DNA of 64,000 nt from Trebouxia sp. TZW2008 (taxonomy: Eukaryota; Chlorophyta; Trebouxiophyceae; Trebouxiales; Trebouxiaceae): assembly GCA_002118135.1 (NCBI GenBank), contig BDIU01000382.1, positions 1-64,000 on the forward strand, in the 5' to 3' direction. The translations under genes and the position numbers were made by a program. Every line of letters starts with the position of its first letter. Position 1 is the first letter of the stretch. The notes under the pieces were generated by a model. The model did not search any database. It saw nothing but the letters and a program-made list of their open reading frames with translations, and was not told the DNA's origin. This document shows, piece after piece, positions 1 through 64,000 of the stretch.

Positions 1-459
1 AAATAACGGCTAGACTGACCGTGACCCGCAGCACCCCGCACGTGTCCCGTCTATATCGTTACATGAAACCAACATTTTGAATAGACTTTGCAATGCAACG
101 CTAGCAGCGAGAGGAGGCACGACGCGAGAGCGATAGTGCGTCCGGGTACAGCAGCAGACCTGGTGCATTTGCGTTGCGTTCATTAGGCAGCAGACGCTAG
201 GCATGTGTACGAGCGGCAGCAGTGGGGAAGCGTAGCGGATGCCGGTTAAGCAGCTGCAGCATGCGTGTGCATCGACCCGTCACCAAAGTGTGCTACGCTG
301 AGCCTAGCTCTGCATATGTCACTCCTGCATAACTGACAGACATGCTGCTTCCAAACAACGTCAGCATGCATGCACAGAGGACGTGAGCAAGGAATGCCGT
401 CAAGCATCATTTTGAGTTTGAACTTGCTAAGCACCACTCGTACCAACGCGTTGGGTGCG
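1..459. other. Left-edge upstream region of the CAP gene
   Basis: No gene recognised. The short open frames here have no recognisable content. This stretch presumably holds the promoter and 5' leader of the CAP gene at 460. Confidence 0.4.
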
Positions 460-3027
460 ATGCACAGCACGTCAGAAGTATTCACGCAGCCAAGATAAAG
501 CAGCGTTTGCTGCTGAGTCTGGCTGCTGCCATTTACGCCTCATATGTATCTGGGCTGCCGCAGGTCCTGACGATTCCGCTCCTCGCGCTGCTGTTTGCTG
601 CTGTGAGCTTGGCACGCCCAAGCCCTGCTGTTGACCAGACCTACACACAGATCGGCTCCGCGCAAGAGTTCACCCTGCCCGCAGCGGACTGCGCTCTTAC
701 CACAGACGATCACGTTACCTGCTATAGCACCTCAGTGTACTCGCTCGTGTCTTGCTGCGACGGAACCGACCCTACCTCCACTTGCACCATCGGCTCAGGC
801 AATATAGCTTGCACAGCGGGCTCATTCCTAGCCTGCTGTCCAGCTAGCAACGTAGCTACAACACCCACAGCTACAACACCCTCAATTACAACACCCCCAG
901 CTATAACACCTTCGGCCCCTGAATCTGCACCAGCAGACGCCCCAGGCCCTTCCTCGCCTTCATACCAACAGGCTGCAGTTGCGCCTGCAGCAGAGCCCTC
1001 ACCTGATGTCTCATCCACAGCTGCAGCAGGGACGCCCGGCACACCTGGGAGTTCAAATGTCATCAGCGCTGCTGTTGCAACGTCAGCAAACCCAGCAGCA
1101 ACAACAACTGCACCTGTACCTGAGCTAACAGCTGGTGCAACAGAGGCGCCAACTCCTGAAGCAACTGCAGCACCTGTCCCAGAGGCGACGCCTGTTGTCA
1201 CGTCTGCAGCCTTGCCGCAAACAGTGGCGGGCTCAAGTCATGAGCCAGCAATTGCGCCCATAGAAAGTCCTGCCCCCGAAGTGGTTGTCGCTGCCACTCC
1301 TGAGCCCACACCTGCCCCTACAGCTGCCCCCACAGCTGCTGCGACAGCTGCACCTGAGCTGACGCCTGCCCCAACAGCTGCACCGACAACTGCAGCTACA
1401 GCTGCCCCTACACCTGAACCCACACCCGCCCCTACAGCTGCGCCTGTAGTTGAAGCCACCCCTGAAGCAACAGCGGCACCTGCTACAGCAGCTCCAGCAG
1501 AAGGGTCAGCATTTCAGGTGTGTGCTTGTCTTCATTTGTGCTCTTTTTCAGCGAGGACATATACGAAGTGTTGCTGGTGGGACAGCATGCATCTCACTGA
1601 CAGCTGCTCTAACAGAGGCTTAAGCGTTCCAGACGCAGGATTCATTTGCTGTATCTTCTCTGTTTCAGCCAGTATCTGGCAAGCCTCGCTGTGCGTGGCC
1701 ACTGCATGCGTTACAGTTGCTGCTGCATGCTGCTTTTGCATGCATTGACCGCAACAGATGCATTTGTGTGTGGAATATCACTGCATTGCCTGCAACTGCC
1801 CAAAAGACTTCACTGGATGTTGCTGCATGCATTGCTGTGGATGCAGCTTGACTGAAGTCTCTGCGAAGGATCCTGGTGAAAGATCATGTTCTGCCCTTTT
1901 GCCATGCTATATGCTAATGTTCCAGTTCTGGCTGTGACCTGAGCTACATTGATAACGGACTCCTGGGCTGCCTCTGTAGACAGAGGCTTCCGTTATGACG
2001 CCTAAAGGCGCAGACTTTTTATTTTCGTTTCTTGTTTCTTTTCTCATAGCAGACCGCACATTGACTGAGCTGCAAGCGTTTGTGTGCAGGCGGCAGTTGA
2101 CAAAGTCAACAACTACAGGGCGCTACACAGTGCAGCGCCCCTCACAGTCTCAGCTGAACTGGAGTCTTATGCACAATCGTGGGCTGACAAAGGGCAGTTT
2201 GTGCACAGCTACGGGGCCTATGGTAAGCGCCATTGACCTCAATTTGGGCTAGTATGTACAGACAATGACTGAGGACAGAATGCTGTGCAAACTGCATAGC
2301 TGTCATGAGCAGCATGCATTGGATTCTAGCATTGGCAACTGCAGTGCACCTGCAAGCACAAGATTGAGTGAGGATTCTCTCAAGGTGGGAATAAAGCATG
2401 TCAAGGGCTCTTGGCACAAGCACTTTGCATGTTTGACCCTGTCTGCTGAGCATCTTGCTGCTGTGTTGTGAGCAGCAGCTCTAATGCAGTCATAAGGCAG
2501 CAGCATGACAGTCGCCATCGGTTTTGAGTAAATTTGCTTGCAGGGTCTTATGAAGCCCATGCCTTTCACTGCCTCAGCTGTTCCTGTAATAGCACACTGC
2601 ACCAAGCCCTCTTGCTTGGAGGGTTACCATCGTTGACACGCAGCAAACCAATTTTCGTTCACTTGATGCATGAAAAGGCCAAGTCTTCTGCTAAAGTTCA
2701 TAGCCATGACTTTTCATCACCAAAAACTTTGAAAACGTTGCTGCAGGTGAGAACTTGGCTGAAGGCTATGGCTCTGGCTGGACATCAGCAACAGATGCAG
2801 CTTCTTCTTCAGTTGACTTGTGGTACAATGAAGACACTCAGTACAATTACAATGACCCTATATTCTCACTGGCGACTGGGCATTACACACAGCTTGTGTG
2901 GAAAGCGTCCACACAAATTGGGTTTGGTGCTTCATTGACGTCATCAGGGGAATGGCTTGTCGTAGCTGAATTTGACCCCCCAGGAAATGTCGAAGGCGAA
3001 TTTGCAGCAAATGTGCTGTCATCCTGA
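460..3027 (+). CDS. Secreted CAP/PR-1-like protein with Cys-rich head and Pro/Ala/Thr-rich linker
   Basis: Spliced model: 460-477, 564-1517, 2090-2222, 2747-3027 (1386 nt, 461 aa; phases close). A hydrophobic segment (LTIPLLALLFAAVSLA) gives a signal peptide. It is followed by a small Cys-rich domain, a long linker rich in TPAPTAAP-like repeats that resembles hydroxyproline-rich wall glycoproteins, and a C-terminal CAP domain from about residue 325. The four CAP cavity residues are visible: His in FVHSYG (~363), Glu in GENLAEG (~370), Glu in WYNE (~397) and His in GHYTQLVW (~414). CAP proteins are secreted and usually bind sterols or lipids, or act at the wall. The first exon is the weak point: the large exon has no in-frame ATG, so I join ATG 460 (MHSTSE) to the acceptor at 563. 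The intron 1518-2089 and the intron 2223-2746 carry no recognised gene. The family call is firm; the role is inferred. Confidence 0.85.
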
Positions 3028-3859
3028 TGTGTGTGCATCTGTTCAACTTGCAGAGCTGGGGTCTCACTGGGGTCTTGCAGCACGGGAGTGTGTGATGTCG
3101 TGTCGCAAGTGGTACTGAGCTGCACTGCTTTGGCTTGTATGTCGTGCAGATGTACTAAGCCAAAGTTGTGCACACGTAAATTGTACAGTGACCAGTAGTA
3201 TCCAACATGTCACCTTAGTTAGTTGCTGCAGTTTAGTGGTCCGTTGCTGTAGAACAGTAGTGAAATAAGTTCTTTCTTCCAAGATCCCCCCTACATTTTG
3301 GTTTTGCTTCGAAATGAGTATTTTGGCCTGTTCAGTTCTGCATTTTGCCCAACAATGTCAAAAAGTATGCCCATTGCAAGGACCATCAGCTGCAGCTGAA
3401 TAACGCGCTTGATGTCAAATAAGGAGTCAACAAAGAGTGCAAGCTTTGCAGAGGGATGTAGCTGGAATGCATGATCACTTTAATCGAACTTGACAAAAGC
3501 TTTGACATGACAAGCTAGATGCAGGCACAGGCACTCCTGCTTTAGTATGTAGCCATGTTTACCGACCTTTCAGTTGAGCAGCTGACAGCAAGTTGAAGTA
3601 TTCTTTTCAAGCCAATAAAGTGACTCATCTTCGCCTCATGCATTGTCCATCATTCTGTCATGACCGGTTGCGGGCCTCCTATTGCTCCTGCTCATTGCCA
3701 TATCATGTGCACACTAGCGAGTCATCAGCAAAAGCCAAAGCCTTCAACTTGATAGGATACCAGATGAAGCATGGAGCAAAGCTTGCATGCCGTCCAGTCA
3801 TCAGGTGTCTGCTACTGAGATGTGAAGGCTTTGCCTAAAAGCTTGAAAATGGCAGGGTG
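3028..3859. other. Intergenic region between convergent genes
   Basis: Lies between the CAP stop (+) and the distal alternative stop of the 2OG oxygenase (-). Nothing coding is recognised. It must contain both 3' UTRs and polyadenylation sites, but I could not place them. Confidence 0.5.
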
Positions 3860-3932
3860 CTATGCAAAGCCCTTCTTCGCTTTGCTTGGCGCTTTGCCTT
3901 TTGCAGGCTTGCCCTTGCCACCCTTCTTTCTC
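3860..3932 (-). other. Alternative 3'-terminal coding exon of the 2OG oxygenase
   Basis: The acceptor CTGCAG precedes an exon that joins the AG-ending (phase 2) exon at 4887 to give SSR-RKKGGKGKPAKGK and a TAG at 3860-3862. The nearer terminal exon 4474-4399 uses the same phase and gives SSR-FWSPMLTGMN ending KKRRKS and TAA. Both tails are strongly basic. Without transcripts I cannot say whether one, the other or both are used. Confidence 0.55.
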
Positions 3933-6900
3933 CTGCAGGCGTAAACAACTTAGGCTAAACTGACTGCCTTACAACACACCATCTGATACAATTTTCAAGC
4001 TTCAACTTCAAACTTGGGACCACTTGTTGCTTGATGCTCAGCACATGTGGTTGGCAAGCCACAGCGCAGCTGCAGCTCAGTTTGCAGTACAATACAGATG
4101 CAGCAGCATCAGCAGTACAATCTATACTCTGTGCGGAATTGTGCGGCATATGCATCAGCTTAGGTGTGAGTGGTGTAACAGATACTCTTAAGCCCAAGTG
4201 ACGTCTGAGTCTCCACCAAACCATCTGAAACACTGATTGAGCAGCTTAACCCTGGCTGCTGAAACCTAGCCTAGCATGCAGTCAGCATCACAGTCAACAG
4301 AAACATGCCAAGCTATAATCAGCTGCAATCTGCAAAGATGAACATGTGCTGGCGTCAAGTCAACAGATGGAGCCCTGTGCAGAATTAGCATTTCTGCATT
4401 AGCTTTTACGCCTTTTCTTTGGTCCACGCTCTGTAGAAGGAATGTTCATGCCTGTCAGCATGGGCGACCAAAATCTGCTGAAGTGTTGCACACTTGGAGT
4501 GCACATCAAGCAGAACTACCTGCTAGAAAACATTCCTGCCTGCACTTGACCAAGTATGGCTTGAAACTCAGCCACAGAAGAGGAAGAGGAAGAGGCAGAA
4601 CCTAGAGAAGAGCTTGACAGGGCTGATAGCTGACCATTGGTTGTGCACCATGTATCGGCATCATGTAACATGCATCAACAGAAGCACCTGCTAGAAAAGA
4701 TTCTGGCCTCTAGATCACCAACTATGGCTTGACACTAAGCCACAGAAGAGCAAGAGGCAGACCCTGGAGCAAATCTTGAAGGGGCTTGTAGCTGACTATT
4801 TGTCATGCACCATGTGTCATGCATCATGGATGTTATGTATCAACTAATGACAATGCATCATGGATGTTATGTATCAACTAAAGCACCTGCTAGAGAAGAT
4901 TCTGGCTTCTAGATCACCATCGTCCATGGCTTCAGATTTGGCAGCAGAAGATGAAGAGACAGATCTTGAAGGGGCTGCTAGCTGACTAGGGGCTGCTCGG
5001 GGATTCCCTCCAGCAATCCAGACTTGGGTCACCCACTTTACCGTCTCTGGGCTCTGAGCAGTGTGTATTGTCCTGCAGAAACATGTGACATCAGCTATAT
5101 ATACAATAGTCTGTCAATGCACACAACAGTATTGTGGACACAAGAGTCCGCTGACACAACATGCCTTATCATAGCTAGTGTGAAAATTTCTGGAGACTCG
5201 AGAGAAACATGCTTTCATACAGGGAGGGCGTGACAGTCTGTTCTGTAGCCACCCAGAGAGTGTTAAGCCATGACCCTCAACTGCCATGATGTATGCAAGA
5301 CAGACAGTGTGTTGCTAGCCAAGCTGAAACGGCGCATACACACCTGGAATCTGCTGTACCACTTGACAAGACTGGAAAAAAGAGGGGAGCTTGGCCGACC
5401 AGGTCCAATAACCACAACAGCCACAATGCGGAATTGGTGTCAGGAAAACAAATTAACGACACCATAGTGCTAAGTTACGTTTAAGTGCAGCTTCATCACC
5501 TGGGATCTGGGGTGCCATCTGAAAAAGCTGGGAAGAAGAGGAGTGCCTTGCCAATCTCAGGCTGTATGCTGACATTCAAACGTCCAAAATGCGTTGCGCC
5601 GCCGCTTTGGACGCTATTCAAATACACCAGCAGAGTTGCCTGCCGCTGGAAACGGTTTTCCCAGACAAAATTGGGCGGGAAGGCATCCTGCAGCAACGCA
5701 TTTTCAAACTCTTTCTCCTGAAGCACAGGGTGACATTGTTCAGGCAGAGAGGAGGGTATTGTCATCTGATTGATTTTGGGCAGAACGGTATTTGCAGTTA
5801 CGATGGCAATGATAGCGCCCTCGTGCCTCACCAACTTAATATGTAAGCGTTTGCAATGGTGGCTTGCACTGCATGATGGATGCAAGTGAACATTGTGACT
5901 GCAAGCAGTTCCGCGTCATGATTGCATAAGACCCAAGGTGAAGTGTAGCTTGTGCTCCAAGGAGTGCTGATCAGGTTGGTAGCAAGCCACTTGCAAGCTT
6001 TGAGACCAGTAGTGACATACACTGGGTTGCGTGCAACTGAGCACAGTGACTGCATGCACATGATAGACGGCATGCCATTGAACCAGATCAAAAGAGCATT
6101 GTACCTATCCAGAAAATGTTGACCAGGCTGGGGGCAAGCCGCTTGCAAGCCCATTCACAATTTCACAGAGCTCACGCAGGCAATGATGGCATGCAAGTAA
6201 ACATGAGATGCAATTTACCTCATGCTCCAAGAAGTGTTGACCAGGTTGGTAGCAAGCCACTTGCAAGCTCTCAAAACAGAACTGGCCAGGTGGGGGGAGC
6301 TGTCCAGGTGTGGTCCAGCTTCCTGCAGAAACTTGAGTGCTTTCAGCACAGCTGGAAGAACACACCTAAGGCATGCGCTCAAAGGAGTTGTCCATGATTC
6401 ATTGACAAATTCAACAATCGATCCCGACTTCAGCTGAGAAATAGGTGAGTATAGCATTTTGGGTCGATGCAACCTGTGTTATGTTAAAACAGGCAACTAA
6501 CAGTCCTGTTGCTGCCTGTGCAAAGGTCTTGACAGCAACATGACGACACGAGAAGCAGCCGCACTTATGCCAAGAAGCTGCTGAATGACTGATGGCTGTG
6601 TCAACGTTACTGATGACATAATACTGTTCTTAATGTTGTGTATTTAGTTGATGTCATATTCTGAACGTACCTACGTCCAGGAGCTGCTGAGCCTTTGCCT
6701 GAAGCTGCAGAACCATAGGCTGCAGATCTGGGTGTTGCTGAACGACTGATGGCTCTATTAGTACTGAGGAGCTTGTGCGTCTCTCATTGACGCTCACTGC
6801 ACCACTTTCAGCATTGCCCTCTCCTATTTTGGATTGCTTCATCAGACCTGCGGAAGGACAAAGGATGGTTGAAACAGCAAGTTGCTACAGTCGTGAAGTA

Positions 6901-8695
6901 GACTTCTGGTCTCAACTTTGCGACTCTGCAAATTTGTGGGTTGTGTCATTGCAAGTACAAACTGTGCTGAGCTTGTACGCCCCTCGTTGACGCTCACTGC
7001 ACCATGTTCAGCATTGCCCTCTCCTATTTTGGACTGCTTCATGAGACCTGCGACATTGCATAATCTAAATGGGGAGGCAATTTCTTAGGTTTGTGAAGCA
7101 CCGCCATCTTGGCTATGTCTTTCTCAGATTGCAAGCCAACTTTGGACTGCTTCCTGAGACCTGCACAACTACAAAGAATAGTTGAAAACAGCAATTTCTT
7201 TCCAGGCGTTACTGCATTGGCTTTGTGGGTTTTGCCCACAGATTGATTACAGACTGATGTGGCTGCAAGTGTAGGCAGTGCTGAGCTGCTGTGTTGCCAA
7301 AAGGGTCATACCTACGGTAATTTCTTGACATCAGGAAGCTCTTGATGCAAGGACAGTGCAACTGGGAATCAAGCACTACCTTCTGTCTACAGCGGTAGTT
7401 TTGAGTAGGAACAATTCAATACCAAGGACACTTGTCTTGGTGACCAATGTAGCCATTATATTGAGAGATTGCTGTACAATCCCAGCATTGACTTTCTCCA
7501 ACTGCTGTTGAGGCCTGCAGCAATGGAGTTGTTTTGGGTTCCAAGAAATGCTAAGCTACTGCCAACTGATCACAGCATGATGCAGCGCATGCTGTGTTGC
7601 AGCACACTTACCTTGTCAGTCTGCAACTTGGTGGCAGATCAACGATTGACGGAAAGGACATCACCAGGGTCGGCTTGACACAATTCCTGAGTGCCAAGTT
7701 TGGCGATGGTGTCTGGGCAAGGGCGATTGTTTGAGCTGCTGTGCTTATGGTGCATTTCACGCATGTCAAACTACTGCGTCAAGGTATGTGGCATGCAAAG
7801 ATGTATGCCTCAACTGTATGTTGTAGCAGTGCTCACGCTAGATTGCAGGCATTTGTGCAGCAAGACACTTGTGCAGGTCAACAGAGATTGCATACAGAGA
7901 TGTACCATTGTATGCTATAAAGAGCTCAAGCTAGACTGCAGGCATGTTGGCAGCAAAAGACTTGTGCAGGTCAACAGGGATTGCCTTCTGAAATTATGAA
8001 GTGCACCTGTTGCCTGAGCAGCATCTGCCAATTGTTTGCATTCATCAGCTGTCATGAAATTGTCTATGGTCAGCACAGGTGGCTCCAAGCATTGCATCCT
8101 GACGCCTGGCTGCTGTAGATTCACTGGCAAGTAGTCTTGCGTCAAGCCTCTGGCCAATGCTTGCTGATCATACAGATTCTGCTGTGCTGCAGGGATGCCG
8201 CCGTTCTGAACGTGGCTCTTGTCAATGTGGGTCACAGTGCTGCGCAGCTGGGACTTCAAAGCATTGCTGGAGCCAGGAGGCGGGTAAGCCGGGTCAGGGC
8301 GGGAGTGAGGCTGTTTATCTGGTCTGCAGAACCATAGCTTTCGCTGCTGAGCAAGCCATAGAGCGATACGACGCAGGCCTCTGCAGTGACATTGAACGGC
8401 ATGCTCACGATGTTCTTGAGCGCTCCCTTCTGGCGAAATGACCGCCGGACGCTGGCGTGCTCGACAAAAGACCTTCGGGGTCCCATGTGGCAGTCTCGGG
8501 TGCAGGTGTGATCGCAGGTATCTGTGCTTGCTTGCTGCTATCCGCCCGTACTTGACTGGACGCGAGCTTGCGCGCCCTTTGCCTCACAACGTGTGCAAGC
8601 TGACGCGTAGCAGGCCAAGCGGGTGGAGCCTGAGGATGGGCAGTGTGGCGATGTTGGCAGCCGCCGCTGGACAGGGGCAATGCGGCGTGCGGCAT
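3860..8695 (-). CDS. Prolyl 4-hydroxylase-like 2-oxoglutarate/Fe(II) oxygenase
   Basis: Exons in transcript order: 8695-8409, 8323-8007, 6847-6671, 6322-6219, 5687-5500, 5072-4887, then terminal exon 4474-4399 (444 aa) or, in the same phase, 3932-3860 (443 aa). The catalytic fold is complete: PPVLTIDNFMTADEC start, RRTSSSVL segment, YQPGQHFLEHEDAFPP carrying the HxD iron ligands (H294, D296, split across an intron), FQRQATLLVYLN, GKALLFFPAFSDGTPD, then the distal iron ligand H361 in RTIHTAQ and the likely 2-oxoglutarate-binding K370 in TVKWVTQVWI. This matches the P4H alpha-subunit family, which hydroxylates peptidyl proline. Unusual points are the lack of a clear signal anchor at the N terminus, a Ser-rich extension after the domain, and Lys/Arg-rich tails (GPKKRRKS or RKKGGKGKPAKG) that look like nuclear localisation or nucleic-acid-binding tails. 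Four of its exons have tandem copies nearby. Substrate unknown. Confidence 0.88.
4520..4786 (-). repeat. Two tandem copies of the oxygenase Ser-rich exon
   Basis: Copies of the 3' part of exon 4887-5072 lie at about 4688-4786 and 4520-4634. Each keeps a CAG acceptor-like start (CAG|CTA..) and the TTTTCTAGCAG|GT donor. The 4520-4634 copy is open in the parental frame (SASSSSSSVAEFQ, ending MFSSR). The 4688-4786 copy has an in-frame TAG. They could be cassette exons or decaying duplicates. Confidence 0.75.
5344..5402 (-). repeat. Decayed copy of the oxygenase core exon 3' end
   Basis: On the minus strand this reads GQAPLFFPVLSSGTADSR followed by GTGTGT, clearly derived from GKALLFFPAFSDGTPDPR at the end of exon 5500-5687, donor included. 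It lies in the next intron, on the donor side of its parent. Confidence 0.75.
5955..6160 (-). repeat. Two copies of the oxygenase HxD exon 3' end
   Basis: Minus-strand reading gives LQAACPQPGQHFLD (about 6110-6160) and LQVACYQPDQHSLEHK (about 5955-6010), both derived from LQVACYQPGQHFLEHE of exon 6219-6322. The lower copy has lost the GT donor. Confidence 0.75.
6960..7175 (-). repeat. Copies of the oxygenase third exon 5' end
   Basis: Minus-strand copies start at about 7047 (GLMKQSKIGEGNAEHGAVSV, with an intact CGCAG acceptor) and 7160 (GLRKQSKVG, with a TGCAG acceptor). The real exon starts at 6847 with GLMKQSKIGEGNAESGAVSV. Flanking intron sequence is duplicated with them. A weaker fourth start may lie near 7510. 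Confidence 0.75.
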
Positions 8696-8870
8696 CTCGT
8701 CTCAGCTCGATGAATGGCAGATGCTTGCGGTGCAGTTGGCACTTAAGCAGTGCGTGACGTTTGGATGAAAGTGAAAGGTTACACGAGCTGCCTGAGCTGT
8801 AAAGAGCAATTATATCTTGCTAATTTGGGCACACAGACATGCAATTGGGCAATCCTGTCTCACCTCCCAT

Positions 8871-8942
8871 GGGCAATTGGTCTAGTGGTATGATTCCCGC
8901 TTAGGGTGCGGGAGGTCCGGAGTTCAATTCTCCGATTGCCCC
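8871..8942 (+). tRNA. tRNA-Pro (anticodon AGG)
   Basis: 72 nt cloverleaf: acceptor GGGCAAT pairs with ATTGCCC, discriminator C, anticodon stem CCCGC/GCGGG around the loop TTAGGGT (anticodon AGG), and T arm CGGAG-TTCAATT-CTCCG. B-box GGTTC-like sequence is present as AGTTCAATTCT. No intron. It sits in the short gap between the divergent oxygenase (-) and dirigent-like (+) genes. Confidence 0.97.
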
Positions 8943-9113
8943 TTCGCTTTTGCTTTTGTCATCATTCTTCTTATGCATCCTTTCGAACAGCTTCAGACAC
9001 AGCTTCCCTGAGTGGCGAGGACAGTCGAGTAGCGATTCCGAGCAAAAGCCTCGCGAACTACATGCCACCACAAGACTTGGTCGGGCCTGACCGGCTCTTA
9101 ACGTGTCGACATC

Positions 9114-10719
9114 ATGACGGCTTCTTGTCCCGTGCGCAGTTTTGCCTCGAAAGGCTTTGTTCTGATCTTTGCGGCTCTGCAGATGCTTACATCTGCGTCA
9201 GCTGCAGTACAGGTCATTGAAGGCTATGCATACAGAGGTGCCAGCTACGATGCCACGAACCCCGCCGATTCAAAGCCTACACCTGCGCACAACTTGACCG
9301 CCGGCAACGTCTATGTGTCGGATCTGCTCATCACTTCGCAAAGTACCAACGCAACCATCGGAGAAGCGCTGGGCTACTGTGTGGTTCTGCGGAACGGTGG
9401 TCCAAATATGTGTCAGCTGACATTGCAGCTGCCTTCTGGTACCGTGCAGGTATGCAGGCCCAGCAAGAGAAGCGACTTGTCTCACACTCATTGCAGTGTA
9501 GCCTAATTTTTTGTGTTGGAAGCAATATTTGCCAAATGTGAGCTTGTCAGGGACACACATACCAACAGAGATTTCAATGACAATGATTTCAGCCTATGCC
9601 ACATCTTATAGCCAATCCCTTGCTGTACTGACATGACACGACATGCCAGTTGAACACCACATTGTATGTAGACTGGCCAGTGGTCAATTCACTTGAAAGC
9701 CCAAAAATAATTCTGTTGCATGTATACATTGCATGTCTACATACCCTGCAAGATTAACTTATCTTTCTCTTCTGATCCTGATCTCAATTCTACAAGACTT
9801 ATGCACAAGTTGCAAGTTAGCATGCAAATTGCACAGCATGGTTCAGTGATGTTAGCTTACATGCAAATCGGGTGCTATCCCAAGAGCAATGCATGTTGCT
9901 CAAAATGCAGTTTAATGGACTACTGGAGTCCTCCGTTGGCAACCCCAGCAACTCTTCCAATGGGTTCACAGCAGTCCAACCCTTCGCCATCACTGGAGGT
10001 GAGTCTTGATTCACCATTACTAAGATGCATAGCTTTGCATTTTGCATGCACAGTGACTTCGCTTTGTAACAACTGCTTTGCTCACTGAGAAAGTTGTCCT
10101 TACATCAAACTGTTCTTACTCAAAAATACCAGTGCAGTCAGAATGCAGAGCCTGATTCCCAACTGCATTGTGCTTACATTGAGTGTCCTGAAAAACAGAA
10201 GCTACTGTATATGCACACATATACAGCACCTGAGCATCTCATGAGAGACAATGCCTGAGCCCTCACAGTAGCCTGGCAATCAGCCTCAAACGGCATAATG
10301 TGAGTGTGACAGATTAGACTACAACCTCAGAAGGTAGCATGTAAATCGCCTTGTAAGCACAGCCACCGGCATTCCTCTTCCCAACATGACCAGTCAATGC
10401 TGCCGACTATCACAGTGAGCTGTATGAACCAGAAAGATAAGCTAAAATTCATGGGCAAACTTGCATCACTTGCTTGATTTGTCACAAGATTGCACAAAGT
10501 CATGACCTCTGAGCGATGACCAGTCTTTATCCAGATATGACAAGACATCATTTTAGTACAAGTCTTAGTGACCAAGACAAACTGAAAGATCATAGCCCAG
10601 ACGCAAGTTGTGGTATCATGCTTGATGCAGGCACTGGTTTGTACACTGGAGCAAAAGGCTACTTTCAGCAGATCGCAACTGAACCCAATAAGACCATAGG
10701 CTCTCCTCTTGACGAGTAA
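9114..10719 (+). CDS. Secreted dirigent/allene-oxide-cyclase-like barrel protein
   Basis: Exons 9114-9449, 9911-9998, 10631-10719 (513 nt, 170 aa, phases close, stop TAA). The N terminus has a signal peptide (FVLIFAALQMLTSASA). The body has the features of the AOC/dirigent barrel superfamily: early strand VQVIEGYAY, a YVSDLLITSQSTN strand, GEALGYCVVL, GPNMCQLTLQLPSG, then FAITGG-TGLYTGAKGYF, the family's glycine-rich turn. Dirigent proteins steer phenoxy-radical coupling and AOCs cyclise an oxylipin. Which activity applies, if either, cannot be read from the sequence; a small extracellular barrel protein is the safe statement. The intron 9999-10630 contains one MITE-like element, and another starts 12 nt after the stop. 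Confidence 0.78.
10051..10207. mobile_element. Pogo/Tigger-like MITE, copy 1
   Basis: Starts CAGTGACTTCGCTTTGTAAC and ends ..GAAGCTACTG|TA. About 157 bp, clearly related over its length to the copies at 10732 and 61809. The left flank is CA rather than TA, so this copy is the least well preserved. Lies in the last intron of the dirigent-like gene. Confidence 0.6.
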
Positions 10720-10731
10720 GTCACAGTACTA

Positions 10732-10907
10732 CAGTAACCTCTCTTTGTAACAACTGCTTTGATTCCCAAAAAACCTGTCCTTATATCAAAACTGTCCTGA
10801 CTCAGGGGTGACGCTGCAGTCAGAACGCAGTGGTTGCCTACAAATTGCATTGTCATTGTCCCTGAGCATGTCCTCACATCAAATGTCCTCACAAAGAGAA
10901 GATACTG
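10732..10907. mobile_element. Pogo/Tigger-like MITE, copy 2
   Basis: TA|CAGTAACCTCTCTTTGTAA at the left and its imperfect inverted match ..CACAAAGAGAAGATACTG|TA at the right. 176 bp between TA dinucleotides, no coding capacity. It begins 12 nt after the stop of the dirigent-like gene, so it probably forms part of the 3' UTR, and it brings a TGTAA that could serve as a chlorophyte-type poly(A) signal. Confidence 0.7.
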
Positions 10908-10909
10908 TA

Positions 10910-12306
10910 TAGTGTTGCAGTGCATCCTATGTCAGCAACAAATCACGGCTGCAACTGTGACTGCATACAGGGTCACAAAATGACTGAACTGCCATGCGTT
11001 ATGCATTGGTAACATCGTTACATAATCACATTGCTGGTCCATAATCTTGTCATGGAGCAAGCTTGTCAAGGCAGGCTATGCCACATGAAGGTGTCCTCCT
11101 GGATTACCTGCTATTGTGATGCTGAATCATTGTTACAGTAGGGCATGTATGTGACTTGCTTCAACTTCAGCGCAAGTGCGTGTCTTGGTCCATGCTATGA
11201 TATTGCAGCTGCAAGGGCTGCTGTGTTCTTTGACACAGTCTCATACACAGCACCGACAGACATGTGCCGTACAATGCCTACGCCACCTTGTTGTTTGCAG
11301 GGTCACCTTTTATATTGAGTACCCAGATTGAAGAAAGAAGGTTTGAATGAAATGAGGCTACAGCTCTAGCACAATGCTGAGATGCATATTACTGTGCCAA
11401 AATGCACAGAAAAAGAAACAAGAAAAGTCTACGCCGTTGAGCGTCATAACAGGAGCCTCTGGCCAAAGAGCTCGAGGCAGCTTGGGAAGTCCACATATAT
11501 ACTTGTGCCAGCCGGGCTGAAGCGTTTTGCTATGATAACGTTGAGTGCAGATCAGCTGGGCACGAACCATGTGTGTATGCATAGCAGTGAGTATGACTGC
11601 TGATGCAGTAATGCTGAGTGCCCGACGGAAGGCTTTTGATTGGCTACCTTGGCCACAAAACAAGAGAGAACAGGATTGCCCAGCAGACATCACCAGTACT
11701 AATTGCGCTTGTTGAGTGTGCACCACGACACAGGCTTGGTCACCTCAGGTAGCTTGATAAGCTCTTTGAGACCACTGGCATTAGACAGACTTTGTACAGC
11801 CTTGGTAGTGCTAGCTACCAGTCAGCAACCTTGATACACAGCAGAGCCCATAGTTGAGATGCAGCGGTGTACTTGCGATTACTCAGCAAACAGCAGTGCA
11901 GCTGCTAGTTTGCCAGCTTTGTAAAGGTCGAGTCAGTGTTTGCCAAGCCTGTGACCCGCTTGAGGCACAGTAAGCCAGGTCTAGAGACCTAGTCTACAAC
12001 ACTAATTGATTCAGAGATTTGTGCCATCCTTTTGCTGGATGTTATCATGCTCACTGATCAGTGCTTCAAGCTTCCCCTTGTGTTATGACATGCACGCCTT
12101 AGCATTGACTTCTAGGTGCACAGTTGTTTACCCCATTTTGTTTTGACTTCATGGATCACATCATAATGAGATTGGCATGCGCATGGCCAGACTATGACAA
12201 TTCTTGTGCCAAATTGGCTGGTGACCTGCTCTAGGGTACCTTCTCAAATGTTTGCCTGCTTGTGCATCGCTTGAATTGCTCCATTTCGTTGCATTCCTCT
12301 GCTTGC
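10910..12306. other. Intergenic region upstream of the SDR gene
   Basis: No gene recognised on either strand. Short open frames here have no family signature. It should contain the SDR promoter. Confidence 0.45.
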
Positions 12307-12310
12307 AGGG

Positions 12311-12345
12311 GGGTTTAGCTACACCCCTGCGGGTTTAGCTACACC
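12311..12345 (+). repeat. Direct 15-bp repeat upstream of the SDR start
   Basis: GGGTTTAGCTACACC occurs exactly twice (12311-12325, 12331-12345), about 100 bp before the ATG. It could be a paired regulator site in the promoter or 5' leader, or a simple duplication. Confidence 0.5.
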
Positions 12346-12441
12346 TTTTTGTATGCATTACACGACAGCTGCACTGTCTGCCCTATCGTGCACTTGCTCC
12401 TGGTGTCGCGGAGCAACTGCATTGCTGTGACCCGAACAAGC

Positions 12442-15400
12442 ATGGCGCCAACGCTGGGATCCAGCTCGACAGCTCTGCAGGCTCTTCGCGGAATTGACTT
12501 GACAGGCAAAACAGCAGTGATCACAGGTAAGCTTGCCCTGTACACAGACTCTCCTGAGCGCGTCTCGCAATTTGGTACAAGGCAGCGCATGCCTGATAAC
12601 TATGATCATGACTATGATCATGTTTCGGCGCATTTGACCATCCGCTTCACCTGGTTTTGCCTCGACAGGAGGAAACTCGGGGCTTGGCAAGGAAACAGCG
12701 CGTGCTCTGGCTCACGCGGGAGCGCGCGTGATACTTACCAGCAGGAATGTGCAAGCGGGGCAAGATGTCGCCGATGAACTACGAACGTCGGGCGTCAAGG
12801 TCAGTCTAATCTCTGCTGCTGATAACTACAATTTTACTTGCTTGCTGAAGGTTTGAGCGCATGCTGCAGGGACAGCTTGAGGTGGCACAACTGGACTTGG
12901 CAGATCTGAGCAGCATACAACAATTTGCCAGGCACCTCAACTCTCAGCCATCAGTGGACATTCTGATCTGCAATGCTGGCATCATGGCTTGCCCAAAATC
13001 CTACACCAAAAATGGATTTGAGATGCAAGTTGGCACAAATCACTTTGGACATTTTGCCCTCACTGATCTGCTCATGGACAAGTTCAAGCAGCAGGTGACT
13101 TTGCCATAAGCCTGCTTTACGCATCTGTGACCACATCTTGCAGTATGCAAGCAGATCTCAAGGCACTGCAGTAAGTGCATGAGCACGATTTCTTATTCCT
13201 CTTGCTCTTTCTGCTCTGGCAAAATCAGGGCCTTGCATGTTCGTGTGCAAAACGTAGCTCTGAGTTGTGCATGCTGCCCCGTCTGGCATGCCTTTCATTG
13301 AACAAAATGCATTGCACCTCAAAATCCTCACTGATCCCGTCAGCTTGTCTGCCTGACGCTACATCCACTAGTAATTTGGGGCGCTCAGTGTAGCGTGTCG
13401 TGATTTGCAAGGTACACCTGTGCAGGTTTGTAGCTGTCTCACGCCATCACACGCAACATCAAATGCAAGCATTCACTGTGCCTTGCTGTATGCAGGGTAT
13501 GCCAGTGCTACCTTCACAATGAAATGCAGGCAGTCCGTGTAGCATGCTATCATGTGCAGCATACACCAGTGCAAGTTGTAGCAGCCTCATCTTCAGCACG
13601 CCAAATGCAAGCATTGACTGCAACATGCTGTGTATAGGACATAATCATGCTTCAAACACACTACAATGCAAGCCCTCAGTTGGCCATGCCATCATTTGCA
13701 GCGTACACCAGTGCGAGGTGTAGCAGTCTCCTCCTCAGCGCAGCAAATGCAAGCGGCCTACAATGCCATACAGTATGACAAGAAACACAGCAGTACAGTC
13801 CCATAGATGGCAATTAGTCACTGTTCATGCTGCTTGCGGGGTACACCAGTGTGAGTTGTGGCAGTCTCTTCCTCAGCGCATCAAATACAAACAGCCTACA
13901 ATGCCATACAGTATCACAAGAAACGAAGCAGTTTAGTCCCATAGATGGCAAGTAGTCAGTGTCCGTGCCGCTTGCAGGCCGCACCAATGCGAGTTGCAGC
14001 AATCTTTTGACTTCATCCATTGCTTACATGCGATGTCACAAGACAGCCATCATCTGCAAAGCTGGATGCAAGCGTTTACTGTAGCATGCTGTCTGCAGGA
14101 CACCCCAGTGCGAGTTGTAGCAGTCTCCTCCTCAGCTCATCAGATGGGCTCTGTAGACCTAGATGATCTCCACTACAAAAACAGGAAATACACTGCTTGG
14201 AAGTCGTATGGCCAGAGCAAGCTGTGCAATGTTCTGTTCGCCAAGGAGCTAGCAAGAAGGTACAGCATTTGTGGCATGACCCTAGGTGCATCAAAGCACC
14301 ACTGAATCAGGCACAGCTAGCGTTCCAAAGACTGCACGTGGCATGAACACATCACTGTATGCGGCACAGCAGTCATAAGAAAGTTTGCATACAGCAAACA
14401 AGCCATTCACACGGCACAGCCATCACTAATAATGCACAGCATCTTAGAACACTGGTCAGACATGTTGCATGAGTCTCCTGAGTGTTTTGCATCATGTTAC
14501 CATGCTGTTTTGCTTTATTTTTTGTGACCATCATAGTGTGCTATTCTGCATGCAGCAATAAAGTCTAGGTCATGTGTGACAATAACAAGCTACGTTGTTA
14601 TCATTTGGCTTGTTGTGCAGGACTCAAGGGACCAACATTCAAGCCTTTAGCCTTCACCCTGGGATCATCATGACCAATCTTTGGCAGCATACTCCAATGC
14701 TGAAGCCTTTCCTGAGTTTGGGCGCAAAATTCTTTGCCAAATCACCTGCGCAGGTTAGCTCTTACCAGCTTTCTGCTTTGATGCATGGAAACAGCAAAAG
14801 GTGGCAGCTGTCAAATGTCCCGATGGTCATGCCAAGCATTGCATGTGCATGAGCGATTGTTATTCTCAGCTCAAATTGCTCAGGTGGCCGCAGCAAAAGG
14901 GCATGCATATGAGGAATGAAGCCCTAAATTTCTGTCAGCTCCAGTGCAACTCTGGTTGGGTGTTATCAGACAAACACATGTCATTGCAGGTGCTTGCATA
15001 TGCATCGAGTGATTGCATGGGAACTGATAAGACTCAAGCAAGCAGTTGCGGTGCTGCAGGTGCTTGCATATGCAAGCGTCGTAACTGTTTGCTTGAGTCT
15101 TATCAGTTCCCATGCAATCACTCGATTTTCAGTTCCAGACAAACCCACCCAACTGCTTGCTCGCTCGCTCACTCACCCATGCATGACTACACGCCTTTCC
15201 CCACCGTATCCCTCTCTAGTGAGTGTTAAACGGACGATGTGGTGCCTGCTTGCCATGTTGCACGGGCTTGTGTTGGTCTTATTGAGCCTGTATGTCTTGC
15301 CAGATACGCATATGCAGCCACAGCTCCTGAGCTGAATAATCAGTTCAATGTCGAGTTGCCATGTTGCAGACAATCTGGTGCATTCTTGCATAAATTTGTG

Positions 15401-15768
15401 TTGGTCCAACTGAGTTTGTGCATTTACAGAGCGCAACAATGTCAGTGTATGCAGCCTCGGCATCTGAGCTTGATGGTCAATCAGGCGCTTATCTGGCAGA
15501 TTGCAAATAACCAACGCCCACCTGCAGCTTATAAGGGAGGGCGTGATGAATGCATGGCTTTGTGTGTATCTGATTAAGCGTGTGTGTCTGTTCACAGGGC
15601 GCAGCAACATCAGTATATGCAGCCACAGCATCTGAGCTTGATGGGCAATCAGGCGCTTATCTAGCAGACTGCAAAGTGACGAAGCCCAATGCTACAGCAA
15701 GGGATGCAGAATTGGCAAGCAGGCTGTGGGATGTGACGGCAAAGCAGTTGCGAGAGGCACAAAGCTAG
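12442..15768 (+). CDS. Short-chain dehydrogenase/reductase (retinol dehydrogenase/WWOX-like)
   Basis: Exons 12442-12526, 12669-12799, 12870-13094, 14099-14259, 14621-14753, 15598-15768 (906 nt, 301 aa, stop TAG). A classical SDR Rossmann fold is plain: ITGGNSGLGK for the dinucleotide (TGxxxGxG), acidic LDLADL after strand 4, NAGIM (107-109), catalytic Ser in VVAVSSSAH (157-159), then Y184 and K188 in SYGQSK, and SLHPGII. The TSRN after strand 2 fits NADP(H) use. The closest known group is the retinol dehydrogenase/WW-domain oxidoreductase-like SDRs, including plant TIC32-like proteins; the substrate cannot be deduced. No signal or membrane segment is obvious. Introns before exons 4 and 6 contain tandem copies of those exons' 5' ends. 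Confidence 0.93.
13400..14010 (+). repeat. Array of decayed copies of SDR exon 4 5' end
   Basis: The real exon starts at 14099 with GACACCCCAGTGCGAGTTGT after CTGCAG. Related starts occur at about 13410, 13490, 13555, 13693, 13838 and 13978 (for example GTACACCAGTGTGAGTTGTGG then CAGTCTCTTCCTCAGCGCATC), spaced about 140 bp and each preceded by related intron sequence. All lie on the acceptor side and end well before the catalytic Tyr. Confidence 0.8.
15006..15124. repeat. Hairpin with 45-bp arms in the last SDR intron
   Basis: Left arm 15006-15050 and right arm 15080-15124 are inverted copies matching at 43 of 45 positions by eye. The 29-nt loop region contains the palindrome CTTGCATATGCAAG. 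It could be a foldback MITE or a small-RNA precursor. Confidence 0.8.
15295..15515 (+). repeat. Two copies of SDR exon 6 5' end
   Basis: The real exon starts at 15598 (GAATSVYAATASELDGQSGA). Copies lie at about 15297-15345 (cATATGCAGCCACAGCTCCTG..) and 15427-15510 (GCAACAATGTCAGTGTATGC.., continuing through GGTCAATCAGGCGCTTATCT). The upper one keeps a TTTACAG acceptor-like end. Intron sequence upstream of each is also duplicated. Confidence 0.8.
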
Positions 15769-17138
15769 TCCAAGCAACTGCATTGTGTCAAATTGCAACT
15801 CTTGAGGTGTCACGCAATCCATGTTATACAGTCCAGCTGACGTGTTCGAGAGCTGATGACTGACAAGACCTGTACATGCTTTGCATTTGCATTGTAGAAA
15901 GCTCATGCTGCAAAGTAGTTCAAGGGGTGTAGGCTTACTCTTGTCAAAACGTCTGTTGTCACAAATAAGTCATTTGGGGGCAGATCACATGGAGTGTTAT
16001 GTTGCCTGTGTGTATATGTCCAACTTTTCGACTGTTTGCTGCAAGCTGGCTGCTTTGTCCATGATCTATGTAGCTCTAGCAGTTTGTGCTGAAACATCAT
16101 GTGTGTTTGTTGCGCTTGTGTGCACAATATAAAGTGTTCAGCCAGTGCAGAGACATCAGTGTTGGCAGAGTATCAAATAGTGAAATTGCAAGTATCACTG
16201 GCTGCAAATGTACTCTACAACTGTACTGTGTTAAATTCTATTCCTTGACCAGTCTTTGGTTTCAGACTCTTGGTTGACCTTGTATAAAAGGCTTCACAAC
16301 ATCCGAAGACTCGAATTTTGCGAATTGCAAGTCATGAACATCTTACCCAAAAGGGGTCGCCACCTGTGAAACACAGCCGACATCAACATAACCTTGCTTG
16401 TGAGGTAATTTGACAAACAATGTGCCTCTGCCTTCTCTGAAGCCAGCAACTGTGCACAGGGTTGCAAGTCACCAAAAGGTCAGCTAATCAAAATGCGGCA
16501 AGTGCAGTTTGTTATCAGCTGCGTTGCCAGCATTTGGTCATTGCAGTTCCGGCGTGAACCAAATTGCAAGCTCATACGAGGACCTGATCAGGTTTGGCTG
16601 GCAAGCCAGATGATTCTGTTCATTTGGGCAGCGGTTGAGATCAGATTCATGAGGCTCAGAAGTGTCCACAGTCTGTCTCAAAATTGCCCACCACATGTTG
16701 CGGGTCTGACTTCATACCCACAAAGTGAGCCTGATCACCTCAAGATTTGCCACCATGCCCTGGTGCATGCATGTGCTGCATGCTCTGAGCTGAGCTGATA
16801 TACAAAACTTCCACTGCTCTGCCCAAAGGCAGCTGTGCTTGCATCGCTGATTGCTGCAGGGCATGACTCAGTTGTTGCCCTGAGCTGTCAGGAAAGCAAC
16901 TATGCAAACATGAAGCCGTGAATGCAAGCCAGTGTTGAGAAAATTGTGATGCAGCTGTCTCTCGTCCTCATGATATCTGCACTCACAACACTTCTCAAAC
17001 ACAGACGACTTGCTGAACACACTTGTACATGCTCATGCACACATATCTGCATGAGGTAGACTGTCACAGCAACCTGAAGTACAGTCAGCACACCTGAACG
17101 GGACAGCGATCGTTTGGGAATACTGCCACTGGCTCTGA
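15769..17138. other. Intergenic region between convergent SDR and SWEET genes
   Basis: No gene recognised. It should hold the two 3' UTRs. Base composition is that of intron/intergenic DNA, rich in TGCA. Confidence 0.45.
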
Positions 17139-20100
17139 TCATGTGGGGCCCGCTGTCTGGGCGGCAGCTAAAGTACTCAAAGCAGTAGTGGTGCCAGTAG
17201 TTTGAGAATCTGGAGGAGTTTCAAGGTTGTCAGCTGAGGCCCCAAGCGTCTCAAGCCTGATGCGCTCCCTTTCCCGGATTTCTTGCCGCCTACTCAACGC
17301 ATTATGAAAGATGTCAAATGTCATTTATGTTACCAATCATTACTGATTATTGGTCTTTACTCATTAGTGCATAGCGGAGAATTGACTGCTCATCATGTCA
17401 TGTGATGACACTAGTACAATAAACAAACAGTGCAAATGCAATGCTCATTGGAACATACTTTGTGCGACGAAATGGCACTGGTAAGTTGGCCATTCATGGC
17501 ACAAAAGTTTACACGACTCAACTGAAGATAGCTGCATCATGTGCACGATTCAAGCAAGCTGCAGGACGGCATGCCCAAAAGAGCACCGATACATATATGC
17601 TTGCACGCACGAGCCTCAGTCTTGCGCCGCTGATCAGACCTGGAGAAGAGGATGAGCAGGGCCAAGCCTGAGCCCACGCACACATGAGCAGAAGCAGCAG
17701 TGTTGCTTGTGCCTGAAAGACTTGACTTGAGGGTCGACTTGCGGTGCACAAAATGGCTTGAGAAGAATCTGTGGAAGGCAATTTGCTGCTACTGTACGCA
17801 CAGATAGTGCAATTGCGTTAGGAGCATATAGATGCTCTCAAAGATGATGATGATACCTTGGGAAGAGGATGAGGAGGGCCAAGCCTGTGGTTGACAAAGC
17901 CCCTCCTATGGTCTCTGGCACCCAAATGAACGGATTCTTGATTGCCTGCAAAAGTCCGGTCAATCACAAGGCGGTCAATGAGCCAGATGGCCATCAAGAT
18001 GACCATGATGCAGCAATCCCATGGGCAATGCCAACCATTAGAATGCAAAGAGTGAAGAGGAACGGCGTTTGCTTACCAGGCCGTAGCTGAGCCACATGAC
18101 CATATTGAGGAGATTCATGATGCATTGAGAAGATTAGTAAAGCCAATCGTAAGAAAGCAAAGAACCAAGACATCTTCTTGTGTTGAGCCAAGTCTGGCAT
18201 CAGGCACTTCAGCACTTTGGCCTGATGCACAACTAGTAGTGCATAGTGCAGCAGGATCTGATGCTTACCAGGCCATAGCTGAGCCACATGACCATGTTGA
18301 AAAAGACTATGATGAAGAAAACGTAGTTCAGCGATCAGGAGTACGGTTATTCTGGATCACTTTGACAGATAAAGAGTGAATGCAAAACAGCAGCGGCAAC
18401 GCTTACCAGGCCGTAGCTGAGCCATGACCATCTTTGAGAAAAATCATGACATAGACAGAGGGGTTCAATTATGTTGACTGCTTACTTTTCATCACCTTGA
18501 TGACACGAAAGTGAAAGCAGAAGAGCAATGGCAATGCTTACCAGGCCGTATATGAGCCACATCATCATGTTGAGAAACGCCATGTTGCAGAATGCGGCTT
18601 TAGCAATGAGGAGTCCTTATTCTTGTCACCTTGACAAGTATGAAGTGAATGCAGAAGAGCAGCGGCAATGCTTACCAGGACGTACCTGAGCCACATGACC
18701 ATGTTGAGGAAAACTATAATTCAAAAAGGGGCTTCAGCGATGAGGAGTAAGATAATTTTCATCAATATGACGAGTGCAGAGTGAATGCAAAACAGCAGCG
18801 GCAATGCTTACCAAGCCGTAGCTGAGCCACATGACCATGTTGAGGAACACCATGATGCAGAACGGGGGATTCAACGATGACGAATCCTTGTTTTTCATAA
18901 CCTTCACCAGCGTGCTCAAAGGACCAGCATAAAAGAAAACTAGGCATGCTGCAGCGGCAAAACCCCTGGATGGCCCAGGATGATGTCAGCACTTTTTTCA
19001 TGTGAGATCATGTGACTGTCATAATGACAGCCACATCATGACATAAACAGCCAGTCAATCTTTACGCTTTGAGCCTATTCATGCCAGAATGGAGTGAATA
19101 ACATGCTGCAGATCCATATGTTGCATGTGTTTGTGCTGTAGCTTGCAGACTTGAGCTCAGCATTGTGTTCATGAAATTCTGCGTATAACAGGACTGACAT
19201 GAGCATTGCTCCCAGCATTTCTTGCTGAAGAACAACTCATCTTGAATAAGTGCTTTCAACAGCATCCTTGATGTTTGACAAACAAGAGCAATGCTGTTTT
19301 GACAGGTGCAAGCTATGCATGATTGCATAAGCACAGGGTTCACATGTCGCATGGCAATCAGCACTGGCAGTGAGCAGGCGTTGCATACATTCCAGATGGC
19401 ACGCATGTTTTGCATGAGTATGGCTATACTCCAAAAGCTTGGAGACTGATGTTAGTTGCCAGAAAGAGCACATGCATTGACATCTGTATGCATGGGCAAA
19501 GGCTGCCTGTGCAATTGCAAGGCAGCATGCAAGGCAAAGCATAGTGACCTACCATACAGTGTTCCTGGTGTCATTGGAGACATTGATGTGTGTAGTGACG
19601 AGGGCTATTACGGAGTAGTAGCAAGCCAGGACTAGAATGACAGCTGTCATAACGTTTTGCACCTAGAACCAACAAAGGATTTCAGGTGAATCCCTGAAGA
19701 CAGTGAGTCTCAGATGGCAATGTCAGTGTTCTGACATATGGTAGCATGGTTCACAGCCAGGTTGTTAACAGTCCACCATGCCTGCCAGCATTGACCAGCT
19801 GTGGCAATCTTGCGTCTTTGATGATAAATTACAACATCTCATGTGCAAGTGAGTTCAAACATGCTGCCAAAACGTGTGCTGCTGCCATGCAATGATCATG
19901 ACTTTACCTTGGGCGTTGCATGAGGAAGAGTAGACAGGATCAGCCACAAGCCTATGAGCAAACCAGGTGCATTGGCAAAGAAGACGAACCAATTCTTGAT
20001 CAGCGACCCATAAATCACTTGGCCACTGGTGAGGCCAAGTATGCCTGTGTACGGTATCGGATTGAGCTCCTGCAGAACGCCGCAGCGACGTTGGCTATTG

Positions 20101-20312
20101 AGGTCGGCAAGGACAACATGTATATGCTGAGTTTTCGTAGGCAACAAGATCGGACGACAGAGATCTGAGGCACATCGGCCTCGTACCCCAAGGCGTTTGC
20201 TTTTCCTGACTTGCAACACAGCCACGAAAGAGCTGCTGAACGTCAAAAGCGAGATGATGCAACCTATTGTCGGAAAGACGTAGGTCAGCAGAACGCTTGA
20301 GGCGGCTGTCAT
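17139..20312 (-). CDS. SWEET-family sugar transporter (MtN3/saliva)
   Basis: Exons in transcript order: 20312-20187, 20069-19908, 19662-19553, 18965-18812, 17945-17857, 17289-17139 (792 nt, 263 aa, stop TGA). It shows the two triple-helix MtN3 repeats joined by a linker helix: first repeat with LTYVFPTIGCIISL, KRLGELNPIPY and NWFVFFANAPGLLIGLW; second with AGPLSTLVKVM, SSSLNPPFCIMVFLN, MVMWLSYGL and NPFIWVPETIGGALS. The seven-helix length of about 260 residues is usual. SWEETs pass sugars down their gradient across plasma or vacuolar membranes. The hydrophilic tail (RQEIRERERIRLE.. then Thr/Ala-rich) is probably cytosolic and poorly conserved. The start is the first ATG in the exon. The intron after exon 4 carries five extra copies of that exon's end with donor site. 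Confidence 0.93.
17640..17690 (-). repeat. Partial copy of SWEET exon 5 3' end
   Basis: Minus-strand reading gives SGLALLILFSR followed by a GT, matching TGLALLILFPR at the end of exon 17857-17945. Donor-side copy in the last intron. Confidence 0.7.
18071..18730 (-). repeat. Five tandem copies of SWEET exon 4 end with its 5' splice site
   Basis: The motif encoding NMVMWLSYGL followed by GTAAGC occurs at the real exon end (donor 18811-18806) and again with donor-side ends at about 18071, 18263, 18401, 18536 and 18670. Period about 135 bp (192 for the last). All copies keep GTAAGC although the coding part drifts. Confidence 0.88.
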
Positions 20313-21221
20313 TTCTGTCAAGTAGTTTCAAAGCAAGAGGTACCCAACGCACACAACCAGCGCAGCTTCGCCTTCAACGCTTTTGGGTCTTCAGTAAGCG
20401 GTCTCCGCTCGATCAAGCTTAGTGGGCTGACTAACTTATTCCGTAAGGCATGATCAAACAAAACGGTTCATCTTCTTTTCTGCTCCCGCTCAAAAGACCC
20501 TTGACAATGTTTCGTAATTGCAATCCCGGCCTTGTGGTGCAGTCCTTTTTGGGTTTTGCTTGCCTGGTAGGTCACGGCATTGTGTATTGATGGTCATTCA
20601 AGCGCTTATGCTGCAAGGGCCCTGGCGCAATTACTTCCTCTGCTAAACAATAAACATGGCACAGTTTTGACTTATCTGGACTCGCTGTTGGCAGCTTTGC
20701 TTTGGAACAGTCTGAAAACATAGCTGACGTCGCTTTGCTGCCAAAAGCGCATGCTACACTGAGCCCCCATTTCATTTCCTTGACTATGTGCATGCAGCAT
20801 TGCACATGTACAACAGCACATTTGTGTCATGTTGAGACACCTGATGAGACCTAATCGTTGGCTTAATGAAGACTGCTTCTATCAGTGCGCCTGTAGAATT
20901 GCGACCATCATGCCCACGCATACGGGGCTCATTCTGGAATGCGTGCCTTGCAACTTTTACAGCTTCAAGCACAACCTCGCGTTCCAGGTGGTCTTGCATG
21001 AAGCCTGTCAACAAGCCGCTTGAAGCAGTGCCGATCTCTAATGTACACAAGACTGCTTTTATATCTCTCCTCAAAACAAACCGTATTGCAAGAGATAACT
21101 TTAGCCACTCAACACCACTACTCGAGCTGGAGTGACACTTTGTGAAATTTTGTGATACCATGTTAAACTTTGCTATCTCTGCTCTTTGTGGCTGATGCGG
21201 CATGCAAGACAATGGCAAGGG
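20313..21221. other. Region between the SWEET start and the MRF-like gene stop
   Basis: Holds the SWEET promoter and the 3' UTR of the upstream gene on the same strand. An open minus-strand stretch at 20784-21218 has no recognised family and is not called. Confidence 0.4.
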
Positions 21222-24200
21222 CTATACTAGCCAGCCCTCCTGCTCAGCCTGTTGCTTGTACTTGATAAAAGCTGTTTTGAGCAGTGGACTGTCCAGAGCA
21301 ATGTCATCAATGCTTTCCTCTACCCTCTGAAATCCTTTCCTCATTTGTGTCTGCGGTCATCAATGCACAATGAACATGTGCCAGGAACCTGGCAAGCTCA
21401 AACAGAGAGGCAACAACAACCCAGTCCACCTTATCGCTTGACTGCATGCCAAATTCAATACACGTGACCCTAGGATCAGGCGCTTGTGACGAAAATGAGC
21501 CGTAGGTGCATAGCTTCATAGCCAACTCATCTAACATACTTGCACAGAAAAGCAGCAACCTGTCTGCCACATGCACAAAGAAGCAAAGGGCAACAAGAGG
21601 AAAAAACCTTGCAGCCTCAGCTTCGTGACGTGATTAACAGCTCAAGAACTGGTCAGCTTGGGAAAAAGTGTGAGAAGCAGGGGTGCATCACGACATTGAT
21701 CAATGGCCTCAACCCATCAACCAAAGCACAATGCAACAGAAGTCTTGGGTTCTGCTTCAATACACAATTCAAAGGGGAAAAGCAGAACAAAATGGAACAT
21801 GCAGCTCCAGCTTACTGACCTGCTTACTGCCTCTGTGGTCCAAAAATCCACACGAGAGAAATAACAACAAAAACAACAACAATAACAATAAAACAAACAA
21901 CAATAGCAAATACATCAATAGTTATGTATTCCTGCTTACTGACCTGATTGATGGCTCTAGAACTGGCCAGCTTTGACAGAAGTGTGAACAGCTTTCAACT
22001 TTTGAACAACAGCCTTCAATTCTCAGGGGAAGGACAAAAGAAGAAAAGGCCTGATCAAACCACTCGCGATCAAACCCACAACAAATAAACATCAGCAGCA
22101 ACAGCAACAGCAACAGCAACAAAAGCCTCAAAAGCTGACCTGGTTGGTGGCTTCAGGACTGGCCAGCTTTGACAGAAGAGTCAGCAGCAGCGGCGTATCA
22201 TGCAAGCTGATTGAAAGCTCCAACCCCTCACAAAAACCACAAACAGTGGGCAAGGATTGATTGATTCCGCCAAAACAAGAGCAGAACAAAAAGAAAGAAA
22301 GGGAAAAGCCCAAAAAAGCTGACCTGGTCAATGACTCCAGAACTGGCCAGCTTTGACAGACGAGTAAGCAGCAGCGGGACATCATGCTACCTAATTCATT
22401 GATTCACATGATTGGAAAACACGTTGCCAACCAGACACAGGCAGACAAATCAAGAGGGAAAAGATCGTGTATATGACCAACCTGATTGATTGCACCAGAG
22501 CTTGCCAGCTTTGACAAAAGAGTAAGCAGCAACGGCGCATCATGCTCCTTACTATCTCCTGCTGCCGTGACTAAGGCACGCTTGACTAACTCATGATGGT
22601 AGTATGGTACATTGAGCTCCATCAAACATCTGGAAGCCTCTACCGCGTCCCCATTGGTCAGATATTCTGCTAAAAGGGCCTGCATATGGCCATGAATAGT
22701 CACTGTCATTTCCTGAAGGAGAAGAAGAAGAGAAAGGAAGGCAAAAGAGAGCAATACAACAAAAGAAAGGAGAGAGAAAACACAACAGGGGAGGGCAGTC
22801 AGACAAGGGCTCATAAACCTTGGTACCAGCAACAGGCAGCAGTGACTTTTGCAACAATGACTCTTGGAATCATCAGACACAAGCTCTGCATCAGGGCACA
22901 TGAAAGTGTTGGCGCAAAGCACTGGGCCTGTCATTTTGGACATGTGAATCGAGTTCACATCAATGCATGATGCCATTTCAACAAGCAACCACAATGCAAC
23001 ACTGAACTGTGAGATGGAAACAGGTCTTGCCTGCATGCTGTTGCGCAGCTGGTCAATGGTTTGGCTGCCACCATGCCAGCAATTCTGTAAACGCTCTGCT
23101 GCGTGCCGCGCACTCAAGATGGCCCCTGTAGACACCAAAAATTCTAGCAACTGTATGGAGTGTGCCCAACAAGTGGACAATGCACTTGAAATTGTGGCAA
23201 TGGTCAAGGTTTGGCTGCCGCCGTGCCAGCAGTTCTGCAAACGTTCTGCTGCATGCGATGCACTTGACATAGCGCCTAAGAGCGACAGAAGCTCTAACTT
23301 TGTATGGATCATGTGGTGGAGGGGGCTCAGATAACAATGCAATATATGATTCACCAATGCATGTTGTTGCAGCTGTAGCTGTCGTCGTCATACCTGTGCT
23401 TTGCACTACATTGACGCCTTCACTATGGTTTGCAAGACTTGGCAGTACAGCTGCCAGGAAGGAAGGGGGCAGGGCTTCATCCACAATAGCCCTGCCCAGG
23501 AACAGTACCAAAAGGTGTGCAGCATCTGGGTTGTCCAGCTGCAGATCCTGCACAGCACACATCTACCTGTCAGAATCAACCAGAAATACGACCTTGAGCA
23601 AAGGGTAGAGACAGAAAGGAGGATTACAGTTATAGAGGCTCTGCCCAGCAACAGCAACAGAAGGTGCGCAACATCTGGGTTGTCTAGCTGCAGATCCTGA
23701 ACAGCAATAATCCGCTTGTCGGAACCATGCAGAGGCACACACAGCAAGCATACGCAGGAAGAGGTGCAAGCAGAAGGCACACAAAGCTAGAAAGACAGGC
23801 AGGAGGACTAATGTCTTGACAGCTCTGCCCAGTAATAGCAACAGAAGATACGCAGCATTTGGGTTGTCCAGCTGCACAACAGATTTATGCCCTGAAAAGG
23901 CAGTGCTTACAACCCAATCTGCATTTGTCCTTGTGCTGTTGGGGCAGTTGCTGGCAACACAGGAGACACAGGAAGAAGGGCAGCAGGACTGTGGTCAATA
24001 AAGCCCTGCCCAAGGGCAGCCTCACAGTTGTGCATTGCCTGAGTTGTCCAGCCGCACAATTTGCACGGTGCTTTCTGTCTGCCAAAAGTGCTGGCCCCAA
24101 AGGCAGGTACAACATTATACCTTCTGCTGATGTGCCCTTGCTGGCAAGAGGCAAACAAACACAGGCAGAAGGGCAGCAGGACTGTATTCACCACAGCCCT

Positions 24201-27200
24201 GCCCAGGAACAGGGCTACTGGGCGAACAGGGCGAGATGATGTGCAGCATCTAGGCTGGCCAGCTGCTGCAACTTTGCAGAATATGTTTGGCCTGCCAAAA
24301 AATCCAATCTCAACACAAGGTGCAATGCTGTACCTTTTGCTGGTGTTGCCACTTCTGGCAGAAGAACACCAAACACAGAAAGAACAGCAGCAGGACTATG
24401 TTTGCAACTGCTCTGCCTAACCCCAAGGCAAGAAGATCTGCTGCATGACTTGGGTTGTCCAGCTGCACACCCTGCAAAGTGCATTCTGCCTGCCAGAATT
24501 GGCGCACCACAGCTAAGGTACGATTTTGCACCTTATGCTGGGGTCACCATTTCTGGCAGACAGAAACAGACACAGGAAGAAGGGCAGCAGGCTTACAGTC
24601 ACAACAGCAATGTCTAGGAACAGGACAAAAGGAAGCGCTGCGTCTTGATTGGCCGGCTGCTGCATTCCTGCAGAGTGTGTTCAGCCTGCCAGAAGAAACA
24701 GTCTCAGCACAAGGTGCAATGCTGTGCCTGTTGCTGGGGTTGCCACTTCTGGCAGCAGGAATTACCGCACAGGGGCAAACAACAGGAGGAGAGCATTTGT
24801 TGCAGACCTGCCCAGGAACAGAGTAAGAGCATGTACAGCATCTAGATTGTCCAGCTGCTGAAATCCTGGACAGTGTGTTCAGTCTGCCACAAGCCTGGCC
24901 GCACGCAACATGGACAATGTTGTACCTACTGCTGGGGGCACAACTTCTGGCAGAAGGATACAAGGGCAGCAGAATGTGAAATGACTGTCAGCATTGTTCA
25001 GGAACTGGGCAAGGGAATGTGCAAGATCTAGGTTGTGCAGCTGCTGGAATCCTGCAGAGTGTGTTCAGCCTGCCAGAAGCGACAATGACAGCACAAGGTG
25101 CAATTCTGTACCTTTTGCTTGGAGTGCCACTTCTGGCAGCAGAAATTACCGCACAGGCCCAAACAACAGAAGGACACCATTTGTTACAGACCCGCTCACA
25201 AACAAGGCAAAAGCAGGTGCAGCATCAGAGATGTCCAGCTGCAGACCCTGCAGTGTGCTATCTGCCTGCCAGAATTGGCGCACCACAGCTAAGGTACAAT
25301 TTTGCACCTTATGCTGGGGTCACCATCTCTGGCAAACAAAACGGGACACAGGGAAAGGGGCAGCAACACACTTGCGACAGCACTGTTCAGGCATAGGGCA
25401 AAGGGATGTGCACCGAGTGAGCTTTGAACAGACAGAATCCCTGTTGTGGCAATGTCTGGGGGCACAAAGCAATGCCTGGATTTTGCAAGTGTCAACACAT
25501 GTTGCCATCTGGATTGCTCAGCTGCTGACCCTGCAGAGCATGTTCTGTCTGGTAGAGGTGATGTCGTAGCAGAAGATACAATCCTGTGCCTTTTGCTGCA
25601 GGCATCCTTTTTGTCAGAAGTAAACAGACACAGGGAGAAGTGCCGCAAGACCACATTGGCAACAGCATTGTGTAGGAGCAGGGCAAACTGCCTGTGCAAT
25701 ACCTGGGCTGTCCAGCTGCAGACCTTGCAGAATGCATGCTACCTCACAAAGAAATCCCCCACCACTGCAGGTACATCTTTGTACCAGCTGCTGTGGGAAA
25801 GGTTTCTGTTTCAAGTAAACAGACACAGGAAGAAGGGCAGCAGGACTCATTCATAACAGCCCGACCAAGAAACAGGGCAGGAAAATGAGCATCACCCCAG
25901 TTGTCAGCTGCTGACCATACAGAGCATGTTCTGTCTGCCCAAGAAGATCCACTCTGAAAAGGTACTTTGGACTTTTGCACATTTTGCAGGCCATGACTTG
26001 GAACCCTGGAACACTGTGCAGCATTTGCAGCTTGCACTCAAAAGCTCAGCAGAAATTACCAGCAAGAGCTTGATGTCAGCACACTCAGAGCATTGCATAT
26101 GGCCACTTGTGCTGACGTCTAGACTGAGAATGATGGGGACCAATATTGCATCAAGCACAACGGGTGTGGCTGCTGCTCTCTCTGTTAGAAAGTAAGCGGT
26201 GACTGAATTGCACGCCATGGCTTGCAATCTCAGTAAGCAGTGCAGCATTCACAGCTTGCAACCTGAATGCTCAGCAGAGACACCCAAAACCATCATGGTG
26301 AAAAAGCGCTTTGAGTGCTGCGTGTGACCAATTGTGCTGAGAACAATGAACCCATTCACTGCATCAAGCACAAGGGCTGTGTCTGCTGCACTTGTTCTCA
26401 GAAACTTAGCAGTGACTATATTGCAGGCCACGGCTGAGATCTCAGAAAACAGTGTAGCGGTCACAGCTTGCACCCTGAAAGCCCAGCGGAGACACCCGGA
26501 ACCATCATGGTGAGGAAGCGCGCTGAGTACTGCATGTGACCAATTATGCTGAGAACAATGAAAACAGTCTGTGCATCTAGCATGAGAGCTGTGCCTGCTC
26601 AAGCACTGAGAGCTGTGCCTGCTCAAGCACACGTTGAACGCGTAAGCTGTGGCTATCTTGCAGGCCATGGCTTACAATCTCAGCAAGCAGTGCAATGTTC
26701 ACACTTGACGTACTTTTATGCTAAAAAGGATCTGCAAGCATGACCTCAATGTTAGGGCACTGACAACATTGCATACGACCAACTCAGATGAGAAAGTAAG
26801 GAGCAGTCACTGCATCAAGCATGACCTCAATGCCTTAGGGCACTGACAACATTGCATATGATTAATTCAGATGAGAACGGTAGGAGCAGTCACTGCATCA
26901 AGCATGGGAGCTGCGTTTGCTGCACAGATGATGCAAGCCTTGAGCTGTGACTATAATGTAGGCCGTGACTCAAAGCCTTGACCTACTGTGCAGCTTTCAC
27001 AACTAGCACTGTGCAGAGATGCTCAGCAGTGCCGCTCACCACCATCCTGTTTTCAGGCCTGGGGCGCTTTGTAAGTTGCAAGTGATCATTGCAATGCTGG
27101 GGATATGGGACAGTCACTGCATGAAGCACGAGAGCTGTATCTGCTGCGCGGCCTGTCAAGGCTCATTGAGCTGTGACTATGTTGTGGGCCATGGATCAAT

Positions 27201-30200
27201 CCCCGACATGCTGTGCAGCATTCACAACGAGCGCTGTGCAGAGATGCTCAGCAGCACCGCTCACTACTATCCTGTTTGGAGGCCTGGGGCGCTTTGTAAG
27301 TTGCAAGTGGCCTTTGCAATTCTGGGGATATGGGACAGTCACTGCATAAAGCACAAGAGCTGCATCTGCTGCACGGCCTATCAAGGTGCATAGAGCTATG
27401 ATTATGTTGTAGGCCATGGCTCAAAAGCTTGACATGCTGTGCAGCATTCACAACTAGCGCTGTGCAGAGATGCTCAGCAGCACCGCTCACCATCATGCTG
27501 TTTTGAGGCCTAGGGCGCTTTGCAAGTAGCAAGTGAACGTTGCAATGCTCGGGATACAGACAGTCACTGCATGAAACATGAGAGCTGCATTTGCTGCGCA
27601 GCGCTTTGAGCTTGCGAGCTGTGACATGGCTTGCAACCTTGACAGACTATTCAGCATTGCCAGCTATAGCTAGTGCTCTGCATGCTGAATATGAACTGCC
27701 AGCAGTGTCACGATGTCAGGCTCCTCATTGCATTGCATACGACCGAATGACACAAGGTCTGGGATTGAGCATGATAGGGGTGGTGACTTCATCAAGCATG
27801 AGGGCTATCTTTGCTGCACAGACCTCAAAGGTGTATGAGCTGTGACCACTTTGCAGACTGAAATCCTTGCCAGACTGAGCAGAATCCACAGCTGGGCTCT
27901 GCTGAGCAGCGCTGCCCAACATCGGCCTGGGAACCAAGGCATTCCCCAAAAGGTGTGGGACCAGTTGAGATGAGTCCTGGGTTTGAGCATGATGGGGGCA
28001 TCATTACTACATCAAGCACGAGCGCTGTGTCTGCTGCAGAGGTATCAGATTCCCAAGCTGTGAACCCTGGGTAGGCCATGGCTCAAAACCCTGACATGCT
28101 ATGCAGCATTCACAGCTAGCACTCCAGACACTCAGCAGCAACTGCCACCAGAACTCAGATTCAGCAGCATGGCATACGATCTGTTGTACAACATGTGCTC
28201 AAGTTTGGGTTTGAGCATAATGGGGGCAGTCACTGCAGCAAGCATGAGTTACAGCTTTGGGTAAACAAGACATTGAGATGGCAGTCATTGCATCATGCAT
28301 GAGGGTTGTGTCTGATGCACAGCCTATCAGCATTGTGAGCTGTGACTGCACAGCAGGCTCCAATACGTGCTCAGCTGGGCCTGCTGAGCCTGTCTAGCAT
28401 GCCTGGTGAGTGAATGCAAACCAAGTGCGCTGGAGTCCACAGGGAGAACATGAAGCAGTCACTGCATCAAGCATGACGGCTGCGTCTGCTGCACAGCCTG
28501 TCGGCATCGTGAGCTGTGACTGATTGCCAAGCCATGGCCCAATATCTTGGCACGCTATGCAGCACCCACAACCAGATTCTGCTCAGCAGAAACGGCCAGC
28601 ATGATCCTGAGACCAGTGTTCTTTTAGCAAACGGTTGCTTGTGACAACTTTGTCTGAGAATGATGGAAACTGTCTCTGCATCCAGAATGAGGGGTATGTT
28701 TGCTGCACCGCTTGCAAAGACATTGAGTTGTGACTATATTGCAGGCACTGGCTCACTATCTCAGAAACTGGTGCAGCATTCACACCTAGTACTCTGCATT
28801 GTGCACGTAGACATGGCCAAAATAAGGGTATGAGAATGATGGAAACAGTGTCTGCATCCAGCATGAGGGGCATGTCTGCTGCACCGCTTGCAAAGACATC
28901 GAGCTGTGACTATGTTGCAGGCACTGGCTCACCATCTCAGAAAGCGGTGCAGCATTCACGCCTGATACTCTGCATGCTCGGCAGCAACTGTCAGCATGAC
29001 CTAACTAGCATATGACCAGTTGTGCTGCAGTATTGGTCTGAAACAATGGAGGCAAACACTGCATGATCCCAGTATCAGAGAGCACAGAGTATTGTGAATG
29101 CCCAGTTGATCTGATGTCTGGGATGAGAATGATATGTTGGAGGCAGACACTGCATGAAGCACAAAGGTTGTATCTGCAGCGCAGTTTGTACAGCTTCTGG
29201 AGGCCAGCGCTCAAAGGCCTGACAAACTGTGCAGCATTCACAGCTGACACCCTGAAAATTGAGCAGCAACTGCCAACACAATTTGAAAATGAGCGCACTG
29301 AGGTGATTGCAGATGATTGCTCCAGGCAAAGGCCACATTAAAAAGAAATGGGGCCAGACGCTACATCAAGCACAAGTTCTGCATCTGCTGCTCAGCTGTC
29401 AAGGTCGCAAGCTCCAGCCCTTGAGGCAATTGCTCAGAAACCTGAAAGGCTGTGCAGCATTTGCAGGTAGATCTCTTGAAGCTCAGCAGACAGCTCGCAA
29501 AGCTGCAGCACAATCTCAGCTGCAGCCAACCTCAGATGCACTCAACTTACTAGCTGAGGCGTATGTTTGCTTGCAATTTACGTCACGGAACACCAACAAA
29601 TTTGGCAGAAAGTGGCAGCATGGACCTGATCACAACATGACGCTATGCGCAGGGCAGAGCATCAACTGTGCTGGCTGTGGTGCTGAGATCAATGAGGGGA
29701 GTCAATACACTAAGCATGAGGGCCGCTTCTGTTGCACAGATGTCAAAACTATAAGCTGTGATCAGGTTGCTGGCCATGGCTTAGGGCCTCGACAAGCTGT
29801 GCAGCATTTGCAGCTGGCACTCTGAGAGTTTAGCAGAAAGTGGCAGCATGAGCTCAATTACAACAAGATGCTCTCGGCAGGGCAAAGCAGCAGTTGTGCT
29901 GGCTGTGGTGCTGAGATCGATGAGGGGAGTCACTACACTAAGCATGAGGGCTGCGTTTGCTGCACAGGAGTGGAAGCCATAAGCTGTGACCAGTTTGCTG
30001 GCCATGGCTTAGGACTTTGACAAGCTGTGCAGCATTTGCAGCCAGCACTCTGAAGCTTAGCAGAAAGTGGCAGCATGAGCTCGATTACAACAAGATGCTC
30101 TCGGCAGGGCAAAGCAGCAGTTGTGCTGGCTGTGGTGCTGAGATCGATGAGGGGAGTCACTACACTAAGCATGAGGGCTGCGTTTGCTGCACAGAAGTGG

Positions 30201-33200
30201 AAGCCATAAACTGTGATCAGTTTGCTAGCCATGGCTCAGGACCTTGACAAGCTGTGCAGCATCTACAGCTCAAAATCTGTGCTGTGAGCAGAAATGCTCA
30301 GCTTCATGCTGGTTTCAGGGCGCTCTAGGCATTATATGCGATCAGTTATGCTCAAGTCTCGCACGGGAAAATGTGGGATACATGCTGCGTCCGAAATTGA
30401 AAATTGAGGCTGTTTTTGCTGCACTGGTTTTGAGCGCTTTGTAGTCACGAGGACACTTTGATCAAAGCCTGTCATAGCATAAAGAGTGCAGACTGGAAAT
30501 GCTGCAAAGCCTTTCATGTGGCCTGCAAAGTGATCACAGCTTGTGCCTTGCCCGAGGCTGTGCAGCATTCACAGCTGGCACAACTGCACGCTGAGAACAG
30601 ACGCTCAACATCATGCTAGTAAAAGCACGCTTTAAGCATGGCATGTGATCAGGTGATGCTCAAGTCCAGCCTAGACAACATATGGAACTCTTGCTACATT
30701 TGAACTTGAGGCCGTCTTTGCTCACAGCTGTGGACAGATGCAAGCGGATGGGCGTTGCCATGAGTAGGTTTGAACAGCAGCTGTCGTAGCATCCAGAGTT
30801 GAGGCTGTGAATGCTGCACAGCATGACACAGGACACAGATTGTGGCCCGCAGAAGTGTTCACAAACTGTGCCCCTACAAAGCTGTGCAGCGTTTACAGCC
30901 GTTCTCCAGAGACTGAGCAGAGAATTTCAACATCTATCTGGTATTCCTGTGCTTTCAGCGTTGTGTTAGACCAAGTTCAGACATCGACTTACTGCAGAGA
31001 CTTGGACGCTGCAAGTGCTGCAAAACTCCTGTGACCATTTTGTACAGCTGGTCCTTGCAGTGCTGAGCACAAAACGTCTGTTATCAGGACTGCATCAGTG
31101 CAATTATGCCAGCCTTCAGTTATAGAACAGCAGCTTTTAGAAGGCTGCTGCGCATTCAAGGCTAAATGCCCTGACAGCAGTTGCTTGTACAAGACAGACA
31201 AAACAACACAACTCCTAAGCTGGGGGGAGAAAGTTTATGGTTCAATTTGTGACCAGGTTTTGTAGCCGTTTTCAAAGGTGGCACATATTCATCCTGTCTA
31301 TCCCATTGATCCACATCCGAGCAGAAAACCATTTGCAGGCACAGCGCATAATAAATTTGCATCAAGACAAGTTTTGCTACTGCTTGTCATAAAGCTCCAG
31401 GAACCAGCCTGGACAGCCAGCATATGATATCGCATCAACTGAACTGACATGAGACCAATTCAGCTCTTGAGACATCAAATGTCAGCTGCTTAGAATGCTA
31501 CCTGGTGCAGGTGCATAAGCCGCAAAAACATGCATGCTTTCTTTTATTGTGAAACCTGTTGTTTGTAGGGCACAGAAGAACAAACGTGGTTTCCATGTTT
31601 CAAATGCACCAAACTTTGTGTTGCAACAAGGAATTGACAATGTTCTTAGGACCAGAAATTTTGCGTCGTATATCTCAACAGGGACACGAATGAGAGCTTG
31701 GGATCTGAAGAGGTAATTATCAACTTTCTGTCACAAGTTCATTTGTGTTAGGGTTTAGCCCAAGCCCTAAGCCCAATTCTGTGCATCTTGATTGTTGCAC
31801 TTGTATGACTGAAGTTTTGTTCCGTTTTGTTAAAGAAATTTTCTCAAAACAGAACTGAATGATGCTGATCATCTTAGCAACTCAAGTCTTATGCTTGCCA
31901 TCCAACTCTGCATAAACACTCTCCATAGAATGTGATGCTTAGACCATCTGGCAGTAGAGTGTTACTTGACTTTCTCATTTATTTTCTCATGCTGTTTCAC
32001 ATTGTCACAGGCTCTTCTCAATCTAGCAAGAAGATGACTGTGCATATACGATCTGCTTTTGCGCTCATGCCACTGCTGCTGTGTGGAACGCACATCAACG
32101 ACATTACTTTCATCTCAATGTGCGTTTTAGCCCATCTATCATGTGAACTAGTGTGTTCAGTTGCAGCACGTGACCCTGACGTGGGCTTTTGCTCCGACAC
32201 CCATGTTGGCACAATCAGGCACAATGTGTCACATGGTAACGACAACAGTTTGCAACAGCTGCCGTTTGCAGACTGATGTCCTTACTTCATGGCAGGCTGT
32301 GCCTCATTGTGTCAACTATGTGTTTGGCAAAGTGGACAATGCAGCTGATGTATGAAGCATGAGAGTGCAGGAACAGTGCTGACCCCTGTTATTTGTAGTC
32401 AGTAGGAAAAGGCTTCACTTTTGTTGTCCTTGTCCTGGACTGCCACAGGCTTCAGCTGTAATGCCAAACAGCAAAGTTTTTCTGTTCTTACTTTTTCTTA
32501 TTCTTCTTATCTTCATTTATCTTCATTCATCTTGTCTTGTCTTGTACTGTGGTTCGATGAAAGAGCACAAACGGTCAGCACAGCACCACATTGCCGTTCA
32601 AACCATGAAGTTCAGCAAGCGTGCTTAGTCTTGTGCCAACTCAAGTTGACAGATGGCAGCAGGACCTGGTATGAACAGCATTGCAAACAGACTTTCTGGC
32701 TGAACTTTCACTTGCTGACAGTTCAAAAAGGCAATCTTTGCTTGCAAGAGCTGCAACCTTTTGCTGTGTTGCCTTGAACCTACAGAAGGTAAGCAGCGTG
32801 AAAGTGTCACAGAAAGCTAAAGCCTTGCATCATTTGATATGAACAGACTTTGCAGTAAAGGAATTGCAGGGCAGCACTCTGAGGGTTACTCACCTCTGTG
32901 GATTGGAGCAAACGTGTGGAGCCCTGGACATCTTGGTCCATGAATTTGACACCGGGTGCAAAATGGTAGGGAGGCCGATTAGTCCTTGCCTGTGTGAACT
33001 GTCACCGGCAACTAGAGCCTCTTGTCATGCAATTTCAGCAGAACTTTGGGATACAGCAAACCCCAGGGCAGCTGGGCTTGATTGGCTTACCTCTGTGAAT
33101 TGGAGCAGGCGTGTGAAGCCCTTGGCCATTTGGTCCTGGGAAATGGTCGTAGGGTACAAATTGGACAGCAGGGCCGAGATCAGTTCCCGCTCCCTATCCT

Positions 33201-36200
33201 TGCGGTCCATTGCTGTCTGAACTGCCTGCAAGACAGCACCATTGATTTAAACTTGGCAGCCTAATTTTGTTTTTACTACTACTGAGCCTGCAATCAATAC
33301 CAGGGGGATTGTCGTTGAATTTTGACAAATAAATGCTATCATAAAGCTGTACAATGTCTTGTCAGGATTTCAACAGTTGAACATCAGTTGTCCTCACCGT
33401 AATGCTCAGAACAAGCCAGCCTGGCAAATAGGACTTGCGCCAAAGACACACAGCAGATGCGCTGGAAAGTGTAATCAACTGTTACTATTATTACGACAGT
33501 GCCTATGACTATTGAATGAGCTATGGAACAAATGGTATATGAGCTTTTAGCCTAACTCAGCTCAACAGTCCAGCGTGAACCATTGGCGCTGTATAAGGGT
33601 GCAGACACGAGATGTGGCTGTATCTGCGCTACGTTGACAGATGCGTGCTCCAAAGATCAGGCAAATGCAAAGCGTTGGGGGGAGTAGCTATTCAGATTTG
33701 TTCGTTTGCGTCAAGCCAAGGTTTGGTCCACAAGGGCTTTGACACATTTCACCATACTCCAGTTCCAATCTGTTGTCATGTCGGTGCTGTTGTATGGTGC
33801 AGAGACATGGACTCTGCTCAACAAGCATTGTGCAGCTATGTCTGTCTTTTTAATGAGTTATTTGAGACACATTTGTGGCATTTCTTTGAGAGACTGTGTT
33901 TCAAATGCAGCCATACTGTCAATGTGTCAAAACTTGTTCCATGGACTTCCAACTGAGGAGTAAGAGGCTTAGGTGGTATGGACATGTCTGCAGGCTGCTA
34001 GACACTAGGTTGCCTAAGGTCGTGTTGTTTGGTCAAGTCAAGGGATCAAAACCTCCAGGTCGCCCAAGGACGACCTGAAATTACATTGTTTTGTCTGACT
34101 TGCAACAGTTGAACATCAGGCGTCCATACCGCAACGCTCAAGACAAGCCTGCCTGGCAAGATAGAACTTGTGCCACACATACCTAGCAGTATATGCTGGA
34201 ATGTGTAACGATTATTATTATAAATTCGGCTCATTACCAATGATTCCAGTAACCTGTCACCACTGCTATTCTGGATTGTTGCTGGTGTTGGAGTTGCTAT
34301 ACCACAATACTGCTATATTGTTGCCGTATTTGCCTCCTTCTGTGCTGTAACAAGCAGCAATGAGCTAGCGTACCATTCAATTCAGTGTCAAGTTGCAAGC
34401 CAGAGCTTTGGAAGCTACTGCAGACTGAATTGAATGCTACGCTAGCTAGGTGCTGTTTGTCACAAAGCAGAGCTTGACAGACAACGCAACAATATAGCGG
34501 TGTGACTCAGTCTCAAGTTGAAAGCCAAAACCTTGGGAAGGCGCTGCAGGTTGGACAGAATGCAAAGCTAGCCAGCTGCTGTTCGTGACAGTGCAGAGCT
34601 TGACAGACACTGCAACAACATATCAGTCTTACTGAGTCTCAAGTTGAAAGCCAAAACCTTTGGATCACACAGCAGATTGGACAAACTGCGACGCTAGCTA
34701 GTTGCTGCTTGCCACAATGCAATTTTTGGCAGACACTGCAACAACACAGCAGTGTAACCTTGTACGCAACTCAACACTTTGCTCACATGCAGTGCAAGAG
34801 TCAGCGGAAATCTTGAACTCTACAGTAACTCCCAATACCCCTCAACAAACTGCAGTTGAAATCACTGCAATGGTTTTGCCTCTGCATGGCAAACCCTGGC
34901 CAATCATAGGGTGAAATGGATACAGAGCAACAAATCAAAGCTCGTGCTCACATGCTGAGAGGACTCATAGAACCAGTATGTGTGCCCTGAGCCTCTGCAT
35001 TGGAGCAATCTTGAAGCAATCTTGAAGCAATCTCAAGACAAAGCTGACGTGAAATGCAGCCCCCTTAACAAGCTTCCATGACCAAAAGCAATCAGCGTGC
35101 CGACAACAATCCTTGCGGGAACGAATGTGGCTTAAAGCTCATGGCTGCATCATTCAGACTGTGAATTGGTGACAAGCTGCATCAAAACATGGACAGCACA
35201 TATGGGCAGAAGATGCTCAGAACAACACGCAGATTGGGTTGTTCTGATCAAGCCTGATGCCAGACATGCTGTCCTGTATTAACTGCATCCCGACACCGAG
35301 TTCATGACACAAGCCATGCTTGCCTCTCCTCAAGCTTACTAGGACAGCATATCTTGGTAGAGCATGGTTGGACAACATGATTGTGTCAAATCTGCCTTCA
35401 TGTAGTCATGCTGTCCTGCACTGACTGCATCCGAGCACTAATTTCATGAAATAAGTCATGCTTGCCACTTCTCAATGGCTTACATCATACAGCATACTTA
35501 GGCAGGAAACAATTTAAGCAACATGACTGTTGGGTTATTCAAGAACCATCTCTACCTAGTTATGCTGCTCCATCTTAAGCGCATACTTGCGTCAAATCTT
35601 AGTAATCCTTGTGGCGGTCAATAAAGATCAAGTCTCAATAAGGCATGCGTCGCAACATGAATGGCGGCAGAGTGCAAAGGACACAGGACTAAGCAAGGCA
35701 GGCTTGCAGCATCATGACTGTTTGGTTGCTTGGACAGCTGCAGCTCCATGATGCCTAATTACGCGATGCTGTGTTCACTGAATCCTGGCGCCAATCCTGG
35801 TGACTCTTGTGGCAGTCAGGGATGCCCAAGTTCCACTAAACCATAGGCCAAATCGTGAACTGATGGTGAAGTGCATTGGACACAGGACAGCATGCTTGAG
35901 CAAGGGGGACTTGGGACAACAAGACTGTTTGGTTGCTTGGACAGCTCCGCTCTATGATGCCTATTTATGCGATCCTGTGTTCTTTACATGCTGACAACAA
36001 CCCTTGCAAGTTTTGCGGCCGTTAGTCAGGCTCAAGAGTCAACGAAGCATAGACCATATCATGAATTGGTGGTAGAGTGCATTGGACACAGGACAGCGTA
36101 CTTGAGCAGGGGTTGGAACAGCACGACTGTTTGGGTACTCCAACGCTGACGTGCCCGACTACGCTAGCCTGTGTTCAGTGCATCCTGGCACCTGTTCATT

Positions 36201-39200
36201 TTCAAAGTCATTTCTGCAACTTCTCAATGATCATCTGATGCATTCATGTATTCACATTCAGTCAGATCATACTGTTGTGCATTGTGGTAGGATGCATGAA
36301 AACCAGGACAGCATCTCATGATTTTTGGGATTTACCAATCAACTCAGTCCCTAGTAAAGCTGTCATGTTCCAACTGCATCCTGGCACCAATCCTGGTGAT
36401 TCTTGTGGCAGTCAAGAAGGCTGATCTCAGTGAGGCGTGGGCCGAACCATGAATTGGCGGTAGACTGCAGTATGTACAGGACAGCATACTTGAGCAAAGA
36501 AGAGTTGAAACAACACGACTGTTTGGTTGCTCCAACTCTGTCCTGCCTGACTGCGATATCCTGTGTTCACTGCATTCTGGCACCAAACCTGGCGACTCTT
36601 GTGGCAGTCAGGAAGGCTCAAGATTCAATGAGGCATGGGACACATTATGAATCGGCAGTAGAGTGCAGTACATACAGGACAGCCTACTGAAGCAAGGAAG
36701 AGCTGGAACAACACGACTGTCTGGTTGCTCCCACTCATCCCTGTCCAACTACGCTGTCCTGTGTTCACTGCATTCTGGCACCAATTTTGGTGACTCTTGT
36801 GGCAGTCAGGAAGGCTCAAGTTTTTTCAATGTGGCATGGGACACATTATGAATTGGCAGTAGAGTGCAGTGCATACAGGACAGCTTACTGAAGCAAGGAA
36901 GAACTGAAGCAACACGACTGTTTGGTTGCTCCAACTCCAATTGCCCAACTACGCTATCCTGTGTTCACTGCATCCTGGCACCTGTTCATGTTCTGAGGCA
37001 TGTCTGCCACTTGTCAAAGACCATGTGATGCATTCATGTGTTCACATGCAGTGCACATATTGTTGTGAATTAGTCGCAGGATGCGTGAAACACAGGAAAG
37101 CATATCTGGGCAGAGGATGATCAGAACAACAGGCATATCGGTTGTTCCAACACAGCCAATTTCCAGTCAAGCTGTCCTGTATCAACTGCATCCTGGCACC
37201 TGTCCTGATGATTTTTGTGGCAGGAAATAAGGCTCCATTCACAATCAAGCATATATCATGTTGCACGTTGGTGTCAGGACGCAGTGAACACAGGACAGCA
37301 TTTCTGGACAGGATGAGGTCTGAACAACACCATTTTTTGGGTTGTTTCAGACCAGACCCTACCCCAGTTATGCAGTCCTGTGTTGCCTGCATCCTGCCAC
37401 CAGTCTGAGGCCTCAGTCATGCTTGCAAAATCCATGTGATGCATTTGTGTGTTTGCATGCAGCTGTGTGATCATACTGTTGTGGTTCAGTGGTGGAATGC
37501 AGTGAGCGCAGGACAGCATAGCTTGGCCGGGCGTGGTTTGAACAACTCGCATGTTGGGTTCCAGACCAGGCGCTACCCAGTTATGCTGTCCTGTAAACAC
37601 TGTATTCTGGTACAGTTTGTGGTAAAGTTCACGTGGGCCATCTGACATGTCGTGTGATACAATCATTGCTGGTGGCTCAGACACAGTAAACACAGGACAG
37701 CATATCGTGATACAGACATGTCTGAACAGCATGGCTGCGTTGTCTCAGGCCAGCGCTACCCAGTTATGCTGTCCTGTAATGACTGTATCCTGGCACCAGT
37801 TTGTGGTACAGTGCATGTGTGCCTTTTGACTTGTCTTGTGCTACAATTGTTGTTAGTGGCTCAGACACCGTGAACACAGGACAGCATATCCTGATAGAGC
37901 AAGCGCCTGAACAACACGCATGTTGGGTTGTTCCAGACTCTCTACTCAGTTATGCTGTCCTGCATCAACTGCATCCTGAAACCAGTTCACGGTATAAGTC
38001 ATGCATGCCAGTTCTCATGTGTTATGACAGAATGATCTCAGACAATGTATTTCGTTGTTTGTGTGCAGGGATCATGCATATATGGGCTACTGAGCAACGG
38101 TCAGCATGAATACAACAGCAAATTGTCTCATATCAGCAAACAAATCGTGGACATTGAGGCTGCTTCCCAGCATTTATTCAAATGTTGATCAGTGACAGCA
38201 TTTGGACTGTTGCATAAAACGCAAGCCAGGCATTGTTGCTGCAGCTCTGGCAATAAGCTTCTGACAGTGGTGCAACTTCACAGCAACCCTGGGCAAAGTG
38301 ACCCACTGTCTGTGAAGTGTGTACACCCAGTTTGATTGTATTTCACCTGTTTTACAAAGATGTGTGCCATATGTGGTTGCTGCAATTCCTGAAGTGTGTT
38401 CACCACCTCCTTCAGGTCACTGGAGCTCAGGTACTCTTTGACGGTGGCCACCGCTGCAGCCTTGTAGGTGACAGCTTCCGCATCTGTTTTTGAGGGGCTT
38501 GTCGACCCATTTAGATCAGTACCTGCAACCATGCAATCACAAGTTGGCATATTGTGAAGTTGAGTTTATGCTTGTACTGACGTGCTAAGGATGACGGTGA
38601 AAATTTTGTTTGGCATGAGCCGTGATATGTTTCTTGAGCTGTCAGTTGTGCCCTGACGGTGGCCACCGCCGCAGGCTTGTAGGCGACAGCTTTTGCATCT
38701 GTCCTTGACGAGCTTGTTGAACCGTTTGTATCAGTACCTGCAAACATGCAATTACAGGTCAGCATGTTGTGCAGTGGCTTTTATGTTTCCTCTGCCGTGC
38801 TGAGGTTGACGGTGAAAATCTTGTTTGGCATGAGCCGTGTTGTGCTCTTTCAGTCGACGGCTGTGCCTTGACAGTTGCCGCCGCTGCAGCTTTGTAGATG
38901 ACAGCCTTTGTATCAGTCCTTCACGGGCTGGCTGACGCTGACCCATTTAAATTAGTGCCTGCAATCACCTCAAAGCAAGTGAATCTCTTGAATGCGCAAA
39001 CCCATGCTGAGAATAAGACACAATCAACTACTTGACTTGAGCCAGGAGTTAGGCTTGTGACGAGGGATGTGCCTTGACGGTGGCCACCGCTGCAGCCTTG
39101 TATGTGACAGCCTTTGCATCACTCCTTGAGGGGTTTGTTGATGCTGATCCATCTCGATGGTGCCTGCAGCCATGCAACCACAACTTGCTGTATTGTGTTC

Positions 39201-42200
39201 TTGATACTACTTTCTGCTGTTGTGCTGAGAAAGATAGCAGAAGAATAGTTTGGAACAGGTCTTGTGAGCCTCCTTGAGATGAGGGCTAATTATTGACGGT
39301 GGCCACTGCTGCAGCCTTGTAGCTGACAGCCTTTGCATCTGTTCTTACAATATATCACTCACCCTCCCTCTTTGACATTGTTGTCTGCAGCCATCAAATG
39401 GCGAGACGCCCTTCTGTGGATTTGATATTGCGGCCTCTTGGTACTTAGAGTCGCAAACATGTCTATCACAGGCTGTGTGGATCTCTCGAATGTCACAGAA
39501 ACCTACACGTTGACAGTGGCCACTGCTGCTTCCTGGAGGATGGTAGCGTCTGCATCTGTATTGCAGACACGACCACGTCCCCCTTGAAGCAACAGTGACT
39601 GTGCCAACGCTGCTGTTGCAAGGAGAGTAATCATCATAGCAGGACGCGTGGACACATTTAAACCTGTTTGTGGCCAACAAGTCAGAATCTGCATCAGGGG
39701 AAACAGGACTAAGTCTTGACAGTGGTCACCGCTTTTTCCTGGTGAGTACTAGCATCTGCATCTGTATTTCAGAGACTAGTATCCACCTGGAAGCAGCAGT
39801 GACTGTACTGTTGAGGCTGCTATACGTATAAAATTTGTCATCGCAGGACATGGGGACATATGTCAAGCAATGCATGACACAAACCAGGATCATCATTTGC
39901 ATCGTGGGCGTGTTTGTCAGAGGCAGAGGGCTACGCCTCAATGGTGGCCACCGCTGCTTCCTGGTGAGTACCAGTGCCTGCAGAAAGTGGCAGCCACCAG
40001 GGAGCAACAGTGACTGTATCGATGATGCTGTTGCAAGCAGAAACAGTCATCGTAGAAGGATATGTTAAAAAAAAGTCAAGCTATACATTTTTCAAACCAG
40101 GGTCATCATGGTGGGCGTGCTTGTCACAGAAGCAGAGGGCTACACCTTGACAATGGCCCCCGCTGCTTCCTGGTGAGTACTAGCGTCTGAATTGGATTGC
40201 AAGGACTGTAATTCACCAGGGAGCAGCAGTGACTGCACTATTGAGGCTGCAAGATGCAGAAGTCATCATCACGGCAGGACATGTGGACACATATCAATCT
40301 GCGTGCAACTGGCAGACGCAGCAAAGCGCCTTCAAACAACCATGTTGAAAGCTTGTGGTCAGTAGAGCACAGTCTAGTTTCACATCATATAGGTCTCATG
40401 GCAAGGCAGTCAGGCCAGCAGGTGAAACACAAAGTCATGCAGGCTTTGCAGCCAAACCTCCTCATCGCCTGCTTACATGAGGAACGTAGCAGCTTGCAGC
40501 ATATGAGAAAGCAAGCAGAAGGTGTGGATACAAAGCTTGCATGACATTAGACCTGACTCGCTGACATCGACTTCTGCAAAACAAAAAAAAGGGTGTCAAG
40601 TTGCGGATCTTCTGACTTTCAGCATTTGAGCCAAATTTAGATTGATGGCTAGTATGATAATATAAGATATTTGATTGCTAGTTTGTTGATCTGCTAGCAC
40701 AAGAGTGCTGCAGCTGTAGGGCAAAAGTGATGAAGAAGCATTACAACTGCTACAAATGAAGAAGATGAGAGCGCATGCGGATCAAAGCCCTGAATACAAT
40801 TGCATGAAGAAGATGCAAGGGCATGTGGAAAGAGAGCAGACTTGAAGCAGAAGTGTCCCAGTCAGCATGCAGCCACCCGTCTGCCACAGCTGTGGTAACT
40901 TGCATGTTAAAATGCTCACAGGGACTGCCAATGAAGAAGATGACAGCAACAAAAATATAAGGAGACAGTACAAGAAGATGAGCAGACCTGAGGAGGCAAT
41001 ACCCCAGTCAGCATACATTGAACCGTCTGCCACAGTTGCCTGTGGAAAACTCTGCAGATGAAGAAGATGAAAGCACAAGATGAAGAAGATTCCAGTACAC
41101 GACGGAGAGGATGAAGGCTAAAGAAGAAGAAAAAAGGGGCAGCACTGTCCCAATCAATTCAGCCAACCACCTGCCTTAGCTGTTTTGCAGTTGCATGACT
41201 GCAGAAAGAAAGCAGAAGAAGAAAAGCAGACCTGAGGCAGAAGTGTCCCAGTCAGCATCCAGCCAGCCGTCCGCCACAGCTGTGGCAACCTGCTTGTGAA
41301 AGATGTCTCGGGCTTGCGGCGTGTCCAGGCATGTGTCATCTAGGTTTATATTGACCCTCTGGAAACCCTGAGCAACAGGCACACTCAAGTCATACACCTT
41401 GTCATAGCCATTGTCTTACAAAAAGGTTGGCTGTGAGATAGCCATGCAGCATGGATTGTGCTTGGCTGTGGGGTAACACATGATGTGAACGGCTCAACAT
41501 GCATGTCTCACCAAACAATATAACCAGGCACAGTCAAGTCAAAAGACCCGTGTCACTACGCTTCTGTTGCAGATCTGATATAGTTAGGATAGCTGCATAT
41601 GTGGGTTTTAGGTGGAACAACACATGATGTGAAAGGCTCAGCCATGCATGTCTCACTTGACGGTGTGATCAGGCGTACAAACTGAAACAGGACAAGGTTC
41701 TTCTTTGAAGACTGCTGCCATGCAGAAGAACCTTCCCCTGCCGTAGTTCACATGCCTGCTTATGCTTCTTGATGAGATGCTGACGGCTGAGCCTTTCACA
41801 ACATGTGCTGGCATGCTTTCTCAGCTGCTGACTTTGCACGTCCAGAACACTGTCAGCTGACTGCACATCAGAAGTGATGCGCACTCCTGAAAGCGTACAC
41901 TCCAGCCAATAGAACAGGATGCAAAGGAAGAGCCAGACAGAGAAACCAGAAGCCCATGCTAGCCAGCCCTGAGCTACTTTATTTTGCAGCAGGGTCTGGA
42001 GCACAATCCCAGCCGTAATGCATGAGGTCTAAACTACAGTTTCGGTTTGCACACCAATCTGTCCAACAGGCATTGCTTGCTAGAGGTATCATTGAAACTG
42101 GCATGGCAATCAAGTTTCAATCATACCTCTAGCAAGCAATGCCTGTTGGACAGATTGGTGTGCAAGCCGAAACTGTAGTTTGTTGTCTCTCACCCTTGAG

Positions 42201-45200
42201 GTTTGGCTGGAACTCAGATCACCAGAACCAGACAACTGCTTGAGTAGAGTGACCAGGCTCTCTTCAGTCTGTATGTATGGCATGAGCTGCAGCACGTAAC
42301 TTGCTTGACAATCTCATGATAAAAGCAAAAAGAATGTATTCTAGAAAGAAAATGTTACCCTTGAGATTTGACTTGAACTTAGATCACCAGATCCAGACAA
42401 CTGCTTAAGTAGTGTCACCAGGCTGTCTTCTGTCTGAGTGTCTTGCATGAGCCGCAGCAGCGCTTGCTTGACAACTTCGTGATGGAAGAAGGGCACTGCC
42501 AGTTTGCGTAAGCAGCAGCGGGCTTCAGACACATCCTTGCTGGTTAGATACTCCTGCATGTCAGACAGCAAATGGCTTCAGACATCTTTGCAGGACAGAC
42601 ACTCCTGGAGTTAATTCACTGCAAGAACACACAGCTGCAGCAGCGCTTGCTTGACGACTTCGTGATGGCACATGGGCACTGCCAATTTGCGCAGGCAGCA
42701 GCGGGCTTTAGACACATCCTTGCTGGACAGATGTTCATGCGTTCCCAAAAGATGCATCAACTAAGTCGTAATACTATGAGATGAATCTGTGCTTGCCTCA
42801 TTAGCATGTGCAGGACTGTTTCTCACGACGAGGCGTCTGCAGCAACTTGGAATTTGTGGGCATTTATGTTCAAGTATCATGTGGAGTTGGTTTGCAAGGT
42901 TGCCTGCATGCAGTCTCTGCATGAAATGACCTGCAGGGATTTGCAGATGGCTTCTTTGGTGTGGTCCAAGGTCACTCTATCAGTGCCGCCCCACGCTTTC
43001 AACAGCTTCTCAGCAGGCTGCTTTTGCCTTTCCAGTGTTTTTCTCAATACAGTTTTGGATGCATGTGGAACCTATTTCTGGGCAGGCCTTTTCTTTTGCA
43101 ACCTACTTGTAGGCATTTGCGGATGGCTTCTTTGGTGTGGTCCAGGGTGACTCTGTCAGTGCCTCCCCATGCTCTCAACAGCCTCTCAGCAGTACTTTGT
43201 TATTGCATTTCCCAGAATGTTTGAGAGCAGTTTTGCATGCATTTCAGACGCTTTAAGGACAAAAGTTACCTGCAAGCATTTGCGGATGGCTTCTTTGGTG
43301 TGGTCCAGGGTGACTCTGTCAGTGCCTCCCCACGCTCTCAAAAGTCTCTCGGCAGGATGCCGCGCCGCAAGGTGCCGCTCTGCTTTGAGCTTGACTGCTG
43401 ATGCACTGCTGTTGGGAGCTGCAGAAACACCCAAAAAGGTATTGTCAATGACAAACGTTCACTGTGGGCAAAACAGCAAATGCTGGGGCTGACCCCAACA
43501 TCGACACTGTGTCAAGCAAAACATCAGTTGCATGACGCAAAGCTTTGTTGTTGCGCATGCCCTCAACAGCCTCTCAGCAGGATGCTGCGCCGCAAGGTGT
43601 CGCTCTGCTTTGAGCTTGACCACTGCTCCGCTACTGTTGGGTGCTGCAGTCACGCTCTCAAGTCATCAATTGCTGCAGTGCAACCGATTGCAGCTGCAGA
43701 ATTCTGCCACGATAATTCATTGAGGCATTTAAGTATTCAACATGAGCTTAGAAACAGGATGCTGCGCTGCAAGGTGCCGCTCTGCTCCACTGCTGTTGAT
43801 TAATCTGACAGCTATGCCTGTGCGAACGAGGTAGGTAACAGGCAGTGCTATTGGGGACTGCAAAGAGGCATTTACATGATGATGATGAGGAGTTTGGGTT
43901 GCATGCATGCTGTTTATAAGCTGTTAACGCTGCTCTGCATTGAGTTTCACCGTTGCTGCACAACTGTTGGGGGCTGCAAAGAAAGATTCATATCATATCG
44001 CCATACTCAGCACACACACAAAGGGCACCTTGCCCAACAGTCAATGAGTCTGCATCACACGCTGGACTTTTACAAGAGCCTTGTATGCCGGCCTGTTGCA
44101 AAAGCCATGGCGTGTGATGCAGGTTCTCCTTGCCAGCTTGAGGCCAAGACGCCGTTTCCACATGCAAGCATGCGCTTCAGCCACTATGTCAATCTGGACC
44201 TGAGGCTGTTTATAGCTGAACTCACTGTTCGCTGTGCGGTGCAGCATTGACAGCGTCTAAGCGCAAGCATAGCCCTACTTGCACAGTGAATACAAAGAGC
44301 AACCGTCAGTGACTCTGCCTCACGCTGCTGACCTGAACAAGAGCCTGAAGTAAAAGGCCAGGGCGTGTGATGCAGGGTCTCCTTGCCAGCTCAAGGCCAG
44401 GACGCCGTATTTCACATACAAGCCTGTTCCAGCTAAGATAAATGGTTGAGGTGCTGTGCAGCATTGACAGGTTCTATGGAGATACACAGGACTCCTTGCT
44501 TATTGGATACAAAGGGCAACATCCTCAGCGGTCAGTGACTCTGCGTCACACCCTTGCTGTTTACAAGAGCCTTGCATGCCAGCCTGTTGCAAAGGCCAAG
44601 GTGTGTGATGCAGGGTCTCCTTGCCAGCCTGAGGCCAAGACGCGGCTTTCCACATGCAAGCATCCGCTTCAGCCAGTGTGTTGATCTGAACCTGAGGCTG
44701 TCTATAGGCGAGATTGCTCTTTACTATGCTGTGCAGCATTGACAGCTTAAATGAGCTGACATAGGATTACTTGCACAGTGGACACAAACGGCAACTTGCC
44801 CAGCAGTTGGTGACTCTGCATCACACAACCCCCTCTTCACAAGAGCCTTGTATGCCAGCCTGTTGTAAAGGCCAAGGCGTGTGATGCAGGACATCCTTGC
44901 CAGCTTGAGGTCAAGAAGGCAGTTTTCCACATGCAAGCATACACTTCAGCCAGTGTGTTGATCTGAAGCTGAGGCTGTCTGTAGCTGAGATTGCTGTCAG
45001 CTGTGCAACATTGACAGCACCTATGAGCAAGCGTTGAGCTGCTTGTACATTGGACACGACGGGCAATGCGCTCAGCAGTCAGTGACTCTGCATTAGACGC
45101 AGGACCTCAACAAGAGCCTTGTATGCCAGCCTGTTGCAAAGGCCACGGCATGTGATGCAGGATAGCTCTGCCAGCTTGATGCCAGGACGCCGTGTTCCAC

Positions 45201-48200
45201 ATACAAGCCTGTTTCAGCTGAGATAACTGGTTGAGGTGCTGTGCAGCATTGACAGCTTCTATGGATATACAAAGGACTCCTTCCATAGTGGACACAAAGG
45301 GCAACTCGCCCAGCCGTCGTTGACTCTGACCCACACCCTTCCTCTTCACAAGAGCCTTGTATGCCAGCCTGTTGCCAAGGCCAAGGTGTGTGATGCAGGG
45401 TCATCTTGCCAGCTTGAGGCCAAGACAGCCCCTTTGCACATGCAAGCGCCTTTCTGGAATAAGCTCTTGGTATATGCAAGCCCTTGAGGGATGCAAGCCC
45501 TTGTCACATGGAAGCCCTCATAACATATAGCCCTTTCCACATGCAGCCAATCTGTCACATGCTGGCCTTAACATTATCGCATCACGATGTACTGTGCTGT
45601 ACTATTGTGAAACTGTGTAAGTTGGCCAGCGCTGGGAATCTGTTGCCTCAAATGCTGCAATACATGATGCAATGGACAACAGTCACAAGCCAAGCCCACA
45701 ACTGAATATAGGACCATTGCAGACACATTCAGTATGTGCCTTCACATTATGTGCAAAAGCATGTGCTGATGCAGAGTGTCTTGCACTGAAACGCGTTTCT
45801 GCAACAACTACACTAGAGAGCGTGCAGTGAGGCTCTGTAGCAAGCTAGCCACATGGACATAAGACTCAAACCCTACACATGCTGCTGCTGGGACCCACAC
45901 TCTGCTAGTCTGCTTTCTCACTGCTGTTTGCTGAACGAAGAACAGCCAGAACACACCTAGCAGAGTTTCAGGGTCTTGCAGCGACATCTGTTGCAGGCAA
46001 ATCATGCCGCAGCTGGTCAACATGCAAGCAGTGTGAAGGACAGGCTAGCGAGCTGGCTGCTAGGGCCTAGAGCTCACACCCTACACATGCTGCTGCTCAG
46101 ACCCATACTCTGCCATTCTGCTTTCCAGCTTCTGATTGCTGAATGAAGAGCAGCACAGAAGCACCAAGCAGATGGAAGAGGTTCAGGGTCTTGCAGCAGC
46201 ATGCATTGCAGGCAACCCATGCGGCAGCTGGTCAACATGTAAGCTGTGTCAAGGACAGGATAGCAAAACATGTTGGGACGCCCCAATTCCGCGGAATTTT
46301 ATGTAACGATTCTCTGCATCAGCTGCGGCCGCACACAACAGGGTTCGCTCAGGTTCTTCGCAACCCTTAGGGCGCACGTGGGAGCCACGGGGTATGGTGT
46401 GCTGCTGGTCGGGCGTCCAACTAGCCACATGAACTTAGGGCTCAAAAACTACACATGATGCTGCTGGGACCCATTCTCTGCTATTCTGCTGTCTCACTGC
46501 TTTTTGCTGAACGAAGAGCAGCAAAGCAGGAGACGGCAGAGGTTCAGGGTCTTGCAGCAGCATGTGTTGCAGCCGATCAACATGTAAGCAGTGTGAAGGA
46601 AAGGCTAGCAAGCTGGCAGCGAGGGCTTGGCGCTTATACTCTACATATGTTGCTGCTAAACCCCATACTCTGCTACTCTGCCATCTCACTGCTGTTTGCT
46701 GAACGAAGAGCAGCGAACAAGGGGATGGCACAGGTGCAGGGTCTTGCAGCAGCATGTGTTGCAGGCAAACCATGCGGCAGCTGGGCAACATGCACGCAGC
46801 GTGACGGACAGGATTGCAAGCTGGCTACTAAGGCTTAGGGCTCGGACCCTACACATGCTGCTGCTCAGACCCATACTCTGCTTTCTCACTGCTGTTTGCT
46901 GAATGAACAACAGCCAGAACGCACCTAGAAGAGGTTCAGGGTCTTGCAGCAGCATGCGTTGCAGGCAAAACATGCGGCAGCTGATCAACATGCTGCTGCT
47001 GAGACCCATACTCTGCCATTCCGCGTTCCAGCTTCTGTTTACTGGTTATTGGGCATTACAAGCAGTAGGAGAGTACAAGTAAGCAGGCAGAGCTTGATGT
47101 CATGTGAAGACCCACAGCCTTGCAGATTGTGCAATGCACAACAGGCATGGTTGTGATGACCACGAATGTCAGCGGGCTCTGCCTTGGTTATTCTCTGCAC
47201 TGTAAACCACCAGAAGTGCATCTGGTTCAGGCAAAGTCAGCCAGGCGAGAGATCAACAGTGAGAGCCAGGCAAAGCCTGCTGACATCACGACTGTCACAA
47301 TCATGCTTGTTGTGCACACAACTTGCGAGACTCTGATAATTGCTGATGTCAGCAGGCCCTGCTTTGGTCATTCCCTGCTCTGTATGCCACCAGACATGCA
47401 TCTGATTCATGCAAAGTATGGTATGTGCAAAGTTGGCAATGCAATTGGCAACGCGTATTATGGACAACTATCCTGGCGCTAGCTTTTGCAAGGACTCTGT
47501 GTGCAGAGTATCTGGTTAGCAAGCCCTGGGACGCTGTTGCTTTGCTATGTCTCTACCAGCATTGTGGTCCATTGGAAGCATTGCCAAGCCAGGCTCGTAT
47601 GCTTCCCGTCAGGTTTCCTGTCACATTTGCAGTGAGGGTAGCCTGAAGAAAGGCATGACGCGACAAGCTTGGCAGAATGTGTGATGGACACATGCGCTGA
47701 AGCGGGCTTTTGCACTCAAACTTGGCCATATGCAAAGCATCGGATGACATGCTTGAGCTAGAGCCTATTCCCCGCACAAACAAGGCTGTTAGATGATTCG
47801 ACCAGCACAAGTCTGACTGTCAGACACAGGAGTGAAGCAAACAAGTCTGACTGTCAGACATAGGACTGGAGCAAACGCTTGATGGCAAGGCCAGGTGCGC
47901 TACATACCCCATGAGTGTGGCATCCCCTGCACATCATTCCTATGACAAGCCTCGACTAGCATGTACCATATAAGACAGTTGTCGACATACCATGCTCGCA
48001 TGTTGTGTTTAAGCAGTCTGGGAAAAGCTGCCTCTGTATGCAGCCTGAGCTGTGAGGGTCGACAGAAGACCGCAAGACAATTTGTGCTATAGGGCTGGGG
48101 GCAAGGTGCCCTCCCAACTGCCCTGTGCTAGATGTTGCCTGACTGTCGTACTTATCACACCACAGCAATGGGGTGCCATGTGCTGTGTCACCTGGTTGTC

Positions 48201-51200
48201 AAATCCACTCACAACAACTGCAATGTGTTGTGGACTCATTAGGCGTTATGCAACATAAGTTGATCAGCTTACCACAAGATAGCTTGTGCAGGAGGACTGG
48301 GGCCAAGATGTCAACTGCCCTTGCCAGAAACAGCCCTAGATCAGTCTCAGCTGAGGCACTAGGCACATCCAGCTTCCCTCAAGCATGCTTTACGGTTATA
48401 TGTGTAATGCCATGTAGTGTGGGACGCATTCAATGGTGCCGTGGTGACCAGCTTTCACAAAAGCGTCACCAACATGAGTGATGAGACTGACCGCAAGACA
48501 GCTTGTGCAGGAAGGCTGGGGGCAGAATGTCATCCACAACTGCCCTTGCCAGGAATAGCCCTAGATCATCCTCAGCACTAGGCACATCCAGCTTGAGATC
48601 ATCCACGCTGCTCAGCAGATTCTTGAAGCCCTTCTGCATCTGATCTGCTTGGATGATCTCATGGTACAGGCTTGACAACAAATTTGCTGCCATCTCATGT
48701 TCCCTGCATACACAATGCAGCACAAAACAGTCACTGTCTGTGCCCAGCATTGGAGAGCAGCTCACTGGCATGAAGTCTTGGTGTGAATCTACTTACAACA
48801 ATTCTGTCTGTCTGGATGATTCCATGGCATAGGCTTGACAACAACTTTGCTGCCATCTCATGTTCCCTGTATACACAATGCGTCAGAAAGCAGTGTACGC
48901 ATGCTAGGAGAAGCTAGCCTGCTCAGCAGGTTCCTCAAGCTTGGCTGCAGAGTGCTGCTGGCTTTATGCAATGTGCAGAGGCACCAGTTCTGTGTGATGT
49001 TTCCCGCTGTGTAGCATACATCAAGCAAAACTTGGCCCCTCAGCACTTTATATGAAGCAAGCAGTGTTGCACCACAAGAGAAGAGCAAAGACACAGTCTG
49101 ACAGATTTTGTGAGCTTGTGTGCAGGTTCAACACAAGACGCTGTCCTTGATTGCTGATTGCTGCTTGCTTTATGCAATGGCAGGAGAACACAGTAACCAC
49201 ACAGAACTGTTCAGAGTAATGTTACCTGCTGTGTAACAGACAACGAGCAAATCTGCGCATTGCAAGAAGCAAGCGGTGTTGCACCATGAGAGAGCTACCA
49301 AGGCGCTGTGTGACAATTTCATTAAGGTTGTGCGCGGTTACCTTCTGATTGCTGCTTGCTTCATGCAATGTGCAGAGGAGCACAGTTTTGTGTCATGTTT
49401 TCAAATTGGAAAAACATGGCAAGCAAAACTGAACTGCGCTGTGCGTGGCAGGAAGCAAGCAGTGACGCATCATCAGAGAACCACAAGGACTGACACAATT
49501 TGCACAAGATGCTGTCCTTGGCAGTTGAATGCTGCTTGCTTCAGGCAATGTACAGACGCGCACTGCGTGAGATCTCCTGCTGTGGGTTAGACAACAAGCA
49601 GAAGTAGACCACTCTGTGCGGTGTATGAAACAAGCAATGACGCACCATGAGAGAATCACAAGAACGCAGCCTGACACGTTGTGTGAGCTTGTGTGCGCTT
49701 TCCATACAAGTTGTTGTGCTTGGCAGCTGAATGCTGCTTGTCGTATGTGATTTGCAGAGGCGCTCAATTCTGTATGATGTTTCCCGCTGTGTGACAATTA
49801 ACAAGCAAAACCCAACCCCTCTGCGCGTGTTCTGATCTGGATTCCTGCTGTATGGAGGTGCCATTTTTGTACATGGTGACTTGACAGTTGCTGATGTAGG
49901 TGCCAGGTCTGTAGATGGTGGCTTGACAGATGCTGACTTACATGCCAGGCAAGTGTGGGTTGATGATGCGATCACCTGTCATTCTTGTCCATGGCCAGAG
50001 TGACCACTTTCTTCACAAAGAAATGGTGGAATGGCGGCTCCCCAAGCTCCTGGAACAACAGACCAAACTGCTATAACGACGTCAAAGCCGATTGTGAAAT
50101 ATTGTTTGCAGGTGTTTCTATACGTCGTCACACGCATCATTACTCACTGTCATGCTTGCTGGGTGGGTGTCGTGTTACCAAGCCTGTTCCGCAAACTTTG
50201 TGACTGTGCCAACAGCATCATGGACAGGGCAACCAAATGCGAGCGCAATGCAACACTGCTTTCCCAACAGCAATCAGAGTGCTGATCAAGCATGGCTGCG
50301 CAGCAGCCTGCAACTCCACAAAGCAGTTGAATGCACAAAGCAGAGTATCGTCTGAGCTTGAAAGCCTGCTTCACAGCACAACAACAATGTGCTGTTTCAG
50401 CACTCATACAGATGCTATGCATGTCATTGCAACATGACTTAATACAATGCTGCATTTCCTGACGCTACATAACTTCTTAAACAAGCGCCATGTGATGCAC
50501 TGCTGTATGAGCTATCAGACAGCTGCAATGTCAAGACCAATTCATGCTCACCTGCAGGGTGGTGGCGGCATCTTGAATGTCCCCATTGACGTAGTACTCA
50601 TCCAGTATGGCTAGCACCTGCATGACATGAAAAGCCTTACATAGCTTGCTTTGGAGAAAAAGTTGACCTATGGGTTTTTGTTATTAGTGAAGTGGGCACT
50701 GCAAGACACAGTTTGATGACGATGTGCTTGAGCCGCAGAGCAAGTCAGCACAACAATCTTCAACGCATCTGGCAGTTGGAAGCTGTTGTGCAGCACTGAC
50801 TTACAGCTGTACACTACATTACAGTTTGGAGTTCACTGAATGTGTCAGTGAACTCCGAACTGGTGTCAAAGCGCAAAGCACCTACCGCTTGCTTGTAGGC
50901 CTTGATTTGCTCCACCTTGCGTGAGTGAAAGGCCAGGGCACGTCGCTCCTCCCCTGAGTCATAATTGGGGTCATTCCTGTCCATTTTGTCTGCCTCTGGT
51001 GACTCCTGCATAGCAGAACACATGCAACATCTCAGTCTGCCTGTCTCAAACGGTAAGCGACAGAGTGCAAGTGGCAAGATGCAATGCTTCAGCAGACCTG
51101 TCCATTCTGCCAGCACTTGGTGACTCCTGCAACGCACATTGCATGCAACATCAAGTTGCGCTTGTGGAACACAAAACTTGACATGATAAAGCAGCAAGAT

Positions 51201-54200
51201 GCTTGGAGTAACTTTTGTTCCCACAGTGTGCTTCCAATGACTTCTGCAAAGGACGAAGTGTGCAACATCAAGGCCCGCCTGCAAAGCACTGTCGCCAGAG
51301 CGCTGTCTACTTACCAGAGCTTGACTGCAATTTTCAGAATAACTTCTGCTACACGTCAGCTATTTGTCAGCAAGTCAATACCTATTGCACCCGAGTGTGT
51401 CCCAGCAATAGGACCATACTGGTTTTGCAGAAGACGCTGGCTTGCTGACAGACAGACAGCTTCATGGCAAAACTTGTCTACCTTCAAATTTCTCTTGCAG
51501 CCATCAAGCTGCATTGAGGCTGTAGTGATGCAATAGAAATCACTGCTGAGTGTTTGTTGAGACAGCCTCTGCTATGTGCCATCTATTGGTCAACAAGCCA
51601 ATGCCTATTGCATGCCAGTATGTTTCAACAACAGGGCCAAACTGGTTTTGCAGAAGACACTGGTTTGCTGACACCAAAAAAAAAGGCAGAGATTGCCCAA
51701 AGAAGGACTAGCAAACTGCAATGCAGCTAAAATCAAGCAACTCAATATCTGCATGTGCGTTCAAAACCAAATTGGCTGTGGACTTGCTCTCGTGAGGAAT
51801 GTGATCCATGCATGTATGAGCTGTTTTGCATACGCTCAGCTAGGATGTAAGCAGGCAAGAAAAACACATTCAGAATGCAGTATCAAAGGCAATACCCACG
51901 TGCAGCATGCTTCGAGTTCATGTATCAGCTCTTGGAGGGTACGAAAAAACTGTGTCACTTGTCTGTCCAACTATTGCTCGTCGTACTGACTTGATGGAAG
52001 CAAACAATTGTGGGGTCCCTGGCTATTGAAACAGGTTACTGAAGGGTCTAGGCCCTGATGCAAGGCTCACGTCCAAAATGGTACTTGCCGTCATGTTTGT
52101 GTTTACTGTGTTTTGTGCCAGTGGTAGTACAATCATGACACACTATGCTGCATAGTGCAGTGATGAAATTCCCTGATGTAGCAAAATAGAAGCGTCAAAT
52201 CTACGGATTTTGGTGGGCTTACATTGTCGTAAGAGCTGCCCCATGTGAACTTGCCACCAGCCCCGCCCTTCTTCGTCTTGCCAGTGCCCTTTCTTGACTG
52301 GGAGGACCTGCATGGTTGGACATGATTGCTCGCCATGATGCTGTGATACTGAACATCACAAGACAATGCAACGCTCTGACACATTTTGGCCCAAAAGGCA
52401 TGTTTCTACAGCATATTTGTGCACAGTGAACAGGGAGAGGAACACCTGTTACCTACCTCGCGATCGCGCAGGCACAGGTATCGATCAATCAATCACAAGA
52501 AGTTGTGCATGGCTTTCTGGTATAGCATGCCAGCTTAACATGAATGTTGGTGAGGCCTTGGTGACTACCAGGTTGATACGCTACGCAAGCAGTTCTGCTC
52601 AGACTTGTGTCTGATTGCTGCATGCATATCTGATACTTGCTGAAGCAAAGCGCAACCCTCTAACCCCATGACACCTCATTGCTGCCAGTGCAGATGCAGG
52701 GTCGGCCGCAAGTTTCACATCCACATCTGCATGAGTGCTCACTTGTGGTGGTTGTGACCTGGTAAATCAGCTGATCCAGAGCCTGCTGACTTCAAGCCTT
52801 TGTTGGGTGACTTGCTGCCGCTGCTGTTGGCTCTAGATAGTTCCCTTGAGCGGGCTGGCGATAGCCTGGTTGCTGCTGGAGACACTGCACCCACATGAAC
52901 AGAGTTGCATTCAAAGGTCACAAACAGCATGATGAATCACGAGAAAAGCAGAAGACCCTTGCTGATGACCCAAGACAGCTCCCTTGAGGGGGCTGGTGAT
53001 AACCTTTTTGCTGTTGGAGATGCTGCACCCACACACGCAGAGTCACATTGCAGGGCATGGTGCTATTGCAACCCACAGTTCATTTTGCTCAATGCACAGC
53101 GTGAATATCAACAGCGCCAAGGTCTAGTTGCTGTTGGCCCTAGCTTCCTTGAGCGAGCTGGTGATAGCCTTGTTGCTGTCGGAAACACTGCACCCAGAGC
53201 AATATCACAGTCAGTGTCCACAAGAAAAGCATGGCGTGTCTCAGCAGAGAAAAAAGAAACTAGATGCCGTTTGGAATGTTGCAAACATATGGGCAAAGCT
53301 TCATTGCAGGGCACAGGTGACATTGCTGAAAGCAGCTTGGATGTAAGAAGAACAGGTAAGGAGTGGTTGCTATTGGGCCTTGACAGCTTGCGTGAGCTGG
53401 CTGGTGATAGCCATGTTGCAGTTGATGAAGATGCAGCCACACAAGCAAAGCTGCACCCACACAAGCAAAGCTAGTTTTAGTCAGAAGTTGTTGTCAACTG
53501 GATTAAGCCTAGGAGAGAAGCTTCCTCATTGGATAGCTTTCTGGAACGGGCTGGTCATGGCATTTTTGCATATGGAATCGTTGCACCCACACGGGCAAAG
53601 CTGCATATGATGCTTCCTTACAAAACATGCTGTTTGCAAAGCAAGAACCTGATTGCTTGTGCATCACAGATAGGGCTATGATGTCAAACTGGCTGCTGGA
53701 GATGCGACACCCACATGCACAGACGTACAGTTGACATCACAGCGTGGGCATGTTGACAATTCAAACAACTGCAAGAAAAGTATTGCTGTTTTGCAGCGAG
53801 TTGTGTACCCACATGAGCATCCTATCATTTGGTAGTCAAATTGTTACGCATAGCATATTGGGCAAAAAGCTAAACAGGCTCGGCAACAGCTAGCGAAGTA
53901 TAAGGTCTCTGAGGTTGCTGCGTCACTGTTGCTGCAGCAGCACCAAACTTGCAATGGGCAACACTCAGCTATTGAGATGTTGACGATCACAGGCGCATGC
54001 CGGAGCAGGTAATGAGAACTTGCTTCTTAAAAGAAGTCACAGGTGGCAAGATTGCTTGAGACTTTTAAACATGCATTAAGAATGCATGCAATGAGGCGTT
54101 TGGTCTGGCTTTTGGCCTATTTGCAATACATCTGAGCTAACCCAGACAGCACTGTTGACGATTGCATCTGCATTTCAGATGTCCAGGCAACATTGCAGAT

Positions 54201-54753
54201 GCAATTGTTCACATTGCTGTCTGAGGTGCACTGTAGATGTGTGGCTGGTTTGGACCAATTGCCATGCTGTAGGTTTCATACTGATGATCAAGGCAAGGTG
54301 CTCATAGACCCACTGGCTTGTTGCACTTTGCATTGTGTTGCAAGTTGCTAGTCCTGCATTGACATGTACACCCACAAGACTGCATGCGAGTTGCAAATGG
54401 TGAACCAGACCAAATTCTGCTGCCTGATCGGGTGTATCAACAAGACTGTCAAAGATTTGTGCACGTTTTAGATGTTTTAGGTCAGGCACAGGATCCAAAT
54501 GGTTGGAGACCGTTCATTGCTCCAGTACATACCTAGCTGGGCCTGCTGAGCCTGTCGAGCGTACGTTTAGACTGAATGAAATGAATTAATGTAATGTCAC
54601 AAATTGCTGACCTGGCGAGGTTTGCTTGGCAGCTAAAGCTGCATCCAAAGCGGCGCGCTGTGCTTCTGTCAGGAAGCTGCTTGACAATCCTGAGTCTGAG
54701 TGATGCCCATTAGCTTCTTCCTCTAGTGCTGCAAGCTCAGCTTTGGTGCGCAT
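21222..54753 (-). CDS. MA3-domain translation regulatory factor (MRF/PDCD4-like, four MA3 domains)
   Basis: Sixteen coding exons in transcript order: 54753-54612, 52884-52743, 52307-52223, 51005-50886, 50617-50552, 50049-49976, 48703-48492, 43418-43270, 42553-42359, 41367-41232, 38522-38347, 33225-33091, 23547-23394, 23125-23031, 22712-22482, 21350-21222. Total 2241 nt, 746 aa; every phase closes and an in-frame TAG lies just before the ATG. Family hallmarks are KKGGAGGKFTWG (about residue 106-117), DPNYDSGEE and four MA3 repeats starting near 164, 318, 465 and 628, for example EYLTSKDVSEARCCLRKLAV-PFFHHEVVKQAL and EYLTNGDAVEASRCLMELNV, closing KGFQRVEESIDDIALDSP and GWLV. MA3 domains bind eIF4A; plant MRFs are TOR/S6K-linked translation factors. 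Exon 14 uses a GC donor (CAG|GCAAGA). Coding bases are under 7% of the gene. Confidence 0.93.
21628..22385 (-). repeat. Four copies of MRF exon 15 3' end
   Basis: Minus-strand LLSKLASxxAINQ plus donor GT recurs at about 21628-21690, 21935-22000, 22135-22205 and 22318-22385, all on the donor side of the real exon end at 22482 (LTLLSKLASSGAINQ|GT). Low-complexity CAA/AAC and GAAA tracts fill the gaps (for example 21852-21910). Confidence 0.85.
23203..23270 (-). repeat. Copy of MRF exon 14
   Basis: SASHAAERLQNCWHGGSQT, preceded by a TTAG acceptor in the correct phase, duplicates SARHAAERLQNCWHGGSQT of exon 23031-23125. It lacks an obvious donor but reads through in frame into the real exon, so a retained-intron product is also open. 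Confidence 0.75.
23630..25900 (-). repeat. About 12 tandem copies of MRF exon 13 5' end
   Basis: The real exon (23547-23394) begins DLQLDNPDAAHLLVLFLGRA. Minus-strand relatives such as LQLDNPDVAHLLLLLLGRA (about 23640-23700) and QLDNPNAAYLLLLLLGRA (about 23818-23880) start the array, followed by increasingly decayed ones near 24000, 24200, 24420, 24620, 24790, 25010, 25200, 25390, 25670 and 25860. Period roughly 180-210 bp. All lie on the acceptor side. Confidence 0.85.
26040..31040. repeat. Satellite-like array in MRF intron 12
   Basis: Roughly 190-bp units carrying GCATCAAGCATGAGGGCTG, TGCTGCACAG, GAGCTGTGA and GCCATGGCT..GCTGTGCAGCATTCACAGCT recur about 20-25 times with moderate divergence. 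The longest clean pair is 29640-29850 against 29870-30050 and 30070-30250. No exon of the gene matches the unit. Confidence 0.8.
32885..32975 (-). repeat. Copy of MRF exon 12 3' end
   Basis: GTTACTCACCTCTGTGGATT and following sequence matches GCTTACCTCTGTGAATTGGA at the donor end of exon 33091-33225. Donor-side copy. Confidence 0.7.
33390..33500 (+). mobile_element. Second LINE 3' tail
   Basis: GAACAAGCCAGCCTGGCAAA..GCGCTGGAAAGTGTAATC..TTACTATTATTACG matches the 3' tail of the LINE at 34100-34220. A heavily 5'-truncated copy. A third related tail lies near 56878-56937. Confidence 0.7.
33610..34220 (+). mobile_element. Decayed LINE 3' end (non-LTR retrotransposon)
   Basis: Frame-broken coding remnants of a LINE reverse-transcriptase C-terminal region: SVLLYGAETWTLLNKHCAAM, YLRHICGISLRD, then in another frame LRWYGHVCRLLDTRLPKVVL and GSKPPGRPRTT. 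The tail includes GACAAGCCTGCCTGGCAAGA and ends in ATTATTATTATA-like repeats. Inserted antisense in MRF intron 11-12. Not functional. Confidence 0.82.
34390..34760. repeat. Short tandem array, unit about 120 bp
   Basis: GCAGAGCTTGACAGACAcTGCAACAA and CTCAAGTTGAAAGCCAAAAC recur in three to four units. Confidence 0.7.
35140..38110. repeat. Tandem array of hairpin-forming units
   Basis: Units of about 190-230 bp each carry GAACACAGGACAGCAT and, 60-90 nt later, its inverse ATGCTGTCCTGTGTTCACTG, followed by CATCCTGGCACC. About 13-14 units; pairs are clear at 36660-36780, 36870-36980, 37280-37400, 37680-37790 and 37870-37980. Lies in MRF intron 11. Confidence 0.8.
38650..40195 (-). repeat. About eight copies of MRF exon 11 5' end
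   Basis: The real exon is 38522-38347 (GTDLNGSTSPSKTDAEAVTY, then KAAAVATV). The nearest copy (about 38765-38655) reads GTDTNGSTSSSRTDAKAVAY then KPAAVATVR, with an intact TTGCAG acceptor. Others, marked by GACGGTGGCCACCGCTGCAG, lie near 38870, 39075, 39295, 39510, 39718, 39940 and 40150, spacing about 200-220 bp. Confidence 0.88.
40845..41200 (-). repeat. Three copies of MRF exon 10 3' end
   Basis: Sequences related to GAGGCAGAAGTGTCCCAGTC and CCGTCnGCCACAGCTGTGG (exon 41232-41367, encoding ATAVADGWLDADWDTSAS) recur at about 40848-40920, 40990-41055 and 41135-41200, with purine-rich spacers (GAAGAAGATGA). Confidence 0.8.
42031..42181. repeat. Long hairpin, 69-bp arms, 13-nt loop
   Basis: Arms 42031-42099 and 42113-42181 are inverted copies with two mismatches by eye. 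The upper arm abuts the partial copy of MRF exon 9 at 42181-42300. Either strand's transcript would fold into a near-perfect duplex. Confidence 0.92.
42181..42300 (-). repeat. Copy of MRF exon 9 3' end with donor
   Basis: TEESLVTLLKQLSGSGDLSS then SQTSR|GTGAGA duplicates the end of exon 42359-42553 (SQISR|GTAACA). The frame is kept and the copy's donor fits the consensus better than that of the full exon. Confidence 0.8.
42590..42740 (-). repeat. Copy of MRF exon 9 5' half
   Basis: Shares GCAGCAGCGCTTGCTTGACnACTTCGTGATGG and the following stretch to CACATCCTTGCTGG with exon 42359-42553. Acceptor-side copy. Confidence 0.8.
42925..43795 (-). repeat. Copies of MRF exon 8 on both sides of the real exon
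   Basis: 3'-end copies at about 42925-43025 and 43105-43195 share TTTGCGGATGGCTTCTTTGG and TGGTCCAGGGTGACTCTGTC with exon 43270-43418. 5'-end copies at about 43550-43660 and 43750-43795 share GGATGCTGCGCCGCAAGGTG and CGCTCTGCTTTGAGCTTGAC. Orientation fits the acceptor/donor-side rule. Confidence 0.85.
44040..45460. repeat. Tandem array, unit about 250 bp
   Basis: Six units with GTCAGTGACTCTGCnTCACA, ACAAGAGCCTTGTATGCCAG, CCTGTTGCAAAGGCCAAGG, GTGTGATGCAGG and GCTGTGCAGCATTGACAGC. No similarity to exons of the host gene noticed. Confidence 0.8.
45830..47030. repeat. Tandem array, unit about 210-230 bp
   Basis: Five units with CTACACATGCTGCTGCT, CCATACTCTGCTnTTCTGC, GCTGTTTGCTGAACGAAGAG, AGGGTCTTGCAGCAGCATG and CATGCGGCAGCTGGTCAACA. 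Interrupted at 46272-46421 by a foreign segment. Confidence 0.8.
46272..46421. mobile_element. Small TIR element inserted in a tandem unit
   Basis: 150 bp bounded by GTTGGGACGCCCC and GGGCGTCCAAC, which are inverted matches with one gap. More GC-rich than its surroundings (CCGCGG, GCGGCCGC) and absent from the sister units. A target duplication is not clear. Confidence 0.5.
47110..47420. repeat. Two-copy tandem repeat, unit about 180 bp
   Basis: GATGTCAGCnGGCnCTGCnTTGGT..CTGCnCTGTAnnCCACCAGA..TGCATCTGrTTCAnGCAAAGT occurs at about 47165-47240 and 47345-47420. Confidence 0.7.
48055..48890 (-). repeat. Copies of MRF exon 7 on both sides
   Basis: Real exon 48492-48703. 3'-end copies: about 48055-48110 and 48265-48375 (CAAGATAGCTTGTGCAGGAG.., ACTGCCCTTGCCAGAAACAG). 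5'-end copy: about 48790-48890 (ATGGCATAGGCTTGACAACA, TTTGCTGCCATCTCATGTTC). Confidence 0.85.
48920..49870. repeat. Tandem array, unit about 200-240 bp
   Basis: Four to five units with TGCTGCTTGCTTTATGCAAT, GTGCAGAGG, TCTGTGTGATGTTTCCCGCT and GTGTnACAnACAnCAAGCAAA. Confidence 0.75.
50822..50862. repeat. Short perfect hairpin beside MRF exon 4 donor
   Basis: Arms 50822-50839 and 50845-50862 (18 bp with one G:U-type change) with a 5-nt loop. It lies 24 nt inside intron 4 from the donor at 50885. Confidence 0.75.
51090..51300 (-). repeat. Two copies of MRF exon 4 5' end
   Basis: CCATTCTGCCAGCACTTGGT..GACTCCTGCAACGCA and CCAATGACTTCTGCAAAGGA resemble the acceptor end of exon 50886-51005. A further 220-bp two-copy repeat (TTTTGCAGAAGACnCTGG) follows at about 51320-51680. 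Confidence 0.7.
52960..53725 (-). repeat. About five copies of MRF exon 2 5' end
   Basis: Exon 52743-52884 starts VSPAATRLSPARSRELSRAN. Related minus-strand stretches lie near 52965-53030, 53130-53195, 53370-53455, 53535-53600 and 53690-53725, each with GATAGCC..TTGCTG..GCACCCACA. Spacing about 110-240 bp, acceptor side. Confidence 0.85.
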
Positions 54754-54779
54754 GCTCTAGTAGATCTACTGACTTGTGA

Positions 54780-55700
54780 CTGTAGGCTAGTGATGAAGGC
54801 CACAAACCTGCATATGCAGCGCATAGTGTCGAAGACTTGCTTGCTGCAGCGAGACTTGATATGTGGTCTGGGCAGACGTGGGTGTCATGAGGCTGAGGTG
54901 TGGAAGCTTTTGCTGCCCAGATGAGACTGTTACTAGCATCGTAGACTTGATAACGTGTTCCTGGAAATCTCAAAATTGGGCAAGCAATATGCCCGAATGA
55001 GGCTTCAACCTGGACACCTGCCTGTCTGGTTTGAGCTCGAAATATCAACTTTGTAAAAGATGTGAATGCTGGCAAACACGTATTGTAAGTGAAATGCACT
55101 GAGTCTGACGGCAAGAGATCGTGCCGCAACCAAATAGGTCTAAACAAAGTGTTCGTATTGGGGCCGGCCACATGACATAGTTTACAAAGTTGCTTGGTGA
55201 TGGCGCATGTCTTTGCGAGCTGACATCGAGATGCGCAAGACTTCCGATGTCGAAAGTCATCAAGTCATGCAGCACCGGCATCGCAAAGCAGAGCGGCTGA
55301 TCCGACGAAAGCTGCGTTGACCAACATATACAGAGCACACCCTTAGCGCCCAAAAGCTGCTGACCGTGAAGCCTACGAAATAAAAGCATGAGCACTCGCG
55401 GGCGGCGATGTACCTGCAATGCTTGCTTGTGATCGATAAACCGCGACCTTTCCGCAGGCGATCCCGATGGGCGCTCTGAAGTAAAAGCTCTGCTTTGTCC
55501 AAATACGGGTCCGCTTCACAACACCACTTCCAAACGCAGAGCTTCCGGAACCACGCTTTTCAGGCATGTTGACTGTACCAGACGTAAATCTAGCTCTCCG
55601 TGAAACACGGAGGTTCGCATTCCGTACACTCCTCAACTTGCTTCGCCAATGCACCTTGAGCGCAAAGTTGCACACTGTCTCCGCTCGCATCACTCACGAT
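54780..55700 (-). other. Upstream region of the MRF-like gene, coding status unclear
   Basis: Several minus-strand open frames overlap here (for example one with CPILRFPGTRYQVYDASNSL and one starting MPEKRGSGSSAFGSGVVKRT). The base mix looks more gene-like than the introns, but I recognise no family and could not join exons. It may be a long 5' leader of the MRF-like gene or a small unrecognised gene; it also abuts the promoter of the divergent AP-1 gene. Confidence 0.25.
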
Positions 55701-55894
55701 CACACAGGTATCTGTAAGCATTGCGTGTCAGTCACAGATATAGTTAGCAGCCTACAGCCCGAAGTGTCGGAACTCGCTGTCGTGAGACAAGCGAGTCATC
55801 ACTTGAAGTGATCTTGGCAGACTCTCCCTGTTTTGTGCCTTGTCTGGATTACTTTCTGTAGAGCGAGCTCCTGAACGCTACTGACACAGCCTCA

Positions 55895-58077
55895 ATGGTA
55901 AAGTTCACGCATATTGCGTTGTCAGTCTTGCCTGCAAGTTGCTTGAGCCAGAGCATGCCCATAATCTTACTTTGTATGTTTGGTGTTTCACCATTTTTCT
56001 GGACATTGCAGGCTGTGCAGTTTGTGCTGCTCTTGAGTCGCCAGGGCAAAGTTCGTTTGTCCAAATGGTACTCCACATACACACAGAAGGAGCGAGCTAA
56101 GGTATGCTAGGCAGATGCACGAGTGGAAATGCAGGCCAGCATGAACAGCCTCATGCTGAGTAGCATTGCTCCTGGAGAGCTTGAGATTGCTGAATCTGCT
56201 CCTTTATCATACAGGTCATACGAGATGTGACCCCCATGGTTCTAAGTAGAGCCTTGAAACTTTGCAACTTTTTGGACTGGAAAGACATCAGGGTCAGTCA
56301 TTCACCTCAGCATTGCCTCTGTTGTCACCACAAGCCTTGTACATTATCTCATTGCAGCTTGTATCAAAGCAAGCATGGCCTGGCGCATCATGCGCTCAGA
56401 TGCCATCATTGGGATCCAGCCCAAATTCCAGTGCAAATGGCTTCAGTTGAAAGTCTCCGCTGCACACCGTATGCACCTAGCACAATCGTCAGACTTACCT
56501 GCAGGCATGTAAGATTAAATCATGACATGTCCGGGTGCTGCGCAGGTGGTATACAAGCGGTATGCTAGCCTTTATTTTGTAATGGGCATTGATAGCAGTG
56601 ACAACGAGCTGATCACACTGGAGCTGGTGCACCATTTTGTTGAGGTGCTAGACAGATACTTTGGCAATGTCTGCGAGCTAGACCTGATCTTCAATTTCCA
56701 TAAGGTAAGGCTTGTGTACATTGCCTACAACTGGTTGCATTGGCATGCCATCTGCATTTTGTTGTGGCTTGCGGCAGAAGCTAAGGCTTGCCTGCAAGGC
56801 ATCGCTGGCTGTGCAGCATGTAATGATTTGCTCATCTTGTCATGGATGGAATGGCACTGAACACTTGCCCACTGCTCACAACAAGCCAGCCTGGCAACAC
56901 AAGACTTCTGCTGCACACACCCACATCTGTGCTGGATTGGTCGACCTTTCATTATTGTCAATAGAGTTTCAGCAATAGCACAAGAGCATACCACTCACAT
57001 TGCCTTTATAGCTGTTGGGTACTGCTGAGGGTCATATGTTTCCCATTGCCGCATCAGCATCAATAGAGACTTCAATGCGACTGATGCACACGACGTCATT
57101 GCATTTAAGAAGTCTGCAGTGTGTACGGTCTCTGACACAAGCGGAACAAACTGCACTAGCTTTGTGGCACCCCACTGGCCCTTTTGCTTCAATCCAAACT
57201 GCTGCATCAAGTGAAACTATGCATGGCTGAGATCTTGACTGAGAAAGCAGTGGTGCTCAGGGGCAAGGACCGCAAGAGTGTGAACAGATTGAGGCTGTGC
57301 TCCTCTTGATTTTGTTCACATCTCCGCCTTCTCCTTGCCAATGGCCTTATTGCTTTTTTTGTCAAAGGCGCTCAGCTGTGCATGTTTCATGCGATACAGC
57401 TCATTGCGCTGCCATGCATTGGCTCTGCAATCTGCACACTGCCTGGCACCTTGTATCCCATTAGCTGTGTACAATAAGAATTCACAGTGGATCAGACAAC
57501 AACAAGAGAGTGCTTTGCACTTGTGTTCAATGTCATTGTGAGCATAGGCAATAACCCTCAAAAACGATTTTGACACTCACTACCAAGCAAAAGCCAGGCT
57601 TACTTGACGGCGTATGTTTGAGCCAAACTCCACAATATTGCGTGGTAGACTGCTGTCAAATATGGGATTTGCAGTCCTTCTTTTCAACTTGACATAAGCA
57701 TGCAGGCGTATTTCATGCTTGATGAGATGCTGCTAGCCGGAGAGTTGCAAGAACCCAGCAAAAAGGTCAGAATTCTATCATGTTGGAGTGACTGCAGCAG
57801 TATTGTCCATATGTCATTTGTTTGCAATGGTCTGCAGTGAAAAAGCATCTGATAAAGGTGCTATGCATTCAGGCATATAGTCAAAGTCTTTGTAAAGTAG
57901 AGCTGCATCAGCTGTGATGTGCTGCTGCATGCTGTGCATCCTTCTGGGAGCCTCAAGTGCTATCTCACCAGCTGCAGCAAACCTTTGCAGGCTATCACAA
58001 GGGTGATCGAGGCACAGGATCAGCTTGTAGAAAGCGCTAAGCTAGGGACAGACAAGCCCCCAGGAGCCAAGTCTTGA
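55895..58077 (+). CDS. AP-1 complex sigma (small) subunit
   Basis: Exons 55895-55897 (just the ATG, donor GTAAAG), 56012-56101, 56215-56292, 56546-56704, 57706-57765, 57991-58077 (477 nt, 158 aa, stop TGA). The sigma-adaptin core is nearly canonical: [118 protein letters not shown]. The size and the [10 protein letters not shown] segment fit AP-1 sigma, which helps sort clathrin-coated cargo at the trans-Golgi and endosomes. A TGTAA at 58221-58225 could be the poly(A) signal. Unlike its neighbours, no exon copies were seen in its introns. Intron 4 (about 1 kb) holds a LINE-tail fragment near 56878. Confidence 0.95.
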
Positions 58078-58581
58078 TAACATCGCCTCTCTCAGTGTGA
58101 AAGTGTCTGCCATAATACCAAGTCTTCGGACCACACGCTATTTTCACGGTTTTCAGGACCATGCTTTTACAATGCAACACGACCTCAAAGCTGCTGTTCA
58201 CAGAGCAGTGATTAAGTGTATGTAAGGCCGTCCATGCACTTTGTTGCGCATCTCATGTCAAGCTTGTTGCTGTTAATATGGTCTATAGAAGGGCTAGCTA
58301 CGTTGAGCACCACCAGACTCCGATTCAATTTGTTCATGTTTACAGGCAATTTCAATGTTTGCTGCTACATGCCTCTGACAATATGTAAATAATATCATGC
58401 TTCAAACTAAATTCTCCTAACATTTTCTATTGGGTAAGAGCTACCCAGCTGTTCATTTGGTATTGCACATCTTGCAACTTGCCTCACAGCTCGAGCTGAC
58501 TTGAGCTATGTGCGCACTTCATTCAGTCAAGAAACCCTTTTGATTGCCCCTGTAGCCCTCACTTTGAGATGTCACTTGAGC
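58078..58581. other. Intergenic region between convergent AP-1 sigma and SUVH-like genes
   Basis: No gene seen. Two TGTAA motifs (58221 and about 58384) on the plus strand may serve the AP-1 sigma transcript. Confidence 0.4.
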
Positions 58582-61500
58582 TCATCCAGCATCAGAACGT
58601 GTGTCATCGATCATGATATCAGCATGCTTCATTGAGGCATAAGGCGACGCTGACTTGGCAGCTCCAGTCCATTTCTTACGGCCTTTGCCAGCAAGCCTCC
58701 TCCTGATTGCAGGGCCAGCACACATTGCAGACCCACAGTTGCAGTGACCCTGCAGGTTGCTCTCCAAGAAGTTTGTGCCATAGTCGAACCTGCATTGCAA
58801 ATGAATCAGTTCTCGGATCCATAATCTACTAATCAAGCAAAGCTCAACGAGTGTTGCAACATGCACAAGTGTGCTCATTGTGGTGGCTGTCACCCCTGAA
58901 GGAACAATTGCAACCACCTGAGTGCCAGAACTGAATGAAGGCATTTAGAGCAGCATACCAACACGGCAGATATGCATGCTCAGCAGCTGAGGCAGTAACA
59001 GCCATCTGAAGCCTTTTATCGTCAACACTAGATTCTGCAAATGCGCCATACTTGCAGTCAGTCAAACGAAACGGTAGCTGGTGTCACGTAACACACAGCA
59101 TACAGTCATATGCTAGTGAGTAAGATTCTCACGTCAGTTCTGTCATGGGGGGGATGTTCTGCCCAGCAAACAGGCAGACCTGGGTCTGCATGAAGTCATG
59201 ATGAGCGGACAGCAGCGGCTGTGCATATAAGCTGGGCTCACAACTATGGTTGATGAAGCGCGCTGCGTTGCCTTCATGTTTAGCATCCAAGATGAACTCT
59301 ACCTCCCTGCAGGGCAGCAAACCCATCAATGGTGATTTTCCACTTCGCTGTTGCTCGTGACATGTTGATCTGGCATGTGGCGCAGGCAAACAACATCATG
59401 CAGGCTGCAACGATGTGCCTGTAAGCGGCAGGCAGGCAGTAAAGCCAGCTCTCTTTGTCATTCTGGACAGCACAGTGAACCACATATTTGCATGACACCA
59501 ACTGACTAATCCAGACTTCCAGTGATACCTGTCAGCAGCAGGCAGCAAAGGCAACTCTTCATCTCCTTCCTGGTAAGGTCGTGGCATCAGGTCAAAGGTG
59601 TACTCCATGTCATCATCAGCGACTGTGCTAGCCGCTCTGATTCTGCCAGTGTAATTCATGACGAAAGCGCCATTAGGGATGGTGTCCCAGCTGCGCAGAC
59701 CCCAGCCCTTGTTAGCTGTCTGAAACACCTCCAAGCGATATGGGCAACCCTACATACCAATGAGTAATTGTTCGATGCGAGAACAGCGCTTGTTCTGCCA
59801 GGGTAGTTCACGACAAAAGCCACATTGGGTATGGTCATCCAGCTGCATAGGCCCCAACCCTTGTTGGCTGTCTGGAAGACCTCCAGCCGATATGGGCAAC
59901 CCTGCACACATTCAGTCACCCAATCAGGCAGCCCTGCATGTCGCGTCCCAAAAAGATAATTTGGCGACTGAAACAAGCTGAGACTGGTGTCCTATGTTGT
60001 CTCAACAGGGCCTAGCCTTTGTTATCTGTCCGAAATACCTCCAAGCAGTTTGGGCAGCTTTACAAATGATCACTCCATTGGTGAAAAAGCAAGCGAGCCA
60101 ATGATCAATCATATCAAACAAGCAAGCAAGCAGGCAAGCTATCAGGCAGCTCTGCATGTCACAAGATAGGCAATGAGTCGCTAAATGAAGCAATCCATCA
60201 GACAAGTGATGACCAGTGTATATGTTGACGCAACAATATTGGCCAAATCATTTGGGCAATGTCGTCATTAAACATGGGGTCTTGGCACACCTGTTGGCTG
60301 GCTGCTTGAGGGCAGGCAGAGCCCTGAGGGCAGTTGGCCCAGGGCCCACACTCATACAGCACTGGTTGCAGCCTCTGGGAAATGGCATGCTTGATCTTGC
60401 CTCCTATGTCTGTACAGAACAAGCAGTTGTTTAGGACACTTCAAGCTGAATCTCAGGCACACAATGGGTACAACAGCAGTTGGCTTGTGACCAAGACTCA
60501 GTAGACGCCGTTGGCCCACACTCATACAGCACTGGCTGCAGCCTTCAAGAAATGGCATGCTTGATCTTGCCTCCTATGTCTGCACCAAAAATAACTTAAA
60601 TTGAGCTGAGAGGCATCCAAAACTGGGCTTCAGGCATATACACCACACAAGGGCAGGCAGTGCCATGATGGCAGTCGGCCCAGGGCCCACACGTGTATAG
60701 CACTGGCTGCAAGCTCCTTGAAATGGCAGGCTTGATCTTGCCTCCCATGTCTGCACGTGATAAGAGCTTGTTTAGGTGCAAGAACAACACAAGCTAAATC
60801 TCAGTCATACAGTGAGTATGGCACCGGTTGGCTCCTGACTTGCACTTTCAATGCATCATAGGTAGCTTGAGTACCTGAACAGTGGACCAGCGCCCACACT
60901 CACCAGCAACGGTTGCAGAGTTATGGAAACAACGTGCTTAATTTCCATTCACATTTGTATGTATTGCAGGGGCAAGTCTGAGGGCTTACTGCGATCATGC
61001 TATGGGAGCAAGCCACCATTCAGGTACTCCAGGTACAGGTGAGGCTGCGCCTTTAATTCCTTGGCTTTATTGCAGCCATGAAGGGATGCATCCACGGCAT
61101 AACAGGGCAATTGAAGGCCCTACTGCCGTTATGCAGAAGGAGCAATGCAAAGGCGTAGTGTGATTGTAACAGGGCAATTGAGAGGCTTACTACGGTCATG
61201 ATATGGGAGCAAGCCACCATTCAGGTACTCTAGGTACAGATGAGGCTGCCCCTTGAATTCCTTAGGTAGCGTTGGCACTGCCGGCTGTGGTACAGCAGGG
61301 CACGCAACAGAACCGGTGATATAGGTGAGAGTCTTCTTGTGAGCAGCTCGCGCACTGCAACACGGATTTCTGGTGAGTGCCAGGATAAGAGTTGGGTCAG
61401 CCTTTTGACATGCAATAATGCTCAATAGAGATCACCAATGTAGCAAGCACGTTCTCTGCTTCTTGTCAGCACAGCAAACATCCTCACATTTGAAGTATTA

Positions 61501-63840
61501 GATCATTGCCTCAGAACCGGCTCAATGATCAGCTGTACATTTGAGAGTTGAACCAAGTGTTCCACCTGAGTCACATGGCTGATCATGTGACAGTTGTGTG
61601 AATGGTCATATGACCAAACATCTGCCTGGTCATGCGACTGGTCACATGATTGCTGACCTGTCACTGATGTGGTGGGTGACAGGGTTGCCCTTCATATCCC
61701 GCTCCCTCAGAATGTGGCTGGCCTCACTGAACGGTGTGATTGCCTCATTCACTTCATTCACCCCTACAACCTGCATATGCTACAAAGCACAGTTATTACC
61801 ATGCAGTACAGTAAACTCACTTTGTAACGACTGCTTTGGTCACCAAGAAATTTGTCCTTACATCGAGTCGTCGCCACTCAGAGGGACTACTGCAGTCGGA
61901 ATGCAGTGATTGGTCACCAATGGCGTCGTCCTTACATCAGGATTGTCCTTACACCGAGTGTCCTTGCAGAGAGAGTTTACTGTAACCTGATCACTTGCAG
62001 TTGCCTGCCCCTGCTCTAGCTGAGTGCAGCTGAATGGACATGAGTACTGTTCTGGCAAAGCTTGATTGTCTAAGCAAGCACTCTAGCGTCAGTGTGGAGA
62101 CAGGGCAATTTGAGGCAGCAAAGTGCCACGCTGCGTGATTGCACAGCTGAAATACCGTTCTTCTTGGACATGATAACAACAAACAGTCCAGAAAATGCGG
62201 ATTGGTTTTGGCTCTTCGCCATAGGAGATATGAATGTCATGAACGCCCGGTCAAGTCATGCTATAATTGAAGATTCACAGTGTGCTTGAGATCAAAGACA
62301 CTCAACAACTTGCTACTTTACACTCCTCTGCAATAGCTCAAGCTTGATGAGAGAATGCACACAACTTTTGCACATAAGTTTTCCAGAAAGCGCTCACTGT
62401 ATTGGGCTCTGCACCACATGAGATGTCCACATCATACACACCCAGTCTAGTCAGCGCTGACAACCCCTTAGGCGCTGATTTGCCGCCAAAATCTACACGC
62501 TCTGTGGCTATGTCACCCTGATTGGGCCGCCGCCTGAGCAGATACTTGTACACCAGGAACCCGCCTTTGCCCTTTTCCAGCCAGTACTTCACCTAAAACA
62601 AATGATGCAGTATCGTAATGGAGTGTAATGTACCTTCATGAACCCCTGCAATGAAGGATTGTTCAGCATGGACTGTGTAGATCAGGTCACATTGAGGCTG
62701 CCCAATGCACATAGGGTCACCACACTTTACAAGTCAATATACATGACTTGACCACAGTCTGCAAGCCAACTCATACCCAAGAACACATCATGCAAGCAGT
62801 CAGGCAGCATCTCACTACATTGTGGAGGCCATCATAGATGTAGATGTTTGTCCACAATGCATCAGTTGACAACATTGTGCGACTTGCCACGCCTTATTCA
62901 ATCAATTTGTGTAAGCTGTAAACAGCACCTCACCACATTGTACAAGCCATCATAGATGTAGACACAGCCACATATGGCGTCCTTTTCCACATTCTTGCGG
63001 GTGATCCTGACGGGAATGCCCAATTGGATGTTCCCCACCTACGATAACAAGAATCTTTGAGTCAGGCCCAAACAGTGTGACTCAGTGCACTACAGCCGTG
63101 GGTGATAGGAGATCTCTGCTTGCGCAAACAATGCAGATGACAGGTTGTTTTCATGCCATTGCTTGGGCCACACAGTCAGATTCAACAGACAGGCTCAAAG
63201 AGTCTGACTGAGTGCTTTACGGCCGTCAGTGATAGGAGGTAACCTCTGCTTGCGCAAACAAGGCAGATGACGCAGATGTTTCTCACTATTTGCCAGACCG
63301 TACAGTCAGCTCCAAACAGACAGACTGGAATCACTACAGGTCAGTGGTAGACAGACTGGCATCACTACAGTGCGACTGGAATCACTACAGGTCAGTGGTA
63401 GGAGGAAATCTCTGCTTGCACAAGCAAGATAGATAACAGGCGTGTTCCATGCGTTTGTTTAGGCCATACAGCCAGATCCATTTGAGAGGCTCATGCATTG
63501 TGGCTCACTACACTACAGCTGTCAGCAATTGATTGCAACTTGTGCTTGCTCAAATGCAAGACAGGTAGCAGGCCTATGGCATATATAAGCTTTGAAACAA
63601 GGCTTGATACATGCAGTCAGCACAAGTGTGCTTTGCTTGTTGGGGTTTGACCGCTGCGCGATGCTTTGCAAGAAAGTCGTCATTGCAGCGTCAATGCATG
63701 CTACAGAACTAGTTGGCTGCACGCACTCAGAGGGACAAATATCAGCTGAGGCAAAGCACTCACCAAGGCCAGATTTCCAGCAACCAGCTTTTGGTCGCCT
63801 GTCTGCTTCCTGTTACCCAGCAAATCATTGCCACCCTGCC
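58582..63840 (-). CDS. SUVH-like histone H3K9 methyltransferase (SRA + SET), 5' part outside the window
   Basis: Nine exons in transcript order: 63840-63764, 63038-62934, 62592-62398, 61770-61658, 61354-61191, 60409-60291, 59749-59529, 59306-59133, 58789-58582 (1376 nt, about 458 aa, phases consistent, stop TGA). The N terminus and probably the start of the SRA domain lie beyond 64000 or in unseen exons. The SRA/YDG domain is clear: GQGGNDLLGNRKQTGDQKLV, LGIPVRITRKN, VYIYDGLYNV, YWLEKGKGGFLVYKYLLRRR. The SET domain has VFQTANKGWGLRSWDTIPNG, RFINHSCEPSLYAQ, ELTFDYGTNF and the post-SET CNCGSAMCAG. SUVH enzymes bind methylated cytosine through SRA and methylate H3K9, linking DNA methylation and silencing. 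The pre-SET part is short on Cys (YECGPWANCPQGSACPQ), so zinc binding may be altered. Confidence 0.93.
59795..60065 (-). repeat. Two copies of SUVH SET-N exon 5' end
   Basis: At about 59795-59910 the minus strand reads GCPYRLEVFQTANKGWGLCS and FVVNYPGRT, a close copy of exon 59529-59749. A more decayed copy lies at about 60010-60065. Both are on the acceptor side. Confidence 0.85.
60470..60950 (-). repeat. Three copies of SUVH pre-SET exon
   Basis: Copies at about 60490-60585, 60655-60755 and 60885-60950 match GGKIKHAISQRLQPVLYECG of exon 60291-60409. The middle one reads GGKIKPAISRSLQPVLYTCG with a GTGCAG acceptor in the correct phase but no matching donor. Confidence 0.85.
60980..61075 (-). 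repeat. Copy of SUVH exon 61191-61354 3' end
   Basis: GCTTACTGCGATCATGCTAT..GGGAGCAAGCCACCATTCAG..TACTCCAGGTACAGGTGAGG matches the end of the parent exon, donor GTAAGC included. Donor-side copy. Confidence 0.85.
61809..61982. mobile_element. Pogo/Tigger-like MITE, copy 3
   Basis: TA|CAGTAAACTCACTTTGTAAC ... GAGAGAGTTTACTG|TA: terminal inverted repeats of about 12-14 bp flanked by TA, 174 bp, no coding capacity. Same family as the elements at 10051 and 10732. Lies in an intron of the SUVH-like gene. Confidence 0.72.
62805..62860 (-). repeat. Copy of SUVH YDG exon 3' end
   Basis: CTCACTACATTGTGGAGGCC..ATCATAGATGTAGA repeats the donor end of exon 62934-63038 (VYIYDGLYNV|GT). Donor-side copy. 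Confidence 0.8.
63060..63560. repeat. Intronic tandem repeat, unit about 125 bp
   Basis: About four units with CTGCTTGCGCAAACAAnGCAGATGA, GnCGTnnGTGATAGGAG and GCCAnACnGTCAGATC. A short TGGAATCACTACAGGTCAG run repeats inside it. Confidence 0.75.
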
Positions 63841-64000
63841 CTGCATTCAGTTTGACTGAATTATCTCTGCTGTGCTTTTTTATACGGGCCACAGAGGCAG
63901 ACACTATTTGCATCGAATGAATGTTAACCTGTGTTGGGCACTGCTTTCAAGGGGACATGCCTGTGCTATCGTCCTCATGTACAGGAGTGTGCTTTGCTAT

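Follow-up and report, generated by a model that had tools for sequence, protein, structure and literature searches.

Introns in the lichen alga Trebouxia sp. TZW2008 contain decayed partial copies of the exons that they adjoin, arranged in tandem and in the same orientation, with copies of an exon's 5' end lying upstream of it and copies of its 3' end lying downstream. The best explanation, and one that we consider probable, is that short tandem duplications are frequent in this genome, that they leave exon ends decaying in introns and that the introns lengthen in the process. That introns are built of local copies of exon edges had been proposed in a first-pass annotation of one stretch of DNA; it is borne out by the repeat content of that stretch, by the exons of its MRF/PDCD4-like gene and by kinesin loci sampled from the rest of the genome.

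The window, by which we mean the whole 64,000-bp stretch analysed, represents bases 1-64000 of an 87.8-kb contig, and the genome that was searched with it amounts to 68.5 Mb in 527 contigs. The GC content of the window is 48.7%; the available text on the genome of Trebouxia sp. 'A48' gives 69.1 Mb and 49.7% GC (PMC12712428). Comparison of the whole window with itself yielded 195 direct repeat pairs versus 9 inverted pairs, the starts lay less than 3 kb apart in 186 of the 195 direct pairs, and local direct repeats covered 36% of the sequence. Block-shuffling left 0 pairs in 23 of 23 pieces, each shuffled once. Another 17 contigs contributed a single stretch each (164 kb together; three of 20 sampled contigs were too short), and these stretches held 178 direct versus 27 inverted local pairs, with direct repeats covering as little as 0 and as much as 39% of a stretch. 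When these stretches were pooled with six pieces of the window, offsets of about 120-220 bp occurred most often. Two frames on the plus strand were also seen by eye: a long one at 387-1748 with proline/alanine/threonine-rich repeats, which has a cell-wall-like appearance, and one at 9102-9506 whose start resembles a secreted protein. Pfam matches to herpesvirus and baculovirus families, obtained with frame-through translations, were treated as chance.

One gene of the window encodes an MRF/PDCD4-like protein, and its model was built on the orthologous proteins of Trebouxia. It spans 33.5 kb, of which 15 introns make up 31.3 kb, and its joined exons give an uninterrupted frame of 735 residues followed by a stop. 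The predicted protein is closest to Trebouxia proteins, with 54-65% identity to three named ones, and to further sequences without a name, at 58-60%. Detectable local direct repeats account for 55% of its intron DNA. The acceptor motif TGCAG occurs at 11 of its 15 introns (54753-21222), and the intron between E14 and E15 (23030-22680) has an apparent GC donor (GCAAGA) together with a normal AG acceptor. One of the proteins used for comparison (P0006, Trebouxia sp. A1-2) has insertions that are missing from its orthologues and that look like annotation errors at introns. The gene and its exon-edge copies are as follows.

21222..54753, minus strand: MRF/PDCD4-like gene with four MA3 domains and 16 exons, one joined frame, colinear with Trebouxia orthologues
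52822..53723, minus strand: array of copies of the 5' part of E2 with its acceptor, upstream of E2 (52884-52743) and running into it
51097..51152, minus strand: upstream copy of the 5' part and acceptor of E4 (51005-50886), 79%
48492..48703, minus strand: exon E7, with copies on both sides
48803..48894, minus strand: upstream copy of the 5' part and acceptor of E7, 86%
48068..48375, minus strand: two downstream copies of the 3' part of E7, 79% each, one of them aligned across the donor
43270..43418, minus strand: exon E8
43556..43978, minus strand: three upstream copies of the 5' part of E8, of which one is confined to the inside of that part
42929..43192, minus strand: two downstream copies of the 3' part of E8
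42633..42740, minus strand: upstream copy of the 5' part of E9 (42553-42359), 87%
42192..42320, minus strand: downstream copy of the 3' part of E9, 83%
40835..41038, minus strand: two downstream copies of the 3' part and donor of E10 (41367-41232)
38654..39562, minus strand: five upstream copies of the 5' part of E11 (38522-38347), spaced at about 214 bp
32889..32939, minus strand: downstream copy of the 3' part of E12 (33225-33091), 85%
25980..30666, minus strand: intron-only array of 4.7 kb within intron 12 (9.5 kb)
23638..25937, minus strand: upstream array of the 5' part of E13 (23547-23394)
23201..23277, minus strand: upstream copy of the 5' part of E14 (23125-23031), 81%
21620..22388, minus strand: downstream copies of the 3' part of E15 (22679-22482), three at the nucleotide level and one more at the protein level

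At the nucleotide level, same-strand copies of 11 of the 16 exons (E2, E4 and E7 to E15) lie in an intron next to the exon concerned, making 37 matches in all, and E1, E3, E5, E6 and E16 are without copies. E13 is the richest exon, with 11 matches at about 10 places. The count leaves out the pair formed by E7 and E13, which are paralogous MA3 exons that were detected in both directions, and one inverted match to E14. For the intron-only array at 25980-30666 no exon source was recognised. The geometry of the copies is strict. All 19 matches that reach the 5' edge of the exon lie upstream and all 10 that reach the 3' edge lie downstream, so that each of the 29 same-strand, edge-reaching copies follows the rule; the remaining eight reach neither edge.

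The first-pass annotation spoke of six genes and named five. Four of the named ones, the MRF-like, SWEET, SDR and SUVH-like genes, do carry such copies, and in the fifth, a 2OG oxygenase gene, the evidence consists of a single weak copy (56 bp, 73%, E=2e-4). The features outside the MRF-like gene are these.

5341..5654, minus strand: core of a 2OG oxygenase exon (5654-5529) and its one weak downstream copy (5396-5341)
13385..14280, plus strand: SDR-like exon (about 14060-14280), preceded by copies of its 5' part
18070..18964, minus strand: core of a SWEET exon (18964-18809), with copies downstream that extend beyond its 3' end
59600..60064, minus strand: 5' part of a SUVH-like SET exon (aligned part 59757-59641), with two copies upstream of it (59909-59793 and 60064-60011)
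62805..63032, minus strand: core of a SUVH-like SRA exon (63032-62919) and a downstream copy of its 3' part

The SWEET exon has five downstream copies and the SDR-like exon six upstream matches, the limits of the latter exon having been set by eye from the open frame and not from Pfam. No match was obtained for three more SUVH cores, for two from SDR or for the single trial core taken from each of the 2OG and SWEET genes.

Beyond the window, we used a set of 20 multi-exon kinesin loci, holding 94 of the 146 Pfam matches to the kinesin motor, that had been picked before their sequences were inspected and regardless of repeats. Overlapping matches were merged, which reduced the 94 to 93, and six entries were left out because their copy itself coincided with another Pfam match. 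About a third of the exon matches (33 of 93) have copies. All 41 copies that reach a 5' edge lie upstream and all 24 that reach a 3' edge lie downstream, 65 out of 65, in agreement with the arrangement described in the first-pass annotation; when the rule is scored by exon half it holds for 77 of 79 copies, and both exceptions are in one locus (L023). Direct pairs outnumber inverted ones by 144 to 1 in these loci. A count over 316.8 kb of sequence gave 124 direct pairs in which the repeat length is at least 60% of the offset, as befits a tandem layout. Introns were called with a splice scoring that had been trained on the MRF-like gene, and the 47 with a score of 8 or more, out of 66, were used; the shortest called intron measures 214 bp. 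Those with arrays have a median length of 719 bp (n=19) and those without arrays 340 bp (n=28; p=1.4e-7), which supports the claim that introns grow by this route. Two Pfam matches in the kinesin set (2907-2990 of L027 and 1606-1713 of L031, in oriented loci) resemble partial copies of a neighbouring kinesin exon. Some SNF2 exons are alike, for example one on contig C222 with three upstream partial matches, although here positions were read by eye and were not counted, and some pairs are ambiguous. The 29 myosin matches, which come from three genes, were left out of the counts.

The copies themselves tell how they have evolved. Under the proposed mechanism the source exon would be frozen at codon positions 1 and 2 and at its splice sites and free at position 3, and the copy would be free throughout. 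A frozen source and a drifting copy lead one to expect mismatches of t, t and 2t at the three codon positions, 2t in the intron flanks and t at the splice sites. A set of 100 exon-derived copies differed from their sources by 0.110, 0.097 and 0.224 at positions 1, 2 and 3, or 0.104 (484/4665) for positions 1 and 2 pooled and 519/2322 for position 3; the mismatch was 0.23-0.24 in the intron flanks of 54 junction-crossing copies and 0.093 (10/108) at the copied AG and GT, a value that does not differ from that of positions 1-2 (p=0.87). This is the pattern of a frozen source and a drifting copy with t near 0.10, and the copies decay as dead DNA. At inferred junctions the edge rule is kept by 51 of the 54 copies (37 of 39 acceptors, 14 of 15 donors); the three that break it are read as cases in which the Pfam match is itself a copy or the intron is ill placed.

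These data bear on the suggestion, also made in the first-pass annotation, that the copies provide a route to new alternative exons, and on the stronger possibility that they are functional alternative or regulatory (poison) exons under selection. It is true that 70 of the 100 copies are without a stop or a net frameshift, over short lengths, and that splice sites are often kept (AG in 32 of 39 copied acceptors, GT in 13 of 15 copied donors). However, positions 1-2 show about half the mismatch of position 3 and the flanks, just as a dead copy of a constrained source would, the copied AG and GT change at the same rate as positions 1-2, a stop or net frameshift is present in 30 of the 100 copies, and not one counted copy covers a whole exon. 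We therefore regard functional exons as highly improbable and the route to new exons as unsupported. At the copied splice sites there is neither purging nor preservation after fixation, judged on the 10 mismatches in 108, a figure to which harmful copies that were lost instantly would make no contribution. The count of whole-exon copies in the MRF and kinesin sets is 0, where about four would be expected under uniform breakpoints and the observed unit lengths (P about 0.02), a weak hint of selection against duplications of whole exons. One pair from L031 that had been set aside takes in the two edges of a Pfam match which we read as a copy; it would be a whole-exon copy if that match were an exon.

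Five arrays were tested against the 68.5-Mb genome and each matches its own locus only, in line with the claim that arrays are private and against a single dispersed family; the search passes over very common words, so this result is not proof of absence elsewhere. They include a 1.2-kb piece of the E13 array, a 1.4-kb piece of the intron-only array and the SWEET array, each unique to its own locus or intron. The satellite-like look of multi-copy arrays of units of about 200 bp might have raised the suspicion that an ordinary satellite, or a dispersed mobile element of the introner or another kind, had inserted beside exons, but this confinement to one locus and the presence of the exon's own coding sequence within the unit leave such an origin with almost no credence. 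We give equally little to an assembly artefact: the assembly is a draft, yet the copies differ from their sources by up to 30%, some of them with indels, and the exons of the MRF-like gene join into an intact frame.

Across 37 exon-anchored arrays the duplication unit has a median of 150 bp (interquartile range 126-179). About 150 bp is the size of a nucleosome, and this nearness may hint at how the seed duplications originate. Upstream arrays outnumber downstream ones by 23 to 14 (p=0.19). Several arrays keep a single register, with copies at 215, 436, 641, 855 and 1072 bp from E11 and at 112, 235, 358 and 481 bp in the kinesin locus L035, and others are irregular. There is no outward gradient of age in the 17 arrays with at least three copies: the mean rho is 0.03 and identity averages 80.6% for the nearest copy and 80.4% for the farthest, these being rough values taken over whole alignments. 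Similarity that is flat with distance, together with one-register spacing, points to expansion in register after a seed event, and we infer a seed duplication followed by homology-driven expansion. In consequence, the repeated duplication of junction-spanning segments that the first-pass annotation described stands as regards the tandem, junction-spanning origin of the copies, and is not supported in the simple form in which each round starts at the exon. Its description of the process as ongoing is weakly supported, as young events are few: among 27 kinesin arrays the best pair reaches 97% in one and rounds to 95% in another, and the only clean young tandem of unit size (L037, 2359-2618) has 130-bp copies at 96.9% without microhomology. 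Near-identical tandem copies may be collapsed in the assembly, and because young copies may be missing for this reason and copies within an array are not independent, a burst and a steady rate cannot be separated.

The edge rule follows from tandem duplication and the need for the exon to stay whole, and is thus no evidence of a special process at exons. A different reading is that duplication is targeted to exons or to exon-intron boundaries, for example through transcription, splicing-linked R-loops or exon nucleosomes, and that exons seed the growth of introns. Arrays are present in 19 of the 47 junction-called kinesin introns and 23 of 27 arrays are exon-anchored, as are 14 of 25 in the MRF-like gene. 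When duplications were simulated forward in time with breakpoints placed at random, with exons constrained, with decay and with detection as for the real data, the exon-anchored fraction came to 56-60%, and 23 of 27 was reached in two of 56 simulated sets; against an expected 58% the kinesin excess has p=0.0025, the MRF-like gene p=0.84 and the pooled data (37 of 52) a one-sided p=0.036. Per 47 introns the simulations gave 12 and 16 with arrays, below the 19 observed for kinesin. The kinesin excess and the nucleosome-like unit length speak for targeting; against it, the MRF-like gene matches the random model, the model is a simple one and the kinesin data come from only 47 introns. A preference of the duplications for exons is unproven, and targeting seems to us rather unlikely. 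Unanchored arrays may be old anchored ones that have decayed past recognition.

The explanation that we favour would work as follows. Short head-to-tail duplications with a unit of about 150 bp would arise frequently in the genome, the seeds presumably coming from break repair or polymerase slippage. With both breakpoints in an intron, the intron would merely become longer. Where the duplicated segment begins or ends within an exon and has its other limit in the intron next to it, the exon would remain whole and an extra exon end with a single splice site would be left in the intron, upstream if the 5' end is copied and downstream if the 3' end is copied. A fragment with a single splice site would define no exon, and so would be tolerated and decay; we infer that the spliceosome pairs sites across exons and hence ignores such fragments. 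Seeds might then expand in register into arrays, and intron length would ratchet upward without transposons. If the kinesin rate holds genome-wide, such duplications would, by extrapolation, account for much of intron length. We give an even chance to the broader proposition that, across an entire lineage of lichen algae, tandem duplication straddling junctions is a chief source of intron DNA, with about a third of exons accompanied by dead copies of their ends, splice sites included, and with a one-way ratchet imposed by exon integrity and by splicing that is blind to single sites.

The lengthening of introns without transposons is hard to watch, and here its steps can be read one by one with a built-in clock in the form of frozen codon positions, synonymous sites and intron flanks. 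The many natural decoy splice sites, neither purged nor preserved, would make the rules of splice-site pairing testable in an alga. There is also a practical side: gene finders may annotate partial copies as exons, as the two copy-like Pfam matches in the kinesin set illustrate.

Several known systems resemble this one in part. Tandem exon duplication, which gives mutually exclusive exons, involves entire exons that have both splice sites and are under coding constraint; it too copies exon sequence into the neighbouring intron, but the copies described here are partial, have one splice site and are neutral. Introners are dispersed families that in some algae create introns or lengthen them on a large scale, and the likeness lies in that scale, whereas each array tested here is confined to its own locus and not dispersed. 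Conspicuously long introns are reported from the Chlamydomonas group with their driver given as unknown in the available text (PMC8226300), and a mechanism that is visible in another green alga should be useful for that question. The available text of the Trebouxia A48 paper (PMC12712428) and of the Asterochloris genome paper does not use the word 'tandem'; in the latter an array of duplicated 141-bp units is described, without being presented as a feature of introns, from a low-GC region in which virus-like genes are numerous. The repair of adjacent nicks, or of breaks that have overhangs, yields short tandem duplications, according to the available text of PMC5730883 (citing Schiml 2016, Vaughn & Bennetzen 2014 and Messer & Arndt 2007), and these are alike in being local, head-to-tail and direct; the present duplications differ in their scale and in their consequence at exon edges. 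Intron gain offers the closest comparison. Hellsten 2011 and Gao & Lynch 2009 are said to be sources for intron gain by tandem genomic duplication, which shares with our case the head-to-tail copying of exon-derived sequence and splice signals. It figures in a list of intron-gain mechanisms (PMC3443670), and cases are described from Drosophila (PMC2891723), in the available text of each. There an AGGT segment within an exon gives rise to a new intron, whereas in Trebouxia the segment straddles an existing junction, with 54 copies crossing such junctions into the intron, and the intron that is already there becomes longer; this is seen at roughly one in three of the sampled exon matches. The literature searched, which leaves most subscription papers outside it, contains in its available text no account in which introns grow genome-wide through duplications that straddle junctions. 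The type of mutation is already known; its scale, the ratchet at exon edges and the toleration of decoy splice sites are what appears to be new.
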